Assembly (NCBI RefSeq): GCF_001806325.1
Contig: NZ_CP017580.1
Location: forward strand, 2,542,001 to 2,606,000
Origin: Curtobacterium sp. BH-2-1-1
Lineage (GTDB): Bacteria > Actinomycetota > Actinomycetes > Actinomycetales > Microbacteriaceae
Direction of reading: 5' to 3'
DNA: 64,000 nt
The notes below the pieces were generated by a model that saw only the letters and a list, made by a program, of their open reading frames with translations, was not told the origin of the DNA and searched no databases. Made by a program: the position numbers and the translations under genes. This document shows, piece by piece, positions 1 through 64,000 of the stretch. Each line of letters starts with the position of its first letter. The stretch's first letter is position 1.

Positions 1-133
1 ATGGGGAACGATGACCGGACCGGAGGAACCCCAGATGCGTGACGCCGAAGGCGATGACGCCCGACAGAGCGAGCACGCCGAGCACGGCCAGCACGGTCGG
101 CAGGAGTCGGCCGGGGCGAAGTCGTTCACTCAT
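1..133 (-). CDS. N-terminus of a membrane or secreted protein, truncated by window edge
   Basis: Reading leftward from an ATG at 133, the first 44 codons are open to the edge. The peptide starts MSERLRPGRLLPTVLAV and continues through a hydrophobic stretch at about residues 11-35, preceded by arginines, so it is a signal anchor or signal peptide. Only 18 bp separate this start from the divergent oxidoreductase start at 152, so the two would share a promoter region. The family cannot be told from the fragment. Confidence 0.55.
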   Translation of the reverse strand, partial: MSERLRPGRLLPTVLAVLGVLALSGVIAFGVTHLGFLRSGHRSP

Positions 134-151
134 GGTGCGACGAGGCTATCC

Positions 152-1624
152 ATGGTCCGCGGGCTGCTCCTGGATGCACGATCCGCGATGGCGTCGCCGA
201 ACCGGAACGCGCGGACGGCGGTCGTCCTGGGGCGGTTGCTCGGGGTGGCGTTCCTGGTCTGCTTCGCGACCGGCGTCTACAGCTACTTCCTCCAGCAGCC
301 GCTGCCGTGGATGCGGTTCCCGACCCGTCCCGCGCAGCTCTACCAGTTCACGCAGGGCGTGCACATCACCGCGGGGATCGCGATCATCCCGCTGCTGCTC
401 GCGAAGCTCAACACGGTCATGCCGGCACTCGTGCAGACCCCGCCGGTGCGTGGGCCGCTGCACCTGCTCGAGCGGCTCTCGATCGCGGTGTTCGTGGCGT
501 CGGCGATCGTGCAGGTGACGACGGGCCTGCTCAACACGTACCAGTGGTACCCGTGGCCGTTCCCGTTCAAGCAGGTCCACAACGCGCTCGCGTACGTGCT
601 CATCGGGTCGCTCGTGCTGCACATCGGCGTGAAGCTCCGGCTGATCACCCGGTACTGGCGGAAGCGGGACTCGTACGACGAGCACGGCCGGTTCGTGGTC
701 GACCCGGCCGCGGGGAGCGAGCTGCTCTCGCCGTCCCAGGAGGAACGGGGCGCTTCCACCGGGCCGGATGCGCCTCCGCAGGCGGTCGCGTCCTACCCCC
801 GCGGCGTCACCGGCCGTGTGCTCCGCTGGGTCGACGGCGTGCCGGCCGAGCCCGCCGTCCCGGCCGTCCCGGCGGACGCTGCCGAGACTCGTCCCGGCGG
901 ACCGGACTCGGCGTCCGCGACCCGAGCGGCGTCCGCAGAGCCGAGTCTCGGCGTGCCGCAGGACGGTGCGGCGGAGGCGAGCCGCGCCTCCAGGGCCACG
1001 CCGGACGCGACCGACGGTCGACGTGAGCGGATCGCCCGACGCGGGTTCTTCGCCGGTGTGACCGCCGCGACGGTCGGTGTCGTGGCGTTGACCGCCGGAC
1101 AGTCGAGCACGCTCGCCGAGCCGTTCAACGTGTTCGGCGCCCGACAGCGGCACCGCGGGCCGAACGACCTGCCGGTCAACCGCACGGCCCGTGCCGCCGG
1201 TGTGCTGGCGACCGCCACCGCCGCCGACTGGTCCCTGACCGTCGTCGGGCACGACGTGGTCCGCACCTTCTCGCGAGCCGAGCTGGTGGCGCTCGGCACC
1301 GCCGAGGCCGAGCTCCCCATCTCCTGCGTCGAGGGCTGGAGCCAGATGGCGACCTGGAAGGGCGTGCGCATGCGCGACCTGCTCGGCGCCGTGCAGGCCG
1401 CGCCGGGGTCGCACGTGCGGGTGACGAGCCTCGAGCGGCACGGCGGCTACCGCATCATGGACATGGGCCCCGAGTACGCCGAGGACCCGACGACGCTCGT
1501 CGCGCTCGAGCTGAACGGCGCGACGCTCGACCTCGACCACGGGTTCCCGGCGCGGATCATCGCTCCCGGACGACCCGGTGTGCTGCAGACCAAGTGGATC
1601 GAGAAGATCGAGGTGATCGCATGA
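152..1624 (+). CDS. Cytochrome b561-like / molybdopterin oxidoreductase fusion protein
   Basis: This 490-residue protein joins two modules. Residues about 20-180 hold four or five membrane helices with histidines placed as in cytochrome b561/YedZ-type haem-b domains. A proline/alanine-rich linker and a second hydrophobic or Tat-like segment (RRGFFAGVTAATVG) follow. The C-terminal ~170 residues are a sulfite-oxidase-type molybdopterin domain with ISCVEGWS; Cys392 is the expected molybdenum ligand. The fusion would pass electrons between membrane and an extracytoplasmic substrate, which is unknown. The start at 152 is preferred over the upstream in-frame ATG at 11 because it follows a cgagg box and leaves room for the divergent gene; ATG at 188 is also possible. 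It overlaps the next gene by ATGA. Confidence 0.85.
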   Translation: MVRGLLLDARSAMASPNRNARTAVVLGRLLGVAFLVCFATGVYSYFLQQPLPWMRFPTRPAQLYQFTQGVHITAGIAIIPLLLAKLNTVMPALVQTPPVRGPLHLLERLSIAVFVASAIVQVTTGLLNTYQWYPWPFPFKQVHNALAYVLIGSLVLHIGVKLRLITRYWRKRDSYDEHGRFVVDPAAGSELLSPSQEERGASTGPDAPPQAVASYPRGVTGRVLRWVDGVPAEPAVPAVPADAAETRPGGPDSASATRAASAEPSLGVPQDGAAEASRASRATPDATDGRRERIARRGFFAGVTAATVGVVALTAGQSSTLAEPFNVFGARQRHRGPNDLPVNRTARAAGVLATATAADWSLTVVGHDVVRTFSRAELVALGTAEAELPISCVEGWSQMATWKGVRMRDLLGAVQAAPGSHVRVTSLERHGGYRIMDMGPEYAEDPTTLVALELNGATLDLDHGFPARIIAPGRPGVLQTKWIEKIEVIA

Positions 1625-2058
1625 GGGCCGCACGCATCGTGCTCGTCGTGGTCGGGGTGCTCGTCATCGCGTTCGGGGCGTACGTCCTCGTGACGACGGT
1701 CCGACCGAACCGGATCTGGGGGCTGGCGACCTGGCTCCTCGGGGCCGTGATCCTGCACGACGCGATCCTGTCGCCGTTCGTCGTCGGAGTGGGGCTCCTG
1801 CTCCGCCGGACCGGGCGGACGCTGCGTGCCTGGGCGCTCGTCGTCGTGCAGGCGGTCGTCGTGCTCGGGAGCGTCCTCGCGCTCGTGGTCCTGCCGGAGA
1901 TCGCGGCGAAGGCGCACGGGCAGAAGAACCCGACGGTGCTGCCGTTCGACTACGGCGCGCGGCTGCTCCTCGTCGAGGGGGTCCTGCTGCTCGTCGTCGT
2001 GGCGGTACTCGTGGTCGCCGCACGTCGTCCGGCACGCGTTCGCGCGAGTACTGGTTGA
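1621..2058 (+). CDS. Small integral membrane protein, function unknown
   Basis: The ATG at 1621 overlaps the stop of the oxidoreductase (ATGA), so the two are translationally coupled. The 145 residues contain four hydrophobic helices (about 5-24, 33-57, 66-88, 111-131) and a short loop with a PFDYG motif. I recognise no family. Coupling suggests a helper or membrane partner of the molybdoenzyme, but that is inference from position only. Confidence 0.75.
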   Translation: MRAARIVLVVVGVLVIAFGAYVLVTTVRPNRIWGLATWLLGAVILHDAILSPFVVGVGLLLRRTGRTLRAWALVVVQAVVVLGSVLALVVLPEIAAKAHGQKNPTVLPFDYGARLLLVEGVLLLVVVAVLVVAARRPARVRASTG

Positions 2059-2086
2059 ACCGACAACCTTTCGGTAGACTCGACGC

Positions 2087-2632
2087 ATGACCGACGACAC
2101 CCCGTGGCTCACCCGCGACCAGCTGCGCGCGTGGATGAAGCTCGTCGCGGTCATGGAGCTCCTGCCGGCCGCGCTCGACCAGCAGCTCCAGCGCGACGCC
2201 GACCTGACGCACTTCGACTACATGGTCATCGCGATGCTCTCCGAGACCGACTCCCGGACGCTCCGGATGTCGGCGCTCGCCTCGGCGACGAACGCCTCGC
2301 TGCCGCGGCTGTCCCACGTGGTGTCCCGGCTCGAGAAGCGCGGCCTCGTGGCGCGCTGTCCCTCGACCGACGACCGGCGCGCGACCGACGTCCGGCTGAC
2401 CGACGCCGGCTACGCGACCATCGTCGACGCGGCCCCCGACCACGTCCGGACCGCCCGTCGCGTGGTGATCGACGCGCTGAGCGACGAGCAGGTCGGGCAG
2501 CTCGACGGCATCGCCGCGGCGCTCCTCAGCCGGCTCGACCCCGAGGGACGGTTCGCCGCCCTGACCTACCCGCGCGACGACGACGAGCCCGCCATCTGCG
2601 AGGCCCGGCTGACGGGTACGGCGACCGACTGA
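2087..2632 (+). CDS. MarR-family transcriptional regulator
   Basis: A 181-residue winged-helix protein. The recognition region around residues 60-85 (ASLPRLSHVVSRLEKRGLV) and the wing (STDDRRATDVRLTDAGYA) are typical MarR. The start is supported by a TAGACT -10 hexamer at 2075-2080 that ends 6 nt before the ATG, implying a leaderless transcript. The C-terminal ~30 residues, acidic then polar, lie beyond the usual domain. The target is unknown; neither neighbour is an obvious efflux gene. Confidence 0.9.
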   Translation: MTDDTPWLTRDQLRAWMKLVAVMELLPAALDQQLQRDADLTHFDYMVIAMLSETDSRTLRMSALASATNASLPRLSHVVSRLEKRGLVARCPSTDDRRATDVRLTDAGYATIVDAAPDHVRTARRVVIDALSDEQVGQLDGIAAALLSRLDPEGRFAALTYPRDDDEPAICEARLTGTATD

Positions 2633-2684
2633 CGCCACCGTCACGCACGCCTGCGAGCCGTGGGCGTTGCAATAGGCTCGCCGC

Positions 2685-3641
2685 ATGACCGAGTCCGCCG
2701 CGCCGTCCGACACGTACTCCTACCTCGGACCCGCAGGGACCTTCACCGAGGCTGCGCTCAAGCTCGTGGACGCGGCGGCCGGCAAGCCCTGGCGGAGCGT
2801 GAACAACGTCGGCGAGGCCCTCGACGACGTCGTCAGCGGCCAGTCGATCGGTGCCGTCATCGCCATCGAGAACAGCGTCGACGGCGGGGTCAGCGCGACG
2901 CAGGACGCCCTCGCCCGGATCCCCGGCGTGCGCATCGTGGGGGAGTACCTCGTCCCCGTCGACTTCGTGCTCGTCGCCCGCCCCGGCACCGCGCTCGCCG
3001 ACGTCCGCACCGTGAACGCCCACCCCGTGGCCTACGCCCAGACCCACAACTGGCTCGAGGCGAACGTCCGCGGCCACGGGCACATCCCGGCGTCCTCGAA
3101 CGTGGCGGCCGCAGCAGCCCTGCTCGACGAGCACCCCACCGCCGACGCTGCCGTCGCACCCCCGGGGATCACCGACCACTACGCGCTCGAGGTCCTGGCC
3201 TCGTCCATCGGGGACAACGCCTCGGCGGTCACCCGGTTCGTGCTCGTGTCGAAGACCCTGGCGCTGCCCGAGCCGACCGGCGCCGACAAGACCAGCGTCA
3301 TCGTCGAACTGCCCGCCGACCACCCCGGCGCCCTGGTCGACATGCTCGAGCAGTTCGCGACGCGGGGCATCAACATGGGGTTGCTGTCCTCGCGGCCGAT
3401 CGGCGACGAGCTCGGGCGGTACCGGTTCGTCATCGACCTCGACGGGCACGTGCGGGACGAGCGCGTGGCGGACGCACTGCTCGGCCTGCGGCGGTTCAGC
3501 CCGCGCGTGACGTTCCTCGGGTCGTACCCGCGGGCCGACGGGTTCCGGCCCGAGGTGCCCGCGCGCTACTCGGACGTCGCGTTCGTCGAGGCGCGCGACT
3601 GGCTGCGCGCGATCGTGTCGGGCAAGCCCGAGGTGCGCTGA
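2685..3641 (+). CDS. pheA: Prephenate dehydratase
   Basis: This enzyme decarboxylates and dehydrates prephenate to phenylpyruvate in phenylalanine synthesis. The 318-residue protein has the periplasmic-binding-like catalytic domain (SYLGPAGTFTEAAL near the N-terminus, IENSVDGGV, and TRFVLVSK with the catalytic TRF) followed by an ACT domain at about residues 205-285 (ADHPGALVDML, then GINMGLLSSRP), where phenylalanine normally gives feedback inhibition. No chorismate mutase domain is fused, as usual in actinobacteria. TAGGCT at 2673-2678 lies 6 nt before the ATG, so the transcript is probably leaderless. Confidence 0.95.
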   Translation: MTESAAPSDTYSYLGPAGTFTEAALKLVDAAAGKPWRSVNNVGEALDDVVSGQSIGAVIAIENSVDGGVSATQDALARIPGVRIVGEYLVPVDFVLVARPGTALADVRTVNAHPVAYAQTHNWLEANVRGHGHIPASSNVAAAAALLDEHPTADAAVAPPGITDHYALEVLASSIGDNASAVTRFVLVSKTLALPEPTGADKTSVIVELPADHPGALVDMLEQFATRGINMGLLSSRPIGDELGRYRFVIDLDGHVRDERVADALLGLRRFSPRVTFLGSYPRADGFRPEVPARYSDVAFVEARDWLRAIVSGKPEVR

Positions 3642-3684
3642 GCGCTGCGCGCTGCGCGCTGCGCGCCCGCGCGGCCTTGCAGGG

Positions 3685-3749
3685 TCGAACCACGAATCCG
3701 ACATGGAACCAGCCGCGAGGGGCGGTTCCACGTCGGATCCGTGGTTCGA
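3685..3749. repeat. Long imperfect inverted repeat between convergent genes
   Basis: Arms 3685-3710 and 3724-3749 are complementary at 24 of 26 positions around a 13-nt loop. It lies in the 295-bp gap between the convergent ends of pheA and the lipid kinase. A transcript from either strand could fold into a very stable hairpin, so it may act as a two-way terminator, although no T-run follows. I see nothing else in the gap beyond GC-rich simple sequence at 3645-3675. Confidence 0.85.
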
Positions 3750-3936
3750 AGGCGTCAGCGCACCAGAGCAGGGACCGGCAGCGTGAGCGGCTGCGGGACG
3801 ACTGCACGAAGGAGCCGGCGACGTCGAGGTAGAGGTATGCCGGACTTCGCGAGACCTTCGTCACCACGTCGTCGCGTGGTTCCGAGGGACTTTCGTTGTG
3901 CGGAGCGCGCACCGCGGCGCGCCCGCGCGGCCCGCG

Positions 3937-5007
3937 CTACCGCCGGCGGCCGCGGCCCGTCGCCGGCTCGACCGCGGGGATCCGCACGTCCAGCGAGCCC
4001 GGGTCGATCTTCGCGCGGAACGCCAAGATCTCGCCCACCGGGTCGCCGTCGATCTCGAACTCGTCCGGCTTCGCCAGGCGCAGCGTGAACTCCTCGCCGC
4101 GCAGGTACCGCAGCGGGCGCTCCTGCTTCGCGGCCGTGGTGATCCGGCGGCCGATCACCGTGTCGGACAGGGCCGACCGGCGGAACCACCGCAGGATCCC
4201 GTTCTCCCAGAACACCCGGGCGGCGATGCGCACCCAGCCGAAGAACCCGCGAGGCCGCATCACGACGATGTCGAACACCCCGTCGTCGATCTCGGCATCG
4301 GGCAGGAGCATGGCGTTGGCCTGGAGCATGCCGCAGTTGCCGACGATGACCGAGTGCGCCCGGACCGAGCCGTTGCGCGCCGACTCGTCGAGCCGGTACT
4401 TGAACTCGAAGCCGTCGGTGTCCCGGACGGAGCGGAACAGCGAGTCGAGGTAGGCGAGCCACCCGACGCGCTTCTTCAGCTCGGGGCGCGTGTTCGCGAG
4501 CATGCGGGCGTCGAGCCCGAGGCCAGCCATCACGACGAAGCCGAACCGGTCGCGGGAGCCGTCGGGACGCTCGACACCGAGCAGTCCGAAGTCGATCGAA
4601 CGGTCGTGCCCGGTGAAGATCGCCTTGGCCATCCCGCCGAGGTCGTCCAGCGGCAACTTCATGTTCCGCGCGAGCAGGTTTCCCGTGCCGCTCGGCAGCA
4701 GCGCCAGCGAGGCGTCGGACCCGTGCACCACCTCGGCCACGGCGCGGACGGTGCCGTCCCCACCCGCGGCGGCGACGACGTCGGCGCCGGCTTCGAGCGC
4801 GGCGCGGGCCATGCCGCCGCCCGGGTCCTCCTCCGTCGTCTCGAACCAGAGGGTCTCGGCCCAGCCGGCCTCCTGCTGGTGCTTCTCGACGGTGCGCTTG
4901 AGGGTCGGCAGGTGGACCTTGACCGGGTTGTAGACCACCGCGGCCGTCCGCTGCTCGGTCTGGAGGGCGTCCTGGTCCGCGGGCGCGGTCTCCGAAGGGG
5001 TCGACAT
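3937..5007 (-). CDS. Diacylglycerol/sphingosine kinase-family lipid kinase
   Basis: A 356-residue member of the DAGK catalytic family, which phosphorylates diacylglycerol or related lipids at the membrane with ATP. Visible motifs are VVYNPVK at the start of the domain, the nucleotide-binding GGDGT (residues 82-86) and SGTGN (106-110), and the two-layer C-terminal domain. The ATG at 5007 gives the normal N-terminus; codons further upstream come from the palindromic repeat at 5066-5101 and are not real coding sequence. The gene is convergent with pheA and divergent from serS. Confidence 0.9.
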   Translation of the reverse strand: MSTPSETAPADQDALQTEQRTAAVVYNPVKVHLPTLKRTVEKHQQEAGWAETLWFETTEEDPGGGMARAALEAGADVVAAAGGDGTVRAVAEVVHGSDASLALLPSGTGNLLARNMKLPLDDLGGMAKAIFTGHDRSIDFGLLGVERPDGSRDRFGFVVMAGLGLDARMLANTRPELKKRVGWLAYLDSLFRSVRDTDGFEFKYRLDESARNGSVRAHSVIVGNCGMLQANAMLLPDAEIDDGVFDIVVMRPRGFFGWVRIAARVFWENGILRWFRRSALSDTVIGRRITTAAKQERPLRYLRGEEFTLRLAKPDEFEIDGDPVGEILAFRAKIDPGSLDVRIPAVEPATGRGRRR

Positions 5008-5065
5008 GCACCAACGGTACCGATCGGATGCTGCGAGCGGACGGCCATGGCGACCCGCCGCGGGC

Positions 5066-5101
5066 CTGGAGGCGCGGGTCGGGCCCGCACCGCGCCTCCA
5101 G
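5066..5101. repeat. Family-1 dispersed palindrome, copy 1
   Basis: Arms CTGGAGGCGCGG (5066-5077) and CCGCGCCTCCAG (5090-5101) flank a centre with GGGCCC. It sits in the divergent gap between the lipid kinase and serS, upstream of both. The same core recurs at six other places in the window plus one split copy. Confidence 0.9.
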
Positions 5102-5123
5102 TCCGTCCGCAACTGCGCCCCTT

Positions 5124-5129
5124 TAGGAT
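5124..5129 (+). promoter_or_regulatory. -10 element of serS
   Basis: TAGGAT lies 6 nt before the GTG start of serS, the spacing seen for several leaderless genes in the window. The expected transcription start therefore coincides with the start codon. Confidence 0.65.
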
Positions 5130-5135
5130 GGTGCG

Positions 5136-6401
5136 GTGATCGATCCCCAGCTGCTGCGTGACAACCCGGACGTCATCAAGGCCTCGCAGGAGGCGCGCGG
5201 CGCCTCCGTCGCCGTCGTCGACGAGGCCGTCGCCGCGGACGCGGCACGGCGGAGCGCGATCACCTCGTTCGAGTCCCTCCGGGCCGAGCAGAACGCCTTC
5301 GGCAAGACCGTCGCGAAGGCCCCGAAGGACGAGAAGGCCGCGCTCGTGCAGCAGGCCCAGGCGCTCGCCGCGAAGGTGAAGGAAGCGCAGGCGACCGTCA
5401 CCGCGGCCGAGGAGTCCTTCAACGCGGTGGTCCGGAGCATCCCGAACGTCGTCCTGCCCGACGTGCCGAAGGGCGGCGAGGACGACTTCGTCACGCTCCG
5501 CACCGTCGGCACGAAGCCGGAGTTCGACTTCGAGCCCAAGGACCACGCCGACCTCGGCGAGCACCTCGGCATCATCGACATCCCGCGCGGCGTGAAGGTC
5601 TCCGGCTCGCGGTTCTACTTCCTGCGCGGCCTCGGTGCCCGGCTCGAGATCGCCCTGATGTCGCTCGGCCTCGACCGTGCGATCGCCGCGGGCTTCGAGC
5701 CGCTCATCACCCCGACGCTCGTGCGCCCCGAGACCATGGCCGGCACGGGCTTCCTCGGCGAGCACGCGGCCGAGGTCTACCGGCTCGAGGCGGACGACCT
5801 CTACCTGACCGGCACGAGCGAGGTCGCCCTCGCCGGGTTCCACGCCGACGAGATCCTCTCCTTCGACGGTGGCGACGGCCTGCGGTACGCCGGCTGGTCG
5901 ACCTGCTACCGGCGCGAGGCGGGGTCGGCGGGCAAGGACAACCGCGGCATCCTGCGCGTGCACCAGTTCAACAAGCTCGAGATGTTCGCCTACGTCCACC
6001 CGGACCAGGCCGAGGCCGAGCACGCCAAACTCGTCGGGTACCAGGAGCAGATGCTGCAGGACCTCGGGCTGCACTACCGCGTGATCGACGTGGCGGGTGG
6101 CGACCTCGGCACGAGTGCGGCGCGCAAGTACGACATCGAGGCGTGGGTCCCGACGCAGGGCACCTTCCGCGAGCTCACGTCGACGTCGAACTGCACGACG
6201 TTCCAGGCTCGGCGCCTCGACATCCGGTACCGCACCGAGAGCGGGAAGACCGCGCCGGTCGCGACCCTGAACGGCACCCTCGCGACCACCCGGTGGATCG
6301 TCGCGATCCTCGAGACGCACCAGCAGGCCGACGGCTCGGTCGTCGTGCCCGAGGTCCTCCGTCCCTACCTGGGCGGCGTCGAGGTGATCGAACCCCGATG
6401 A
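5136..6401 (+). CDS. serS: Seryl-tRNA synthetase
   Basis: Charges tRNA-Ser with serine. The 421 residues match the family length. The N-terminal ~110 residues form the coiled-coil tRNA-binding arm (alanine-, lysine- and glutamate-rich). The class II catalytic core carries motif 1 (GARLEIALM region), [10 protein letters not shown], motif 2 around [12 protein letters not shown], and motif 3 as [15 protein letters not shown] near the C-terminus. Translation starts at GTG 5136. It overlaps the HAD gene by ATGA, and a cognate tRNA-Ser(UGA) lies 0.9 kb downstream. Confidence 0.97.
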
Positions 6402-7252
6402 GCACGCAGGGTCGGTTCGTCGACGGTTCGGCCGGTGCGGGTGCGCCGGCCCGGACGAAGCGCTGGTTGGTGGCGCTCGACATCGACGGCACCACCATGC
6501 GCGAGGACGGTGTCGTCACCGACACCGTGATCGCCGCGCTCCGCGATGCCGAGGCAGCCGGGCACGAGGTCATGCTCAGCACCGGTCGCAGCGAGGGCAT
6601 GACCGTCCCGCTGCTCGACACGCTCGGCATCCAGCCGAAGTACCTCGTCTGCGCGAACGGCGCCCTGACCCTGGGACGCCGGTCCGACGGTTCCTACGAG
6701 CGGGTGCACGTCGAGCAGTTCGACCCGAGCGAGGTCCTCCGGACGATCCACGGCGCCCTCGAGAACGCCGCGTTCGGCGTCGAGGACCAGACCGGGCACT
6801 TCCTGCTCTCCGGCAACTTCCCCGACGACACGATGACCGTTGCCGGTGAGCACGTCCCGTTCGAACGGCTGCTCGGCGTCGAGGCGACCCGTGTCGTCGT
6901 CATCTCGCCCGGCCACGACACCGAGGACTTCCTGCAGATCGTCGAGCGGATGGGGCTGCACAAGGTCTCGTACTCGGTGGGCTGGACGTCGTGGCTCGAC
7001 ATCGCACCCGAGGGTGTGACGAAGGCCACCGCGATGGAGCGGGTCCGTGAGCGGCTCGACATCCCGCGCTCCCGCGTCTTCGCCGCGGGGGACGGTCGGA
7101 ACGACATCGACATGCTCCGGTGGGCCTCGACCTCGGGGCGCGGCGTCGTCATGGGGCAGGCACCCGAGGACGTCGTGGACGCGGGCAACGAGCTCACGGG
7201 TGGCGTGACCGACGACGGCCTGGCGGCTGCGCTCGACTCCCTGCCGCGCTAG
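6398..7252 (+). CDS. HAD-superfamily Cof-type phosphatase
   Basis: A 284-residue HAD hydrolase of the Cof/IIB type, which dephosphorylates sugar phosphates or similar small molecules. Motif I is DIDGT (residues 28-32), motif II is the STGR region, a conserved Lys occurs in GVTKATAM, and motif IV is GDGRNDIDM with its acidic pair. The large cap lies between motifs II and III. The ATG at 6398 overlaps the serS stop. The first ~20 residues are an unconserved tail. Substrate unknown. Confidence 0.9.
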
Positions 7253-7304
7253 CCCGGTAGACTTCCCGGGACGCGATCACGTCTCGCCACGTGGTCGCGT
7301 CGCT

Positions 7305-7392
7305 GGAGGGTTGTCCGAGCGGCCGATGGAGCCTGTCTTGAAAACAGGTGGGCAGAGATGTCTCGTGGGTTCGAATCCCACACCCTCCGCCA
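7305..7392 (+). tRNA. tRNA-Ser(UGA)
   Basis: Acceptor strand GGAGGGT (7305-7311) pairs with ACCCTCC ending at 7388, with discriminator G at 7389. The anticodon stem CCTGT/ACAGG carries loop CTTGAAA with anticodon TGA. A long variable arm and GGTTCGAATCC T-arm are present. CCA at 7390-7392 is encoded, and its A is the first base of the next gene's ATG. TAGACT at about 7258-7263 is a likely -10. Confidence 0.95.
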
Positions 7393-7919
7393 TGGACACA
7401 CGCCTGCGCCTGATCCGCGTCGACGACGCCGCGACGCTCGCGGCCGTCGTCAGTGCGAGCGCCGACCACCTGCGGCCGTGGGAACCGACCCGTTCGCCCG
7501 CCTACTTCACCGAGGCGGGGCAGCACGACGTCATCGTGCAGGCCCTCGCGGCCGAGCGTGCCGGCACGTCCGTCCCGTTCGTGATCGAGTCGGTCGACGG
7601 CGAACTGCTCGGCCGGATCACGCTGAGCGGCATCACCCGCGGTGCCCTGCAGTCGTGTGCGATGGGGTACTGGATCCGCGCCGACCGGACCCGGCAGGGA
7701 CATGCCTCCCGGGCGGTCCGGGCGGCTGCGGCGCACGCGTTCGAGGTGCTGCGGCTCCACCGTGTCCAGGCGGAGACCCTGCCCGAGAACGTGGGCTCGC
7801 AGCGTGCACTGCAGGCAGCGGGGTTCACGCGCTACGGCCTGGCACCCGAGTACCTCAGGATCGCCGGGGCGTGGCGCGACCACGTCATGTTCCAGCTCCT
7901 CGCTCCGACCGACCGGTGA
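7392..7919 (+). CDS. GNAT-family N-acetyltransferase (RimJ-like)
   Basis: A 175-residue acetyl-CoA-dependent acetyltransferase. The N-terminus TRLRLIRVDDAATLAAVV matches the usual GNAT opening, and the acetyl-CoA loop region is RADRTRQGHASRAVRAAAAHAF, with VQAETLPENVGSQRALQAAGF downstream as in ribosomal-protein Ser/Ala acetyltransferases. The ATG at 7392 uses the last base of the encoded tRNA CCA, so the mature mRNA would begin at or next to the start codon after 3' processing of the tRNA. No Shine-Dalgarno site fits outside the tRNA. The substrate is unknown. Confidence 0.88.
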   Translation: MDTRLRLIRVDDAATLAAVVSASADHLRPWEPTRSPAYFTEAGQHDVIVQALAAERAGTSVPFVIESVDGELLGRITLSGITRGALQSCAMGYWIRADRTRQGHASRAVRAAAAHAFEVLRLHRVQAETLPENVGSQRALQAAGFTRYGLAPEYLRIAGAWRDHVMFQLLAPTDR

Positions 7920-7928
7920 GCCCCCGGT

Positions 7929-8639
7929 TCAGCTGACGAGCCCCGTCACCACGTCGTGCACCACCCGGGCGGCACGGGCGGCCGCATCGTCGAGGTGCTC
8001 CTTGAACTCGTCGCCGTCCGGCGCGCACAGGTCGCTGATGCACCGCACGGACACGAACGGCATGGCGTGGACGTGCGCGAACTGCGCGATCGCCGCCGAC
8101 TCCATGTCGACCGCCGCAACCGTGGGGAACGCCGTCCGGAGCAGACGCGCTCGACCCTCGGTGACGAAGATCTCGCTCGAGCCGATCGTGGCCGAGCGGA
8201 GGCGGTACCCGGCGTCCGAGGCGAGTGCCAGCTCGACGAGCCGGTCGTTGGGCTCGTACCCGGTGGGCATGCCCGGGACCTGGCCGAGCGCGTACCCGAA
8301 CGCCGTCGCGTCGGCGTTGAGGTTGACGTAGCGGTCCCCGACGACGACGTCGCCGATCTCGACGCCGTGCATCAGCCCACCGGCCGTCCCGACGCTGATC
8401 ACCGGGATGCCGGAGCCGAAGTCGTGGAAGGCGTGGGCGACCGCTGCCGTGGCGTTCGTGAACCCGATGCCGCTGCGGCGCACGGCTACCGTGGCGCCAC
8501 CGACGTCGAGCAGGTGGTGTTCGTCGTGGCCGCCGACCGGACCGTCGAGGATCGGGACACCGCCGAGGAGCCCGGCGAACGCGGACACCTCTTCGCTCAT
8601 GGCGGCGATGACGACCGCGATCGGGGGAGGGAGTTGCAC
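7929..8639 (-). CDS. mtnN: MTA/SAH nucleosidase (phosphorylase superfamily)
   Basis: Cleaves 5'-methylthioadenosine and S-adenosylhomocysteine to adenine and the thioribose. The 236-residue protein starts with PIAVVIAAMSEEV, the family opening with its acidic residues, then SGIGFTNA, SVGTAGGL, VDMESAA (substrate-binding Glu), and FVSVRCISD with the catalytic Asp. GTG at 8639 is chosen because it includes the first beta strand; ATG at 8600 would remove it. The gene ends 10 bp from the convergent acetyltransferase. A purine nucleoside phosphorylase of the same fold is the alternative. Confidence 0.85.
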   Translation of the reverse strand: MQLPPPIAVVIAAMSEEVSAFAGLLGGVPILDGPVGGHDEHHLLDVGGATVAVRRSGIGFTNATAAVAHAFHDFGSGIPVISVGTAGGLMHGVEIGDVVVGDRYVNLNADATAFGYALGQVPGMPTGYEPNDRLVELALASDAGYRLRSATIGSSEIFVTEGRARLLRTAFPTVAAVDMESAAIAQFAHVHAMPFVSVRCISDLCAPDGDEFKEHLDDAAARAARVVHDVVTGLVS

Positions 8640-8723
8640 TGATCGATGATCGCACGGGCCGCCGACCGTCGGGACACCGGGACGCGTACCGTGCACCGTG
8701 CGCGGGGAGATCCAGGGGGCGGT

Positions 8724-9284
8724 GTGGTCGAGGTCGTCGAGTACCGAGCGGAGTGGCCGCGGCGCTTCGCGGTGCTGCGGACGGCGTACGGCGCGGCGCT
8801 CCTCGCCACCGGGGTCCCGCACCGCATCGAGCACGTCGGGAGCACGGCGGTGCCCGGCCTCGCGGCGAAGCCCGTGATCGACGTCGACGTGGTCGTCGGG
8901 GCGGCGGACGTGCCCGCGGCCGTCGAGGCCCTCGCTGCGATCGGCTTCGTGCCGCGCGGCGACCTCGGCATCCCGGGGCGGCAGGCGTTCCGCACGCCCG
9001 AGCGCTTCGCCCCGAGCAACACCTACGTCGTGGTCGAGGGATCGCTCGCGCTCCGCAACCACCTCGGCGTGCGTGATGTCCTGCGCGCGGACGTCGCACT
9101 CCGCGAGGAGTACGCCACCGTGAAGCGTCGGGCTGCCGCCGAGGCGCTGGACATCGACGACTACCTCGTGCGCAAGACCGCGGTGCTCGACCGGGTGTTG
9201 CGCGCGGCGGGCCTCACCGACTCCGAGCGCGCGTCGATCGCCGATGCCACCGCGGGCATCACCGGCCGAGGCGCCCACGGCTGA
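8724..9284 (+). CDS. GrpB/UPF0157 family protein (nucleotidyltransferase fold)
   Basis: A 186-residue GrpB-domain protein, sometimes fused to dephospho-CoA kinase elsewhere but standalone here. The motifs VEYRAEWPRRF, HVGSTAVPGLAAKPVIDVDVVV and RDVLRADVALREEYATVKR define the family. GTG at 8724 with AGGGGG four bases upstream is the best start; an upstream ATG at 8646 would add a non-conserved tail. The biochemical role is not established. Confidence 0.85.
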   Translation: MVEVVEYRAEWPRRFAVLRTAYGAALLATGVPHRIEHVGSTAVPGLAAKPVIDVDVVVGAADVPAAVEALAAIGFVPRGDLGIPGRQAFRTPERFAPSNTYVVVEGSLALRNHLGVRDVLRADVALREEYATVKRRAAAEALDIDDYLVRKTAVLDRVLRAAGLTDSERASIADATAGITGRGAHG

Positions 9285-9360
9285 CCCCGGACGCGCGGGT
9301 GGGACCCGACTGGCTGCGATCGGCCGGCTCGCGGCGTCGTGCGCGTGTCGTCCTGCCGTC

Positions 9361-9410
9361 GTGACCGTTCCGGTTCGCGGATCACGGGTCCCCCGAACCG
9401 GAACGGTCAC
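9361..9410. repeat. Perfect 17-bp inverted repeat
   Basis: Arms 9361-9377 (GTGACCGTTCCGGTTCG) and 9394-9410 match perfectly around a 16-nt loop. It sits in the 258-bp gap between convergent grpB-like and SDR genes. The sequence is unrelated to family 1. Nothing else is recognisable in the gap. Confidence 0.9.
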
Positions 9411-9542
9411 GCGCCCCGCGGAACCGGCGGTCCCGCCGCGTCCCGACGCCTCAGCGCGCCGCGGCGTGTCCCGACGCCTCGCCGTCGCGCGGAACGGCGG
9501 GCCGGGTCGCGAGCACCGCCGAGCCCATCGACAGCGAAGGCG

Positions 9543-10238
9543 TCAGGCCGACGCCAGCGCCGGGTAGAGCGTGGTGAGCGGGGCGCTCAGTCCGGCACGG
9601 ACGTCGCGGCTGACCTGGTCGGCCAGGACCTCGTGCTCGCCGGCCTCGAGGGCGTCGTAGATCGCCGCCACGATGTCCGCCGGGTCGGCCTTCTCGACGT
9701 CGAGGTCGGCCGTCATGCCGGTGTCCGTGTAACCGAGGTGCGCTCCGAGGACCTGGGTCCCCTGGGGTGCGAGCTCGAGGCGCAGGGAGTTCGTGATCGA
9801 CCAGAACGCGGCCTTCGAGGCGGAGTAGCCCCCGGCCAGCGCGATCCAGCTGAGCACCGAGTGCACGTCGACGAGCGCGCCCCCGGCCAGCGACGGCGCG
9901 AAGGCCTTGGCGACCCGGAGCGCACCGAAGACGTTCGTGGCGAAGACGTGCTCGACCTCGTCGACCGAGGTCTCGAGGAGCGGCGCGGAGCCACCGATGC
10001 CGGCGTTGTTCACGACGACCGTGGCGTCGGCTGCTGCACGGGCGGCGGCGTCGACGCTCGCCTGGTCGGTGACGTCGAGGGCGAGCGGCACGATGCGCTC
10101 GTCGTCCCAGGTGCGCGGGGTCCGGGCCGTGGCGTAGACCTTGGCGGCGCCGCGGTCGAGGGCCTGCTGGACGAACGCGGCGCCGAGGCCGCCGTTCGCT
10201 CCGGTGACGAGGACGGTCGCGTCGGTGAGGGTGGTCAT
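9543..10238 (-). CDS. Short-chain dehydrogenase/reductase
   Basis: A 231-residue classical SDR. The NAD(P)-binding TGANGGLG occurs near residue 12, NNAG in the fourth strand, and the catalytic Ser/Tyr/Lys set in HSVLSWIALAGGYSASKAA. It starts at ATG 10238 after CAGGAG. It is transcribed away from an HxlR regulator, which probably controls it. Substrate unknown. Confidence 0.9.
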   Translation of the reverse strand: MTTLTDATVLVTGANGGLGAAFVQQALDRGAAKVYATARTPRTWDDERIVPLALDVTDQASVDAAARAAADATVVVNNAGIGGSAPLLETSVDEVEHVFATNVFGALRVAKAFAPSLAGGALVDVHSVLSWIALAGGYSASKAAFWSITNSLRLELAPQGTQVLGAHLGYTDTGMTADLDVEKADPADIVAAIYDALEAGEHEVLADQVSRDVRAGLSAPLTTLYPALASA

Positions 10239-10322
10239 GGTGTGCTCCTGTCGAAGAGGTTGAGTACGGAAAATGAACCTAGCACGGTGTGTCTGGATTC
10301 CGAACCCAGGTAGGATGAACAC
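10239..10322. promoter_or_regulatory. Divergent promoter region of SDR and HxlR genes
   Basis: This 84-bp gap is markedly AT-richer than its surroundings. On the plus strand TAGGAT at 10311-10316 is 6 nt before the HxlR ATG. Related half-sites (TACGGAAAATGAAC and GGATTCCGAAC) may be where the regulator binds. The operator is not defined beyond that. Confidence 0.55.
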
Positions 10323-10772
10323 ATGCTCGGCATCCTCGGCGGCGACGAGCGCTGCCCCATCGCGCGGTCCCTCGACGTCCTCGGCGAGAAGTGGACGCTC
10401 ATGATCGTCCGCGACGCCCTCGCGGGGTCGACTCGCTTCAGCCAGTTCCAGCAGAGCCTCGGGGTCCCGCGGGAGGTCCTCACGGCACGCCTCGGCTCCC
10501 TCGTCGAGGGCGGCGTGTTCGAACGCCACGCCTACAAGCCGGACGGTGGACGGGTCCGTGACGAGTACGTCCTCACCGAGGCCGGCCGCGACCTCTCGCT
10601 GGTGCTGCTCGCTCTCGGCGGGTGGGCGGACCGGCACCGGCCGTCCGAGCGCACGTCCGACCTCCGCTTCGTCGAGGCCACCACCGGCGAGCCGGTCGAG
10701 GCGGTCGCCGTGACGCGCAGCGGGCACCGCCGCGTCGCGCTCGACGCGCTCGAGGCGGTCATGGAGGGCTGA
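10323..10772 (+). CDS. HxlR-family transcriptional regulator
   Basis: A 149-residue winged-helix protein. CPIARSLDVLGEKWTLMIVRDAL carries the typical Cys and the KW motif of HxlR proteins, and the helix RFSQFQQSLGVPREVLTARL is the recognition region. Such proteins sense electrophiles or redox state and often control a neighbouring oxidoreductase; here the divergent SDR is the likely target. The C-terminal ~40 residues extend past the domain. Confidence 0.9.
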   Translation: MLGILGGDERCPIARSLDVLGEKWTLMIVRDALAGSTRFSQFQQSLGVPREVLTARLGSLVEGGVFERHAYKPDGGRVRDEYVLTEAGRDLSLVLLALGGWADRHRPSERTSDLRFVEATTGEPVEAVAVTRSGHRRVALDALEAVMEG

Positions 10773-10775
10773 TGG

Positions 10776-10840
10776 TGCGCAGCCGGACGACGACTGCGCA
10801 CGGTGGACCCCGCGCACTCGTCGTCAGCGCGCGCACTCGC
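10776..10840. repeat. Family-2 inverted repeat, copy A
   Basis: The left part GGACGACGACTGC near 10785 and the right part GCACTCGTCGTCA near 10814-10826 are largely complementary, with GCGC-rich outer flanks. Its closest match is 16881-16943. It lies 30-odd bp from a family-1 palindrome. Confidence 0.7.
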
Positions 10841-10873
10841 GCGAGCAGGCGGGCTGGCGTGACCAGCGTCGGA

Positions 10874-10909
10874 CGGGAGGCGCGGGTCGGCCCCGCACCG
10901 CGCCTCCCG
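10874..10909. repeat. Family-1 dispersed palindrome, copy 2
   Basis: Arms CGGGAGGCGCGG (10874-10885) and CCGCGCCTCCCG (10898-10909), with the same 36-bp length as copy 1. A compensating change (CTGG to CGGG in one arm, CCAG to CCCG in the other) keeps the pairing. It lies between convergent HxlR and LacI genes. Confidence 0.88.
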
Positions 10910-10926
10910 GACCACAGGCGGGTGCG

Positions 10927-11940
10927 TCAGCGACGCACGCCGCACCCGCAACTGGCGCCGAGCACCAACTCGGCGGGGACGAGGTCCCGGTGCCACTGGT
11001 TGTCCGCGTCGAGGCCGAGCACCCGGTCGACGGCGGCGGTCGCCATCGTCTCGATCGGCTGCCGGACCGTGGTGAGCTGCGGGTTCGTGTAGTCGGCCTC
11101 CACCGCGCCGTCGAAGGAGACGATCGCGACGTCGTCGGGCGCGGACAGTCCGAGCTCGAAGAGGGCGCGCAGCAGCCCGACCGCCTGCATGTCGGAGCTG
11201 ACGAAGACCGCTCGGGGGCCGGAGCCCTCGCCGAACATGCGGAGACCGGCCTCGTAGCCGCCCCGTCGGGTGAAGTCGCAGCGGACGATCGGGCCGTCGG
11301 GCAGCCCGGCGTCGCGGAGCGCTCGCATCCAGCCCTGCTCGCGGAGCTCCATCGAGCCGGCGTGCCCCATGACCAGGCCGATCGAGCGGTACCCGTGCTC
11401 GACGAGGTGCTGCGTGCCGTCGTACGCGCCACGGAGGGCATCGACGCCGATGCTCGCGTAGTCGGGGACCTCGAAGAAGGTGTTGAGCAGGACCATCGGG
11501 AGGCCGGGGTCCGTCACGGTGGACAGGTCCGGCCGCGTCATGATGCTCGTGACGATGATGCCGTCGACCTGCCGGGCGGAGAGGCTGCGCAGGCGCTCCC
11601 GTTCCTGCGCGGCGTCGCCGTCGCTGTTGGCGAGCAGGACGTCGTACCCGCGCGCGGCGGCGGCGTGCGTGACCGCGACGCCGAGCTCGGACCAGAACGG
11701 GTTGTCGAGCTCGGGGACGATGAGTCCGAGCATCTTCGAGGACCCGGTGCGGAGGGCCTGGGCGCTCGCGTTCGGGCGGTAGCCGAGGACGCGGATCGCC
11801 TCGCGGACGCGTGCCGCGGTGGCCGCTGCGACCGGACGGGGTCCGTCGTGCACGACGTAGCTCACGACGGAGGTGCTCACGCCGGCGTACCGGGCGACGT
11901 CGGCGCGGGTGACCGCCCTCGGGGTCGTCGGGACGGTCAC
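10927..11940 (-). CDS. LacI-family regulator of adjacent sugar genes
   Basis: A 337-residue LacI repressor. The N-terminal helix-turn-helix is VTRADVARYAGVSTSVVSYVV with hinge GYRPNASAQAL, followed by a periplasmic-binding-like effector domain (LGLIVPELDNPFW, DGIIVTS, HRDLVPAELVLGASCGC at the end). GTG at 11940 after AAGGTGG is preferred; an ATG at 12000 would add 20 residues. It lies 74 bp behind the Gfo/Idh gene on the same strand and probably controls it and the divergent ABC genes. Confidence 0.9.
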   Translation of the reverse strand: MTVPTTPRAVTRADVARYAGVSTSVVSYVVHDGPRPVAAATAARVREAIRVLGYRPNASAQALRTGSSKMLGLIVPELDNPFWSELGVAVTHAAAARGYDVLLANSDGDAAQERERLRSLSARQVDGIIVTSIMTRPDLSTVTDPGLPMVLLNTFFEVPDYASIGVDALRGAYDGTQHLVEHGYRSIGLVMGHAGSMELREQGWMRALRDAGLPDGPIVRCDFTRRGGYEAGLRMFGEGSGPRAVFVSSDMQAVGLLRALFELGLSAPDDVAIVSFDGAVEADYTNPQLTTVRQPIETMATAAVDRVLGLDADNQWHRDLVPAELVLGASCGCGVRR

Positions 11941-12014
11941 GGGTGCCACCTTCGTCGGGTCGGAAGTCGCGTTCGGGTGCCGGCCCGTGCGGACCGACAC
12001 CCGAACACCACTTG

Positions 12015-13247
12015 CTAGTCGCTGGCGATACTAGACGAGCCCACCGCCTCGACCGTCTCCGGGGCGTCGCCGAAGTCCGGCACCTCGAGGCGGACGCCGC
12101 CCTGCAGTGCGGACTGGTGGGCGATGATGCCGGGCAGCGTGAACCGGGCGGCGGTCCAGGCGTTCACCGGCGGCAGGGTCCGGTCGACGACGGCGCGGAC
12201 GAAGTCGTCGGCGAGGAACTGGTGGCTGCCCTCGTGTCCGGTCGGCACGCCGGCGTACTCGGCCGGCAGGCGCGACGTGTCGTGCACGGCCGCGTAGCCC
12301 GAGACGAACGCGTCACGGAGCGAGGGGTCGACGCCGGCGAGTCGGGGGTCGTCGAGCTCCATCGTCGCCTGGGTGTCGATCTGGTCGCTGATGTCGTGCG
12401 AGTCCTCCTTGTCCTGCCAGACGCTGACCTTGGCGAGCTGCTCGAAGCTCGCCTCGGTGCCGAAGTACCGGAAGCGGGACTCGCGGATGTGCGACGGGTA
12501 GCCGACGCGGCGCATCTCGTTGATCCGCATGACCCCGCCGTTGTCGAGCTCGAACAGGGCGGTGGCGTTCGAGAAGTCGTTGTCGAACTGGCTGACGTCC
12601 TTGTCGAAGACCCCGTCGCCGCGGTCGTCCGTGACGCCGATGCAGCTGACGCTGACCGCGTGCCCCGGGATCGCACCGAGGACCCCGCCGACCGAGTGCG
12701 TCGGGTAGAGCATGGGCGGGTAGCTGGCGGTGCGCTTCCAGTCCTCGCCGCCGCTGAACTGGTACGCGGCGTAGAAGCCGAGGTCCATGTCGTGCACGTA
12801 GTCGCCCTCGGCGTAGAAGACACGGCCGAAGGCACCCTCGGCGACCTTCGAGCGGGCGAACACCGTCGCGGGGTTGTAGTAGCTCGTCTCGCCCATCATG
12901 TAGGTGAGTCCGGTCTCGCGGACGGCCTCGATGATGGCCTGGATCTCCTCGACGGAGATCGCCATCGGCACGGCCGAGTAGACGTGCTTGCCGGCGCGGA
13001 GGGCCTTGACCACGAGTGGCCCGTGCGTCCAGCGCTGCGTGAAGATCGCGACGGCGTCGACGTCCGAGGCGAGCACGGCGTCGAAGTCCGGGAACGTGCC
13101 GTCGAGGTGCTGCGACTCGACGAGCTCGGATGCCCGGTCGTCGACGAGGTCGGTGACGAAGACGCGGTCGACGTCCGGGTGCAGCTTGAACAGCTTGGCG
13201 AACTGGGGGGCGAACTGGCCCGCGCCGACCATTCCGACAGAGATCAT
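12015..13247 (-). CDS. Gfo/Idh/MocA-family sugar oxidoreductase
   Basis: A 410-residue NAD(P)-dependent dehydrogenase. The Rossmann start is VGMVGAGQFAPQFAKL; the family EKP motif is replaced by AVPM (KHVYSAVPMAI), which is unusual. The C-terminal half is the mixed sheet substrate domain with GYPSHIRESRFRYFG. ATG 13247 follows GGAAAGG. It is divergent from the sugar ABC genes across a gap with two putative operators, so it likely acts on the sugar they import. Confidence 0.85.
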   Translation of the reverse strand: MISVGMVGAGQFAPQFAKLFKLHPDVDRVFVTDLVDDRASELVESQHLDGTFPDFDAVLASDVDAVAIFTQRWTHGPLVVKALRAGKHVYSAVPMAISVEEIQAIIEAVRETGLTYMMGETSYYNPATVFARSKVAEGAFGRVFYAEGDYVHDMDLGFYAAYQFSGGEDWKRTASYPPMLYPTHSVGGVLGAIPGHAVSVSCIGVTDDRGDGVFDKDVSQFDNDFSNATALFELDNGGVMRINEMRRVGYPSHIRESRFRYFGTEASFEQLAKVSVWQDKEDSHDISDQIDTQATMELDDPRLAGVDPSLRDAFVSGYAAVHDTSRLPAEYAGVPTGHEGSHQFLADDFVRAVVDRTLPPVNAWTAARFTLPGIIAHQSALQGGVRLEVPDFGDAPETVEAVGSSSIASD

Positions 13248-13324
13248 CAGTGACCTTTCCAGGTGGGGGATGCGTCGCCGGGCAGGTCGCTCCGATGCGA
13301 TCGAGGGACATCCTGACACCGATG

Positions 13325-13393
13325 TCTACACGTGACAACCCCCGATTCGAACCGAGAAAAAGCCTCTTGCCACCCGGTGTCCCCACGTGTAGA
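13325..13393. promoter_or_regulatory. Two mirrored operator-like sites (CACGTG core)
   Basis: TCTACACGTG at 13325-13334 and CACGTGTAGA at 13384-13393 are exact reverse complements, each centred on CACGTG, with cores 55 bp apart. They lie in the divergent gap between the Gfo/Idh gene and the ABC permease. They look like LacI-type operators for the adjacent regulator, with spacing compatible with looping. Confidence 0.65.
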
Positions 13394-13446
13394 TTCCCGG
13401 CTCACGGACTGCTGCACGTCAGTCCACCGCAGACGAAGGAGTCGCG

Positions 13447-14421
13447 ATGGCCACCGAGAGCCCTGTGTCGTCACCCTTGACGACGGCCAGCACGAGACGG
13501 AGGAGTCGGGCGCCCGACCGCGCCCGTGCCGGCACCACCTCCCCGCGACGCCGGCCCAGGAACGACCTCTGGCTGGCGCTGATCTTCATCGCCCCGGCAT
13601 CGGTCGGCTTCGCCGTGTTCCTCGCGTGGCCCACCGTCCGGGGCATCTACCTCAGCTTCACGTCGTTCAACCTGCTCACACCGCCGGTGTTCACCGGCCT
13701 GCAGAACTACGAGCGCCTGGTGCAGGATTCGATCTTCTGGCACTCGATGGCGGTGACGGTCGAGTACGTCCTGCTCAACATCGGGTTCCAGACGATCCTC
13801 GCGCTGTTCATCGCCGTGATGATGCACCGCCTCACCAAATCGACCTTCGTCCGGGGCATCGTCCTCGCGCCGTACCTCGTGTCGAACGTCGTCGCGGCGC
13901 TCATCTGGCTGTGGATCCTCGACACGCAGCTCGGTATCGGCAACGAGATCCTGTCGGCGATCGGTGTGGGCCGCATCCCGTTCCTGCAGAGCGACTTCTG
14001 GGGCATCCCGACCATCGCGTTCATCAACGTCTGGCGGAACGTCGGCTACACGGCCCTGCTCATCTTCGCGGGACTGCAGGCGCTGCCGGAGCAGGTCTAC
14101 GAAGCCGGCCGCATCGACGGCGCCAGCGAGTGGAAGATGTTCTGGCGCATCACCGTGCCGCTGCTCCGACCGATCCTCTCGCTCGTGCTCATCATCACGA
14201 TCATCGGGTCGTTCCAGGTGTTCGACACCGTCGCCATCGCCACCCAGGGCGGGCCCGCGAACGCCACGAACGTCGTGCAGAACTACATCTACAACCTGGC
14301 GTTCGGCCGGTTCCAGTTCGGCTACGCGTCCGCCGTCTCGGTGGCCCTCCTCATCGTCCTCAGCATCATCACGATCATCCAGTACCGACTCTCGCGTTCC
14401 GGCGAGAGCGACCTGGACTGA
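13447..14421 (+). CDS. Sugar ABC transporter permease (MalF/UgpA type)
   Basis: A 324-residue membrane subunit of a CUT1 sugar importer. After an Arg-rich cytoplasmic tail (~35 residues) it has six helices, and the cytoplasmic EAA loop is EAGRIDGASEWKMFWRITVP, which docks the ATPase. ATG 13447 follows GAAGGAG. It is first in a permease-permease-binding protein operon. Confidence 0.92.
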   Translation: MATESPVSSPLTTASTRRRSRAPDRARAGTTSPRRRPRNDLWLALIFIAPASVGFAVFLAWPTVRGIYLSFTSFNLLTPPVFTGLQNYERLVQDSIFWHSMAVTVEYVLLNIGFQTILALFIAVMMHRLTKSTFVRGIVLAPYLVSNVVAALIWLWILDTQLGIGNEILSAIGVGRIPFLQSDFWGIPTIAFINVWRNVGYTALLIFAGLQALPEQVYEAGRIDGASEWKMFWRITVPLLRPILSLVLIITIIGSFQVFDTVAIATQGGPANATNVVQNYIYNLAFGRFQFGYASAVSVALLIVLSIITIIQYRLSRSGESDLD

Positions 14422-14450
14422 CGGCCACAGCACACGGAAGCGAGTCGAAG

Positions 14451-15407
14451 ATGACCAGCACCCTGCCCCCGGTGGTCGAACCGCAGACCACCCGCGCGAT
14501 CACCACCCGTGGCGGTCCCCGACCGCCTCGTCGGAAGCCCTCCGTCGGACGGGTCATCGCCTGGATCGCGATGATCGCCGTCATCGTCGTGACCCTGTTC
14601 CCGTTCTACTGGATCCTCCGCACCGCCCTGTCCTCGAACGGTGCGATCTCGGCCGACCCCACCTCGCTCCTCCCCACGGGCTTCAGCCTCGGTGGCTTCG
14701 AGCGCGTGTTCGGCCTGCAGTCCACGAAGGAGGCGCTCGCCCAGGGCGGGTCCGGCGCTGCCATCAACTTCTGGCAGTACCTGCTGAACTCCGTGCTCAC
14801 CGCGACGATGATCACCGTCGGCCAGGTGTTCTTCTCGGCCGGGGCGGCCTACGCGTTCGCGCGGTTGCGGTGGCCCGGGCGGGACCGCGTCTTCGCGGTC
14901 TTCCTCGCCGGACTGATGGTGCCGACGATCTTCACGCTCCTGCCGAACTTCACGCTGATCAAGTCGCTCGGCCTGGTCGACACCCTGTTCGGGATCGCCC
15001 TGCCGTCGATGCTCATGACGCCGTTCGCGGTGTTCTTCCTCCGGCAGTTCTTCCTCGGGATCTCCCGCGAGGTCGAGGAGGCGGCACTCATCGACGGCGC
15101 CGGCAAGGTCCGGGTCTTCTTCCGGCTCATCCTCCCGATGGCCTCCGCCCCGATCGCGACGCTCGCCGTCCTGACGTACATCACGGCGTGGAACGACTAC
15201 TTCTGGCCGCTGATGGTCTCGTACACCGACAGCTCCCGCGTGCTCACGGTGGCGCTCGGGGTCTTCAAGTCGCAGTCGCCGCAGTCCGGCACCGACTGGG
15301 CCGGGCTCATGGCCGCGACGCTCGTGGCGGCGCTCCCGATGATCGTGCTCTTCGGCGTCTTCGCCAAGCGGATCGTCAACTCCATCGGCTTCTCCGGCAT
15401 CAAGTAG
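14451..15407 (+). CDS. Sugar ABC transporter permease (MalG/UgpE type)
   Basis: A 318-residue partner permease with six helices and EAA loop EEAALIDGAGKVRVFFRLILP. The usual MalG features appear: VTLFPFYWILRTAL at the first helix and a C-terminus ending in GIK. It starts 29 bp after the first permease. The ATG at 14451 has only a weak GGAAG upstream, so translational coupling is likely. Confidence 0.92.
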   Translation: MTSTLPPVVEPQTTRAITTRGGPRPPRRKPSVGRVIAWIAMIAVIVVTLFPFYWILRTALSSNGAISADPTSLLPTGFSLGGFERVFGLQSTKEALAQGGSGAAINFWQYLLNSVLTATMITVGQVFFSAGAAYAFARLRWPGRDRVFAVFLAGLMVPTIFTLLPNFTLIKSLGLVDTLFGIALPSMLMTPFAVFFLRQFFLGISREVEEAALIDGAGKVRVFFRLILPMASAPIATLAVLTYITAWNDYFWPLMVSYTDSSRVLTVALGVFKSQSPQSGTDWAGLMAATLVAALPMIVLFGVFAKRIVNSIGFSGIK

Positions 15408-15417
15408 GGATCCGCAC

Positions 15418-16791
15418 ATGACGAACTCCATCACCCGCCGCGCCCTCTTCGCCGGCGGAGCGTCCGCCCTGGCGCTCGGTGCGCTCGCCGCCTGCTCCAC
15501 CACGGGCACCCCGAACCCGCGGAGCGGTGCGACCGGCACGGTGTCCTACTGGCTCTGGGACTCGAACCAGCTGCCGGCGTACCAGGCCGTCGCCAAGGCC
15601 TTCGAGCGCGAGAACCCCGGCATCACGATCAGGATCACCCAGCTCGGGTGGGCCGACTACTGGACGAAGCTCACCGCCGGGTTCATCGCCGGCACCGCGC
15701 CGGACGTGTTCACGGACCACCTGTCGAAGTTCCCCCAGTTCGCCGACCTCGACGTGCTGTACAAGCTCGACGAGCTCGAGGCGACGTCGGGTATCCGTGA
15801 CGACGACTACCAGTCCGGGCTCGCCCAGCTCTGGAAGGGGCGGGACGGCGACCGGTACGGCTCGCCGAAGGACTGGGACACGGTCGCGATGTTCTACGAC
15901 CAGAAGGTCATCGCGAAGGCCGGGTACACCGCCGACGACCTGGCCGCCCTGTCCTGGAACCCCGATGACGGCGGCACCTTCGAGCGCGCCGTCGCGCACC
16001 TCACGATCGACGGCAAGGGGCGCCGCGGGGACGAGCCGGGTTTCGACAAGACGGACGTCGCCGTCTACGGGATGAGCGCCAACGGCAGCGGGGGCGACGG
16101 GTTCGGGCAGACCCAGTGGTCGCCGTTCACCGGGTCGATCGACTGGTTCTACACGAACAAGAACCCCTGGGGGAACCGGTTCCGCTACGACGACGCCGGG
16201 TTCCAGAAGACGATCTCGTGGTACTTCGGGCTCGCCGAGAAGGGCTACATGCCGAAGTACGGGGTCTTCTCCACGACGACCGGACCGGACGTCCAGCTCG
16301 GCTCGAAGAAGGTGGCGCTCTCGTTCAACGGCTCGTGGATGATCGGGACGTACGCGAACCTCCCGGGCATCGACGTCGGCATCGCGCCGACGCCGACCGG
16401 GCCGATCGGACACCGCGCGTCGATGTTCAACGGTCTCGGCGACTCGATCACGAAGCAGGCGCGGAACCCGGAGGCAGCGGCGAAGTGGGTCGCGTTCCTC
16501 GGCAGCGCTGCCGCCCAGGAGATCGTCGGCCGGGCGGGCATCGTCTTCCCGGCACGCCGATCGGGGACCGACGCAGCGGTGGCGGCGTACGCGAAGCGGG
16601 GCCTCGACGTGACGGCCTTCACCGAGCAGGTCGAGGACGGCACGACGTTCCTGTTCCCCGTGACCCGGAACCCGGCCGACGTGCAGGCCCTCGTGCAACC
16701 GGCGTTCGACGACATCTACGCGAACGGCAAGCCGATCAGCACGCTGACCGGCGTGAACGAGCAGGTCAACAACCTCCTCGCCCTCACCTGA
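15418..16791 (+). CDS. Sugar ABC transporter substrate-binding lipoprotein
   Basis: A 457-residue family 1 solute-binding protein. The signal peptide has a Tat-like RRALFAGG followed by a lipobox ending LAAC (residue 26), so it is a membrane-anchored lipoprotein, probably exported folded. The mature protein has the two-lobe pattern (FERENPGITIRITQLGWADY, then FNGSWMIGTYANLPG). The ligand is unknown. No ATPase gene follows; a shared MsiK-type ATPase encoded elsewhere is expected. Confidence 0.92.
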   Translation: MTNSITRRALFAGGASALALGALAACSTTGTPNPRSGATGTVSYWLWDSNQLPAYQAVAKAFERENPGITIRITQLGWADYWTKLTAGFIAGTAPDVFTDHLSKFPQFADLDVLYKLDELEATSGIRDDDYQSGLAQLWKGRDGDRYGSPKDWDTVAMFYDQKVIAKAGYTADDLAALSWNPDDGGTFERAVAHLTIDGKGRRGDEPGFDKTDVAVYGMSANGSGGDGFGQTQWSPFTGSIDWFYTNKNPWGNRFRYDDAGFQKTISWYFGLAEKGYMPKYGVFSTTTGPDVQLGSKKVALSFNGSWMIGTYANLPGIDVGIAPTPTGPIGHRASMFNGLGDSITKQARNPEAAAKWVAFLGSAAAQEIVGRAGIVFPARRSGTDAAVAAYAKRGLDVTAFTEQVEDGTTFLFPVTRNPADVQALVQPAFDDIYANGKPISTLTGVNEQVNNLLALT

Positions 16792-16809
16792 GCCGCCGTC
16801 GGTCGACCG

Positions 16810-16847
16810 ACTGGAGGCGCGGGTCGGGCCCGCACCGCGCCTCCAGT
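16810..16847. repeat. Family-1 dispersed palindrome, copy 3
   Basis: Arms ACTGGAGGCGCGG (16810-16822) and CCGCGCCTCCAGT (16835-16847) with the same GTCGGGCCCGCA centre as copy 1. It begins 19 bp after the binding-protein stop. Confidence 0.9.
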
Positions 16848-16880
16848 CCGCCCGTTGGGACGCGCACGCCGACGCGCGGA

Positions 16881-16943
16881 CTGCGCACCCTGACGACGAC
16901 TGCGCGTGGTGGAACGCTCGCAGTGGTCGTCAGCGCGCGCACT
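16881..16943. repeat. Family-2 inverted repeat, copy B
   Basis: Arms 16891-16904 (TGACGACGACTGCG) and 16919-16932 pair at 13 of 14 positions, with outer TGCGC/GCGCA pairs. It shares TGACGACGACTGCGC-like and GTCGTCAGCGCGCGCACTC blocks with copy A at 10776-10840. It stands 34 bp from a family-1 element. Confidence 0.75.
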
Positions 16944-16944
16944 C

Positions 16945-16997
16945 ACGCCCGCGCCCGACCGCGCCCGCCCGCCCGCGCCCGCCCGCGCCCGCGCGCC
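16945..16997. repeat. CGCCCG-type simple sequence
   Basis: A short run of CGCGCCCG/CCCGCC units with almost no A or T. It directly abuts the 3' end of the mutarotase gene. Probably replication slippage; no function seen. Confidence 0.6.
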
Positions 16998-17429
16998 CTA
17001 CCGCTCCGGCGCGGGCTGGAACCCGATCTCGAGCAGCAGGTTCGCGTGCGAGCGCTGGTCGCCGGTCGCGATGACCAACCCGGTCTCGGGCGCCCGGACC
17101 GCGTCGTAGAACGCGAACCGGTCGAGCGCACCGAGCGGTACGTCCGGCCCGAGGATGCGCCGGTAGCCCTCGTGCGCCGCGACGACGGTGTCCGCCGGAG
17201 CCTCCATGACCGTCGCCGCCTCGACCGGGACCGCGTCGAGCAGGGTCGTCAGGACCTCGTCGACGTCGAGCAGTCCGGGGCGGAAGTTGAGGTGCACGAG
17301 CGCGGCGCCGGGACGCATCGCCGTCGCGAACGGGTAGTTCCCGTCGGCGACCAGCACCTTGGAGCCGTGCCCGAGCGACGCGAGCGCGCTCAGCGTCGGC
17401 TGGTGGGTGAGGGTGTAGCGCAGCATCAT
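16998..17429 (-). CDS. fucU: RbsD/FucU-family sugar mutarotase (likely L-fucose mutarotase)
   Basis: A 143-residue RbsD/FucU protein that interconverts sugar anomers. The N-terminal LASLGHGSKVLVADGNYPFA carries the family His and the DGNxP motif. The C-terminal GDQRSHANLLLEIG region is typical of FucU. It starts inside the stop of the LacI gene (ATGA with a second ATG), after CGGAGG. Grouping with a GH29 fucosidase makes fucose the likely sugar, although RbsD-type ribose activity cannot be excluded from sequence. Confidence 0.85.
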   Translation of the reverse strand: MMLRYTLTHQPTLSALASLGHGSKVLVADGNYPFATAMRPGAALVHLNFRPGLLDVDEVLTTLLDAVPVEAATVMEAPADTVVAAHEGYRRILGPDVPLGALDRFAFYDAVRAPETGLVIATGDQRSHANLLLEIGFQPAPER

Positions 17430-18436
17430 GCCTCCGTGGGGGTGACGAGTCGGGCGACCGATCCACCGGCGACCAGACGGGGTGCGACGACGACGTCGAC
17501 GGGAGCCGGGTCGGCGTCGGGGTCCGTCAGGCGCGCGTGGATCAGGTCGGCGGCGCGGACGGCGAGCTCGTGCGTGGGCTGCACGATGACGGTGAGCTTC
17601 GGGACGGTGGCCTGGGCGAGTTCGAGGCCGTCGAACCCGAGCACGGAGAGCTCCCGGCCGAGGGTCAGCCCGGACTCGTTCAGCGCGATGACGGCTCCGA
17701 GGGTGAGTTCGTAGTTCGCGCAGAAGACCGCTGTCGGTCGGTCCGGCTGCACGAGGAGCCGCTGCATCGCCGCCTGCCCGTGCTGCACCGTGAGGGGGCC
17801 CTCGACGACCGAGTCCGGTCCGAGGACACCGCCCTCCCGTTCGACCACCGCACGGAAGCCTGCGGTGCGCTCCCGCATGGTGGAGACCGCGGGGGCACCC
17901 GCGACGACCCCGACCCGGCGGTGCCCGTGGTCGAGCAGGTGGCGGGCGGCGAGGGCGCCGGCGCCGCGGTTGTCGAGGAAGACGCCGTCGGTGGCGAGGG
18001 TGTCCGCACGCCAGTCGATCTGCACGACCGGCACGCGCTCGGCCGCACGCGCCAGGGCCTCGACGTCGTGGTCCGACGGCACCGCGATGATGCCGTCCAC
18101 CATCCGGCTGAGGAGCAGGTCGACCGCGCCCGCTGCGGCGTCCGGGCTGGACGAGACGATGACGCTCGTCCCGTGCGCCCGCAGTGCGCTCTCGACCCCG
18201 GCGATCACGGTGAGGTGGAAGTCGTTGTCGAGCGCCGGCAGCAGGACGCCGATCGTGCCGGACCGCCGGGAGCGCAGGCTCCGGGCGAACCCGTTGGGAC
18301 GGAACCCGAGCGTCGCCGCGGCCCGTTCGATCGCCTGCGCGTTCTCGTCGCGGACGGTGCCGCCGTTGTAGAACTTCGAGATCGTCGCGAGCGAGAGCCC
18401 CGTCGCCTGCTGCAGGTCCTTGTAGGTCGCCGTCAC
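17426..18436 (-). CDS. LacI-family regulator of fucose module
   Basis: A 336-residue LacI protein. The helix-turn-helix is TYKDLQQATGLSLATISKFYNGG, slightly divergent at the second helix, with hinge GFRPNGFARSLRS and an effector domain with IGVLLPALDNDFH and VLGFDGLELA. GTG 18436 overlaps the upstream reductase stop by GTGA. It is the middle gene of the reductase-LacI-mutarotase operon and probably represses both this operon and the divergent fucosidase through the AACGTTT-type sites. Confidence 0.9.
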   Translation of the reverse strand: MTATYKDLQQATGLSLATISKFYNGGTVRDENAQAIERAAATLGFRPNGFARSLRSRRSGTIGVLLPALDNDFHLTVIAGVESALRAHGTSVIVSSSPDAAAGAVDLLLSRMVDGIIAVPSDHDVEALARAAERVPVVQIDWRADTLATDGVFLDNRGAGALAARHLLDHGHRRVGVVAGAPAVSTMRERTAGFRAVVEREGGVLGPDSVVEGPLTVQHGQAAMQRLLVQPDRPTAVFCANYELTLGAVIALNESGLTLGRELSVLGFDGLELAQATVPKLTVIVQPTHELAVRAADLIHARLTDPDADPAPVDVVVAPRLVAGGSVARLVTPTEA

Positions 18437-19425
18437 CCGACACCCCCGGGGATCGTGCCGTCCTCGTCCCACAGGTCGTGCCAGCTTGCGGCGCCCGACC
18501 ACAGGAACACCTGCCCCTTGATGAGCCGGACGCCGCGGTCGACGTCCTGCATCGCCCGGAGTTCCTCGTCGGTGAGCGGGTCCGTCAGCGCACCGTCGAG
18601 GTTCGCGCGGTACTGCTCGGGCTTGACCGAGAACGGGATCGGGACCTGCCCGCGCGCGACCGCCCACTTGAGGCAGACCACGGCGGGGTGCACGCCGTGC
18701 GCCTCGGCGATCCGCCGGACGACGGGGTGGTCGACGTCCACGGGGTCGTCGTCCTCGCGGTCGCGCTCCGGGCGGGACGGTGACCCGAGCGGCGAGTAAC
18801 CCACGGGCTGGATGTCGTTCGCGCGGCAGAAGTCGAACAGCTCCGGTTGCTGGAACGTCGGGTGCAGCTCCATCTCGTTGAGCGCCGGGAGGACCCGGGC
18901 GTCGCGGAGCAGCAGCCGCAGCTTGGGGACCGTCGTGTTCGACGTGCCGAGGTGCCGGACCAGTCCAGCGTCGACGAGCCCCTCGAGCGCCCGCCAGAGC
19001 GCGAGGTACGGGGCGTGGTCGTAGGGGCGGGCCGACCGGTCGCGGTCCTCGACCGAGGCGTGCGGCGCGTGGTGGTTCGGGAACGGCCAGTGCACGAACA
19101 CCGCGTCGAGGTGGTCGAGCCCCAGGTCCCGGAGTGATCGCTCGACCGACGCGACCGCATCGGCCGGGTCGTGCGCGTCGTTCCAGACCTTCGACATCAC
19201 GAAGAGGTCCTCGCGCGGGACACCGCTCGCCGCGATCGCTGCGCCGACCTCGGGCTCGTTGCCGTAGACCGAGGCGCAGTCGACCAACCGGAAGCCGGCG
19301 TCGAGGCCGCCGCGGACCGCCGCCGCCACCTCGTCCGGGCCGTACCGGTCGGAGCCGAACGTGCCGAGCCCGATCGTCGGGATGCGTGCGCCGGTCCGCA
19401 GGGGTCGGCTCGTCGGGACGTCCAC
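18433..19425 (-). CDS. Aldo/keto reductase
   Basis: A 330-residue TIM-barrel oxidoreductase using NADP(H). The catalytic tetrad is visible as D49, Y54 (ASVYGNE), K79 (VMSKVW) and H112 (FVHWPFP). IPFSVKPEQYRANL near residue 270 is the cofactor phosphate region. It starts at GTG 19425 and is first in the operon. In this setting it may oxidise fucose to a lactone or reduce it, which would suit a non-phosphorylating pathway, but this is inference. Confidence 0.9.
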   Translation of the reverse strand: MDVPTSRPLRTGARIPTIGLGTFGSDRYGPDEVAAAVRGGLDAGFRLVDCASVYGNEPEVGAAIAASGVPREDLFVMSKVWNDAHDPADAVASVERSLRDLGLDHLDAVFVHWPFPNHHAPHASVEDRDRSARPYDHAPYLALWRALEGLVDAGLVRHLGTSNTTVPKLRLLLRDARVLPALNEMELHPTFQQPELFDFCRANDIQPVGYSPLGSPSRPERDREDDDPVDVDHPVVRRIAEAHGVHPAVVCLKWAVARGQVPIPFSVKPEQYRANLDGALTDPLTDEELRAMQDVDRGVRLIKGQVFLWSGAASWHDLWDEDGTIPGGVG

Positions 19426-19460
19426 GGTGGCCTGCTTCCTGCGCGTCGTCGCGCATCACT

Positions 19461-19526
19461 CAACGTTTCACCCGTGCGGGTGCAATGCACGCTACCGTAG
19501 AACCGTCCCCAGGACGAAACGTTTCG
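19461..19526. promoter_or_regulatory. AACGTT-type LacI operators between reductase operon and fucosidase
   Basis: CGAAACGTTTCG at 19515-19526 is a perfect 12-bp palindrome placed 19 bp before the fucosidase start. A second related site, CAACGTTTCA, lies at 19461-19470, 36 bp upstream of the reductase start. TACCGT at 19493-19498 may be the fucosidase -10, which puts the perfect palindrome just downstream of it. Confidence 0.7.
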
Positions 19527-19545
19527 CTCGACTCGAGGAGGAGTC

Positions 19546-21096
19546 ATGCCCGAACCCCACGACCTGCCACGGATCGACCCGGCAGCCCTGCCGGCGCCGG
19601 TCGACGTCAGCGACAACTCGGTGGCGCTCGCTGCCGTCGCCGCGGTCGTCGCCGCCGGCCCGTACGAGGCGACCTGGGAGTCACTCCGCGGGTACACGCC
19701 ACCGCGCTGGTACGAGGACGCCAAGTTCGGGGTCTTCCTGCACTGGGGCGTCTACTCGGTGCCGGCCTTCCGGAACGAGTGGTACTCGCGGGACATGTAC
19801 CGCGCGGGCACCCCCGAGTTCGAGCACCACGTGGCCACCTACGGACCGCAGTCGGAGTTCGGGTACAAGGACTTCATCCCGTCGTTCACGATGGAGCACT
19901 TCGACCCGCAGGACTGGGCGACCCTGTTCCGTCGCGCGGGGGCGCAGTTCGTGGTCCCCGTCGCCGAGCACCACGACGGCTTCGCGATGTACGACACCGA
20001 CCGCTCCCGGTGGAGCGCGGCGCGGATGGGGCCGGAGCGCGACGTGTTCGGCGACCTGCTCCAGGCGGTCGACGACGCGTTCATGGTCCGCGGAGCTTCC
20101 TCGCACCGGGCCGAGCACTGGTTCTTCATGAACGGGGGCGCCCGGTTCGACTCGGACGTGCTCGACCCGCGGTTCATCGACTTCTACGGCCCGGCCCAGC
20201 GCGAGGAGACCGCGCCGAACGAGCGACACCTCGAGGACTGGCTGCTCCGGACCGTCGAGGTCATCGACAAGTACCGGCCGCAGGTGCTCTGGTTCGACTG
20301 GTGGATCGAGCAGCCAGCGTTCGAGCCGTGGCTGCGCACCCTCGCCGCGTACTACTACAACCGTGCCGCCGAGTGGGGGCGCGAGGTCGTCATCAACTAC
20401 AAGTGGCAGGCGTTCGCGGACGGCTCCGCGGTCTACGACATCGAGCGCGGTGCGATGGGGGACATCCCGCCGGTCGTCTGGCAGAACGACACCTCGGTGT
20501 CGAAGTCCGCCTGGTGCTGGATCGAGGGGCACGACTACAAGTCCGCGCGCGACCTCGTCGCCGAGCTCGTCGACGTCGTCGCGAAGAACGGCGTCCTCCT
20601 GCTCAACGTCGGCCCGAAGCCGGACGGCACGATCGCCGAGCCCGAGCAGCGGCTGCTGGAGGGCATAGGCCGGTGGTTGACCGCCAACGGTGAGGCGATC
20701 TACGGCACCCGTCCCTGGCGCGTCTTCGGCGAGGGTCCGACGCACGTCCAGGCGGGGTCGTTCGTCGACGGCGCCGCTCCGGCCTACACGTCCGAGGACG
20801 TCCGGTTCACCACCCGCCACGACGTCACCGGCGAGTACGTCTACGCGGTCCTGCTCGCCGACCCGGCGGACGGTGTCGCGCGCATCCGCTCGTTCGGCAG
20901 CGGCACGAACCTGCTCGGACGGCCGATCCGCAGCGTCGAGGTGCTCGGCGCCGACGGCGAGGTGCAGTGGACGCAGACCGCCACGGCGCTCGAGGTCGTG
21001 GTGCCGACCGGTACCGATCCCGATTCCGGCCCGGTCGTGAAGGTCTGGCTGCGTCCGGAGGAGCGGCAGGAACGAACCGACTCGCTGCACGGGTGA
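19546..21096 (+). CDS. GH29 alpha-L-fucosidase
   Basis: A 516-residue glycoside hydrolase that removes alpha-linked L-fucose. The core shows WYEDAKFGVFLHWGVYSVP, FVVPVAEHHDGFAMYD and VLWFDWW, where D251 is the expected nucleophile. A C-terminal beta domain (from about residue 390) follows. There is no signal peptide, so the enzyme should act on imported oligosaccharides in the cytoplasm. GGAGGAG precedes ATG 19546. It is divergent from the mutarotase operon. Confidence 0.93.
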   Translation: MPEPHDLPRIDPAALPAPVDVSDNSVALAAVAAVVAAGPYEATWESLRGYTPPRWYEDAKFGVFLHWGVYSVPAFRNEWYSRDMYRAGTPEFEHHVATYGPQSEFGYKDFIPSFTMEHFDPQDWATLFRRAGAQFVVPVAEHHDGFAMYDTDRSRWSAARMGPERDVFGDLLQAVDDAFMVRGASSHRAEHWFFMNGGARFDSDVLDPRFIDFYGPAQREETAPNERHLEDWLLRTVEVIDKYRPQVLWFDWWIEQPAFEPWLRTLAAYYYNRAAEWGREVVINYKWQAFADGSAVYDIERGAMGDIPPVVWQNDTSVSKSAWCWIEGHDYKSARDLVAELVDVVAKNGVLLLNVGPKPDGTIAEPEQRLLEGIGRWLTANGEAIYGTRPWRVFGEGPTHVQAGSFVDGAAPAYTSEDVRFTTRHDVTGEYVYAVLLADPADGVARIRSFGSGTNLLGRPIRSVEVLGADGEVQWTQTATALEVVVPTGTDPDSGPVVKVWLRPEERQERTDSLHG

Positions 21097-21123
21097 GCGA
21101 GCGGTCCGACGGTGACCACCCTC

Positions 21124-21165
21124 GGACTGGAGGCGCGGTGCGGGCCCGCACCGCGCCTCCAGTCC
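21124..21165. repeat. Family-1 dispersed palindrome, copy 4 (perfect 42-bp palindrome)
   Basis: Bases 21124-21144 and 21145-21165 are exact reverse complements with no loop, making a perfect 42-bp palindrome. It starts 27 bp after the fucosidase stop and ends 14 bp before the TetR start codon, so it may serve as both terminator and part of the TetR leader. Confidence 0.92.
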
Positions 21166-21179
21166 GTGACACTGGAACC

Positions 21180-21791
21180 GTGGAACGACGCGCACTGATC
21201 CTGGAGGCCGCCGCCCGTGAGTTCGAGCGTGTCGGCTTCGCCGCCACGACGATCGCGGCCGTCGCCCGCGAGGCGGGCGTCTCGCAGGGCGCCCTGCACT
21301 TCCACTTCCCCACCAAGCTGTCCCTCGCGCTCGGGGTCATCGACGAGCAGAACGTGCGGACGTTCGACGTCGTGAGCCACCACGACGCGTCGCCCGCCGA
21401 GGCGCTCGTCCGGGCCTCCCGGGGCATCGCCGGCATGCTGCTGACCGACCCCGTCGTGAGCGCCGGCATCCGGCTCTCGCTCGAACGCGGCGAGTTCGGT
21501 GCCGCGACCGCCGCCTTCTACGACCAGTGGATCGGTGGGATCAGCGACCTGTTCCGCCTCGCGATCGCGAGCGGCGAACTCCGGACGGACCTCACCCCCG
21601 AGCAGCTCGGCGCGACCGTCGTCCCGATGTTCACCGGAGTCCAGCTCGTCTCGGCGGTGCGGACCGGTCGGCAGGACCTCTTCCCCGCGGTCGCGACGAT
21701 GTGGCGGATGGTGCTCACCGCCGTCGCGGACCCTCGGCACCGGCCCCGCTTGCTGGGGGTCGTGGCGGACGCGTTCGGCACGGCAGACTGA
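21180..21791 (+). CDS. TetR-family regulator (gamma-butyrolactone-receptor-like)
   Basis: A 203-residue TetR protein. The DNA-binding part is ILEAAAREFERVGFAATTIA then REAGVSQGALHFHFPTK, and the GALHFHFP block resembles ScbR-type receptors of actinobacterial signalling lactones. The ligand domain has LRTDLTPEQLG and a Trp-containing helix. GTG 21180 is the only sensible start. No lactone synthase gene is seen, so the ligand is open. Confidence 0.85.
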   Translation: MERRALILEAAAREFERVGFAATTIAAVAREAGVSQGALHFHFPTKLSLALGVIDEQNVRTFDVVSHHDASPAEALVRASRGIAGMLLTDPVVSAGIRLSLERGEFGAATAAFYDQWIGGISDLFRLAIASGELRTDLTPEQLGATVVPMFTGVQLVSAVRTGRQDLFPAVATMWRMVLTAVADPRHRPRLLGVVADAFGTAD

Positions 21792-21795
21792 CGCC

Positions 21796-22113
21796 GTGGA
21801 CACCAGCGAGCACGGCACCCCTCCCTCCGGCGACCCCGCGCTCGCGACGTCCGGGGTCGAGCGGGTGGGGTGGTCCGCGAGCGTCGTCGCGCTGCACGTC
21901 GTCGCGACCGTGCTGCTCGCGGTCGGGTTCGTCGCCGTCGCGGTGACGCTCTGGGCCCTGTTCGTCTCGGTCGACGACGGCGGCGGCGCGAACATCGGCG
22001 CCGGGATCCTCGGGGTGTTCGGCCTGGGCGTCGGTGCGCTCGGGCTGGTCGTGCTCGCCGCTGCGGGCAGTGCGGCCGCGGTCACCCGTGTCCGGCGCCG
22101 ACGAGCGCACTGA
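21796..22113 (+). CDS. Small membrane protein, function unknown
   Basis: A 105-residue protein starting at GTG 21796, four bases after the TetR stop. Two hydrophobic helices (about 28-53 and 65-92) are joined by a DDGGGANIG loop, and the tail is RRRRAH. No family recognised. It is likely cotranscribed with the TetR gene. Confidence 0.65.
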   Translation: MDTSEHGTPPSGDPALATSGVERVGWSASVVALHVVATVLLAVGFVAVAVTLWALFVSVDDGGGANIGAGILGVFGLGVGALGLVVLAAAGSAAAVTRVRRRRAH

Positions 22114-22146
22114 CGCGGGACGGCACGGGGGCCGGGCTGCTGCGGG

Positions 22147-22575
22147 TCAGCGGTCGTGGAGCTCGCGGTCGCGGAACCACTTCAGCAGCCAGGCCGCGCT
22201 CGTGCGGTCGAAGGACCGCGGGAAGTCGACGCCGTCGGTGAGGAACGGGCTGAAGCCCTCCTCGGCGGCGATGTCGGAGTCGTCGAGCGACCGGTAGGCC
22301 ATCGACCAGCCGTCGAACCGACGGCGTTCGATGTCCTCGCGCACGAGCGACTTCACCTCGCCGTGGCGGGGGTCGCGCGCGATCGCGGCGAACCGGTCGT
22401 CCACGCTCCACGCCGGGCCCTCGAGCAGCTGCATGAAGCGGCCGTCCTTCGCCAACAGGATGCCGGAGACCCCCAGCGCCTCGTTCCGGAGCCGCGACCC
22501 ACGCAGGAGTTCGGTCAGGGCGGCGTCGTCGAAGGGGGTGGCCGCCCGGCTCATGTAGACGATGGAGACGAGCAC
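22147..22575 (-). CDS. BLUF-domain blue-light photoreceptor
   Basis: A 142-residue standalone BLUF protein, which binds FAD and senses blue light. The flavin-pocket residues are Y7 (SIVYMS), N31 (LRNEALGVSG), Q49 (RFMQLLEG) and W90 (GWSMAY). Their spacing (24, 42 and 83 from the Tyr) equals that of AppA Y21/N45/Q63/W104. There is no output domain, so it must signal through a protein partner. GTG 22575 begins right at the first strand. Nothing in the neighbours shows the partner. Confidence 0.93.
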   Translation of the reverse strand: MLVSIVYMSRAATPFDDAALTELLRGSRLRNEALGVSGILLAKDGRFMQLLEGPAWSVDDRFAAIARDPRHGEVKSLVREDIERRRFDGWSMAYRSLDDSDIAAEEGFSPFLTDGVDFPRSFDRTSAAWLLKWFRDRELHDR

Positions 22576-22635
22576 GGCTCCATCTTGGCGCGGGCCGCCG
22601 TCGACACGAAATGGTGTCCGCTAGACGTAGTCCGG

Positions 22636-23844
22636 TCAGTCCGCGGACGGGGCCGGTGCGCCGACCGGGGGCTCCCGCACGTCGAGCGTGGTGCGGTTCC
22701 GGGTCGCCGGGGCGGCGAGCAGCGCCACGACGAGGAGTGCGGCGGGGACGAGCATCGCCGCCTGCAGGCCGAGGTGCTCGCCGAGGAACCCGAGGGCCGG
22801 AGGACCCGCCAGGAACGCGATGTAACCCGCGGTCGCGACGACGGACACCCGTCGGTCACCATCGGTCGGGTGGTCGCCGGCGGCCGAGATCGCGAGCGGG
22901 AAGCCGAGGGCGATGCCGAGGCCCCACACCCCGGCGGCGGCCGCGGTCAGCACCGGGCTCGGCGACACCACGACGAGCAGCACGCCGACGGTGCCGACCG
23001 CCGCGCACACCCGGACGACCGGTGCGCGACCGAAGCGGGCGACGAGGGGCGTGCCGGCCGTCCGCCCGACGAACATCGCGAGGGCGAAGCCGGTGAAGAC
23101 GAGGGACCCGACGGCCTCGGGGGCGCCGTGGTCGGTCGTCATGAGCAGCGGGAGCCAGTCGCTCGCGGCACCCTCGGCGAAGGCCATCGCCAGGGTGATC
23201 ACGGCGATGAGCAGCACCTGCACCGTGAGCACGGCCCGGAGCCGCGGAGCCGGTGCGGCCGCGGACGACGCCTCGGGCGCAACGCGGGGGACCGGACGGA
23301 GGTTCACGGCGGCGAACGCGGCGAGTGCGGCCATGACGACGGTGGCGCCGAGCAGGTGCGTGAGGACCGGCGTCCGGGCAGCGGTGACCGCGATGCCCGC
23401 CACCCCGCCGAGGACCGTGCCGAGACTGAAGCAGGCGTGGAGCAGCGGGACGACCGGCCGACCGATCCGTCGTTCGACCGCGGCCGCCTCGACGTTCAGG
23501 CCGATCTCGGCGACGCCGGACCCGAAGCCGATGAGGAACAGCCCGCCCCACACCCCGGCGGCGAGCTGCGCGGGGGCGGACAGGGCGACGAGGAGCATGC
23601 CGACGACGGGCAGGACCCCGCCGAGGACGATGAGCGGCCGGGTTCCGAGTCGCCGGACGAGCACACCGGCGCCGAGGATCCCGATCATCGAGCCGATCGA
23701 GAGCCCGAGGATGACGATGCCCATCGCCTCGATCGAGGCCCCGAGCGCGTCGCGGATCGCGGGCGTGCGCGTGATCCACGAGGCGATCCCGAACCCGGTC
23801 ATCGTCGACGTGGCGAAGAGTGCCGCGCGGTGGCGCTCGATCAT
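22636..23844 (-). CDS. MFS transporter (YbjJ-like)
   Basis: A 402-residue major facilitator protein with twelve predicted helices. The segment SIGSMIGILGAGVLVRRLGTRP is the conserved loop 2-3, and GFGSGVAEIGLNVEAAAVE is typical of the YbjJ-like sugar/drug group. ATG 23844 is chosen; GTG at 23865 would add 7 residues. Substrate unknown. Confidence 0.88.
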   Translation of the reverse strand: MIERHRAALFATSTMTGFGIASWITRTPAIRDALGASIEAMGIVILGLSIGSMIGILGAGVLVRRLGTRPLIVLGGVLPVVGMLLVALSAPAQLAAGVWGGLFLIGFGSGVAEIGLNVEAAAVERRIGRPVVPLLHACFSLGTVLGGVAGIAVTAARTPVLTHLLGATVVMAALAAFAAVNLRPVPRVAPEASSAAAPAPRLRAVLTVQVLLIAVITLAMAFAEGAASDWLPLLMTTDHGAPEAVGSLVFTGFALAMFVGRTAGTPLVARFGRAPVVRVCAAVGTVGVLLVVVSPSPVLTAAAAGVWGLGIALGFPLAISAAGDHPTDGDRRVSVVATAGYIAFLAGPPALGFLGEHLGLQAAMLVPAALLVVALLAAPATRNRTTLDVREPPVGAPAPSAD

Positions 23845-23907
23845 GGGTCCATCAGAACGTCCCACCGTGGTCGAGTCAAGGGAACGGCGCAGACCGCCGG
23901 TGCGAGG

Positions 23908-24528
23908 TCAGCGCAGCATGCCGAGCGAGCGCGCCGTGGACACCGCAGCCGTCCGCGAGGCGACCCCGAGCTTCGAGAACACGTGCACGAGGTGCGACTT
24001 GACCGTCGCCTCGCTGATGTGGAGCCGCGCCGCGACCTCGCCGTTCGCAGCGCCGGCGGCGACGAGCTCGAGGACCTCGATCTCCCGCGCCGAGAGCGAC
24101 ACCTGCGGGGTCCGCATCCGGGCCATCAGCCGGCCGGCGATCGCGGGCGCGAGCGCGCTCTGGCCGGACGCCGCCGCCCGGACGGCCGCGATCAGGTCGT
24201 GCGGCGGCGCGTCCTTGAGCAGGTACCCGCTCGCGCCGGCCTCCACCGCGCCGAGGATGTCGCCGTCGGAGTCGTAGTTCGTGAGCACGAGGACGTACGG
24301 CGCGGCGTCGAGCGCACGGATCCGCCGGGTGGCTTCGGCACCGGAGGTGTCCTGGCCGAACTGCAGGTCCATCAGGACGAGTTCCGGCGAGAGGTCGGCG
24401 GCGAGCTCGACCGCGGTCCCCGGCGTCGCCGCCTCGCCGACGACCTCGAGGTCGTCCTCCGCGTCGAGCAGTGCGCGCAGGCCGGCCCGCACGACCGGGT
24501 GGTCGTCGGCGATCAGGATCCGGATCAC
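23908..24528 (-). CDS. NarL/LuxR-type response regulator
   Basis: A 206-residue two-component regulator. The receiver domain starts IRILIADDHPVVRAGL, the phosphoacceptor Asp is in LVLMDLQF, and LLKDA supplies the Lys. The C-terminal LuxR helix-turn-helix is SLSAREIEVLELVAAGAANGE. GTG 24528 overlaps the kinase stop by GTGA. It probably controls the divergent ABC exporter genes. Confidence 0.94.
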   Translation of the reverse strand: MIRILIADDHPVVRAGLRALLDAEDDLEVVGEAATPGTAVELAADLSPELVLMDLQFGQDTSGAEATRRIRALDAAPYVLVLTNYDSDGDILGAVEAGASGYLLKDAPPHDLIAAVRAAASGQSALAPAIAGRLMARMRTPQVSLSAREIEVLELVAAGAANGEVAARLHISEATVKSHLVHVFSKLGVASRTAAVSTARSLGMLR

Positions 24529-25694
24529 GGCACCTCCAGGACGGCGACGAGGGTGGTGCCGCGTCCGGGCGCCGAGTCGATCTCCAGCCGTCCGCCGAAC
24601 TGGCCGACGCGGTCCCGGGCCGCGCGCAGGCCGAACGAGTCGGACGCGACCGCCCGCGACAGGGCGGTGACCGGGTCGAAACCGACGCCGTCGTCCGAGA
24701 CCGTCAGTCGCGCCTCCTGGCCGTCGACCGCGAGCGACAGCGCGACGTGCGTGGCGTGCGCGTGCTGCACCACGTTCGCGACCGCGCCCTGGGCGATGCG
24801 CAGGAGCGCCGTCTGGACGTCCATCGGGAGCACCACGTCGGGCACGTCGACGGTCACGGTCAGGCCGTCGCCGGACCACTGCTGCTCGGCGAGCCGCCCG
24901 AGCGCCGCCGGGAGTCCCTGGTCGAGCGACGGCGGCGTGAGCTCACGGATGAACCGCCGGGTGTCGGCGAGTCCGTCCGCCGCGGTGTCACGTGCGAGCC
25001 GGATGTGCTCCAGCCCGGGGCGGTCGCCGTCCGCGCGTTCCGCGGCGTGCAGGAGCATCTGGATGCTCGACAGGCCCTGAGCGACGGTGTCGTGGATCTC
25101 GCGGGCGAGGCGAGCCCGCTCGGCGAGGACGCCCTGTTCACGCTCGGTCGCGGCCAGGCGGTCACGGGTCGCGATGAGTTCAGCGACGAGCGCCTCGCGC
25201 TCCGTGGCCTCGCGCGCGAGGGCGCGGTACCCGAGCCCGATGAGCAACGCCACACCGGCGCCGACGAGCGGGCCGACGACTCCGCCGACCGTGAAGCCGC
25301 CGTGCAGACCGAGCGCGACGACCGCGACGAGGGTGGCGACCACGACGGCGACCGGACCGACCACGCGGGGGAGGACGTGCAGGTACAGGAAGAACAGCGG
25401 GAAGACGAGGTACGCGGCCTCGGGCACGAGCACGAGCAGGGCGATCCAGACGAGGCTCAGCGCGACGAGCCAGAATCCGCCGGCGATCGCACGACGGCGC
25501 TCGGCGGTGCGGGCGGCGACTGCGCCGAGCAGGTAGACGCCGGCGAAGACGACGCTCAGCCCGAGGGGCACCCAGGGCCGCGGGCCGTCGCTCACCAGGA
25601 CACGGATGACGACGAGGGCCAGGAGCGCGGCGGACAGCACGTGCAGGCCGGTCCGGAGACCGACGAAGACCGGGGTGAGCGTGCTGTGCGCCAT
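24525..25694 (-). CDS. Sensor histidine kinase (HisKA_3 type)
   Basis: A 389-residue membrane kinase. Residues about 10-165 contain five or six helices with little outside sequence, then a coiled linker (LAREATEREALVAELI), the dimerisation/phosphoacceptor segment LAREIHDTVAQGLSSI, and an ATPase domain with VVQHAHA, DDGVGFD and GRGTTL. The sensor has no extracytoplasmic loop, as in kinases that sense membrane state or a transporter. Confidence 0.93.
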   Translation of the reverse strand: MAHSTLTPVFVGLRTGLHVLSAALLALVVIRVLVSDGPRPWVPLGLSVVFAGVYLLGAVAARTAERRRAIAGGFWLVALSLVWIALLVLVPEAAYLVFPLFFLYLHVLPRVVGPVAVVVATLVAVVALGLHGGFTVGGVVGPLVGAGVALLIGLGYRALAREATEREALVAELIATRDRLAATEREQGVLAERARLAREIHDTVAQGLSSIQMLLHAAERADGDRPGLEHIRLARDTAADGLADTRRFIRELTPPSLDQGLPAALGRLAEQQWSGDGLTVTVDVPDVVLPMDVQTALLRIAQGAVANVVQHAHATHVALSLAVDGQEARLTVSDDGVGFDPVTALSRAVASDSFGLRAARDRVGQFGGRLEIDSAPGRGTTLVAVLEVP

Positions 25695-25722
25695 GACGGT
25701 CCCAGCGTACGGAGCCGGGTGC

Positions 25723-25785
25723 GGGACCGGATCAACCGAAAGTTCGATCGGGGGACCAGTCCGGTCGACGATGTCCGGAGGGACC
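25723..25785. promoter_or_regulatory. Three GGGACC direct repeats upstream of the ABC exporter
   Basis: GGGACC occurs at 25723-25728, 25752-25757 and 25780-25785, about 28-29 bp apart, in the divergent gap between the kinase and the permease. The regular spacing suggests response regulator sites, but the hexamer is short and could be chance in GC-rich DNA. Confidence 0.35.
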
Positions 25786-25843
25786 GGCGCGGCGAGGCTG
25801 GAGGCGTGGTCGCGGAGGGTCCGTGACCCGGGAAGGGACCATC

Positions 25844-26944
25844 GTGTTCGTCGCCTGGCGCGACCTCCGGTTCGCTCGCGGCCGCTTCGTGCTCATCGGC
25901 TCCGTCGTCGCGCTCATCACCCTGCTCGTGGGGTTCCTCGCGGGCCTCACCGGCGGACTCGCCGCCCAGAACGTCTCGGCCGTGCTCGACCTGCCGGGTG
26001 ACCGACTGGTCCTGCAGCAACCGTCCGACGGGCAGCCGTCCTTCGGCGAGTCGACCATCGGCCAGGAGGCGCGGGTCGGCTGGCAGACGGCGGCCGGCGT
26101 CGACGAGGTGGTCCCGGTCGGGATCGTCCAGGGGCGGGCGACGTCGGGTCACGACGACGGGTCGGCGGTCGGGGTCGCCCTGTTCGGGCTGGCCGCCGAC
26201 CACGGCGGCTCGGCCGACGCGCGTGGCTCGGTCGCCTCGCTCGCGCCGACGCGGGACGACGAGGTCGGCCTGTCCTCCGGCGCGGCCGCCGACCTCGGGG
26301 TCGACGTCGGCGACCACGTGACGATCACGGGCACCACCTACCGGGTCGCCTCCGTCGGCGGCGACGCCTGGTACAGCCACACGCCGGTCCTCGCGATGAC
26401 CCCGGACGCCTGGTCCGCGGCCGATCGGCGGCTCGGCGGCGACGGCGACCCCACCGTCCTCGCGGTGAGCGGGTCGCCCGACTGGGACGCCGTCGCCACC
26501 GCGACCCACACGTCGGCCTCGTCGCACCTCGGCTCGCTCACGGCCCTCGAGACGTTCCGGTCGGAGGTCGGTTCGCTCGCCCTGATGATCGCGATGCTGT
26601 TCGGCGTCTCCGCCCTCGTCGTCGGTGCCTTCTTCACGGTGTGGACCATGCAGCGCGCGGGCGATGTCGCCGTCCTGAAGGCACTCGGTGCGAGTACCCG
26701 GTCGCTCGTCCGGGACGCCCTCGGCCAGGCGCTCGTCGTGCTCGTCGTCGGCATCGGCGTCGGGACCGCCGCGGTCGTGGGACTCGGGGCGCTCGCCGGC
26801 GGCGCGCTGCCGTTCCTGCTCAGCCCGCTCACCACGCTGGTCCCGGCGATCGCGATGGCGGCCCTCGGGCTCGCCGGAGCCGCGGTCGCCCTCCGCACCG
26901 TCACCGTGGCCGACCCCCTCACCGCACTCGGGAGCAACCGATGA
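25844..26944 (+). CDS. FtsX-like ABC transporter permease
   Basis: A 366-residue MacB/FtsX-type permease: one N-terminal helix (FVLIGSVVALITLLVGFLAG), an extracytoplasmic domain (about 40-240), then three helices with LKALGASTRSLVRDALGQAL, the usual coupling region. GTG 25844 follows AAGGGA by five bases; GTG 25823 with its own GGAGGG is an alternative. It likely exports or resists a membrane-active compound with the ATPase that follows. Confidence 0.88.
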   Translation: MFVAWRDLRFARGRFVLIGSVVALITLLVGFLAGLTGGLAAQNVSAVLDLPGDRLVLQQPSDGQPSFGESTIGQEARVGWQTAAGVDEVVPVGIVQGRATSGHDDGSAVGVALFGLAADHGGSADARGSVASLAPTRDDEVGLSSGAAADLGVDVGDHVTITGTTYRVASVGGDAWYSHTPVLAMTPDAWSAADRRLGGDGDPTVLAVSGSPDWDAVATATHTSASSHLGSLTALETFRSEVGSLALMIAMLFGVSALVVGAFFTVWTMQRAGDVAVLKALGASTRSLVRDALGQALVVLVVGIGVGTAAVVGLGALAGGALPFLLSPLTTLVPAIAMAALGLAGAAVALRTVTVADPLTALGSNR

Positions 26945-27666
26945 TCACCCTCGACGACGTCACCCTCACCTTCCCCGACGGCGACCGCCGCGTCACCGCG
27001 GTCGACCACGTCTCGCTGACGGCCCGCACCGGCGAGGTCACCGGGATCACCGGCCCCTCCGGCTCCGGCAAGTCCTCGATCCTGGCCGTCGCGGCGACGC
27101 TCATCCGGCCGGACTCCGGCCGTGTGGTCATCACCGGTGCGCGGGGCGACGCGGTCGACGCCGCCGCGCTGTCGCGGGACGAGGCCACCGCGCTCCGACG
27201 GGAACGCATCGGCATCGTGTTCCAGCAGTCGAACCTGTTGCCGTCGCTGACCGCCCGCGAGCAGCTCCTCGTCATGGCGCACCTCGGCGGCCCGCGGGCC
27301 GGGCGGCGGAGTGCGGCGGTCCGCGATCGGGCCGACGACCTGATCGACGCAGTCGGGCTGTCCGGGCACGCCGACAAGCGACCGGCCCAGCTGTCCGGAG
27401 GGCAACGGCAGCGGATCGCGATCGCCCGCGCACTCGTGCACGAGCCGGAGGTCCTGCTCGTCGACGAACCCACGAGCGCACTCGACCAGGAGCGCGGCGC
27501 GGCGATCATGTCGCTCATCGGGCAGCTGACCCACGAGCGCGGCACCGCGACGATGCTCGTGACGCACGACCTCGTGCACCGGGGCGCGCTCGACTCGCTC
27601 GTGACCGTCGTCGACGGACGGGTGGTGTCCGACGCGGCGACGGGCGACGGGCGCATCGCGGCCTAG
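26941..27666 (+). CDS. ABC transporter ATPase (LolD/MacB type)
   Basis: A 241-residue ATPase partner, overlapping the permease by ATGA. Walker A is GPSGSGKSS, the Q-loop FQQSNLL, the signature LSGGQRQR, Walker B VLLVDEPTSALD and the switch His in VTHDL. The composition matches exporters coupled to FtsX-like permeases. Its stop codon overlaps the -10 of the next gene. Confidence 0.94.
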   Translation: MITLDDVTLTFPDGDRRVTAVDHVSLTARTGEVTGITGPSGSGKSSILAVAATLIRPDSGRVVITGARGDAVDAAALSRDEATALRRERIGIVFQQSNLLPSLTAREQLLVMAHLGGPRAGRRSAAVRDRADDLIDAVGLSGHADKRPAQLSGGQRQRIAIARALVHEPEVLLVDEPTSALDQERGAAIMSLIGQLTHERGTATMLVTHDLVHRGALDSLVTVVDGRVVSDAATGDGRIAA

Positions 27667-27669
27667 GAT
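27664..27669 (+). promoter_or_regulatory. -10 element of the phosphatase gene
   Basis: TAGGAT whose first three bases are the TAG stop of the ATPase gene. It lies 7 nt before the phosphatase ATG, so this gene has its own leaderless promoter rather than depending on the exporter operon. Confidence 0.6.
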
Positions 27670-27676
27670 CGGGCAC

Positions 27677-28399
27677 ATGGCGACCGTCCTCCTCGTCCGG
27701 CACGGACGCACCACCGCGAACGCGACCGGCGTCCTCGCCGGACGGACGGCAGGGGTGGCGCTCGACGCCGTCGGTCGCGAACAGGCCGCACGGACGGCCG
27801 GACGACTCGCCGCGGTCCCGCTCGCCGCGGTCGTGTCCAGCCCGCTCGAACGGTGTCGGCAGACCGCCCGCGCGCTGCTCGGACGCCAGGCCGGTGAGCC
27901 GGAGACCCGCATCGAGCGGGCGATCACGGAGTGCGACTACGGCGACTGGCAGGGCCGGAAGCTCGCGGACCTCGCGAAGGAGCCCCTCTGGCGGACGGTC
28001 CAGGTGAACCCGAGCGCCGTCGTGTTCCCCGGCGGGGAGTCCATGCAGGGGATGCAGTCGCGCGCCGTCGCCGCCGTCCGCCGGATCGACGCTGAGGTCG
28101 AGGCCGCCCACGGTCCGGGCGCCGTCTGGGTCGCGGTGAGCCACGGCGACGTGATCAAGTCCGTGCTCGCCGACGCCCTCGGCATGCACCTCGACCTGTT
28201 CCAGCGCATCGCGGTCGGACCGGCGTCGGTGTCCATCGTGCGCTACGGCGAGCACCGTCCCGAGGTCGTCGCGTCGAACACCGAGTCGGGCGACCTGACG
28301 TGGCTCGCGGCCGCACCGGCGCCGAGCGCGGACGCCGCGGTCGGGGGCGGCGCCGGCCACGGCGACCCCGCCACCGGGCCGGCTCCTGCCGGAGCCTGA
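27677..28399 (+). CDS. Histidine phosphatase family protein (MSMEG_4193 type)
   Basis: A 240-residue phosphoglycerate-mutase-fold phosphatase. The catalytic RHG is in VLLVRHGRTTANATG; ITECDYGDWQGRKL, FPGGESM and VSHGDVIKSVLAD give the other active-site residues. It is the first gene of a phosphatase/DUF3090/SCO1664 set widely conserved in actinobacteria, often near mycothiol genes. Substrate unknown. The C-terminus is a Gly/Ala/Pro-rich tail. Confidence 0.88.
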   Translation: MATVLLVRHGRTTANATGVLAGRTAGVALDAVGREQAARTAGRLAAVPLAAVVSSPLERCRQTARALLGRQAGEPETRIERAITECDYGDWQGRKLADLAKEPLWRTVQVNPSAVVFPGGESMQGMQSRAVAAVRRIDAEVEAAHGPGAVWVAVSHGDVIKSVLADALGMHLDLFQRIAVGPASVSIVRYGEHRPEVVASNTESGDLTWLAAAPAPSADAAVGGGAGHGDPATGPAPAGA

Positions 28400-28420
28400 A
28401 CGACTGTCGCCCGGCGCTCC

Positions 28421-28426
28421 TACAAT
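28421..28426 (+). promoter_or_regulatory. -10 element of the DUF3090 gene
   Basis: TACAAT, close to the consensus, 7 nt before the ATG at 28434, implying a leaderless transcript. Confidence 0.65.
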
Positions 28427-28433
28427 GCGGGGT

Positions 28434-28961
28434 ATGCCCACCATCGTGCACGGCTTCGACTGGCCGGACCGTCTCGTCGTCGGGACCGTCGGCCGTCCGG
28501 GCGAGCGGTCCTTCTACATCCAGGCGCGTGACGGCCGCCGTGTCACGAGCGTCGCGCTCGAGAAGGAGCAGTCGGCCGTCCTCGCGGACAAGATCGACGA
28601 GCTCCTGGACGAGGTCGCGACCGTCGAGGACAACCGGTTCAGCGTCCCGCCGTCCGCGCCCGCAGAACTCCGTGACGGTGAACCGCTCGACCAGCCGGTC
28701 GAGGCCGAGTTCCGTGCCGGCGCCCTGAGCCTCGGGTTCGACCCCGCCACCGCCCAGGTGGTGATCGAGGCGTACCCCATCGACGACGAGCTCGAGATCG
28801 TCGCCGAGACGACCGAGGACGGCGAGGAGATCGAGGCCGTGGTCGAGATCCCCGAGCCCGCCGAGCTGTTCCAGGTGAAGATCCCGGTCGGCACCGCCCG
28901 CGCGTTCGTCGAGCGCACGCGGGAGATCGTGGCCGCCGGCCGTCCGCCAGGGGCCGCATGA
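28434..28961 (+). CDS. DUF3090 family protein
   Basis: A 175-residue protein matching the DUF3090 pattern: VHGFDWPDRLVVGTVG at the start, RSFYIQARDG, VALEKEQSAVLA, and ending with FVERTREIVAAGRP. The biochemical function is not known in any organism I can name. It overlaps the next gene by 4 bp (ATGA), forming a conserved pair. Confidence 0.88.
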   Translation: MPTIVHGFDWPDRLVVGTVGRPGERSFYIQARDGRRVTSVALEKEQSAVLADKIDELLDEVATVEDNRFSVPPSAPAELRDGEPLDQPVEAEFRAGALSLGFDPATAQVVIEAYPIDDELEIVAETTEDGEEIEAVVEIPEPAELFQVKIPVGTARAFVERTREIVAAGRPPGAA

Positions 28962-29731
28962 GCGACGGGTCGCTGTCCATCCGGGCACGCATCCGGGAAG
29001 CCTCGAACGCCACCTTCCTCGCCGACCTCGACGGCGAGGCGGTCGTCTACAAGCCGATCGAGGGGGAGCGACCGCTCTGGGACTTCCCGGACGGCACCCT
29101 CGCCGATCGAGAGGTCGCGGCGTACCTCGTGTCCGAGGCGTTCGGCTGGGACGTCGTCCCCCCGACGTGGATGGGCGAGGGGCCGTTCGGCCGCGGCATG
29201 GTCCAGCGGTGGCAGGACGTCGATCCCGAGCAGGACGCGGTCGACCTCGTCCCCACCGAGGACGCCGAGGCCGAGCTGTCCGGCGACGGCGCACCTCGCT
29301 GGCGACCGGTGCTCGAGGCGATCGACGAGGCGGACCGTCCGGTGACCCTCGTGCACGAGGACACGACCGCACTGCGGCGGATGGCGGTGTTCGACGTCGT
29401 GGTGAACAACGCCGACCGCAAGGGCGGGCACGTCCTCGCGATGCCGGACGGTCACCGCTTCGGCGTCGACCACGGGCTGACCTTCCACGTCGAGCACAAG
29501 CTGCGCTCGGTGCTGTGGGGGTGGATCGGCGAACCGCTCGACGCGGACGAGCTCGAGGGCATCGACCGGGTGACCGACGCGCTGCACGGCGATCTCGGTG
29601 CCGCACTCGACGAGCACCTCACGGTGGCGGAGGTCGACACCCTGCGCGCCCGGTGCGCGGCGCTGCGGGCGGTCGGGCTGTTCCCGCCGCCACCGGGACA
29701 CGGCCCCGCCGTGCCCTGGCCGCTCTTCTAG
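28958..29731 (+). CDS. SCO1664-family protein (PI3/4-kinase-like fold)
   Basis: A 257-residue protein of the SCO1664 family. ATFLADLDGEAVVYKPIEGE holds the nucleotide-binding Lys, VVNNADRKGGHVL is the catalytic-loop equivalent and FGVDHGLTFH the DFG-like metal site, so a kinase-type fold is likely. Its activity is unproven. It overlaps the DUF3090 gene by ATGA. mshC, its frequent neighbour in other actinobacteria, is not in the window. Confidence 0.85.
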   Translation: MSDGSLSIRARIREASNATFLADLDGEAVVYKPIEGERPLWDFPDGTLADREVAAYLVSEAFGWDVVPPTWMGEGPFGRGMVQRWQDVDPEQDAVDLVPTEDAEAELSGDGAPRWRPVLEAIDEADRPVTLVHEDTTALRRMAVFDVVVNNADRKGGHVLAMPDGHRFGVDHGLTFHVEHKLRSVLWGWIGEPLDADELEGIDRVTDALHGDLGAALDEHLTVAEVDTLRARCAALRAVGLFPPPPGHGPAVPWPLF

Positions 29732-29759
29732 CGAAGCGCTCGGCCGTCGGTGCGGAGAT

Positions 29760-29800
29760 CGGGTCGGCGGGTTCCGTCGGGTGCGGAACCCACCGACCCG
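29760..29800 (+). terminator. Strong hairpin after the SCO1664 gene
   Basis: Arms CGGGTCGGCGGGTTCCG and its complement at 29784-29800 pair at 17 of 17 positions if one G-T is allowed, around a 7-nt loop. It begins 29 bp after the stop codon. There is no T-run, so it may slow or protect rather than terminate. Confidence 0.55.
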
Positions 29801-29929
29801 TACCGCGTCCCGCCTGCCGGGGCGCGGTGACCCGTGGCGGTCGGACGGAGCGCGCCGTTGCCCTCCGGGACCCCACGGGGGTCGACCGGCCGAGGACGGA
29901 TCAGGTGCCATCGGTCGGTCATCACCACC

Positions 29930-30030
29930 TCACCGACGCTGTCGGTGTACCGACAGCATCGGTTCACCGACGCGGTCGGTTCACCGACGCGGTCGGTTCA
30001 CCGACGCGGTCGGTTCACCGACGAGGTCGG
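29930..30030. repeat. Tandem array of 17-bp palindromic units
   Basis: Four head-to-tail units TTCACCGACGCGGTCGG cover 29963-30030 (the last with GAG for GCG), preceded by two degenerate units at 29930-29962. Each unit contains ACCGAC-NNN-GTCGGT, itself a palindrome. The array lies in the 386-bp gap between the SCO1664 gene and the convergent VWA gene. The rest of the gap (29801-29929, 30031-30117) shows no feature. Confidence 0.9.
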
Positions 30031-30117
30031 TCAGGTGGAGCGGTGATCGCGGCCGGGGTCTGGGGCAGCTGTGGCGTCAGCATACGACCGAGATCGCCGG
30101 AGGAACAGACCCTGCCG

Positions 30118-32130
30118 TCAGATTGTCCAGTCGTCCCGGAAGAGCGCTCCACCGCGGCGCGATCCCAGGTACGACCCGACCACCGCGACGCCGAGGTCGT
30201 CGTTCTCGGGCGCGACGACCTTGCCGTCCACCCGCTTCGCCATCGCGTCGATGAAGCGCGCCAGCCCCGGGTCGTCGCCGAGCCGGAAGAACGTCGTCTG
30301 CGCGCCCAGCCGTCCGGCGTTCTCGAGCTCCCGGACGGACAGCGCGATCGTGATCGGGTCCGGCGGGTACCCGAACCACACCTGGCCGTTCGGTTCGAGG
30401 TGGGAGGTGGGCTCGCCGTCGGTGACGATGAGCAGCACGGGCTGGGCGGTCGGGTGCTTCCGGAAGTGCCGGTTCGCGAGCAGCAGGGCGTGGTGGAGGT
30501 TGGTGCCCTTGTCCCACATCGCGTCGAGGCCGACGAGTTGCTCGATCTCCATCACCTCGGCTTCGCGGCCGAAGGCGATGAGCTGCAGGTCGTCGCCGCG
30601 GAACCGTGTGGAAACGAGGGTGTGGAGTGCCAGCGCGGTGCGCTTCATCGGCACCCACCGGTCCTCCATCGCCATCGAGAACGAGGTGTCGACGAGCAGG
30701 GCGACACAGGCCTGCGTCCGTGCCTCGGTCTCCTGCACCTCGACGTCGTCGATCTCCAGGCGGACGCCGGGGCCCATCCGTCCCGAGGCAGCCGTGCGGG
30801 TGAGCGCGTTCGTGATCGACCGGGTGACGTCCCACGGCTCGGTGTCGCCGTACTGCCACTGCCGGGTCGCACCGGAGGGTTCGCCGGACGCACCGGAGCG
30901 GCGGAGGTCTCGGGCACCCTGGCGGCCGGACATGCGCTCGGCGACGTCCCGGAGCAGGCTCTTCCCGAGCTGCCGCATCGCCTTCGGGGTGAGCCGGAGC
31001 TGCCCGTCGGCACCGCGGCGCATCGCACCGGAGTTGCGCAGGGCCTTCTCGAGCTGCTGCAGGGTCCTCGCGTCGACGACGGCGTCGTTCCCGAGCTGGC
31101 GGCCGAGGGCGTCGAGGTCGAGGTCGTCGAGGTCGGAGCCCGGTCCGGCCTGCGCGATCTGGTCGGCGAGGGCGTCGAGGTCGGCGATGTCCTGGAAGAC
31201 CCCGGTCCCGTCGCCGAGCCCGAGGCCCTGCTCGCCCTCCATCCGCTCGGAGCCGCCCCAGTCCTCGCCCGGCCGGAGCGAGCGGAGGGTGTCGTCGAGC
31301 TGGGCGAGCTGTCCCATCAGGTCGGGGGAGCCGAACGCCTGCTGGGCGAGGGCATCGAGTTCGTCGCGCTGCTCCTGGGTCATCGAGTTGCGCATGCGCT
31401 GCGCCGCGGCCGCCCGGGCAGCGAGGTCGTCGAGCAGTTCCTCGACGTTCTGCGGGTCCGACGGGAAGTACTGCCCGTGCTCGGCCATGAACGCGTCGAA
31501 CTGCTCCTGCGTGTCCGTGCCCGCACGGTGGTCCTCGAGCAGGGTGTTGAGGTCGCGCATCATCGCGGCGACGTCCTCGCGGTCCTGGTCGGTGGCACCC
31601 TCGAGCGCCTGCTTCATGCCGGCGAACCGCTGGTCGAGCACCTCACGGCCGAGCAGGTCCTTGATCTCCTCGTACTTCTGGCGCGCGGTCGGGCTCGTCC
31701 AGTCGTAGCCGCTCAGCTCCTGCACCGCGGTGGCGGGCGACGGCGACAGGCTGTCGAGCTGCATCTCGGCGAGGGCTCGGTCGCCGTCGTCGATCTCGGT
31801 GTCGCGGGCGAGTTGTCCGCGTTCCGCGAGCACGGCCTCGTCGAGCAGCTGCTTGACCTGCTGCAGGGTGCCGTCGAGGTTGTTCTTCGCCGTCAGCTCG
31901 CGCCGTCGCTCGGCCACGCGGCGGGCCAGGTCGTCGAGGCCGCGCTGGTCCTGACCGCCACGGCGCAGGTACTCCCGGATGGCGCGCTCGGGCGAGGTGC
32001 CGCCCATGACGTCCTCGCCGATGGCGTCGAGCGCCTCGGCCAGGTCGACCGGGGGAGCGAGCGGGTCCGGGCCGTCCTCGTACTTCCCGTAGCGCGCGTC
32101 CCGCGCCAGGCGTCGGTTCGCCCTAGCCAT
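30118..32130 (-). CDS. VWA-domain protein partnered with AAA ATPase
   Basis: A 670-residue cytoplasmic protein. Residues about 1-440 are charged and helical, rich in Gln, Glu, Asp and Arg with Asp/Leu-rich stretches, suggesting long helical bundles. The C-terminal von Willebrand A domain has an intact metal site: DTSFS near residue 480, GTNLHHA and VTDGEP. It overlaps the ATPase gene by 8 bp. The pair is like chelatase or MoxR/VWA machines in which the VWA subunit links the ATPase to a target. The target here is unknown. Confidence 0.85.
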   Translation of the reverse strand: MARANRRLARDARYGKYEDGPDPLAPPVDLAEALDAIGEDVMGGTSPERAIREYLRRGGQDQRGLDDLARRVAERRRELTAKNNLDGTLQQVKQLLDEAVLAERGQLARDTEIDDGDRALAEMQLDSLSPSPATAVQELSGYDWTSPTARQKYEEIKDLLGREVLDQRFAGMKQALEGATDQDREDVAAMMRDLNTLLEDHRAGTDTQEQFDAFMAEHGQYFPSDPQNVEELLDDLAARAAAAQRMRNSMTQEQRDELDALAQQAFGSPDLMGQLAQLDDTLRSLRPGEDWGGSERMEGEQGLGLGDGTGVFQDIADLDALADQIAQAGPGSDLDDLDLDALGRQLGNDAVVDARTLQQLEKALRNSGAMRRGADGQLRLTPKAMRQLGKSLLRDVAERMSGRQGARDLRRSGASGEPSGATRQWQYGDTEPWDVTRSITNALTRTAASGRMGPGVRLEIDDVEVQETEARTQACVALLVDTSFSMAMEDRWVPMKRTALALHTLVSTRFRGDDLQLIAFGREAEVMEIEQLVGLDAMWDKGTNLHHALLLANRHFRKHPTAQPVLLIVTDGEPTSHLEPNGQVWFGYPPDPITIALSVRELENAGRLGAQTTFFRLGDDPGLARFIDAMAKRVDGKVVAPENDDLGVAVVGSYLGSRRGGALFRDDWTI

Positions 32131-33508
32131 AGACGGCTTCGCCCCCGCCGGACTCCTTGCTGATCCGCCGGGCGAGGAAGAGCCCCTCGAGCGCGAGTTC
32201 GATGGCGCCGGCACGCTCGCCGTCGTCGGTCGCTCCGAGCCGTTCGCAGATCTGGTCGTACAGGTCGGACTCGCCGATCGACGGCAGGCCCTCGAGGAAG
32301 GCGCGGGCGCTGACCTGCTCACCCGTGGTCACCATCGTGCCCCCGTCGAGCGCCTCGACGAGGACCGCGAAGTCGAGCCCGCGGAAGCGCGCCCGGACGG
32401 TCTCGGCGGTCGCGGTCCGGAGCAGGTGCTCGAGCACCTCGTCGGCGCGGTCCTCCTCGCCGTTCTCGAACTCGATCTTCCCGCCGAGGACGTCGATCGC
32501 GGTCTCGAGGTCGATCGGTCGCGCGACCGCGTGCTCCTCGCCCTGCCGCGCAGCGCGGTGCACCGCGGCGGCGGAGATCGTCTCCGCGCCGGCGATCGCG
32601 AAGCGGGCGCTGACGCCGCTGCGCTGATCGACCGCACTCGATCCGCGCAGGGCACGCGTGAACCGGGCGAGGATCTCGACCAGCGCGTCCGGCACGTCGG
32701 CGGTGAGCCGCGCCTCCTGGCGGATCACGGCGATCTCGTCCTCGAGCTCGATCGGGTAGTGGGTGCGGATCTCGGCGCCGAAGCGGTCCTTCAACGGGGT
32801 GATGATCCGACCGCGGTTCGTGTAGTCCTCGGGGTTCGCGCTGGCGACCACGAGCACGTCGAGCGGCAGCCGGAGGACGTAGCCGCGGATCTGGACGTCG
32901 CGCTCCTCCATCACGTTGAGCATCGCGACCTGGATGCGCTCGGCGAGGTCGGGGAGCTCGTTGATGGCGACGATGCCGCGGTGGCCCCGGGGGACGAGGC
33001 CGAAGTGGATCGTCTCGGGGTCACCCAGGCTGCGGCCCTCGGCGACCTTCATCGGGTCGACGTCGCCGATGAGGTCCGCGACGCTCGTGTCCGGCGTCGC
33101 GAGCTTCTCGACGTAGCGGTCGTCGCGGTGCCGCCAGCTGATGGGCAGGGCGTCGCCGAGGTCCGCGGCCCGGCGGATGCTCGCGGTCGTGATCGGTTCG
33201 TAGGGGTGCTCGCCGAGTTCGGAGCCGGTGATGACGGGCGTCCACTCGTCGAGCAGGCCCTGCAGGGTGCGGAGGAGTCGGGTCTTGCCCTGTCCGCGCT
33301 CGCCGAGCAGGACGACGTCGTGCCCGGCGATCAGGGCGCGTTCGAGCTGCGGGACGACGGTGGTGGCGAAGCCGTGGAGGCCGGGCCAGGGGTCGCGGCC
33401 CTCGCGGAGGGCGCTGAGCAGGTTGTCGCGGATCTCGGCGCGGACCGTCTTCTGGAGGTGGCCAGAGGTGCGGAGCTCGCCGACCGTTCGGATGTCGGGT
33501 CGGGTCAC
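32123..33508 (-). CDS. AAA+ ATPase, magnesium-chelatase ChlI/MoxR-like
   Basis: A 461-residue ATPase. Walker A is GERGQGKT (near residue 70), Walker B VAINELPDL, and VASANPEDYTNRGRIITPLKDRFG holds sensor 1 and the arginine-finger region. The C-terminal helical lid runs from about residue 320. GTG 33508 follows GAAGAG. It is first in a two-gene operon with the VWA protein. It differs from the shorter MoxR at 45.5 kb and is closer to ChlI-type ATPases. The remodelled substrate is unknown. Confidence 0.87.
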   Translation of the reverse strand: MTRPDIRTVGELRTSGHLQKTVRAEIRDNLLSALREGRDPWPGLHGFATTVVPQLERALIAGHDVVLLGERGQGKTRLLRTLQGLLDEWTPVITGSELGEHPYEPITTASIRRAADLGDALPISWRHRDDRYVEKLATPDTSVADLIGDVDPMKVAEGRSLGDPETIHFGLVPRGHRGIVAINELPDLAERIQVAMLNVMEERDVQIRGYVLRLPLDVLVVASANPEDYTNRGRIITPLKDRFGAEIRTHYPIELEDEIAVIRQEARLTADVPDALVEILARFTRALRGSSAVDQRSGVSARFAIAGAETISAAAVHRAARQGEEHAVARPIDLETAIDVLGGKIEFENGEEDRADEVLEHLLRTATAETVRARFRGLDFAVLVEALDGGTMVTTGEQVSARAFLEGLPSIGESDLYDQICERLGATDDGERAGAIELALEGLFLARRISKESGGGEAVYG

Positions 33509-33530
33509 CTCTTCGACGTTACGCCGTTCG

Positions 33531-33572
33531 GGCCTGGAGGCGCGGTGCGGGCTGGCACCGCGCCTCCAGGCC
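33531..33572. repeat. Family-1 dispersed palindrome, copy 5
   Basis: Perfect 18-bp arms at 33531-33548 and 33555-33572 with a 6-nt loop. It starts 22 bp upstream of the ATPase start codon, inside the divergent gap, so it lies in a promoter region and not at a gene end. Confidence 0.92.
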
Positions 33573-33611
33573 ACCTGCTTGTGAGTTTTCATAGCAATTG
33601 CAATGATTGGT

Positions 33612-33665
33612 GTTCCGGCATCGGAGCCGGATTCGATTAGGGGGATCCGGCTCCGAGCCCGGAAC
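33612..33665. repeat. Inverted repeat upstream of MFS gene
   Basis: Arms 33612-33632 and 33645-33665 pair at 19 of 21 positions around a 12-nt loop. It sits 40 bp after the family-1 copy 5 and 55 bp before the transporter start, so the divergent gap carries two different palindromes. Confidence 0.85.
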
Positions 33666-33720
33666 CCGTTCGTTTCCGGATCTGAACCATCTTCTCGATC
33701 TGGGCGTACGTTCCCTCCTC

Positions 33721-35178
33721 GTGAGCAGCACGACGAACGGGGCGATCAAGAGCCTGGTCCCCGCCAGGATGGACAGACTGCCGTGGACACGGTTCCACTG
33801 GAGTGTCGTGGTGGGACTCGGTGTCTCGTGGGTCCTCGACGGCCTCGAGATCCAGATCGTGTCGAACGCCGGGTTCCAGGCCGACCTGGACCTGTCGACG
33901 CAGCAGGTGACCTCGCTCGGCACCATCTACCTCGTCGGGCAGGTCGTCGGCGCGATCGTCTTCGGTCGGATGTCCGACCGGCTGGGTCGTCGGAAGCTCT
34001 TCATCCTCACGCTGGCCATCTACCTGATCGGCTCCGGCATCGCGGGGCTCGCGCAGGACTTCTGGTTCCTCGCGGCCTTCCGGTTCGTCGCCGGGCTCGG
34101 CATCGGCGGCGAGTACGCCGCGATCAACTCGGCGATCGACGAGCTCATCCCCGCGAAGTACCGCGGGCACGTCGACATCGCGATCAACGGCACCTACTGG
34201 GGCGGCGCGGCACTCGGCGCGTTCGCGAACATCTACCTGCTCGACACGGCCAACTTCGCCGAGAACATCGGCTGGCGCATCGGCTTCTTCCTCGGCCCGG
34301 TGCTCGGCATCGCGATCATCTTCCTGCGGCGGCACATCCCGGAGAGTCCGCGGTGGCTCATGACGCACGGACGCGAAGAGGAAGCCGAGGCGACGGTCAC
34401 GCAGATCGAGGAGTCGGTCGAGAAGTCCACCGGGCACCGGCTGCCGGAGGTCGACGAGTCCAAGGCGATGACCGTCACGCCGACGGAGAACGTGAAGTTC
34501 CGGACGATCGTGAAGGTGCTGTTCCGGCAGTACCCGACCCGGACCCTGGTCGGCGCGACCATGATGATCACGCAGGCGTTCCTCTACAACGCGATCTTCT
34601 TCACCTACGCCCTGGTGCTCACGAACTTCTTCGGCCTGAAGACCGCCGAGACGAGCGTGTACTTCTTCCCGTTCGCGATCGGCAACCTGCTCGGGCCGAT
34701 CATCCTCGGTCGGTTCTTCGACACCTGGGGTCGTCGGCAGATGATCTTCTCGACGTACCTGGTGTCCGGGCTCGTGCTCGCCACCTCGGCGTTCCTGTTC
34801 CAGGCCGACGCGATCACCGCTCCGGTGCAGGTCGTCTTCTGGTGCATCTCGTTCTTCTTCGCCTCGGCGGGTGCGTCCAGCGCCTACCTGACCGTGAGCG
34901 AGATCTTCCCGCTCGAGCTCCGGTCGCAGGCGATCTCGTACTTCTTCGCGCTGGCGCAGATCTTCGGTGCCGTCGCGCCGCTCATCTACGGGGCACTCAT
35001 CGGCGACGGGTCGTCCCGCGAGCCGCTGTTCTGGGGGTACCTGCTCGGGTCCGCGGTGATGATCGCGGGCGGTGTCGTGGCGCTGATCTTCGGCGTCGAC
35101 GCGGCCCGGAAGGGGCTCGAGGACGTCACACAACCCCTGTCGGTCCTGACCAAGGAGGCGGACGCGGCGCGGAAGTAG
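33721..35178 (+). CDS. MFS transporter (sugar/metabolite porter type)
   Basis: A 485-residue twelve-helix transporter. GRMSDRLGRRKLFI and RFFDTWGRRQMIF are the paired loop 2-3 and 8-9 signatures, and RFVAGLGIGGEYAAINSAIDE and PESPRWLMTHGREEEAEA match the sugar porter/organic acid group. GTG 33721 is chosen as the first start before the conserved body; the sequence further upstream is palindrome. Substrate unknown. A GntR gene follows. Confidence 0.88.
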   Translation: MSSTTNGAIKSLVPARMDRLPWTRFHWSVVVGLGVSWVLDGLEIQIVSNAGFQADLDLSTQQVTSLGTIYLVGQVVGAIVFGRMSDRLGRRKLFILTLAIYLIGSGIAGLAQDFWFLAAFRFVAGLGIGGEYAAINSAIDELIPAKYRGHVDIAINGTYWGGAALGAFANIYLLDTANFAENIGWRIGFFLGPVLGIAIIFLRRHIPESPRWLMTHGREEEAEATVTQIEESVEKSTGHRLPEVDESKAMTVTPTENVKFRTIVKVLFRQYPTRTLVGATMMITQAFLYNAIFFTYALVLTNFFGLKTAETSVYFFPFAIGNLLGPIILGRFFDTWGRRQMIFSTYLVSGLVLATSAFLFQADAITAPVQVVFWCISFFFASAGASSAYLTVSEIFPLELRSQAISYFFALAQIFGAVAPLIYGALIGDGSSREPLFWGYLLGSAVMIAGGVVALIFGVDAARKGLEDVTQPLSVLTKEADAARK

Positions 35179-35179
35179 T

Positions 35180-35195
35180 ATTCCGTATGCGGAGT
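35180..35195. promoter_or_regulatory. Palindromic operator-like site
   Basis: ATTCCGTATGCGGAGT is a near-palindrome (ATTCCG/CGGAGT) directly after the transporter stop, 133 bp upstream of the GntR gene. Such TTCCG-N4-CGGAA patterns occur in actinobacterial regulator sites. Assigning it to the GntR protein is inference. Confidence 0.4.
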
Positions 35196-35327
35196 GTTTA
35201 GCGCCGCGCTCCGGGGTCTGTCATCGTCCTCGCATGGCAGTCCTCCACAGCACGACAGTGTCCTGCACGGTCCACGGGCCGACCACTCGCGAAGCCGGCG
35301 GCGTGGGCCGTGCGTGATCCTGGCGGC

Positions 35328-36002
35328 ATGGAGCGAGCACAGCACCGGCCGGGTCGCGACGACGACGACCCGCACGGCATCCGACGCAGTCTGCTGCGGG
35401 ACGCGGTCTTCGCGCGGCTGCTCGACAACGTGCTGCGCGGGGTCTACCGCCGTGGCCAGCGGATCCGGCTCGACACGATCGCGGCGGACATGCGGGTGTC
35501 CCGGACCCCGGTGCGCGAAGCGCTCGTGCCGCTCGAGAACCTGCGGCTCGTCTCGGTGCAGCGGTACGTCGGGGTGGTCGTCGCGCACTGGACCGTCGAC
35601 CACATGATCGAGCGGATCCGGATCGCGCGGACGATGATCACCGAGCCCTCGGCGGGCGCCGTGCGGTGTGCGGATCGCTTCGACGTCGCCTGGCTCCGCG
35701 AGTGCATGACCGAGGGCGGGGTGTTCGTCGAGCTCGGTTCGTGGTGGCTCCGCCGGAGCGGTGCGGCCGTCAGCGCCGACTGGCTCCTGTCGCAGCGTGC
35801 CGTGCTCGACGCGTTCTTCACGGACGACGTGGCGCTGGCGAACGGGATCGACGCCGTGGTCGCTCGTCGGGAACGCCGGAAGATCGCCGAACGCGCGACC
35901 ACCGCGGCCGAGCGGGACGCGCTCGACGAGTGCGCGGTGGCGCTGGTCGAGCTCGCCGATGCCCTGATCGGCCTGCCCGAACGGTTCCGGGCGGCCGCCT
36001 GA
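35328..36002 (+). CDS. GntR-family transcriptional regulator
   Basis: A 224-residue protein. The winged helix at about residues 25-80 includes RIRLDTIAADMRVSRTPVREALVPLENLRLV, the GntR signature. The C-terminal domain is helical, with only weak likeness to FadR/VanR ligand domains (WTVDHMIERIRIARTMI). ATG 35328 is used; a GTG at 35310 is possible. The preceding transporter is the natural target candidate. Confidence 0.87.
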   Translation: MERAQHRPGRDDDDPHGIRRSLLRDAVFARLLDNVLRGVYRRGQRIRLDTIAADMRVSRTPVREALVPLENLRLVSVQRYVGVVVAHWTVDHMIERIRIARTMITEPSAGAVRCADRFDVAWLRECMTEGGVFVELGSWWLRRSGAAVSADWLLSQRAVLDAFFTDDVALANGIDAVVARRERRKIAERATTAAERDALDECAVALVELADALIGLPERFRAAA

Positions 36003-36197
36003 GCACTCACCGCGGATTCCGGGGCTGCTCGCACTGAATCGACAGGCGGGCGCATGGCAGGGTGGTCCGGTTGCCGTCCCCGCGGCACCGGGACCGACCG
36101 GGCCAGCGCGGGACCCCACGGTGCCCGACAGGGAGGGCACTGCCCGCGTGCTCGTCCGCTCGAGCACGCACCGTGTCCGCACACGACAGGAGTGCCC

Positions 36198-37730
36198 GTG
36201 AACGACGTCCGCGACCGATCCCACCGGCTGAACCGAGCGACCGGGATCGCACGGCACGGACGTCTCCGGCACCGCAACCCCGTCGGCACCGCGATGAAGG
36301 TGCTCTCCGGCGTGGCCGCGGTCGCCCTCGTGAGCACGGCGTCGGTCGCCGCGATCGCCGCCAAGCAGGTCACCGACGACTTCGGCGACGGCGTCGCGAT
36401 CCAGGGGCAGCCAGCGCAGCCGGCGAAGGGACCGGCAGCGCTGAATTCGTACCAGGGCGGTTTCAACATGCTCGTCGTCGGCACGGACAACGACCCCGAG
36501 CAGGGCACGGCGTACGGCGAACGCGACGCCACGTTGAACGACGTCAACATCCTGCTGCACGTCTCGGCCGACCACACCAACGCCACCGCGGTGAGCATCC
36601 CGCGCGACCTCGTCACGCCGATCCCTGCGTGCCGCAAGCAGGACGGCTCCGGGACGACCCCCGCCATGGCCGCGCAGCCGATCAACAGCGCGTGGGGCGA
36701 GGGCGGGCTGAACTGCGTCGTGCAGACCGTGCAGGGGCTGACCGGCCTCGACGTGCAGTACTCGGCGGCGGTGTCGTTCCAGGGCGTCATCGAGATGTCG
36801 AACGCGATCGGCGGTGTGCCGGTGTGCGTCGCGCAGCCGATCCACGACCGCTACACGGGGCTCGACCTGCCGCAGGGCACCTCGACGTTGCAGGGTGACC
36901 AGGCGCTGGCGTTCCTCCGCTCCCGGCACGGTGTGGGAGACGGCTCGGACCTCGGGCGGATCTCCAGCCAGCAGGCCTTCCTGTCCTCGCTGCTCCGCAC
37001 GGTGAAGTCGAACGACACCCTCACCTCGCCGCCCACCCTGTACAAGCTGGCCCGGGCAGCGGCCTCGAACATGCAGCTGTCGCAGAGCCTCAACGACGCC
37101 GGCACGATGGTGGAGATGGGGCGGGCGCTCCAGGACCTCCCGCTCGCGCAGGTCAACTTCGTGCAGTACCCGGGGACGACCGGTGGCACGGGGGTGTACT
37201 CGGGGAAGGTGCAGCCGTCGGCGGAGCTCGCGGCGCAGTTGTTCGCGAAGATCCGGGCGGACCAGTCGTTCTCGCTCGGCGCGGACAGCACCGGGATCGG
37301 GGCGGAGCGCGCGGCGGGCGCGGGGTCTGCCGCGGGGGCGTCGACCGCGGGATCCGCTGCGGGGTCCGCTGCGGGAGCCTCTGCGGGCACGGCCGCGGGC
37401 GCGGGGTCGGCTTCGGGTGCCGGCGGCTCGGCTGCCCGCGCGGGGTCGGCTTCGGCTGCCGGCTCAGCTGCCGGCGCGGGCGCGGCCGCCGGCGCGGGAT
37501 CGGGCGCGGGGACGGGTGCCGGTGCGAGCGGCGCGGGCGCGGCTGCCGGTTCGGGTGCGGACCTCGGTACGGATGGTGCGAGCGCAGGTGCAGCCGGTGC
37601 CGCTGCCGCTGCCGGCGGAGCCTCGGCGCCCGCGAGCAGCCCCGCGGCCACGGCTCCGGCCGAGACCCTCGACGGCTTGCAGGGGCAGTCCGCCGACGAG
37701 CAGACCTGCTCGAAGGCCTTCGGCTCCTGA
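36198..37730 (+). CDS. LytR-CpsA-Psr (LCP) family cell-wall protein with low-complexity tail
   Basis: A 510-residue LCP protein, which attaches wall polymers to peptidoglycan outside the membrane. One N-terminal helix (about 35-58) anchors it. The LCP domain shows FNMLVVGTDN, RDATLNDVNILL, VSIPRDL, GGVPVCVAQPI and FLRSRHGVGDGSDLGRISSQQAFL. From about residue 370 to 490 the chain is nearly all Ala, Gly and Ser, then a short end with a Cys (DEQTCSKAFGS). GTG 36198 follows AGGAG. A partner Cys lies in the PVCVAQ motif. Confidence 0.9.
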   Translation: MNDVRDRSHRLNRATGIARHGRLRHRNPVGTAMKVLSGVAAVALVSTASVAAIAAKQVTDDFGDGVAIQGQPAQPAKGPAALNSYQGGFNMLVVGTDNDPEQGTAYGERDATLNDVNILLHVSADHTNATAVSIPRDLVTPIPACRKQDGSGTTPAMAAQPINSAWGEGGLNCVVQTVQGLTGLDVQYSAAVSFQGVIEMSNAIGGVPVCVAQPIHDRYTGLDLPQGTSTLQGDQALAFLRSRHGVGDGSDLGRISSQQAFLSSLLRTVKSNDTLTSPPTLYKLARAAASNMQLSQSLNDAGTMVEMGRALQDLPLAQVNFVQYPGTTGGTGVYSGKVQPSAELAAQLFAKIRADQSFSLGADSTGIGAERAAGAGSAAGASTAGSAAGSAAGASAGTAAGAGSASGAGGSAARAGSASAAGSAAGAGAAAGAGSGAGTGAGASGAGAAAGSGADLGTDGASAGAAGAAAAAGGASAPASSPAATAPAETLDGLQGQSADEQTCSKAFGS

Positions 37731-38144
37731 CCCCCGTCCCCGAGGTTTCGCGCCCACCGACACTCCACGCGCTCCCCGGCCCGTGAGATGTCGCCCAGCG
37801 CGAAGAACCGCCCGCGAATCCAGCGCACCCAGCGCACCCGAACCACCGAGAGCGGGGGCGCGGTGGTGGGCCGCGCCCCCTGGTCACTCCTCGGTCTGAG
37901 CCTCGCGCGATCGGGCGCGCGTCGGGCTCGCCGCCCAGGAGCGACATCGGTGCTGTGTCGCGGCGACGGGGTGAGACCCCGGAATGTGATGGCCGCGCCT
38001 CGACGATGCTATTGACCGGGGTACGGGTGGACAACCCTCGACTGTCCCCACTTCGGGGGACCCTGCCGTGCGCTCGACGCAGGGTCGGTGTCGAGACAGT
38101 GCTCGACCTCCTGTATGGTGGTGGGAGCGCTCGCGAGAGTGCTT
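37731..38144. other. 414-bp gap with no gene
   Basis: No reading frame with coding character, no long palindrome. TATGGT at about 38114-38119 is a possible -10 for the tRNA. Short repeats of AGCGCACCC occur near 37830. Nothing else is supported. Confidence 0.5.
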
Positions 38145-38234
38145 GGAGACGTCGCATAGTCCGGCCGAGTGCACCACCCTGCTAAGGTGGAGTCCCCTTT
38201 GAGGGGACCGAGGGTTCAAATCCCTCCGTCTCCG
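38145..38234 (+). tRNA. tRNA-Ser(GCU)
   Basis: Acceptor GGAGACG (38145-38151) pairs with CGTCTCC (38227-38233), discriminator G 38234. The anticodon stem CCACC/GGTGG encloses CTGCTAA with anticodon GCT. A long variable arm (GTCCCCTTTGAGGGGAC) marks a serine tRNA. CCA is not encoded. The T-arm is GGGTTCAAATCCC. Confidence 0.96.
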
Positions 38235-38240
38235 CGGCAC

Positions 38241-38274
38241 ACGAAACCCCGGTCCTCCAGGACCGGGGTTTCGT
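38241..38274 (+). terminator. Terminator of tRNA-Ser(GCU)
   Basis: Perfect 16-bp stem (ACGAAACCCCGGTCCT and complement) with a 2-nt loop, 6 bp after the tRNA. Confidence 0.85.
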
Positions 38275-38331
38275 CGTTCCCGAGGAACACCGGGAGCGCC
38301 GGGCGCATCGAGTGCGCGGCGCGACCACCGC

Positions 38332-38375
38332 CGGACGGGAGGCACGGTGCCAGCCCGCACCGCGCCTCCCGTCCG
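38332..38375. repeat. Family-1 dispersed palindrome, copy 6
   Basis: Arms 38332-38350 and 38357-38375 match at 18 of 19 positions with a 6-nt loop; one arm has GGCACGG where others have GGCGCGG. It lies between the tRNA terminator and the MFS gene. Confidence 0.88.
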
Positions 38376-38403
38376 TGCGTACGCGCCGTGACTGCCGCGC
38401 ATC

Positions 38404-38458
38404 TCGTGAGCAGAAATGGTCGGGTGCGCGCACATGACCCGACCATTTCTGCTCACGA
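38404..38458. repeat. Perfect 22-bp inverted repeat
   Basis: Arms 38404-38425 and 38437-38458 match perfectly around an 11-nt loop. The core AGCAGAAATGGTCGGGT is AT-richer than its surroundings. It lies 31 bp past the 3' end of the convergent MFS gene and could terminate it. Confidence 0.93.
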
Positions 38459-38489
38459 AACCTCGCGGAGCGCCGCCCGCGCCCGCGCG

Positions 38490-39683
38490 TCAGACCGTCG
38501 CGACGCTGCCCGTCGGCACCGCGCCGCGCGAGCGCGCGCGCCGCGCCGTGGCCGCCGCGACGGACGTCAGCACCACGGCCGCCGCCGTGATCCCGGCCCC
38601 CGCCCAGATCGGCGAGGTGTAGCCGAGCCCCGCCGCGATCGTGAGCCCACCGATCCAGGCGCCGAGCGCGTTCCCGAGGTTGAACGCCGCGATGTTCGCC
38701 CCGCTCGCCAGGGTCGGCGCGTGGTCCGCGTACTGCATCACCCGCGTCTGCAGCGCCGGCACGGTGGCGAACCCGAACGCTCCCATGAGCACGAGCGCGA
38801 TCACGGTGAGCACGGGCGAGGCTGCGACTGCCGCGAACACGGCGAGCACCACCGTGAGGACGACGAGCACCACGAGCAGTGTGCCGTCGATCGACCGGGA
38901 CGCGAGCTTGCCGCCCGCGAAGTTGCCGACGAACAGCCCGATGCCGAACACGATGAGCAGCCACGGCACGGCGCCCGACGAGAACCCGGACACCGAGGTC
39001 AGCGTGTACGCGATGTAGGTGAAGGCACCGAACATCCCGCCGTAGCCGAGCACGGTGATGCCGAGCGAGAGCCACACCTGGCCGGAGCGGAAGGCGCCGA
39101 GCTCTCGGCGGAGCGAGGGGACCGCGGCGTCGGCCGAGCGGACGGTGGGGACGAGCAGAGCGACCCCGACGAGGGCGACGACACCGATCGCCGCGATGGT
39201 CCAGAACGTGGCGCGCCAGCCGAGCGCCTGGCCGAGGAAGGTGCCGAACGGGACGCCGAGCACGTTCGAGGCGGTGAGCCCGGTGAACATCAGGGCGACC
39301 GCGGACGCCCGCTTCTCCTTCGCGACCATGTTCGACGCGACCACCGAGCCGATGCCGAAGAACGCCCCGTGGCAGAGGGCCGCGATCACCCGGCCGAGCA
39401 TCATCACGCCGTACGCCGGCGCGAGGGCGGACAGGGTGTTGCCGATCACGAACAGCACGAGCAACCCGATGAGTACCGGCTTGCGGGGGAGCCGGGTGGT
39501 CGCGGCGGTGAGTCCGAGCGCACCGACGATGACGGCGAGGGCGTACCCGGTCACGAGCCACCCGGCCGTGGTCTCGGTCACGCCGTAGTCGGCGGCGACC
39601 TCGGGCAGGAGCCCGGTGATGACGAACTCGGTCAGGCCGATGCCGAATCCGCCGAGTGCGAGGGCGATGAGTCCCGCGGGCAT
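38490..39683 (-). CDS. MFS efflux transporter (DHA1, AraJ/NepI-like)
   Basis: A 397-residue twelve-helix transporter. IALALGGFGIGLTEFVITGLLPEVA at the N-terminus, WLVTGYALAVIVGA, and GRVIAALCHGAFFGIGSVVA are hallmarks of the AraJ/NepI/CmlA drug and nucleoside exporters. ATG 39683 follows AAGGA. It is divergent from a MarR gene that probably represses it. Confidence 0.9.
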   Translation of the reverse strand: MPAGLIALALGGFGIGLTEFVITGLLPEVAADYGVTETTAGWLVTGYALAVIVGALGLTAATTRLPRKPVLIGLLVLFVIGNTLSALAPAYGVMMLGRVIAALCHGAFFGIGSVVASNMVAKEKRASAVALMFTGLTASNVLGVPFGTFLGQALGWRATFWTIAAIGVVALVGVALLVPTVRSADAAVPSLRRELGAFRSGQVWLSLGITVLGYGGMFGAFTYIAYTLTSVSGFSSGAVPWLLIVFGIGLFVGNFAGGKLASRSIDGTLLVVLVVLTVVLAVFAAVAASPVLTVIALVLMGAFGFATVPALQTRVMQYADHAPTLASGANIAAFNLGNALGAWIGGLTIAAGLGYTSPIWAGAGITAAAVVLTSVAAATARRARSRGAVPTGSVATV

Positions 39684-39730
39684 GGATGTCCTTCCGTTGT
39701 GCGGTGCAGCTGGGCCGCGTACGCTGGTTG

Positions 39731-39771
39731 TTGCAGACGCGGGATATCGATAGTTGCACACGCGGGGTATC
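39731..39771. promoter_or_regulatory. Direct-repeat operator between MFS and MarR genes
   Basis: TTGCAGACGCGGGATATC (39731-39748) and TTGCACACGCGGGGTATC (39754-39771) agree at 16 of 18 positions, 23 bp apart, about two helical turns. They lie in the divergent gap and are good candidate sites for the MarR protein. Confidence 0.6.
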
Positions 39772-39817
39772 CGCGCAAGCAACCAATCCTGCCCGGAAGC
39801 ACACCAGGAGGCCCCTC

Positions 39818-40267
39818 ATGTCCGTCGACGACTCCTCCGTCGCCGTCCGCGCCCACGGCTGGCGCACGCTCGCGGCCCTGCACGGCCTCATCGAGACGCG
39901 GCTCGAGCGGGCGCTGCGCGCCGTCGACCTGTCGGTCGTCGAGTTCACGGTGCTCGACGCCCTCCGCCGCCAGGACGGCTTCCACATGCGCATGCAGCAG
40001 CTCGCCCGGGCGGCAGCGCTCAGCCCGAGTGCGACGACCCGGCTCGTGAACCGCCTGGAGGAGCGCGCCCTCCTCACCCGCGTGCTCTGCGCCGACGACC
40101 GCCGCGGGCTCTACACGGAGCTCACGCACGCGGGCCAACGGCTGCTCGACGAGGCCACGCCCGTGCACGCCGCCGCGCTCGAGGAAGCGCTCGCCGAGGC
40201 GCGCGAGGTCCCCGAGCTCGAGGAGCTCGCCGTCGCGGTCGACCGGCTCGAGGGTGCCACCGTCTGA
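39818..40267 (+). CDS. MarR-family transcriptional regulator
   Basis: A 149-residue MarR protein with LSVVEFTVLDALRRQDG, recognition helix ALSPSATTRLVNRLEERALL and wing CADDRRGLYTELTHAG. ATG 39818 follows AGGAGG. It is divergent from the exporter at 38490-39683, the classic regulator/efflux arrangement. Confidence 0.93.
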   Translation: MSVDDSSVAVRAHGWRTLAALHGLIETRLERALRAVDLSVVEFTVLDALRRQDGFHMRMQQLARAAALSPSATTRLVNRLEERALLTRVLCADDRRGLYTELTHAGQRLLDEATPVHAAALEEALAEAREVPELEELAVAVDRLEGATV

Positions 40268-40315
40268 GGTCCAGGAGGCGCGGCCCGACCCCGCCCCGCA
40301 CGCTACGGTGAGCGG

Positions 40316-41329
40316 GTGGTGCGGCGGACAGGACTCGTGGTCGGTTTCGCGGTCGTGGTCGCGCTGGCCCTCGGTGGCTGCGTCGGCACGCAGGGTGCCG
40401 ACGCCGACCTCGCTGTCGAGGCGTACGTCGAACCAGGTGACGGATCGGCGGCGAACGTCTCGGACGCGTCCCGTCGTGCGACGACGATCGGGATCGACGG
40501 CGTCACGGTGGCGGACGACGGTGCCGGGCTGAACGACCTGCCCGGCGGCGTGGCGGCACTCGCCCGCACGGCGCGTACCGGTGGAGCCGCACCCGAACTG
40601 CTCGTCAGCAACTTCTCCGAGTCGATCGGGGACTTCTCGCCCGAGGTCGGCACCGCGCTGCTGTCGGACGCGGGGAACCGCTCACGGGTCGCCGAGCGCC
40701 TGGCCGAACTGGCGTCCGATGCGCACATGCGCGGCGTGCAGATCGACCTCGAGTCGCTCCGGAGCCGCGACCGTGCCGGGCTCGTGGCGTTCGCCGCGAC
40801 GCTCGAGGACGCCGTGCACGAGCGGCTCGGGTCGGACGCCGAGGTGTCGATGGCGGTCATGGCCTCGACGGACGAGCGGGGCTACCGCGACCCCGGGTAC
40901 GACCTCGGCGCGCTCGCGGACCACGTCGACCGGTTCGTCCTGATGACGTACGACCAGCACGGGCCCTGGAGCGGTGCCGGCACCATCGGGTCCCTGCCGT
41001 GGGCGGAGCGGGTGGTCGACGCGGCCGAGCGCTCGGGCGTCCCGGCCGACCGGATCGACCTCGGCATCGCGGGGTACGGGTACGTGTGGGGTGGCTCGGG
41101 TGACGCACAGGTGAGCCCGGCGCGGGCGCGGGAGCTCGCGGGCGACGATGCCCGGTGGTCGGCCCGGACCGGCGAGTGGTCGGCGACGCTGGACGACGGC
41201 CGCGAGCTGCACTGGTCCGACGCGCGCTCCTACCGGGCACGGGTCGCGCTCGCCGCGGACCTCGGACTGCACGGCGTGGCACTGTGGTCCCTGAACACGC
41301 TGGAACTGCCTGGATCGGAGGCGACGTGA
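40316..41329 (+). CDS. GH18-like glycosidase lipoprotein
   Basis: A 337-residue secreted lipoprotein (signal peptide ending LALGGC, Cys 22). The barrel matches GH18/YaaH-type: HMRGVQIDLESL carries the acid Glu in a DxE context where the usual DxxDxDxE is shortened, and FVLMTYDQHGPWSGAG is the conserved substrate strand. It probably acts on peptidoglycan or a chitin-like glycan outside the cell. TACGGT at 40304-40309 is 6 nt before the GTG start. Confidence 0.82.
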   Translation: MVRRTGLVVGFAVVVALALGGCVGTQGADADLAVEAYVEPGDGSAANVSDASRRATTIGIDGVTVADDGAGLNDLPGGVAALARTARTGGAAPELLVSNFSESIGDFSPEVGTALLSDAGNRSRVAERLAELASDAHMRGVQIDLESLRSRDRAGLVAFAATLEDAVHERLGSDAEVSMAVMASTDERGYRDPGYDLGALADHVDRFVLMTYDQHGPWSGAGTIGSLPWAERVVDAAERSGVPADRIDLGIAGYGYVWGGSGDAQVSPARARELAGDDARWSARTGEWSATLDDGRELHWSDARSYRARVALAADLGLHGVALWSLNTLELPGSEAT

Positions 41330-41991
41330 AGCTCTTGCTGACCTCGGGAGGCGTCACCAACCCGACTATCCACGCCGCGCTCGTGTCGATGCTCGACAAG
41401 CCGGTCGAGGAGGCCAACGCCCTCGTCGTCCCCACGGCGCAGTGGGGGCATCCGATGTGCGGACCGGCCTCGGTCCGGGACCTCGTGGCCGGCGGTCCCG
41501 ACTCCCGCGCCTTCACCGGCCTCGGCTGGGCGTCGATCGGCGTGCTGGAGCTCACGGCGCTGCCGACGATCGAGCCCGAGCGGTGGCGGCGGTGGGTCAC
41601 GGGAGCCGACGTCCTGCTGGTCGACGGCGGGGATGCCACCTACCTCGCCCACTGGATGCGGACATCCGGGCTCGCGGACCTGCTGCCCTCGTTGCCCGAC
41701 ACGGTGTGGGTGGGCGTGAGCGCCGGCAGCATGGTCATGACGCCGCGCATCGGCGCGTCCTTCGTCGCGTGGCCGTCAGCGGTCGACGACGTGACGTTGG
41801 GAGTCGTCGACTTCTCGATCTTCCCGCACCTCGACGCGTTCCCGGAGAACACCCTCGAGAACGCCGAGCGGTGGGCGGCCGAGATCGGCGTTCCGACCGC
41901 CTACGCCATCGACGAGCAGACCGCCGTGGCGGTCGACGGTGGCTCGGTCCGGGTCGTCTCCGAGGGGCGCTGGGTGCAGCTCGCGCCGTGA
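41326..41991 (+). CDS. Peptidase S51 (dipeptidase E)-like protein
   Basis: A 221-residue cytoplasmic serine peptidase-fold protein. VDGGDATYLAHWM and WVGVSAGSMVMTPRIG hold the nucleophile elbow (Ser in GVSAGS), and FPHLDAFPENT the region expected for the His. It could cleave Asp-X dipeptides. GTG 41326 overlaps the glycosidase stop by GTGA, so it is coupled to it. Confidence 0.83.
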   Translation: MKLLLTSGGVTNPTIHAALVSMLDKPVEEANALVVPTAQWGHPMCGPASVRDLVAGGPDSRAFTGLGWASIGVLELTALPTIEPERWRRWVTGADVLLVDGGDATYLAHWMRTSGLADLLPSLPDTVWVGVSAGSMVMTPRIGASFVAWPSAVDDVTLGVVDFSIFPHLDAFPENTLENAERWAAEIGVPTAYAIDEQTAVAVDGGSVRVVSEGRWVQLAP

Positions 41992-42020
41992 CGGGATCGG
42001 CACCGACCGGCGGACGCCGG

Positions 42021-43019
42021 TCAGCGGGCGCGCGGGGGAGCGGTCGTCGACCGGACGACGAGCGACGGCGGCACGAGGACCCGGGTCGGCTCCGGCCGCT
42101 CGGCCGCACCGATCAGCTCGACGAGCCGGTCCGCCGCGAGTCGCCCGACCTCGTCGTTGTGCGGGTCCACCGTCGTCAGGCGCAGCAGGGGTGACGCGGC
42201 GAGCGGGGTCTCGTCGTTGCCCATGACCGACACGTCCTGCGGTACCCGGAGCCCGGCCTCGTGCACGGCGGCGATCGCGCCCATCGCCATGACGTCGTTC
42301 GCCGCGAACACCGCGGTCAGGTCCGGGTGGTCCTCCAGTGCGCGGACGGTGCCGCGGTAGCCGGTCTGCTCCGAGGTCGGTCCGTCGCTGTACACCAGTG
42401 GCTCGATGCCGGAGGCGACCATCCGGGCGACGGTGGCCTCGCGGCGGACGGCAGCCGGGCCTCCTGAGCCGGTGACGTGGGCGATGCGGCGGTGACCCAG
42501 GCCGACCAAGTGATCCGCGGCCAGGCGTCCGCCGGCGGCTTCGTCGGAGGCGACGACGTCGAGTCCTCCCGGGACGTCGGCGCGTGCGCCGGCGATGACG
42601 ACCGGGGTGTCCGCGGGGACCACGAGGTCGGGGAAGCCCTCGGCGGCGAGCACGACGCCGTCGACCCGGAGCGAGACGAGGTCGTCGAACGGGGAGGAGT
42701 CGAGGTGGGCGTTCGCGCGGGTGTCCGCGAGCGTGAGGCGCAGGCCGTGCGGGGAGAGCGCGTCACGGATGCCGTCGAGCATCGGGACGTACCAAGGGTT
42801 CCGGAAGTCGTCGACGACGACGCCGATCGTGCGCGTCCGCGTGCCGGCGAGGATCGCGGCGGCACGGTTGGGGCGGTAGCCGAGCTCGGCGGCCGCGGCG
42901 AGGACGGCTGCCCGGCGGGTGTCGGAGACGCCGGGGTCGTCGCGCATCACCATCGAGACGAGCGACTTCGAGACCCCGGCACGGGTCGCGACGTCGATGA
43001 TCGTCGGTGGTCGGGACAC
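42021..43019 (-). CDS. LacI-family regulator
   Basis: A 332-residue LacI protein. PTIIDVATRAGVSKSLVSMVMR is the helix-turn-helix, GYRPNRAAAILAGTR the hinge, and the effector domain ends VGRLAADRLVELI. It is divergent from the dehydrogenase/isomerase operon and very likely binds the 18-bp palindrome at 43070-43087 in the shared gap. Confidence 0.93.
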   Translation of the reverse strand: MSRPPTIIDVATRAGVSKSLVSMVMRDDPGVSDTRRAAVLAAAAELGYRPNRAAAILAGTRTRTIGVVVDDFRNPWYVPMLDGIRDALSPHGLRLTLADTRANAHLDSSPFDDLVSLRVDGVVLAAEGFPDLVVPADTPVVIAGARADVPGGLDVVASDEAAGGRLAADHLVGLGHRRIAHVTGSGGPAAVRREATVARMVASGIEPLVYSDGPTSEQTGYRGTVRALEDHPDLTAVFAANDVMAMGAIAAVHEAGLRVPQDVSVMGNDETPLAASPLLRLTTVDPHNDEVGRLAADRLVELIGAAERPEPTRVLVPPSLVVRSTTAPPRAR

Positions 43020-43027
43020 GCGGCTCC

Positions 43028-43087
43028 TTGACAGGACATGGGTGGGTGCGTCTACAGTCTACCGACGCTCTCTGGAACGTTCCAGAG
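43028..43087 (+). promoter_or_regulatory. Promoter with LacI operator for the dehydrogenase/isomerase operon
   Basis: TTGACA at 43028-43033 and TCTACA at 43051-43056 are separated by 17 bp. The perfect 18-bp palindrome CTCTGGAACGTTCCAGAG at 43070-43087 begins about where transcription should start, so a bound repressor would block it. Confidence 0.8.
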
Positions 43088-43115
43088 CCATCACCGACTT
43101 CTCGAGGGAGAGAAC

Positions 43116-44339
43116 ATGAGCGACAGCATCGGCGTCGCCGTCATCGGCGCAGGCATGGCCGGCAAGGCCCACATGGCCGCGTGGCGGAACGCACCGTCCC
43201 TGTTCGGTCACACGCTGCCGCCCGTCCGGCTCGTGTCGGTCGGCGACGTCTACGAACCGCTCGCGGCCGAGGCTGCGACGCGCTTCGGGTACGACCGGCA
43301 CGACACCGACTGGCGAGCGATCGCCGAGGCCGACGACATCGACGTGGTGAGCGTCGTCGTCGCGAACACGCTGCACCGCGAGATCGTCGAGGGGCTCCTC
43401 GCCGCCGGCAAGCACGTGCTGTGCGAGAAGCCGCTCTCGGACTCGCTCGACGATGCCCGCGCGATGGCGTCCGCCGCATCGCTCGCGGCCGGTCGTGGTC
43501 TCACCGCCCGCGTCGGCTTCACCTACCGCCGCGCTCCCGGCCTCGCTGCCATCAAGCAGCTCGTCGAGGACGGCACCCTCGGTCGCGTCCTGCACGTCTC
43601 CGCGCGCTACTGGACCGACTACGGCTCCTCGCCCGACGTCCCGTTCTCGTGGCGCTTCGCGGGGGCCCCGGGGACCGGCGCCCTCGCCGACGTCGGGTCG
43701 CACCTCGCGTACGTCGCCGAGTTCCTGGCCGGCGAGGTGCAGAGCGTCAACGGCGGCATGTTCACCACGGCCGTCACGAAGCGGCCGATCGCCGCCGGGT
43801 TCGCCCTCCGTGGCCAGGCCGTACCGTTGACCGGGGAGTTCGCCGACGTCGAGAACGACGACTACGCCACGTTCACCGCGCGCTTCGGCGACGGCTCGGT
43901 GGTCGGTTCGCTCGAGGTCTCCCGGGTCGCGACCTCGCACCCGAACGGCCTCGTCGTCGAGGTGTTCTGCGAGCACGGCGCCGCACGCTGGGACCAGGAG
44001 CGCGCATCCGAGATCGGACTCGCGCTGCAGTCCGACGGCTCCCGTCTCGGCGGCTACCGTCAGGTCGTCCTCGGCCCGGACCACCCCTACGTCGCCGGCG
44101 GCATGGCGATGGACGCTCCCGGTGTCGGCTGGGGCCAGAACCAGATGTTCGAGTACCAGGCGCGTGCCTTCCTCGACGAGGTCGTGGGCAACACGGCCGA
44201 CCCGCTGCCGGCGAACGCCACGTTCGACGACGGCGTCCACAACATGGAGATCCTCGACGCGGTGGCCCGGTCCGCCGCCGACGGAGGAGCAACCGTCGAC
44301 CTCACCGCAGCGTCCGTCACCGGAGGAGCACACGCATGA
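43116..44339 (+). CDS. Gfo/Idh/MocA-family sugar dehydrogenase
   Basis: A 407-residue NAD(P)-dependent dehydrogenase. VAVIGAGMAGKAHMAAW is the Rossmann start, HVLCEKPLSDSLDDA holds the catalytic-region EKP, and ADVGSHLAYVAEFL the conserved HxxD-like segment. ATG 43116 follows GGGAG. It overlaps the isomerase by ATGA. The pair would oxidise and isomerise a sugar or inositol derivative. Confidence 0.92.
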   Translation: MSDSIGVAVIGAGMAGKAHMAAWRNAPSLFGHTLPPVRLVSVGDVYEPLAAEAATRFGYDRHDTDWRAIAEADDIDVVSVVVANTLHREIVEGLLAAGKHVLCEKPLSDSLDDARAMASAASLAAGRGLTARVGFTYRRAPGLAAIKQLVEDGTLGRVLHVSARYWTDYGSSPDVPFSWRFAGAPGTGALADVGSHLAYVAEFLAGEVQSVNGGMFTTAVTKRPIAAGFALRGQAVPLTGEFADVENDDYATFTARFGDGSVVGSLEVSRVATSHPNGLVVEVFCEHGAARWDQERASEIGLALQSDGSRLGGYRQVVLGPDHPYVAGGMAMDAPGVGWGQNQMFEYQARAFLDEVVGNTADPLPANATFDDGVHNMEILDAVARSAADGGATVDLTAASVTGGAHA

Positions 44340-45340
44340 AGCTCGGTCTCTACAACGCGATCTTCCACGACCGCCCGCTCGCCGCGGCGCTCGAGGCCAT
44401 CGCGGGCAACGGCCTCACCGGCATCGAGCTGAACACCGGCGGGTTCCTGCCGCCGGTGCACGTGTCGAACGTCGACGAGATCCTCGACGACGACGCGGCG
44501 CGCGACGCCTTCCTCGCGCAGTTCGACGGGACCAACGTCTCGATCGCCGGCCTGAACTGCAACGGCAACCCGCTGCACCCGGACCCGGCGATCGGGCCGA
44601 AGCACGCGGAGGACGTCCGCCGCAGCATCCGGCTCGCGGCCCGTCTCGGCCAGGACCGGGTCGTGACGATGTCGGGCCTCCCCGCGGGGGAACCCGGCGG
44701 CACCCGGCCGAACTGGATCGTGAACGCCTGGAACTCCGCCGCGCTCGACGTGATCGAGTACCAGTGGAGCGTCGCGGTGCCGTTCTGGCAGGAGATCGAC
44801 GCCCTCGCCCGCGAGCACGGGGTCAAGGTCGCGCTCGAGCTGCACCCGCAGAACGTCGTCTTCAACCCGGCGACGATCCGCGAGCTCGTCGAGCGCGGCG
44901 GGCTGACCAACGTCGGCGTCGAACTCGACGCGTCGCACCTGTTCTGGCAGCAGATGGACCCGGTGGCGGTCGTCCGCGACCTCGGTCCGCTCGTGTTCCA
45001 CGCCGCCGCGAAGGACGTCCGGATCAACCCGCAGGCCGCGATCAACGGCGTGCTCGACAACTCGTTCCGTCGGCTCTCGCCGGACGAGCCGCGCACGAAC
45101 CTCGGCGGGGACGAGTGGGCGAACGAGTGGCCGAAGCCGTCCGCGTGGGACTTCGTCGCGCTCGGCAAGGGGCACGACGAGGCGTACTGGTCGGCGTTCC
45201 TCGAGGCCTTGCGCGAGGTGGACCCGGACATGTGGGTGAACATCGAGCACGAGGACACCGAGCTCGGGCGCGAGGAGGGCGTCGCCGTGGCGGCGCAGGT
45301 CCTGCTGGCCGCCGACGCGTCGCTGGCGGCTCGCGTCTGA
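44336..45340 (+). CDS. Sugar phosphate isomerase/epimerase (TIM barrel)
   Basis: A 334-residue xylose-isomerase-like barrel. LTGIELNTGGFLPP near the start, VALELHPQNVVFNP with a metal-binding Glu/His, VGVELDASHLFWQQMDP with Asp/His, and NIEHEDTELG with the last Glu give the metal site. Activity on a specific sugar is not known. It is coupled to the dehydrogenase. Confidence 0.92.
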   Translation: MKLGLYNAIFHDRPLAAALEAIAGNGLTGIELNTGGFLPPVHVSNVDEILDDDAARDAFLAQFDGTNVSIAGLNCNGNPLHPDPAIGPKHAEDVRRSIRLAARLGQDRVVTMSGLPAGEPGGTRPNWIVNAWNSAALDVIEYQWSVAVPFWQEIDALAREHGVKVALELHPQNVVFNPATIRELVERGGLTNVGVELDASHLFWQQMDPVAVVRDLGPLVFHAAAKDVRINPQAAINGVLDNSFRRLSPDEPRTNLGGDEWANEWPKPSAWDFVALGKGHDEAYWSAFLEALREVDPDMWVNIEHEDTELGREEGVAVAAQVLLAADASLAARV

Positions 45341-45354
45341 GTTGCTGCGGGATC

Positions 45355-45414
45355 CGGACTGGAGGCGCGGATCACGTGCGCTGATCGGCGCACGTGACCC
45401 GCGCCTCCAGTCCG
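45355..45414. repeat. Family-1 dispersed palindrome, copy 7 (long nested form)
   Basis: Outer arms (16 bp) at 45355-45370 and 45399-45414 are family 1. Inside, TCACGTGCGC and its complement (45372-45381, 45388-45397) extend the stem to about 27 bp with one mismatch around a 6-nt loop. The inner part differs from all other copies. Confidence 0.9.
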
Positions 45415-45515
45415 TCGCCGTGTGTCCGGCGGCCCGGTCGGTGACGCATCCCCCGGTCCCTGTCACCGGGCCGTTGTAGCATGCACGACACCTGTCCTGA
45501 GCCGAGGAGGCCTGC

Positions 45516-46508
45516 GTGCCGGAACCGACCGACCCCGCCTTCCCGATCGAGCGCATCCGGGACGTCGGTGACGACATCACCGCCGCCGTCTCCACCGTCG
45601 TCGACGGCAAGACCGAGGCCATCCGCACCGCCCTGACGGTGATGCTGGCAGAGGGGCACCTGCTCGTCGAAGACGTCCCCGGCGTCGGCAAGACGGTGCT
45701 GGCCAAGGCGCTCGGCGCATCGGTCGGCGGGTCCGTGAACCGCATCCAGTTCACCTCGGACATGCTGCCGTCGGACGTCACCGGCGTGAACATCTTCGAC
45801 CAGTCCTCCGGCACGTTCCGGTTCTCGCCGGGGCCGGTGTTCGCGAACGTCGTGATCGGCGACGAGATCAACCGCACGAGCCCGAAGACCCAGTCGGCGC
45901 TGCTCGAGGCGATGGCCGAGGCGCAGGTGACCGTGGACGGCGTGACGCGCAAGCTGGACAGCCCGTTCATGATCGTCGCGACGCAGAACCCGATCGACAT
46001 GGAGGGCACGTACCCGCTGCCCGAGGCCCAGCGCGACCGCTTCATGGCCCGCCTGACGATGGGGTACCCGAGCGCCGACGCCGAACGGCAGATGCTGACC
46101 AACCGCGGTGGGGGCGACCCGCTGGCGCACCTCCGTCCGATCGTCGACGTGGACACCCTCCGCGACCTCATCCAGTCGGTGCGCACGGTCCACGTCGCCC
46201 CCGACGTCGAGGCGTACATCGTCGCGATCGTCCGGGCCACCCGTAGCCACCCCGACATCGTGCTCGGTGCCAGCCCGCGGGCCACGCTGCACCTCGCCTC
46301 GGCCGCCCGTGCCCACGCCGCGCTGCTCGGTCGTCCCTTCGTCACGCCGGACGACGTCGCCACGCTGGCGCCGGTCATCCTCGCGCACCGGCTCGTGCCG
46401 GTCGCCCGCGGCCTCGGTGGGACGGGCGACGACACCGTCCGCGACATCGTCGTGCGCATCGTGTCCGACACGGCCGTGCCGTTCACGGCGACCCCGGTCC
46501 GCTCCTGA
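45516..46508 (+). CDS. MoxR-family AAA+ ATPase
   Basis: A 330-residue MoxR ATPase. Walker A is EDVPGVGKT, Walker B VIGDEINRTSPKTQSALLEAM, sensor 1 MIVATQNPID and YPLPEAQRDRFMARL. MoxR proteins act as chaperones for VWA or DUF58 partners, and a DUF58 gene follows directly. GTG 45516 follows GAGGAGG. TAGCAT near 45477 is a possible -10. Confidence 0.95.
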   Translation: MPEPTDPAFPIERIRDVGDDITAAVSTVVDGKTEAIRTALTVMLAEGHLLVEDVPGVGKTVLAKALGASVGGSVNRIQFTSDMLPSDVTGVNIFDQSSGTFRFSPGPVFANVVIGDEINRTSPKTQSALLEAMAEAQVTVDGVTRKLDSPFMIVATQNPIDMEGTYPLPEAQRDRFMARLTMGYPSADAERQMLTNRGGGDPLAHLRPIVDVDTLRDLIQSVRTVHVAPDVEAYIVAIVRATRSHPDIVLGASPRATLHLASAARAHAALLGRPFVTPDDVATLAPVILAHRLVPVARGLGGTGDDTVRDIVVRIVSDTAVPFTATPVRS

Positions 46509-47839
46509 TGTCCGGGTCCCCGGCGCCGACGTCGCTCGCGCTGCGTGCCGGCGCCCTACGCTCCGGGGCGCTCCGGTACGGGCGGCGCGGCCTCGCGCTG
46601 CTGCGCCGTACGCCGTTCCCCCGACCGACCGTGCGCGGCTGGACCGTGATCGCGGTCGGCATCGGGCTGATCGGCGGCGGGCTGGTGGGGACGACGAGCG
46701 TCGCGGTGTCCGCGGGGCTGCTGCTCCTCGTGCTCGTGGTGCTCGGCATCGTCATGGCGTTCGTCGTCGCCGCACCGCTGCGCGGCAGCCGGAGCACGGC
46801 GCGCGCGATCGTCCAGGTCGGCGAGGTGTACCGCGAACGGATCACCCTCGGCGGGACGAGCCTGCCGATCGGCCCGCGGTCGATGCTCCTCGTGCGCGAA
46901 CAGCTCGACGACGCCCTCGTCAGCATGTCCACCGCCGAGACCTACGCCACGGTCGGGCCGAACCTCCCGCCGGCGGTGCTCGACGTCGAGGCCCTGGCGA
47001 TGCACCGTGGGCGCAGTGTGGTCGGCCCGGTGACGATCCGCGTCGAGGACCCGTTCGGCCTGCTCCGCATCGACCGACCGGTGGTCGCCGCGGAAGAGGT
47101 CGTCGTCGTCCCGGCATCGACCCCGCTCGCGTCGCTCGACGCGGGTGCGCTCGCCGGAGCCGTCTCCGCCGACGAAGGACGGGTGGGGCAGGGCGGGTCG
47201 GCCGATGACAGCGAGCTGCGTCCCTACCGCCCGGGTGACCCGATCCGCCGTGTGCACTGGGCCCAGAGCGCCCGCCGCGGGGAACTCCACGTCCGTCAGA
47301 CCACGCAGGCGCAGCCGCCGGAGGCCGTCATCGCGCTCGACGTCCGACGCGAGTCGTACCAGCGCCTCGGCCGCGACGACCTGGCGGAGCTCTCGGACCT
47401 CGGCGGCGACGCCGCGTTCGAGCACGCGGTCGTCGTCGCCGCGAGCGTCGCACGGGCACTGGCCGCACGGACCGCGCGCGTCGTGCTCGTCAGCGACGGA
47501 CCGTCCGGCAGCACCCGGCACGCGGGGGACGCCGGCGGACTGACCGACGTGCTCGTGGGGCTCGCCGACGTCCGGGTCCGCTCCGACGCCCGTGAGGTCA
47601 CCGAGGTCCTCCCGGACGTCCGCGGCCGCGACGTGCACGGCATGACCGCCGTCGTCACCGGCAACTGCACGGCAGAGCAGGCCGCCGAGCTCGTCTCCGC
47701 GACGACCGGGTCGAGCCGGGGGATCCTGGCGACCATCGTCCCGCCGGACCCGGTGGTGCGCGGCATCCTCGACCGCGGCGGGTGGCGGACCCTGGTGGTC
47801 CCGGTCGCCGGTGCCCACGCGCCCGGGAGCATCCGGTGA
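46508..47839 (+). CDS. DUF58-domain membrane protein
   Basis: A 443-residue protein with two N-terminal helices (about 45-85) and a VWA-like DUF58 domain. The signature is ELRPYRPGDPIRRVHWAQSARRG. VALDVRRESYQRLG begins the VWA-like fold. It overlaps the MoxR stop by one base and is the usual client of MoxR in this conserved operon. Confidence 0.93.
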   Translation: MSGSPAPTSLALRAGALRSGALRYGRRGLALLRRTPFPRPTVRGWTVIAVGIGLIGGGLVGTTSVAVSAGLLLLVLVVLGIVMAFVVAAPLRGSRSTARAIVQVGEVYRERITLGGTSLPIGPRSMLLVREQLDDALVSMSTAETYATVGPNLPPAVLDVEALAMHRGRSVVGPVTIRVEDPFGLLRIDRPVVAAEEVVVVPASTPLASLDAGALAGAVSADEGRVGQGGSADDSELRPYRPGDPIRRVHWAQSARRGELHVRQTTQAQPPEAVIALDVRRESYQRLGRDDLAELSDLGGDAAFEHAVVVAASVARALAARTARVVLVSDGPSGSTRHAGDAGGLTDVLVGLADVRVRSDAREVTEVLPDVRGRDVHGMTAVVTGNCTAEQAAELVSATTGSSRGILATIVPPDPVVRGILDRGGWRTLVVPVAGAHAPGSIR

Positions 47840-50187
47840 GCGGCGTCGCCACCCGTCCGGCTCCGCCCCGGGGCGAGGCGCGGCGCGAACCCGACCGACG
47901 GGTCGACCGACCGGACTCGCCGAGCCCGTGGGTCGTCGCACTCGCACCGGTGCCCGTGCTCATCGCCGCGCTCGCCATGCGTCCCCTCGTGCAGGGCGTC
48001 GCGTGGTGGGTGTCCGGCGTCCTCGTCGCCGCCGTCCTCGTCGGCACGATGCTCGCGGTCCGTCGTCGGGCGCCCGGGGTGCGGTTCGTGGCACTCGTCG
48101 CGGCGCTCGTGGTCTGCTCGTGCGCCGCTGCGGTCGTGAACGACGTCCAGCCACTCGGGTGGCTCGACCGGAACGGCGCGCTCGGCGAGACGCTCGCGGC
48201 GATCCGACTGAACCCCGCACCGCTGCCGCAGTCCGACGCGATCCGGCTCATCGTCACGGTCGCGATCGGCTGGGTCGCCGGCGTCTCGCTGTTCCTCGCG
48301 GCCGTCGCCCCGACCGCCGCACTCGCCGCCGTCCCCGCGCTCGTGATCCTCATCGTGCCGGGCGTCGTGACCGGAGCCCCCGCGGCACCCGGGCTCGTGA
48401 TCGCCACCGGCATCGCCTTCCTCGTCCTGCTCTGGCTCTCGGTGCGGCCGGTCCAACGGGCGTTCCCCGCCGCCGTCGTCGGGGCGATCGGACTCGTCGT
48501 CGCCGTGGGACTGCCCGCGATCGTGCCGCTCAACGCCAGCTGGTTGTCCGGCGTCACCGGGGCGATCCAGTCGCCCGTGCAGCCCGGACGCCCCGGCACG
48601 CTGCTCAACCTCGGGCAGGACCTCCGGCAGCCGAACGAGCTCGAGGTGTTCCGCTACCGCTCGTCCGACGGTCGGCCGGAGTACCTGAAGCTCGCGAACC
48701 TCGACGAGTTCGGCACCGGCGACTGGGTGCCGACCACCACCGACGCCGCGAAGTCCGAGACCGCCGACCAGCAGCAGTGGGCGGTCGGCATCAACCCGCG
48801 GCTCTCCAGCCGCGGCGACGTCACGATCCGGGTCACCGGGCTGTCGAGCAACTACCTGCCCGTCCCCGCCGGCGCGGTCTCGATCGAGTCCCGCTCGACG
48901 AACCTCGACCTGTCGCAGTGGCGCTGGATGGGGGAGTCGAGCACGGTGCGCTCCACCGGCCCGGCCACCCCGCGCGGTGCCACCTACGAGGTGTACGGCG
49001 CCTCGACGTGGGCCGGCGAGTACCTCGACGCGATCGCCAGCTCCGGCCTGCTCGGACGTGCCGACGGCCGGGGGTTCGCCACCCCCTCGGCGAACCAGCT
49101 CCGCACCGACCGCGAGCTCCCCGACAAGCTGCCGGTCAGCATCTCGCGGACGGCGCAGCGCGTCGCGGGGAGCGCGGCCACCGACTACGAGAAGGGCCGC
49201 GCGCTCGAGCAGTGGTTCCGCAGCGACCTGTTCACGTACTCCGAGACCGCGCCGGTCGAACAGGGCTACGACGGCGACAGCATGGACGTCGTCGCGAAGT
49301 TCCTGCAGGTCCGCGAGGGCTACTGCGTCCATTTCTCCTCGGCGATGGCGGTGATGGCCCGCACGCTCGGCATCCCGTCGCGCATCGCGGTCGGCTACCG
49401 GGCGGGCTCCACGCAGGCCGACGGCGAGTACACGGTGTCGAACCGGCAGCTGCACTCGTGGCCGGAGCTCTACATCAAGGGCGCCGGCTGGGTCGCGTTC
49501 GAGCCGACGCCCGACTCCGACGCCGCCGCGACGCCCTCGACCGAGGCCACCTCCACCCCCTCGGCCGCCGCCCCGGAGACGCCGCTGCCCGCCCCGGGCG
49601 AATCCGCTCCCGCCACGTCCGAGACGCCGACGCCGAGCGCGTCCGCCGCACCGGGTGCCGCCGGGTCGACCGGTGGTGGGGGCAACGGACCCCTCGGGCT
49701 CGCGGTGGGACTGGTGATCGCCGTGGCGCTCCTGGTGTCCCCGGCGCTCGTCCGGGCACTCCGCCGTCGGACACGGCTCGGCGCGGTGCGATCGGGCAGG
49801 TCGCCAGCGGTGAACGCCTGGCGTGAGGCGCTCGACGACGTCGCCGACCACGGCTACGCGCCTGGCCTCGCGCCGCCGGGTGACGCGGCCGCCGCAGCGC
49901 GGACGGCACGTGCGGTGCTCGGGCGGCTCCGGCCGTCGGTGCCGGCGACGGTGCTGCCGCACCTCGAGACGATCGTCGACGCGGTCGACCGGGAGCGGTT
50001 CGCCGCGGGCGGTGCGGCATCGGTGGACGCTGCGGCGTTGCTCGCGGCGGTCCAGGAGGTGCGGGTCGCCCTGGACGCCTCGGCCTCCGGTGCGCGGGTG
50101 CTCCGGTCGCGCCTGGTGCCGCCGAGCCTGCTGCCGTCGTCCGCGTGGTCGCACGAAGGGCGGCGCGCACGCCGCAGCGCGGCGTAG
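47836..50187 (+). CDS. Transglutaminase-like membrane protein (TgpA-type)
   Basis: A 783-residue membrane protein. About six helices occupy residues 35-230. The external transglutaminase core has C497 (REGYCVHFSSAM), H540 (QLHSWPEL) and D560 (FEPTPD) as the triad. A Pro/Ser/Thr/Ala linker and a further helix (about 620-640) lead to a cytoplasmic tail. GTG 47836 overlaps the DUF58 stop (GTGA). The three-gene set probably remodels cell-surface proteins; substrates are unknown. Confidence 0.93.
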   Translation: MSGVATRPAPPRGEARREPDRRVDRPDSPSPWVVALAPVPVLIAALAMRPLVQGVAWWVSGVLVAAVLVGTMLAVRRRAPGVRFVALVAALVVCSCAAAVVNDVQPLGWLDRNGALGETLAAIRLNPAPLPQSDAIRLIVTVAIGWVAGVSLFLAAVAPTAALAAVPALVILIVPGVVTGAPAAPGLVIATGIAFLVLLWLSVRPVQRAFPAAVVGAIGLVVAVGLPAIVPLNASWLSGVTGAIQSPVQPGRPGTLLNLGQDLRQPNELEVFRYRSSDGRPEYLKLANLDEFGTGDWVPTTTDAAKSETADQQQWAVGINPRLSSRGDVTIRVTGLSSNYLPVPAGAVSIESRSTNLDLSQWRWMGESSTVRSTGPATPRGATYEVYGASTWAGEYLDAIASSGLLGRADGRGFATPSANQLRTDRELPDKLPVSISRTAQRVAGSAATDYEKGRALEQWFRSDLFTYSETAPVEQGYDGDSMDVVAKFLQVREGYCVHFSSAMAVMARTLGIPSRIAVGYRAGSTQADGEYTVSNRQLHSWPELYIKGAGWVAFEPTPDSDAAATPSTEATSTPSAAAPETPLPAPGESAPATSETPTPSASAAPGAAGSTGGGGNGPLGLAVGLVIAVALLVSPALVRALRRRTRLGAVRSGRSPAVNAWREALDDVADHGYAPGLAPPGDAAAAARTARAVLGRLRPSVPATVLPHLETIVDAVDRERFAAGGAASVDAAALLAAVQEVRVALDASASGARVLRSRLVPPSLLPSSAWSHEGRRARRSAA

Positions 50188-50208
50188 CGCCGCGCGCCGC
50201 GCGCTCGT

Positions 50209-50275
50209 AGTGTGCGAGGTTCCGCGCGTGGTGCGGGGCCCGCAGGGTCCCACCGCGCGCGGAACCTCGCACACT
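50209..50275. repeat. Perfect 20-bp inverted repeat
   Basis: Arms 50209-50228 and 50256-50275 match perfectly. The 27-nt centre has further partial symmetry around GGGGCCC. It lies between the convergent transglutaminase and TetR genes. Unrelated in sequence to family 1. Confidence 0.93.
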
Positions 50276-50295
50276 GCGTCACCCGCCGCGGCGCG

Positions 50296-50925
50296 TCAGC
50301 GCCGGCGGATGACCGCCTCGACGAGGGCCGCGACGACCTCGCCCGGGTTCACCCCGGGCAGCGCCGCCGCGTCGAACACGATCCCCACGTTCGCCCCGAT
50401 GAGCACCCGGGAGAAGTCCTCGAGCGACATCCCCGCATCGATCTCCGGGTGCGCCCCGAACCACAGCTCCACGAGCTCGAACACGCCGTCCTGCAGCTCC
50501 CGCCGCTGCCGCACGAACTCGGGCAGGAACTCGGGATGGCGCGTGGCGTACCCCCGGAACTCCGACAGCAGGGCGAACTGGCCGCTCTGGTCGTGCCGCC
50601 CGAACGCTGCCCGGACGACGTCGCCGATGTCCACCGCGGCGATGTCGGCGCGGACGAGTTCCCGCAGCGACCCGAGCACCAGGTTCGTCGCGCGCTGCAT
50701 GACCTGCGCGACGAGGTCTTCCTTCGACGAGAAGTTCGAGTAGACGGCGCCCTTGCTGAACCCGGCGCGTGCGGCGACCTCGTCGAGCCGAGCTTCGTGC
50801 ACGCCCTGCTCGGCGAAGACCTGGGCCCCGGCGGTGAGGAGTCGTTCCCGCACCTCGGCCCGCGGGGTCCGGGGCGTGGGCGAGCCGGTGACGGAGGGGC
50901 TGGGGTCGGAGGCGTCGTCGCTCAT
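50296..50925 (-). CDS. TetR-family transcriptional regulator
   Basis: A 209-residue TetR protein. The DNA-binding domain is LLTAGAQVFAEQGVHEARLDEVA then AGFSKGAVYSNFSSKEDL. The C-terminal domain contains ARFGAHPE-like helices and is otherwise unspecific. ATG 50925 follows AGGA; an upstream ATG could add about 26 residues. The target is unknown; the 284-bp upstream gap has one small hairpin (near 51147-51164) and no other clear feature. Confidence 0.9.
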   Translation of the reverse strand: MSDDASDPSPSVTGSPTPRTPRAEVRERLLTAGAQVFAEQGVHEARLDEVAARAGFSKGAVYSNFSSKEDLVAQVMQRATNLVLGSLRELVRADIAAVDIGDVVRAAFGRHDQSGQFALLSEFRGYATRHPEFLPEFVRQRRELQDGVFELVELWFGAHPEIDAGMSLEDFSRVLIGANVGIVFDAAALPGVNPGEVVAALVEAVIRRR

Positions 50926-51209
50926 GGTTCCTGATTCGACGGGCCCGCCGTGATCCGTCGGGTCCGGCTTCGTCGGGCTGGCGTGGTGGTGGGTCACGAC
51001 CATTGTGCTGGAGGCAGGGTGCGTCGGGAGACCTGCCGCGCCGCGCGTCTGATCCCGCGCGGCATCAGCGAAGCCCCCAACCACAGGTCCGTACGGAACC
51101 GGCGCGTTCGGGTCGCGTCGGTGCGCCAGCGGACCATGGATGCCGGGTCGATACCCGGCGGTACTGATTGTACGACCGAGCACCGACAGATGACAGCCCC
51201 TTCGCGGAT

Positions 51210-52004
51210 TCAGCCGTCCGACGCGTCCGCGGGCCCCGACTCGTTCTCGTGGTGCACGCTCCCCGCGCCGGACCGTCGCCCCGGCCGTCGCAGCAACCGG
51301 ATCGCGTCCGGTCGGAGCTTCCGGCCGCGCTGGAGCAGGGATCCGAGCGTGGACTTCGGCTGCCACTCACGACCGTTCGGCAGCCCCCAGCCGCGCCGGA
51401 CCGCGCCCCACCGCAGCCCGAGGGAGAGCACGATCGCGGCGACGATGCCGATCGAGGGCGACCCGAGGTGCGACGCGACGACCATCACGGCGGACGCGGC
51501 GACGGCGACCGTGGCGTAGAGCGCGTTGCCGCCGAACACCGCCGGGACCCGGCGGAGCAGCAGGTCCCGCATCGCACCACCGCCGACCGCCGTGATCGTG
51601 CCCATGATGATCGCGGCCGGCCAGTCGAGCCCGGCGTCGAACGTCCGCTGCACCCCGACCACCGACCAGAAGCCGATGACCGCGGCGTCGAGCACGGTGA
51701 ACAACCGGTCCCAGGTCAGCTCGGAGAACGACACGAAGAAGGCGATGAGCGCACCGGCGATCGCGACCGGCACGTACAGCGGGTCGACGAGCGCGACGGG
51801 CGGCCCGTTCTGCAACAGGGTGTCGCGGAGCATGCCGCCGCCGAGGCCGGACACGAACCCGACGACGAGGAACCCGAAGAGATCGAAGTCCATCGTCCGT
51901 GCGAGCGATCCGCCGAGCAGCGCCGACGCGAACACCCCGGCCAGGTCGAGCACGTTCGTGACCGACGCCAGGCCATCGACGGACAGCAGGTTCATGAGAA
52001 CCAT
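51210..52004 (-). CDS. TRIC-type cation channel family protein (YadS-like)
   Basis: A 264-residue membrane protein with seven helices built from two repeats. Each repeat carries the glycine signature: GFVSGLGGGMLRDTLL in the first and TAVGGGAMRDLLL in the second. The C-terminal ~60 residues are cytoplasmic and polar. The start is ATG 52004 or 51995. It lies 39 bp from the DtxR-like box of efeU and may share iron control. Confidence 0.88.
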   Translation of the reverse strand: MVLMNLLSVDGLASVTNVLDLAGVFASALLGGSLARTMDFDLFGFLVVGFVSGLGGGMLRDTLLQNGPPVALVDPLYVPVAIAGALIAFFVSFSELTWDRLFTVLDAAVIGFWSVVGVQRTFDAGLDWPAAIIMGTITAVGGGAMRDLLLRRVPAVFGGNALYATVAVAASAVMVVASHLGSPSIGIVAAIVLSLGLRWGAVRRGWGLPNGREWQPKSTLGSLLQRGRKLRPDAIRLLRRPGRRSGAGSVHHENESGPADASDG

Positions 52005-52042
52005 CAAACATCACCGGCGGGAGGTGGCGGGTCGCGCGCTGG

Positions 52043-52061
52043 TTAGGTTAGCCTCACCTTT
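52043..52061 (+). promoter_or_regulatory. DtxR/IdeR-type iron box
   Basis: TTAGGTTAGCCTCACCTTT agrees with the consensus TTAGGTTAGCCTAACCTAA at 16 of 19 positions. It overlies the likely -10 of efeU (TAGGTT) and ends 3 bp before the ATG, so an iron-loaded repressor would shut the efe operon. Confidence 0.9.
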
Positions 52062-52064
52062 GCC

Positions 52065-53651
52065 ATGCTCGCCACCCTCGTCATCGGCCTCCGTGAAGGC
52101 CTCGAAGCGACGCTCATCGTCGGCATCATCGCCGCGTTCCTCCGTCGCAACCGCGTCCCCCTCGCCCCCATGTGGTTCGGCGTCGGGGTCGCCGTGGTGC
52201 TCAGCATCGCCGTGGGCTTCGGGCTGCAGGTCGTCGAGCAGGCGCTCCCGCAGGCCCAGCAGGAGGGCATGGAGGCGGTCATCGGCATCGTCGCCGTCGT
52301 GTTCGTGACGGGCATGATCGTCTGGATGCGCACCCACGCGCGGACGCTCACGACCGAGCTCGAGGCGAGCGCGAGCGAGGCCCTCGGCCGCGGCACCGCC
52401 TGGGCACTCGCCGGCATGGCCTTCCTCGCCGTCCTCAAGGAGGGCTTCGAGACCGCGGTCTTCCTGCTCGCCACGTTCCAGGCGTCGTCGGACACCGGGC
52501 TCGCGGCGCTCGGTGCGGTCATCGGCATCGCGGGCGCCGTGGTCGTCGGGTACGGCATCTACACCGGCGGCGTCCGGCTGAACCTGTCGAAGTTCTTCAC
52601 CGGCACGGGGATCTTCCTCGTGTTCGTCGCCGGCGGCCTCGTGCTGACCGTGCTCCGCCGCGCGCACGAGGCCGGCTGGATCGTGATCGGGCAGCAGCGC
52701 ACGGTCGACCTCAGCTGGCTCGCGCCGAACGGATCCGTGCAGGGTGCCCTCGTCACCGGCGTCCTCGGCATCCCGCCGGACCCCCGGGTCATCGAGGTGC
52801 TCGGCTGGGTGCTCTACGTCGTCCCCGTCCTCGCGATCTCCCTCTGGCCGCGTGCCTGGCGTCCGTCCCGCGGACGGGTCCCCGCCGTGCGACTCGGCAT
52901 CGCCGGTGTCCTCGCCGTCGCCGCTGCGACCCTGGCGATCGCGGTCCCGACCGGAGGCGTCGACCTCCCGCCCACGACCGCCGTGACCGGCGGCGGCTCC
53001 GTCACCGCGTCCGTCGACGGGACGACCGCGAGCATGCGCACCAGCGGCACGGGCCAGGAGGCGCGGTTCGCCTTCCCGGCGTCGACCCACCGGAGCGTCA
53101 CCCGCGCGGGCGTGACCGCCGACCGCTGGCGGCGGACCGAGGACGGGTCGGCCGCGCAGCGGCCGTCGAGCCTGACGCTCGACGACCTCGTCGACCTGTT
53201 CGGTCGCGTCCCCGTCGGCATCTCACCGAGCACGAACCCCGGGCCGTTCTCGGCGCGCTGGGCCGTCCGCGACACCGTCAGCCTCTGGACCGTCCGGGGT
53301 GGCGTCCTGGACGCGAGCCGCACGGAACGCACCGTGCTCACGCTGAGCGGTGGGGGCCTCCCGTCCGCTCGCACCACGACCCTGGACCGCACCGTCTGGT
53401 CCGTGCCGGACGCCCGCGTCCAGCAGGCCGCCACCGCGGTGGCGGCCGCGGACACCCGCTCCGCCGAGCTGCTGCTCTGGAAGGCCTGGCTGCCGATCGC
53501 CCTGGGCGTCGCCGCCGCTGCCCAGGCGTTGCTCGCCCTCCGCGACCGCCGTCGGCGGCCGGAGCCCACGACCACCACCCCCGAAACCGACCCGTCACGC
53601 GGCCCACCCGCGGACGACCCCACGAGGAGCCCTGAGTATGCCGTTCGGTAG
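52065..53651 (+). CDS. efeU: Iron permease EfeU (FTR1 family)
   Basis: The membrane permease of a three-part iron importer. LREGLEATLIVGII (residues 8-21) and LKEGFETAVFLLATF (about 125-139) are the two iron-binding REGLE-type motifs. Seven helices span residues 1-270. A long extracytoplasmic domain (about 290-465) and a last helix (470-490) follow, making the 528-residue protein longer than the classical EfeU; such long forms occur in actinobacteria. Its 3' end overlaps efeO by 14 bp. Confidence 0.94.
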   Translation: MLATLVIGLREGLEATLIVGIIAAFLRRNRVPLAPMWFGVGVAVVLSIAVGFGLQVVEQALPQAQQEGMEAVIGIVAVVFVTGMIVWMRTHARTLTTELEASASEALGRGTAWALAGMAFLAVLKEGFETAVFLLATFQASSDTGLAALGAVIGIAGAVVVGYGIYTGGVRLNLSKFFTGTGIFLVFVAGGLVLTVLRRAHEAGWIVIGQQRTVDLSWLAPNGSVQGALVTGVLGIPPDPRVIEVLGWVLYVVPVLAISLWPRAWRPSRGRVPAVRLGIAGVLAVAAATLAIAVPTGGVDLPPTTAVTGGGSVTASVDGTTASMRTSGTGQEARFAFPASTHRSVTRAGVTADRWRRTEDGSAAQRPSSLTLDDLVDLFGRVPVGISPSTNPGPFSARWAVRDTVSLWTVRGGVLDASRTERTVLTLSGGGLPSARTTTLDRTVWSVPDARVQQAATAVAAADTRSAELLLWKAWLPIALGVAAAAQALLALRDRRRRPEPTTTTPETDPSRGPPADDPTRSPEYAVR

Positions 53652-54861
53652 GACTGCCCGCCCCCTGACCATCCTCGGCGCCCTCGGCGTCGTCACCGCC
53701 CTCGCCCTGACCGGCTGCGCGAACTCGTCCACGTCGGCGGGTGACACCGCGAGCAGCTCCGGCAAGGTCTCCCGCGTCTCGGTCACACTGACGAACGACG
53801 GCTCCGACAAGTGCGCCGTGTCGACCACGAAGGTCCCCGCCGGTCCGGTCACGTTCACGGTGAAGAACGAGTCGTCGACCGCGATCACCGAGGTCGAGCT
53901 GCTGCAGGACCAGCGCATCCTCGGCGAGAAGGAGAACCTCGCGCCCGGGCTGGCCGCTGTCACGTTCACCGCCACGCTCACCGGCGGCAAGTACCAGGTG
54001 TACTGCCCCGGCGCCGACCAGGAGCTCACCGACTTCACCGTCACCGGCAAGGTGACCTCGACGGCGAACAGTAGCGCCGCGACCCTCCTCGACGAGGGCG
54101 CGAAGGGCTACGCCGAGTACGTTGACGGCCAGGTCACCGACATGGTCGCCGCGGTCGAGCAGCTGCAGAAGGACGTCGACGCGGGTGACCTCGCCGCCGC
54201 GAAGACCGACTACGCGAACGCCCGCCCGTTCTACGAGCACGTCGAGAGCGACGTCGACGGCTTCGTGAAGAAGGGCTTCAAGGCCACCGACAACGCCGGC
54301 AACCTCGACTACCTCATCGACATGCGCGCCTCGAACCTCGACCCGGCCGTCGGCTGGAGCGGGTTCCACGCGGTCGAGAAGGACCTGTTCGAGGCGGGGG
54401 CGATCACCGCGTCGACCGAGCAGACCGCCGCGGACCTGACCGAGAACGTGCAGCTGCTCGCGAAGCTCGTGCCGACCCTCGACTACAAGCCCGAGGACCT
54501 CGCCAACGGTGCCGCGGGCCTGCTCGAGGAGGTCCAGTCGAACAAGATCACCGGCGAGGAGGAGGCGTACAGCCACATCGACCTCGTCGACCTCGCCGCG
54601 AACGTGGAGGGCGCCCGCCAGGCCTTCGCGTACCTCAAGCCGGGCCTGACGAAGCTCGACCCGACGCTGACGAAGCAGATCGCGACGCAGTTCGACCGCA
54701 CGAACACGCTCATGGACGGCTACCGCAACGCCGACGACCTCGGCGGCTTCGACACGTGGGACGCCGCGACCAAGGCCTCGGACGCGAACACGATCTCGCA
54801 GCAGGTCCAGGCGCTGCAGGACCCGCTGTCCCGCCTCGCCGAGAAGGTCGCCACCGCGTGA
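53638..54861 (+). CDS. efeO: Iron uptake lipoprotein EfeO
   Basis: A 407-residue extracytoplasmic protein that hands iron to EfeU. The lipobox is ALTGC (Cys 22). Residues about 35-140 form a cupredoxin-like domain, and the rest is the M75/imelysin-like helical domain with the HxxE metal motif GFHAVEKDLF (H244, E247) and EEEAYSHIDL. ATG 53638 follows GAGGAG inside the end of efeU. Confidence 0.93.
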   Translation: MPFGRTARPLTILGALGVVTALALTGCANSSTSAGDTASSSGKVSRVSVTLTNDGSDKCAVSTTKVPAGPVTFTVKNESSTAITEVELLQDQRILGEKENLAPGLAAVTFTATLTGGKYQVYCPGADQELTDFTVTGKVTSTANSSAATLLDEGAKGYAEYVDGQVTDMVAAVEQLQKDVDAGDLAAAKTDYANARPFYEHVESDVDGFVKKGFKATDNAGNLDYLIDMRASNLDPAVGWSGFHAVEKDLFEAGAITASTEQTAADLTENVQLLAKLVPTLDYKPEDLANGAAGLLEEVQSNKITGEEEAYSHIDLVDLAANVEGARQAFAYLKPGLTKLDPTLTKQIATQFDRTNTLMDGYRNADDLGGFDTWDAATKASDANTISQQVQALQDPLSRLAEKVATA

Positions 54862-56183
54862 CGACCCCGCACGACGAGCCGGCCCGCGACGGGACGGGCC
54901 CCGCGCCCCTCTCCCGCCGCGGGCTCCTCGGCGCCGGCGTGACCGCCGGTGTCGCTGCGGCCGGAGCCGGCCTCGGCGCCGCCGCCGGGGTCGCCGGTGC
55001 CACGGCCGCGACCGGGGTGAACCCGTTCACCGCGGCGACGAACGGCGACGAGTCGATCGACCTCTCGCGGAGCCACCCGTTCTACGCGACGGCCGCGCGG
55101 CAGCCGCAGGGCGGGGTGCAGACCGCTCCGCAGCGCTACTGCGTGTTCATGACGTTCGACATGTCCTCGACGGTCCGGACCGACCTGCAGGTGCTCCTCG
55201 CCCGCTGGTCGGCGTCGATCGCGCAGCTGCAGGCCGGGAAGACCGTCGGCAGCGTCGAACCCGCCCACGGCGACGGCGTCGGTGCGGACACGGGGGAGGC
55301 GCTCGACCTCGGTCCCGCGTCCCTGACGGTCACCGTCGGCCTCGGCCCGGGGCTCTTCGACGAACGCTTCGGTCTCGCGTCGAAGAAGCCGGCGCACCTC
55401 GCCGCGATCCCGACGCTGCCGAGCGACAACCTCGACCGTGCCCTCACCGGGGGAGACCTGTCCCTGCAAGCGTGTGCGGACGACCCGCAGGTGGCGTACC
55501 ACGCGGTCCGCGACCTCGCCCGGATGGCCCGCGGCACCGCGACCGTGCGGTGGACGGTGCTCGGCTTCGGTCGCGCCTCGGCCGGGCCCGACCAGTCCAC
55601 GCCCCGCAACCTCATGGGGTTCAAGGACGGCACCCGGAACATCACCACCGACGAGGACTACGACCGCTTCGTCTGGGTCGACGAACCGGGGTCCGGGGCC
55701 GGCTGGATGCGCGGCGGCACGTACCAGGTGGTGCGGAAGATCCGGATGAACATCGAGATCTGGGACGCGGACGTCGTCAGCGACCAGCAGCGGGTGTTCG
55801 GTCGCACGAAGATCGAGGGCGCACCGCTCTCCGGCGGCTCGGAGCACACCACGCCCGACTTCCACGCGACGGCGTCGGACGGCACGACGAAGATCGACCC
55901 GACGTCGCACATCGCGCTCGCGGCCCACGAGGCGAACGGTGGTGTGAAGATCCTGCGGCGCCCGTACAACTACACCGACGGGCTCAACCAGTACGGTCAG
56001 CTCGACGCGGGGCTGCTCTTCGCGGCGTACATGAACGACCCGGAGCACTTCACGACGCTCCAGCGGAAGCTCGGCGCCTCCGACCGGCTCAACGAGTACG
56101 TCTCGCACATCGGGAGCGGCGTGTTCGCCGTCCCGCCGGCGCCGCGCAAGGGCTCGTACATCGGCGAGCAGCTCTTCCGCTGA
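54858..56183 (+). CDS. efeB: Dye-decolorising peroxidase EfeB (deferrochelatase)
   Basis: A 441-residue haem peroxidase exported by the Tat pathway (SRRGLLGAGV near residue 20). The DyP signature GFKDGTRN has the catalytic Asp257, a conserved Arg lies in the RKIRMNIEIWD block, and the haem His is in DPTSHIALA. It oxidises Fe(II) or releases iron from haem for EfeUO. GTG 54858 overlaps the efeO stop by GTGA. Confidence 0.94.
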   Translation: MTTPHDEPARDGTGPAPLSRRGLLGAGVTAGVAAAGAGLGAAAGVAGATAATGVNPFTAATNGDESIDLSRSHPFYATAARQPQGGVQTAPQRYCVFMTFDMSSTVRTDLQVLLARWSASIAQLQAGKTVGSVEPAHGDGVGADTGEALDLGPASLTVTVGLGPGLFDERFGLASKKPAHLAAIPTLPSDNLDRALTGGDLSLQACADDPQVAYHAVRDLARMARGTATVRWTVLGFGRASAGPDQSTPRNLMGFKDGTRNITTDEDYDRFVWVDEPGSGAGWMRGGTYQVVRKIRMNIEIWDADVVSDQQRVFGRTKIEGAPLSGGSEHTTPDFHATASDGTTKIDPTSHIALAAHEANGGVKILRRPYNYTDGLNQYGQLDAGLLFAAYMNDPEHFTTLQRKLGASDRLNEYVSHIGSGVFAVPPAPRKGSYIGEQLFR

Positions 56184-56194
56184 GGAAGTGAGAT

Positions 56195-56300
56195 GGGTGC
56201 CCTCCGTCGTTTCCCTGGAGACGGAGAGCACCCGCGTCGCGGAGTCCCCCGGGCGGAACCACCGTCCGGGATGAGAGGCGACCCAGCGCGACGCGTCGCG
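56195..56300 (+). other. Three consecutive hairpins after efeB
   Basis: GGGTGCCCTCCGTC with its partner (56195-56208/56220-56233, 13 of 14 pairs), CCCGGGCGG/CCGTCCGGG (56248-56270) and the perfect 14-bp palindrome CGCGACGCGTCGCG (56287-56300) follow one another directly. The first could terminate efe transcription. The whole could be a small structured RNA. I could not match it to a known riboswitch. The gap 56301-56409 shows nothing else. Confidence 0.5.
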
Positions 56301-56411
56301 ATGCGACAGGGCTGAGCGTACCCCGCCGATCGCCGGTACAGCAGGGAAGTACCGTGATGGGACAAGCGTCGCGGCCCACCCGCGGACGGGCGCCGACGCT
56401 GCGGACCGGCA

Positions 56412-56487
56412 CCGCGCCTCCTGGACCCACGAGAACGGGCCGTCCCACCTGGGTGGGACGGCCCGTTTCTCCTGCCTGGAGGCGCGG
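56412..56487. repeat. Split family-1 element around a terminator
   Basis: CCGCGCCTCCTGG at 56412-56424 and CCTGGAGGCGCGG at 56475-56487 are the two family-1 arms in reversed order and are complementary at 12 of 13 positions. They enclose the terminator at 56434-56467. The right half ends 3 bp before the nucleotidase stop codon. Confidence 0.75.
56434..56467. terminator. Terminator between efeB and nucleotidase gene
   Basis: A perfect 16-bp stem, AACGGGCCGTCCCACC and complement, with a 2-nt loop and TTT following on the plus strand. It can serve both convergent operons. Confidence 0.85.
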
Positions 56488-56489
56488 CG

Positions 56490-58841
56490 TCAGTCCGTCA
56501 GGTCCGTCGCCTCGCGCTCGGCGCGCTTCCGACGCGCGAGCACCAGCGCCACGAGGCCCGCGAGGAGCAGGAGGCCGGCTGCGACGGCCGGGGCCGCGAT
56601 GTCGGCACCGGTGTACGCGAGCGCTCCGCCGGCGTTCGCCGGGACCGTGCCGTCGACGACGCCGTCACCGTCGGTGTCGACACCGACCGCACCGTCGTCA
56701 CCGTCACCGCCGCCGGCGCCGGGGGTGCCAGGCGTGCCGGGGTCGGTCGGGTCCGTGGGGTCAGCGGGGTCGGTCGGGTCCACGGCCGCGGCGACGGGGA
56801 TCGTCACCGCGAGCGTGATCGTCTGCCCGTTCGGCAGCGTGACGACCAGGGGCTCGTCGGTCGTGGCGGCCGGGGCCACGGCTGCCGCGAGGGTCGTCGT
56901 ACCGGCTGCCCGGCCGAGTGCGGTCGCGGGGTCCGTGGACGCGCCGGGGACGAGGAACGACAGCGTCGCCTGACCCTGCTCGTCCGTCGTGTCGACGATC
57001 GTCGTGTCGATCGTCGCGCGGTCGAGTTCCTTCCCACCGGCGCTGACCGTGACCGCGCCGCCCTGGTCGGGTTCGTTGCTGAACGTCAGCGAGGAGAGCT
57101 CGATGGTGACCCGGTCACCGGGCTGGAAGCCGCCGTCCGGGGTCGCCGTCGTGCGGATGCCGGTGGAGCGCTGGTCGTGGGCGACCGTCACCGTGGGGTC
57201 CGCGCGGAAGTACTCGACCTGCGCCTCGAGGTCGACCTTCCCGCTGTCCTGCTTCGCCGCCGCCTGCTTGAACGCCGCGAAGTTGTCGCCGCCGCCCGCG
57301 AGGAACGAGTTGACGGTGACCTTGTAGATCGTGTCCGCGTCGATCGCCGTTCCGTCGAGGGTCATCGTGGTGATGCGCGAGCCGGCCGGGGCACCCGGGT
57401 CGTAGGTGTACCCGAAGCCGTCCGAGGCGCCGAGCTTGAGGAACGGCCGGCTCGAGCCGGAGGGCTGCCACTGCTGTTCGAGCGCCTGCCGGATCTGCGC
57501 GCCGGTCAGGTCGAGGACGACGAGCGTGTTGGCGAAGGGCTGGACGACCGCGGCCTCCTTGTAGGTGACCGTGCCCGACGCGATGTCGGCCCGGAGCCCG
57601 CCGGGGTTCATGAACGCGATCTGCGAGCCCTGGCGGGTCGTCGCGGCGCGCTGCACCTCGGCGACGAAGTTCCCCAGCGTGGACTCGCCGCCGCGGTTCT
57701 CGGAACCGTTGCGCTGCTTCGCACGGCCCAGGTCGCGGTCGACCGTGCCGAGCTCGACCGCACCGAGGACCTCAGCCTCGGCAACCGCGTCGTCGACGGT
57801 GGCCTGCACGTCGGCGTCGGGCGTGAATGTCCCGTCGACGAGCCGGATGTTCTCCGCGACGGTCGACGTGACGGTGCCGTCCGCCGCGACGGTGAGCTGC
57901 ACGTGTCCGAGGTTGAAGCCGTACGAGCCGGTCTGGATCACCGGGCGGGTGGCCGGACCGTCGCCGACCTTCGCCTGGTGCACGTACGTCTGGTGGGTGT
58001 GCGCGGAGAGGATCGCCGAGACACGGGGGTCCACGTCGCGGACGGCACGGGCGAAGTCGGAGTCGCCGTCGAGGTCCGTCGCAGCAGCGGACTCGGCACC
58101 GTCGTGCACGAGCAGGACGAGGACGTCGGCCTCGCCGTTGCCCTCGACGCCGTCGGTGAGGTCCGCTGCGACCTTGTTCACCTCGGTCGTGATGTCGCCC
58201 ATCTCGAGGCCCTCGATGCCGGCCGGGCTCACAAGGCCCTGTCCGACGAGGTCGACCGTGGCGCCGATGAACCCGACGCGCTTGCCGCTGATCTCCTCGA
58301 TCGCGTACGGGTCGAACGCGGGCTCACCCGTCGCGGTGTCGAGGATGTTCGCCGAGACGTAGTCCCACTGCGCGTTCCGGTCGCCCTGGGGTCCGATGAC
58401 GCGGTCGCGCAGGTCGTCCTGGCCCTTGTCGAGCTCGTGGTTCCCGATGGCACTGACGGAGAGGTCCATCTGGTTCAGGACGTCGATCGTCGGCTGGTCG
58501 TCCTGGATGAAGGACTCGAACGTCGATCCGCCGATGTTGTCGCCGGAGCTGACGAACGCGGACGTCGTCAGGTCCGGCCCGCGGAGCTGCTCGAGCGCAC
58601 CCGCCAGGGTCGCGGCACCGGCGGCGTCGCCGTCGCGCGGGGTCGGCTTGCCGTCGGTCTGCGAGATCGACTGTGCGATGCGGCCGTGGAAGTCGTTGAC
58701 GTCGTAGAGGTCGATCGTGGTGTCCCCGTCGGCGGCGATCGCAGCGGACGGGACGGACAGGGCGACGAGCACGCCGGCGGTGGCGAGTGCTGCGCCGCCG
58801 ACGAGGCGCCGTCGTCGGCGCGGGGAGGTGTGAGCGTTCAT
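56490..58841 (-). CDS. Wall-anchored 5'-nucleotidase / cyclic nucleotide phosphodiesterase (UshA-like)
   Basis: A 783-residue secreted metallophosphoesterase. After a signal peptide (about 1-36), the catalytic domain has DVNDFHGRI, VSSGDNIGGS, AIGNHELD and LSAHTHQ. The C-terminal 5'-nucleotidase domain holds FMNPGGLRAD and FLAGGGDNFAAF. A beta domain and a DPT/GT-rich spacer (about 705-735) lead to LAYTG, a helix and an Arg-rich tail, a sortase E-type anchor. It likely releases phosphate or nucleosides from external nucleotides. Confidence 0.92.
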   Translation of the reverse strand: MNAHTSPRRRRRLVGGAALATAGVLVALSVPSAAIAADGDTTIDLYDVNDFHGRIAQSISQTDGKPTPRDGDAAGAATLAGALEQLRGPDLTTSAFVSSGDNIGGSTFESFIQDDQPTIDVLNQMDLSVSAIGNHELDKGQDDLRDRVIGPQGDRNAQWDYVSANILDTATGEPAFDPYAIEEISGKRVGFIGATVDLVGQGLVSPAGIEGLEMGDITTEVNKVAADLTDGVEGNGEADVLVLLVHDGAESAAATDLDGDSDFARAVRDVDPRVSAILSAHTHQTYVHQAKVGDGPATRPVIQTGSYGFNLGHVQLTVAADGTVTSTVAENIRLVDGTFTPDADVQATVDDAVAEAEVLGAVELGTVDRDLGRAKQRNGSENRGGESTLGNFVAEVQRAATTRQGSQIAFMNPGGLRADIASGTVTYKEAAVVQPFANTLVVLDLTGAQIRQALEQQWQPSGSSRPFLKLGASDGFGYTYDPGAPAGSRITTMTLDGTAIDADTIYKVTVNSFLAGGGDNFAAFKQAAAKQDSGKVDLEAQVEYFRADPTVTVAHDQRSTGIRTTATPDGGFQPGDRVTIELSSLTFSNEPDQGGAVTVSAGGKELDRATIDTTIVDTTDEQGQATLSFLVPGASTDPATALGRAAGTTTLAAAVAPAATTDEPLVVTLPNGQTITLAVTIPVAAAVDPTDPADPTDPTDPGTPGTPGAGGGDGDDGAVGVDTDGDGVVDGTVPANAGGALAYTGADIAAPAVAAGLLLLAGLVALVLARRKRAEREATDLTD

Positions 58842-58935
58842 CGCCCAAGAACCTATGAAGTCGTACAGCCGACGCGCCAGGGTGTGCCGCAACACGTCAC
58901 GAGTTGTTCACACACGCAACACGGGCACGCACGCC

Positions 58936-59859
58936 TCACTCGACGGCGATGAGGGGCCGCAGCGTGCGGTGGGCGATCCGGAGCCCTTCGAGGACCTTCT
59001 CGTCGGTCCCGCCCCACAGCGGGTCCTCGTGCTCGACGCTCAGGGTGCCGTCGAAGCCGGCCTCGTACAGCCGGTCGACCACGTGCGGCCAGTCCACGAC
59101 CCCGCGACCGGGGACCCGGAAGCGCCACCAGCCCATGTCCCACGGGTCGTCGCCCTTGTCGACCTTGCCGAAGAACCCGTACTCGTCGCGCTTGCGCGGG
59201 AAGAGCTCGACGTCCTTCGCCTGCGCGTGCACGATGTGCTCGGCGAACGGCAGGATCGTCTCGACGGGGTCGATGCCGATCCAGGTCAGGTGCGAGGGGT
59301 CCCAGTTCAAGCCGAAGCCGAGCCCGGTGACCCAGTCCCAGAGCTCGGGGGAGTAGGCGAGGTTGCCCGGGTACCCGTCCGGGTGCCAGCCCTCCATCAC
59401 GCAGTTCTCGATGATCAGGCGCACGCCGCGTTCGCCGGCGTGGTCGACGAGCTCCGGCAGCACCTGGTCACCCAGGCGCATGTTCTCGCGCACCGACCTG
59501 CTGTTGTCGCGGCCGATGAACGTGCCGACGTACGGCACCCCGAGCACCTGGGCGGCGTCGATCGCGTGGAACAGGTGCTCCTTGACCTCGGCCCGGCGGT
59601 CGAGGTCCTGGTGCAGGTTGTTCTCGTAGTAGGCGAAGGCCGAGATCTCGAGCCCGGTGCGGTCCAGCAGCTCCCGCGTGGCCTGGGCGTCGTCGTCCGT
59701 GAAGGTGGCCACGGGCAGGTGCGCGGCCTCGAAGTCACGCCCGCCGGTGCCGGGCCAGACGCCGACCTCGAGGCGCTCGTACCCCTGCTGCTGGGCGAAC
59801 GCGGCGATGCGGTCGAGCGACCACCCGGGCAGGCAGGCCGTCAGCATCCCGAGCTTCAC
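58936..59859 (-). CDS. Sugar phosphate isomerase/epimerase (TIM barrel)
   Basis: A 307-residue xylose-isomerase-like barrel. GYERLEVGVWPG near the start, RLIIENCVMEGW with a metal Glu, GLNWDPSHLTWIGIDP with Asp/His, and LSVEHEDPLWG with the last Glu mark the metal site. GTG 59859 overlaps the upstream dehydrogenase stop by GTGA. It is a second isomerase/dehydrogenase pair like the one at 43.1-45.3 kb. Confidence 0.92.
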   Translation of the reverse strand: MKLGMLTACLPGWSLDRIAAFAQQQGYERLEVGVWPGTGGRDFEAAHLPVATFTDDDAQATRELLDRTGLEISAFAYYENNLHQDLDRRAEVKEHLFHAIDAAQVLGVPYVGTFIGRDNSRSVRENMRLGDQVLPELVDHAGERGVRLIIENCVMEGWHPDGYPGNLAYSPELWDWVTGLGFGLNWDPSHLTWIGIDPVETILPFAEHIVHAQAKDVELFPRKRDEYGFFGKVDKGDDPWDMGWWRFRVPGRGVVDWPHVVDRLYEAGFDGTLSVEHEDPLWGGTDEKVLEGLRIAHRTLRPLIAVE

Positions 59860-61025
59860 CGGATCTCTCCCCACGTGCCGTCGGCTGCGCTGCCGACCAC
59901 GGCGTCGATGATGTGGGCCGACCGGGCGCCGTCCGCGAACGTCGGCAGACCTTCGGGCCACCCGTCCTGGTCGGGTCCGCTCCGGACCGCGTCGTAGGTG
60001 TCGGCGACGAACGCGGCGAACGCGTCGAGGTAGCCCTGCGGGTGCCCCGACGGCACCACGGCCAGGCGCCGCTGGTCCGGCACGCCGAGCGACGGGTCGC
60101 GGACGACGATCTGCGCGCCGCGTTCGTTCCCGAACCACGCCGACTCGGGCTGCTCCTGGTCGAAGGCGGCGGACCCGCGGGTGCCGTCGACCTCGAACCA
60201 CAGCCGGTTCTTCCGCCCGGAGGCCACCTGCGAGATGACCACGTTGCCGATGCGACCGGTGCCGGTCCGGAAGGTCGCGACCGCGGTGTCCTCGGTGGTG
60301 ACCTCGGCGCGCTGCGAGGCGTCGGCCACCGGGTCGGGGTCGGGGGAGCCGGAGAACGACGGGCCGGACGCCGCCGGACGCGTCGGGTAGACGATGTCGG
60401 TCGCGGCCGAGACCGAGGCGAAGCGCTCGCCCGTGACGAACTCGACCAGGTCGCACCAGTGCGAGCCGATGTCGGCGAACGCCCGCGAGAGGCCGCCGGA
60501 GCCCGCGTCGACCCGCCACGACGAGGCGTCCTCGTCGAGCATCCAGTCCTGCAGGTAGTGGCCGTGGACGGCGAGCACGCGCCCCAGGTCGCCGTCGGCG
60601 ATGCGTCCGCGGATCTCCCGGATGATCGGGTGGTACCGGTACACGAACGGCACGGTGGCCACGACGCCGGCCAGCCGTGCGGCCTCGACCAGCTCGTCGG
60701 CCTCGGTGGCGTCGATGGCGAGCGGCTTCTCGCACACGACGTTGATCCCGGCGCGGATGACCGCGAGGGCCTGCGGGTGGTGCTGGTCGTTCGGCGTGCA
60801 GACGTGCACGACGTCGGGAGCGTCCGCGATCACTTCGTCGAGCGAGGCGTACCCGCGGGGGAGGTCGAGCTGGGCGGCGACCTGCTCGGAACGGGACGGA
60901 CTCCGGCCGAGCACCCCGAGGACCTCGGCCCCGGCCGCGCGGGCGGCCCGCGCGTGCACACCGGCGATCATGCCGGTCCCGACCACGGCGACGCGCAGGC
61001 GTCGCCCTCCGTACCCACTGCTCAT
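59856..61025 (-). CDS. Gfo/Idh/MocA-family sugar dehydrogenase
   Basis: A 389-residue dehydrogenase. LRVAVVGTGMIAGVHARAA is the Rossmann start, NVVCEKPLAID the EKP motif, and FADIGSHWCDLVEFVTGE the catalytic His/Asp segment. ATG 61025 follows GGGAG. It is first in the operon with the isomerase. Substrate unknown; inositol or a rare sugar is plausible. Confidence 0.92.
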   Translation of the reverse strand: MSSGYGGRRLRVAVVGTGMIAGVHARAARAAGAEVLGVLGRSPSRSEQVAAQLDLPRGYASLDEVIADAPDVVHVCTPNDQHHPQALAVIRAGINVVCEKPLAIDATEADELVEAARLAGVVATVPFVYRYHPIIREIRGRIADGDLGRVLAVHGHYLQDWMLDEDASSWRVDAGSGGLSRAFADIGSHWCDLVEFVTGERFASVSAATDIVYPTRPAASGPSFSGSPDPDPVADASQRAEVTTEDTAVATFRTGTGRIGNVVISQVASGRKNRLWFEVDGTRGSAAFDQEQPESAWFGNERGAQIVVRDPSLGVPDQRRLAVVPSGHPQGYLDAFAAFVADTYDAVRSGPDQDGWPEGLPTFADGARSAHIIDAVVGSAADGTWGEIR

Positions 61026-61107
61026 GGTGCTCCCTCGCGCCGGACTGGACCCCACCGTACCGACGTCTCCCGGCCACACGCCGGAACGCATGAGTACGTT
61101 CTGGGGC

Positions 61108-62532
61108 ATGTCGAGCCTCCAGACCTCCCTGCTCATCCTCGGTGCCAGCGGCGACCTGTCCAAGCGGCTCCTGCTGCCGGGCCTGGCCACCCTCCTCGAG
61201 GTGAAGGACGACTGGGACGTCCAGCTCGTCGGAGCCGGCGTGGAGGACATCTCGGACGCCGACTGGAAGGCGCAGGTCCGCGAGTCCTTCGAGAACGCGC
61301 AGGCGTCGAAGAACGAGGAGGACGAGGGGGCTGCCGACGGCGGTGAGCGCCTCAGCAAGCGGCTCCTGGGTGTCATCGACGCCTCGAGCTACCGCAAGGC
61401 CGACGTCACCGACGCCGACGACCTCCGGACCCTGCTCGGCGACTGCCGGTACGACCCCGCGATCTACTTCGCCCTGCCGCCCGCCGTCACCGAGAAGAGC
61501 TGCGAGGTGCTCAAGGACCTGGACCTGCCGTCCGGGACGCGCCTGGCGCTGGAGAAGCCGTTCGGCACCGACGCCGAGAGTGCCGAGCACCTCAACGACG
61601 TGCTGCACTCGTTCCTCCCCGAGGAGCGCATCCACCGGGTCGACCACTTCCTCGGCCGGTCCACCGTGCTGAACCTGCTCGGCCTCCGCTTCGCGAACCG
61701 CATCATCGAGCCGCTGCTGTCGTCCGCGCACGTCGCCCGCGTCGACATCGTCTACGACGAGACGCTCGGACTCGAGGGGCGTGCGCGCTACTACGACAAG
61801 GCGGGTGCGCTCGTCGACATGATCCAGAGCCACCTGCTCCAGGTGATGGCCGTGGTCGCGATGGAGGCGCCGGCGTCGATCGACGCGGACGACCTGCGCA
61901 CCCAGAAGGAGCTCGTGCTCCGTGCCGTCCGGCCGTGGGGTGGCGACGTCGTCGCGGCGGGCAAGCGCGCCCGGTACACCGCGGGCACGATCGGCGACCG
62001 CTCGCTGCCGTCGTACGCCGACGAGGACGGCGTGGACCCGTCCCTCGGGACCGAGACGCTCGCGCAGCTCACCCTCGAGATCGCGAACTGGCGCTGGGCC
62101 GGGGTGCCCTTCACGCTGCGGTCCGGCAAGGCCCTCGCCGAACAGCGCCGCGAGATCGTGATCACCTTCAAGGACTCGCCGCACGTGCCGGTCGGCCTGC
62201 ACGGTGCGGAACTGCCCGACCGGCTCCGGATCTGGATCGCACCGGACGAGATGCAGCTCGAGCTCAACGTCAACGGCGCCGGCGACCCGTACACGATCGA
62301 CCACACGAGCCTCGACGTGACGTTCAACCCCGGACGCCTCAGTGCCTACGGCGAGGTGCTCGCCGGGGTGCTCGAGGGCGACGCCACCCTGTCCGTCCGC
62401 GGGGACAGCGCCGTGCAGGGCTGGAAGGTCGTCGAGCCGTTCCTGCAGGCCTGGCGCAGCGGGAAGGCCCCGCTCGACGAGTACCCGGCAGGCTCCGAGG
62501 GACCCGGTTCCTGGGACAACATCGACTGCTGA
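61108..62532 (+). CDS. zwf: Glucose-6-phosphate dehydrogenase-family protein
   Basis: A 474-residue G6PDH-family enzyme, which normally oxidises glucose 6-phosphate with NAD(P)+. The cofactor site is LGASGDLSKRLLLPGL, LEKPFGTDAESA follows, and the active site is RVDHFLGR with D179 and H180. R184 stands where the family has the phosphate-binding Lys. H242 in MIQSHLLQ is the expected catalytic base. TACGTT at 61095-61100 lies 7 nt before the ATG. No tal, tkt or opcA neighbours are present, so this may be a paralogue of the main enzyme. Confidence 0.85.
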   Translation: MSSLQTSLLILGASGDLSKRLLLPGLATLLEVKDDWDVQLVGAGVEDISDADWKAQVRESFENAQASKNEEDEGAADGGERLSKRLLGVIDASSYRKADVTDADDLRTLLGDCRYDPAIYFALPPAVTEKSCEVLKDLDLPSGTRLALEKPFGTDAESAEHLNDVLHSFLPEERIHRVDHFLGRSTVLNLLGLRFANRIIEPLLSSAHVARVDIVYDETLGLEGRARYYDKAGALVDMIQSHLLQVMAVVAMEAPASIDADDLRTQKELVLRAVRPWGGDVVAAGKRARYTAGTIGDRSLPSYADEDGVDPSLGTETLAQLTLEIANWRWAGVPFTLRSGKALAEQRREIVITFKDSPHVPVGLHGAELPDRLRIWIAPDEMQLELNVNGAGDPYTIDHTSLDVTFNPGRLSAYGEVLAGVLEGDATLSVRGDSAVQGWKVVEPFLQAWRSGKAPLDEYPAGSEGPGSWDNIDC

Positions 62533-62559
62533 CGGACCGCGCGGCGTAGGTTCCGACGC

Positions 62560-63345
62560 GTGACCACGATCGACGACGTCCTGCAGACCGTTCCCGAACC
62601 CGCCGGAGCCGACGTGCGCGTCGATCCCGTCCGCTACGACCACGAGGGCACCCCGCTGCTCGGCGTGCTGGCGAAGGACGCGGCGATCGCCGGTCGTCGC
62701 CCGGCCGTGCTCGTCGTCCACGACTGGCACGGCGTCAACGGGCACGTCGAGGCGCGCGTCACGATGCTCGCCCGCCTCGGGTACGTGGCCTTCGGCGCCG
62801 ACGTCTACGGCGAGGGCGTCCGGCCGGGCGACGACACCGCCGCCCAGGTCGCCGGGTCGTTCTACCAGGACCTCCCGCTCATGCGGGCCCGCGTCCGCGC
62901 CGGCCTCGACCGCCTGCTCGGGGACCCCGACGTCGACCCCGCCCGGGTCGTCGTGATGGGCTACTGCTTCGGCGGATCCGCCGCGCTCGAACTCGCGCGC
63001 ACCGGGGCCGACCTCGTCGGCGCGGTCTCGTTCCACGGCGGGCTGCTCACGCACGACCCCTCCGACGCGGCCGCGATCCGCGCGAAGCTGCTGGTGCTCA
63101 CCGGCGCATCGGACCCGGTCGTCCCCGACGAGAGCGTCGTCGCGTGGGAGGACGAGATGCGGGCCGCGCCCGAGGTCGACTGGCAGCTCGTGAGCTACGC
63201 CGGTGCGATGCACGCCTTCGCAGTGCCCGGGACGGACGCACCGGACCACGGTGCGCAGTACCAGGCGCGTGCGGACCGTCGGTCGTGGCGGGCACTCGAG
63301 GTGTTCCTCGCCGAGGTCTTCGACGAGGAGCTCGCCGCGCTCTGA
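62560..63345 (+). CDS. Dienelactone hydrolase family protein
   Basis: A 261-residue alpha/beta hydrolase. The nucleophile elbow GYCFGG has a catalytic Cys, as in dienelactone hydrolases, with SDPVVPDES for the Asp and AMHAFAVPG for the His. AVLVVHDWHGVNGHVEARVTML carries the oxyanion region. TAGGTT at 62547-62552 lies 7 nt before the GTG start. There is no aromatic pathway nearby, so the substrate is unknown. Confidence 0.9.
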   Translation: MTTIDDVLQTVPEPAGADVRVDPVRYDHEGTPLLGVLAKDAAIAGRRPAVLVVHDWHGVNGHVEARVTMLARLGYVAFGADVYGEGVRPGDDTAAQVAGSFYQDLPLMRARVRAGLDRLLGDPDVDPARVVVMGYCFGGSAALELARTGADLVGAVSFHGGLLTHDPSDAAAIRAKLLVLTGASDPVVPDESVVAWEDEMRAAPEVDWQLVSYAGAMHAFAVPGTDAPDHGAQYQARADRRSWRALEVFLAEVFDEELAAL

Positions 63346-63435
63346 GGGCCGACACGCCGATGGCGGGCTCGGGGCGGCCTCGATTGGCGTTCGGGGCCGC
63401 AGCTGTTGTAGAGTCTTCCACGGCCGCAAGGCCAC

Positions 63436-63508
63436 GCGCTCGTAGCTCAATGGATAGAGCATCTGACTACGGATCAGAAGGTTGGGGGTTCGAGTCCCTT
63501 CGAGCGCA
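63436..63508 (+). tRNA. tRNA-Arg(ACG)
   Basis: Acceptor GCGCTCG (63436-63442) pairs with CGAGCGC (63501-63507), discriminator A 63508. The anticodon loop CTACGGA gives ACG, and the T-arm is GGGGTTCGAGTCCC. No CCA is encoded. TAGAGT at 63409-63414 is a possible -10. Confidence 0.96.
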
Positions 63509-63526
63509 CTGCACCACCGAACCGAT

Positions 63527-63559
63527 CGAAGGCCCCGTCGCACCGCGACGGGGCCTTCG
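63527..63559 (+). terminator. Terminator of tRNA-Arg
   Basis: A perfect 15-bp stem (CGAAGGCCCCGTCGC and complement) with ACC loop, 18 bp after the tRNA. Confidence 0.85.
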
Positions 63560-63601
63560 TCGTTCCTGGCCTGGCCTGGCGTGGCCCGGGCCGGAGCCGC
63601 G

Positions 63602-63862
63602 TCAGCGCAGGCGCGCCGCCTGCTGCCGGTCCTTCTCGTGCTCCCGCACCACCGCGCTCACCGCGAGCCACAGGAGCAGCGACACGAACCACCAGAAGCT
63701 CACCACGGCAGCAGCGCCGGCGAGCGACGCCGCGAGCGGCACGAGCTCGACCGAGTCCGGTCCCTTGCCGAAGATGACGATCGCCGAGACCCAGAGCCCG
63801 ATCGCCGCCAGCAGGGAGACGATCCACACGACCAAGAGACCGTCGCGCCACCCGTTGTCCAC
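63602..63862 (-). CDS. Small membrane protein, function unknown
   Basis: An 86-residue protein with two helices (about 9-30 and 41-68) and an Arg/Gln-rich tail (REHEKDRQQAARLR). GTG 63862 is supported by TACGGT on the minus strand (63869-63874), 6 nt upstream, a leaderless arrangement. No family recognised. Confidence 0.7.
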   Translation of the reverse strand: MDNGWRDGLLVVWIVSLLAAIGLWVSAIVIFGKGPDSVELVPLAASLAGAAAVVSFWWFVSLLLWLAVSAVVREHEKDRQQAARLR

Positions 63863-63918
63863 GGGACCACCGTACCGGAGCGTCTGCACAGGAACGCCGC
63901 GGACGCCGAGCAGCCCGG

Positions 63919-64000
63919 TCAGGACAGGTTGATCGCCACGATCAGCGCGACGAACCCGAGCGTCACCGTCCCGACGATGAGCACCGTCCCGGCACCCCAG
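63919..64000 (-). CDS. C-terminus of a membrane protein, cut by window edge
   Basis: The last 26 codons read WGAGTVLIVGTVTLGFVALI and end VAINLS then TGA. A single hydrophobic helix with no charged tail. Too short to name. Confidence 0.5.
   Translation of the reverse strand, partial: WGAGTVLIVGTVTLGFVALIVAINLS

Follow-up and report, generated by a model that had tools for sequence, protein, structure and literature searches.

A dispersed 10-bp word in Curtobacterium, often paired as gene-end hairpins, has the marks of a DNA uptake sequence

Seven hairpins lie between the genes of a single stretch of Curtobacterium sp. BH-2-1-1 DNA (64,000 nucleotides; hereafter the window), and they raise the question of whether they are copies of a mobile palindromic element or part of some other repeated signal. 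An earlier note on this DNA had described them as an intergenic family resembling REP/BIME elements. All seven predicted hairpins, inverted pairs of the form GGAGGCGCGG...CCGCGCCTCC, are present in the window (Table 1), and all seven are intergenic by our own gene calls, which come from a caller trained on this sequence, with no annotation used; the positions first reported were arm starts, at most 4 bp off the 12-base core. The hairpins had been placed at gene ends and in promoter gaps. Both kinds of site are indeed seen, but gene ends account for only five of the seven; the other two, 5062-5105 and 33530-33573, occupy promoter gaps between divergent genes. An Rfam search matched three tRNAs and nothing else.

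Table 1. Hairpins and unpaired exact cores in the window.
Feature	Position	Strand	Pair and form	Setting
Hairpin	5062..5105	.	GGAGGCGCGG...CCGCGCCTCC at 5068-5099; 44 bp incl. paired flanks	Divergent gap: diacylglycerol-kinase-family gene (3937-5007, -) / seryl-tRNA synthetase (5136-6401, +)
Hairpin	10870..10913	.	10876-10907	Convergent gap: HxlR-type regulator gene / LacI-type regulator gene
Hairpin	16807..16850	.	16813-16844	Convergent gap, 21 bp 3' of solute-binding-protein gene stop codon
Hairpin	21123..21166	.	21129-21160	Tandem gap: alpha-L-fucosidase gene / TetR-type gene
Hairpin	33530..33573	.	33536-33567	Divergent gap: AAA-ATPase gene (32123-33508, -) / sugar-transporter gene (33808-35178, +)
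Hairpin	38332..38375	.	38338-38369; left arm is A-variant GGAGGCACGG	3' of tRNA-Ser (38145-38235)
Hairpin	45355..45414	.	45361-45408; long form, 60 bp	Tandem gap, core 20 bp past stop codon
Unpaired core GGAGGCGCGG	982..991	-		Within called gene 152-1624 (+)
Unpaired core	26065..26074	+		Within FtsX-like permease gene (25823-26944, +)
Unpaired core	32708..32717	-		Within AAA-ATPase gene (32123-33508, -)
Unpaired core	40274..40283	+		Intergenic, directly past stop of 39818-40267 (+)
Unpaired core	53057..53066	+		Within called gene 52065-53651 (+)
Unpaired core	56412..56421	-		Intergenic
Unpaired core	56478..56487	+		Intergenic

A genome search for further copies returned 214 exact pairs, against 0 for the reversed pattern, far above chance. 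With up to two mismatches allowed, 64 copies were found in a sample of 864 kb, about a quarter of the genome, where each of two control motifs gave 1. A covariance model was also built and applied to this sample; its whole-genome search scored 150 candidates only and gives no genome-wide total. The sample contains 44 exact pairs, of which 42 fall outside called genes and 2 within; 40 are in convergent or tandem gaps, and the two divergent hairpins of the window are the only divergent ones. Convergent gaps hold 20 of the 42 intergenic pairs (48%), and the commonest spacing between hairpin and stop codon is 16-21 bp (34 of 61 stop sides). In a second Microbacteriaceae genus (g35), 25 of 31 inverted pairs are likewise at gene ends, and two other Curtobacterium genomes (G163 and G295) carry 5 and 11 exact pairs.

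The stems are strong (mean -51 versus -30 kcal/mol over 70 nt). Like an intrinsic terminator, they present a GC-rich hairpin past the stop codon; a U-tract after the stem is missing, with a T-run beside the stem in 1 of 112 flanks. By a crude rule, none of 65 gene ends with the hairpin also has a U-tract hairpin.

Several orthologous gaps retain the hairpin while its sequence drifts with compensation. The earlier observation that a change in one arm is usually matched in the other holds in part: cells altered on both arms numbered 38 versus 16.8 in shuffles, but matching is not universal, and the number of pairs carrying a two-sided change was not unusual (7 versus 5.8, equalled in 98 of 500 shuffles). 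Conservation in place is uneven across sites. Scored in relatives by a rule allowing 3 mismatches, the hairpin at 21123-21166 is present in all 3 that are readable, that at 10870-10913 in 7 of 12, with a diverged form visible by eye in 4 more, and that at 5062-5105 also in 7 of 12. By the same rule, the hairpin at 16807-16850 was seen in 0 of 3 readable relatives, and sites in two other loci (L189 and L162) had it in 9/10, 8/10, 9/10, 0/4, 10/10 and 0/1. At three of nine reference sites it occurs in none of the readable relatives (3, 4 and 1 relatives). Another anchor region, with matches in 6 of 40 genomes, was dropped.

The repeated unit is a dispersed 10-bp word and not a palindromic transposon. 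The window has 20 exact cores, 7 of them unpaired, and 4 of those 7 lie in called genes. Out of 104 unpaired copies, 63 are genic and 41 intergenic, and in G035, a genome of the second genus, 153 of 165 copies are unpaired. The earlier expectation of intergenic copies thus stands for the hairpins and fails for the unpaired half-site, which is commonly genic. No other 10-mer is as over-represented as GGAGGCGCGG, whether in the 864-kb sample of this genome or in a 400-kb sample of G035. It occurs 967 times genome-wide here, against 92 for the reversed control, and 1378 times in G035, against 148. Across three Curtobacterium genomes the counts are 967, 688 and 673, and in two g35 genomes 1378 and 936, with reversed controls of 92-148; 114 other genomes of the family hold 0-208 copies, with no comparable excess. 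G055, considered as a third user on its count (399 versus 142), was rejected, as the word ranks 477th there in 80 kb.

The genic copies are in excess at the level of DNA. Under a null that preserves peptide and codon usage, 22.1 genic copies are expected in this genome and 70 were found; in G035, 12.2 are expected and 109 were found. The excess is about 3-9x, and all six strand and frame placements exceed expectation, while 12 control words fell at 0.1-2.4x under the same null. Together with variant counts, this null excludes codon usage (LEARL-type peptides) as the source of the genic copies. At the handful of loci compared, genic copies differ from their orthologues by substitutions in gapless alignments; small gaps appear in some intergenic orthologue alignments (L239, L240, L231 and L234). 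The two strands are balanced genome-wide (495 forward, 472 reverse), and copies are not more evenly spaced than random ones (CV 0.91 versus 0.97, sd 0.08).

The word also exists in clade variants. Of 40 Curtobacterium genomes, 18, not including this one, carry the one-letter variant GGAGGCCCGG at 5x its control or more, and GGAGGCACGG reaches 19 per 200 kb in one other genome (G327). In small samples from syntenic loci of other Curtobacterium, GGAGGCGCGG ranks only 13th to 97th, and several of these are rich in the C variant. Among unpaired copies of GGAGGC[N]CGG, the variable letter in this genome is G in 85, C in 12, A in 16 and T in 7, and in g35 loci fetched around hairpins G in 45 and C, A and T in 1 each. 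The change of core letter spans many genomes and affects pairs and singles alike. On stretches of three megaplasmids, there are 2 copies of GGAGGCGCGG in 200 kb, 2 in 100 kb and 0 in 100 kb, whereas the chromosome of the strain with the first megaplasmid has 29 per 200 kb; on these sampled stretches the word is thus scarce in foreign DNA, as an uptake sequence should be.

In its single copies, gene-end inverted pairs, balanced strands, depletion on plasmids and dialects, the word resembles the DNA uptake sequences of Neisseria and Pasteurellaceae, and for this reason we lean, by somewhat more than an even judgement, towards GGAGGCGCGG as a strand-symmetric, chromosome-wide 'self' signal of Curtobacterium and one further Microbacteriaceae genus, most likely a DNA uptake sequence, with pairs kept as gene-end hairpins. 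An over-represented short word, a genic excess in both orientations, gene-end inverted pairs, dialects and competence genes were all found. This genome carries comEA-like, comEC-like and tadA genes, the ComEA and full-length ComEC models scoring under NCBIfam cut-offs, and natural transformation has been demonstrated in two other Microbacteriaceae (passages of PMC11577799). In the proposed mechanism, the competence machinery (Tad-type pilus, ComEA and ComEC) would read GGAGGCGCGG as an uptake sequence. New copies would arise by point substitution, and uptake bias with homologous recombination would keep seeding copies, both genic and intergenic. Two head-to-head copies just past stop codons could then fold into a hairpin, and the folded pair may be retained as a bidirectional gene-end hairpin that forms or protects transcript 3' ends with no U-tract. 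Against this reading count the low ranks of the word in the small samples of other Curtobacterium, its spacing, the three reference sites with no hairpin in any readable relative, the mild enrichment in G055 unaccompanied by other parts of the signature, and the unlike flanks of single copies and hairpin arms. The broader proposal, on which we are evenly divided, is that Actinobacteria evolved their own uptake sequence GGAGGCGCGG, with variants GGAGGCCCGG and GGAGGCACGG, for Tad/ComEA/ComEC transformation, independently of Neisseria and Haemophilus, and co-opted its pairs at gene ends.

The closest parallels are in Gram-negative systems. The Neisseriaceae DUS (e.g. GCCGTCTGAA) is likewise a 10-bp word with hundreds to thousands of copies in and out of genes, species dialects and abundant inverted pairs tied to terminators, as described in passages of PMC3630211, PMC6370729 and PMC2346458. 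The Curtobacterium word is unrelated to it in sequence and phylum, has a putative uptake role, and is rich in pairs (214 exact pairs among 967 words). The Pasteurellaceae USS shares a short core, common in genes, and inverted pairs that are terminator hairpins (passages of PMC1852404), but its sequence is again unrelated and the paired Curtobacterium hairpins have no T-tail. A passage of PMC7811141 places uptake sequences in Neisseriaceae and Pasteurellaceae, and our literature search, at the level of abstracts and passages, found none for an actinobacterium or other Gram-positive.

A possible but less probable alternative is that the dispersed motif has another reader, such as a protein that organises the nucleoid or acts in segregation, or that it is a Chi-like recombination signal, with the gene-end pairs a by-product or second use. 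Its chromosome-wide, DNA-level excess and rarity on the sampled megaplasmids would also fit this. Competence genes do not track the word and do not explain its distribution, because ComEC, found in 58 of 60 family genomes, is not discriminating, yet GGAGGCGCGG is abundant in just two of the 85 genera sampled. Chi and KOPS show orientation skew. For GGAGGCGCGG, no consistent skew along the chromosome was seen in eight 0.5-Mb bins with few (3 to 20) sampled single copies and with origin and terminus not located. We know of no nucleoid, segregation or Chi-like motif with gene-end inverted pairs and clade variants. Both features are described for uptake sequences in passages of PMC1852404 and PMC3630211.

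The hairpins might instead be only a sequence-sharing family of transcription terminators or 3'-end stabilisers, the unpaired copies being decayed or nascent half-hairpins. Their 3'-end placement and spacing from the stop codon, the share in convergent gaps, the strong stems and the lack of accompanying U-tract hairpins are what such a family would show, and among the 41 unpaired intergenic copies are some that resemble pairs in decay. U-lacking (I-shaped) terminators and Rho-end hairpins of high-GC Actinobacteria also have a strong GC stem past the stop and no U-tract (passages of PMC8269248); those are a structure class as described, whereas the Curtobacterium hairpins are hundreds of copies of a single sequence. 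We consider this explanation unlikely, as it leaves unexplained both the genic copies, far over expectation in all six placements, and the preponderance of unpaired copies in G035, and the window itself has two of its seven hairpins in divergent gaps.

The suggested REP/BIME behaviour survives in the many intergenic palindromes, their covariation and their 3'-end bias, but not in its agent: a profile search covering PF01797 (Y1_Tnp) only was positive in 0 of 40 Curtobacterium genomes, compared with 5 of 14 controls, E. coli among them, which speaks against movement by RAYT. REPs, including CGTC-tagged ones, are also gene-end intergenic palindromes in hundreds of copies, with CGTC at the stem base, and passages of PMC3733652 give no dedicated transposase for the tagged class; in Curtobacterium, however, the CGTC on either side belongs to the paired stem, single arms are found within genes, and there is no Y1 transposase. 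The high copy number, the intergenic hairpins, the stem-adjoining CGTC that recalls tagged REPs (PMC3733652) and a block of ~72 bp at the 5008-5135 gap, present in 7 relatives and absent in 5, would suit a REP/BIME- or MITE-like palindrome moved by RAYT or another transposase, but the Y1_Tnp result, the gapless substitutions in genic copies and a core letter change shared by pairs and singles across genomes, unexpected if one element were copied, make it very improbable. The RAYT-borne form was rejected on the Y1_Tnp result and the substitution origin of genic copies at a handful of loci. The ~72-bp difference itself is left unaccounted for by substitution.

If GGAGGCGCGG is a DNA uptake sequence, it would represent a further independent origin of such sequences, in a phylum without the Gram-negative outer membrane. 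It would offer a test of the reasons for which uptake sequences evolve, of their reader in such a phylum and of how inverted pairs come to lie at gene ends, and could open natural transformation for hard-to-engineer Microbacteriaceae. Even with another reader, a 10-bp word at 670-1380 copies per genome and favoured in genes is an unexplained chromosome-wide signal. As to a viral origin, 25 stretches among the 2.9 million contigs of IMG/VR carry the pair.

All seven copies of the dispersed hairpin that the earlier note had placed in the window, with arm CTGGAGGCGCGG, are present, between 5 and 45.4 kb. The repeated hairpins are head-to-head pairs of a 10-bp word, GGAGGCGCGG. In the source genome, a single contig of 3,795,948 bp with the window at 2,542,001-2,606,000, a whole-genome count of the pattern GGAGGCGCGG-N2..30-CCGCGCCTCC gave 214 matches, and the reversed pattern gave none. 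When 299 Microbacteriaceae genomes were surveyed for exact pairs, all seven genomes of the window's genus carried 5-214 each and all six of a second genus carried 22-63 each, while five of the remaining 286 carried one each. The 32-bp hairpin form was found in at least 120 stretches among named genomes, and 80 of the 80 matches listed were Curtobacterium records. An Rfam search of the window returned three tRNAs only.

The arm is also a dispersed word. Across 864 kb of the source genome (40 spread 20-kb stretches and the window), GGAGGCGCGG occurred 104 times outside hairpins, as set by a two-mismatch rule, compared with a mean of 9.3 and a maximum of 84 for 200 shuffled words. Sixty-three of these copies lay in called genes and 41 were intergenic, some of the latter resembling decayed pairs. 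Whole-genome counts on both strands of 120 genomes, with the reversed word as control, gave 967 versus 92 in the source genome, 688 versus 107 and 673 versus 118 in two other Curtobacterium genomes (G031 and G105), and 1378 versus 148 and 936 versus 106 in two genomes of the second genus (G035 and G110). Another 114 genomes held 0-208 copies, with a control count of 202 for the top one and minor excesses among them, such as 17 versus 5. A genome of a third genus (G055, loci L293-L296) had a mild excess, 399 versus 142, and the word ranked only 477th there in 80 kb. A 14-mer form typical of singles occurred 100 times in the source genome, 69 in G031 and 30 in G035, and 0-7 times in each of the 57 genomes that made up the rest of a set of 60.

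When excess was measured against one-mismatch neighbours, GGAGGCGCGG was first of all 10-mers in the 864 kb of the source genome. It was also first in 400 kb of G035, sampled without bias, and third on the G327 chromosome (a set that includes three synteny-chosen loci); on the second replicon of G327, Curtobacterium pusillum plasmid CP018784.1, it ranked 115,372nd. In small syntenic samples from other Curtobacterium the rank was 13th to 97th, and several of those genomes have a one-letter C variant. In 200 kb of the G327 chromosome there were 29 copies of the word and 19 of GGAGGCACGG, versus 2 and 0 on the plasmid, and three control words were alike on the two (1, 4, 3 and 3, 4, 4). Two other Curtobacterium megaplasmids had 2 and 0 word copies in 100-kb stretches each. 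Of 40 Curtobacterium genomes, 18 had the variant GGAGGCCCGG at five or more times its control count, with up to 346 copies; in the source genome it fell below the control (44 versus 51). Its listed places in G303, another Curtobacterium, included close inverted pairs as well as singles.

Within genes, the word is favoured at the DNA level. Of 165 copies in G035, 12 were paired, 44 unpaired and intergenic, and 109 unpaired and genic, where each protein's peptide and the genome's codon usage predict 12.2 (Poisson P 1e-63); the source genome had 70 versus 22.1 expected (P 4e-16). All six strand and frame placements exceeded expectation, and 12 control words came to 0.1-2.4 times expectation under the same null. 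At the few loci seen, genic copies aligned ungapped with orthologues and differed by substitutions. The strands of the word were balanced genome-wide, and no consistent skew along the chromosome was seen in small bins.

The motif shares with the DNA uptake sequences of Neisseriaceae and Pasteurellaceae its length, copy number and balanced orientation, its single copies in genes and pairs at gene ends, its plasmid scarcity and its dialects; inverted pairs linked to terminators are described for Neisseriaceae (PMC3630211) and likewise for Pasteurellaceae (PMC1852404). The source genome has a leuS/comEA-like/comEC-like/holA cluster, in which Pfam domains and a ComEC N-terminal model score above cut-off and the ComEA and full-length ComEC models score under the NCBIfam cut-offs; its TadA ATPase is above cut-off. 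Micrococcus luteus, also an actinobacterium, is described as using Tad/Flp pili together with ComEA and ComEC for transformation (PMC6370729), and natural transformability is described in two other Microbacteriaceae (PMC11577799). Uptake would be the likeliest function of the word, with slightly better than an even chance. We call it a candidate member of the class, whose defining feature is preferential uptake.

The paired copies may have a further role at gene ends. With genes called by our own script (86% coding), the 44 exact pairs in the 864 kb fell in convergent gaps (20), tandem gaps (20), divergent gaps (2) and called genes (2); gaps of at least 40 bp numbered 70, 245 and 107, respectively. 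In the second genus, DNA fetched around such pairs held 31 exact ones, which lay in convergent (13), tandem (12) and divergent (1) gaps and in called genes (5). Where a stop codon lay within 45 bp (61 sides), its distance to the core was 16-21 bp in 34, with a second cluster at 2-9 bp. By arithmetic from these distances, the stem with its paired 6-bp extension usually begins ~10-15 nt past the stop codon, and the footprint of a terminating ribosome ends at about that distance. A gap of 35 bp or more bordered 395 gene ends. A word hairpin stood at 65 of them and, under a crude criterion, a U-tract hairpin at 13, with no gene end having both; a T-run occurred in 1 of 112 hairpin flanks. On the simplest reading, we infer that the pairs would be bidirectional 3'-end hairpins that halt or protect transcripts without a U-tract, resembling the U-lacking transcript ends described for Streptomyces clavuligerus (PMC8269248). 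The two divergent-gap hairpins do not fit this role.

The earlier note's view that the arms co-vary holds on some measures and is weaker on others. Across 43 copies from the source genome, of which 37 were distinct, pairing in the 20-pair stem was 92%, versus 38-46% for slid structures, and double-changed cells numbered 38 versus 16.8 in shuffles (reached by 0 of 500). Pairs with a double change (7 versus 5.8; 98 of 500) and further pair types (16 versus 13.1; 23 of 500) gave less. These copies are paralogues, and copying may add to the double changes. In relatives' loci, core position 6 was paired in 51 of 54 cases (G-C 33, A-T 10, C-G 8, unpaired 3), versus 25.6 expected under independence, and orthologous gaps often, though not at every site, kept the hairpin with both arms altered. 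The proposed mover, a RAYT-type transposase, is rejected: PF01797 was absent from all 40 Curtobacterium genomes searched, and the search picked it up in 5 of 14 controls. We cannot account by substitution for the block difference that heads the table, which also collects other structures and genes of the window.

Positions in the window of a variable block and of other structures and genes
Positions	Feature	Observation
5008-5135	Gap with a ~72-bp block	Of 12 readable relatives, 7 have the block and 5 lack it
38404-38458	Another recurring palindrome, GAGCAGAAATGGTCGGGT...ACCCGACCATTTCTGCTC	Stem bases rich in A and T, bidirectional-terminator-like; found 6 times in the 864 kb, in 5 convergent gaps and 1 tandem gap
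50206-50278	Long inverted repeat, arms 28 nt	92-93% complementary; close to gene boundary; no relation to the word
3685-3749	Long inverted repeat, arms 26 nt	92-93% complementary; close to gene boundary; no relation to the word
56434-56467	Perfect 16-bp hairpin, then TTTCT	Convergent gap; looks like a conventional terminator
22147-22575	BLUF blue-light sensor gene	Neighbours: MFS transporter gene, two-component pair
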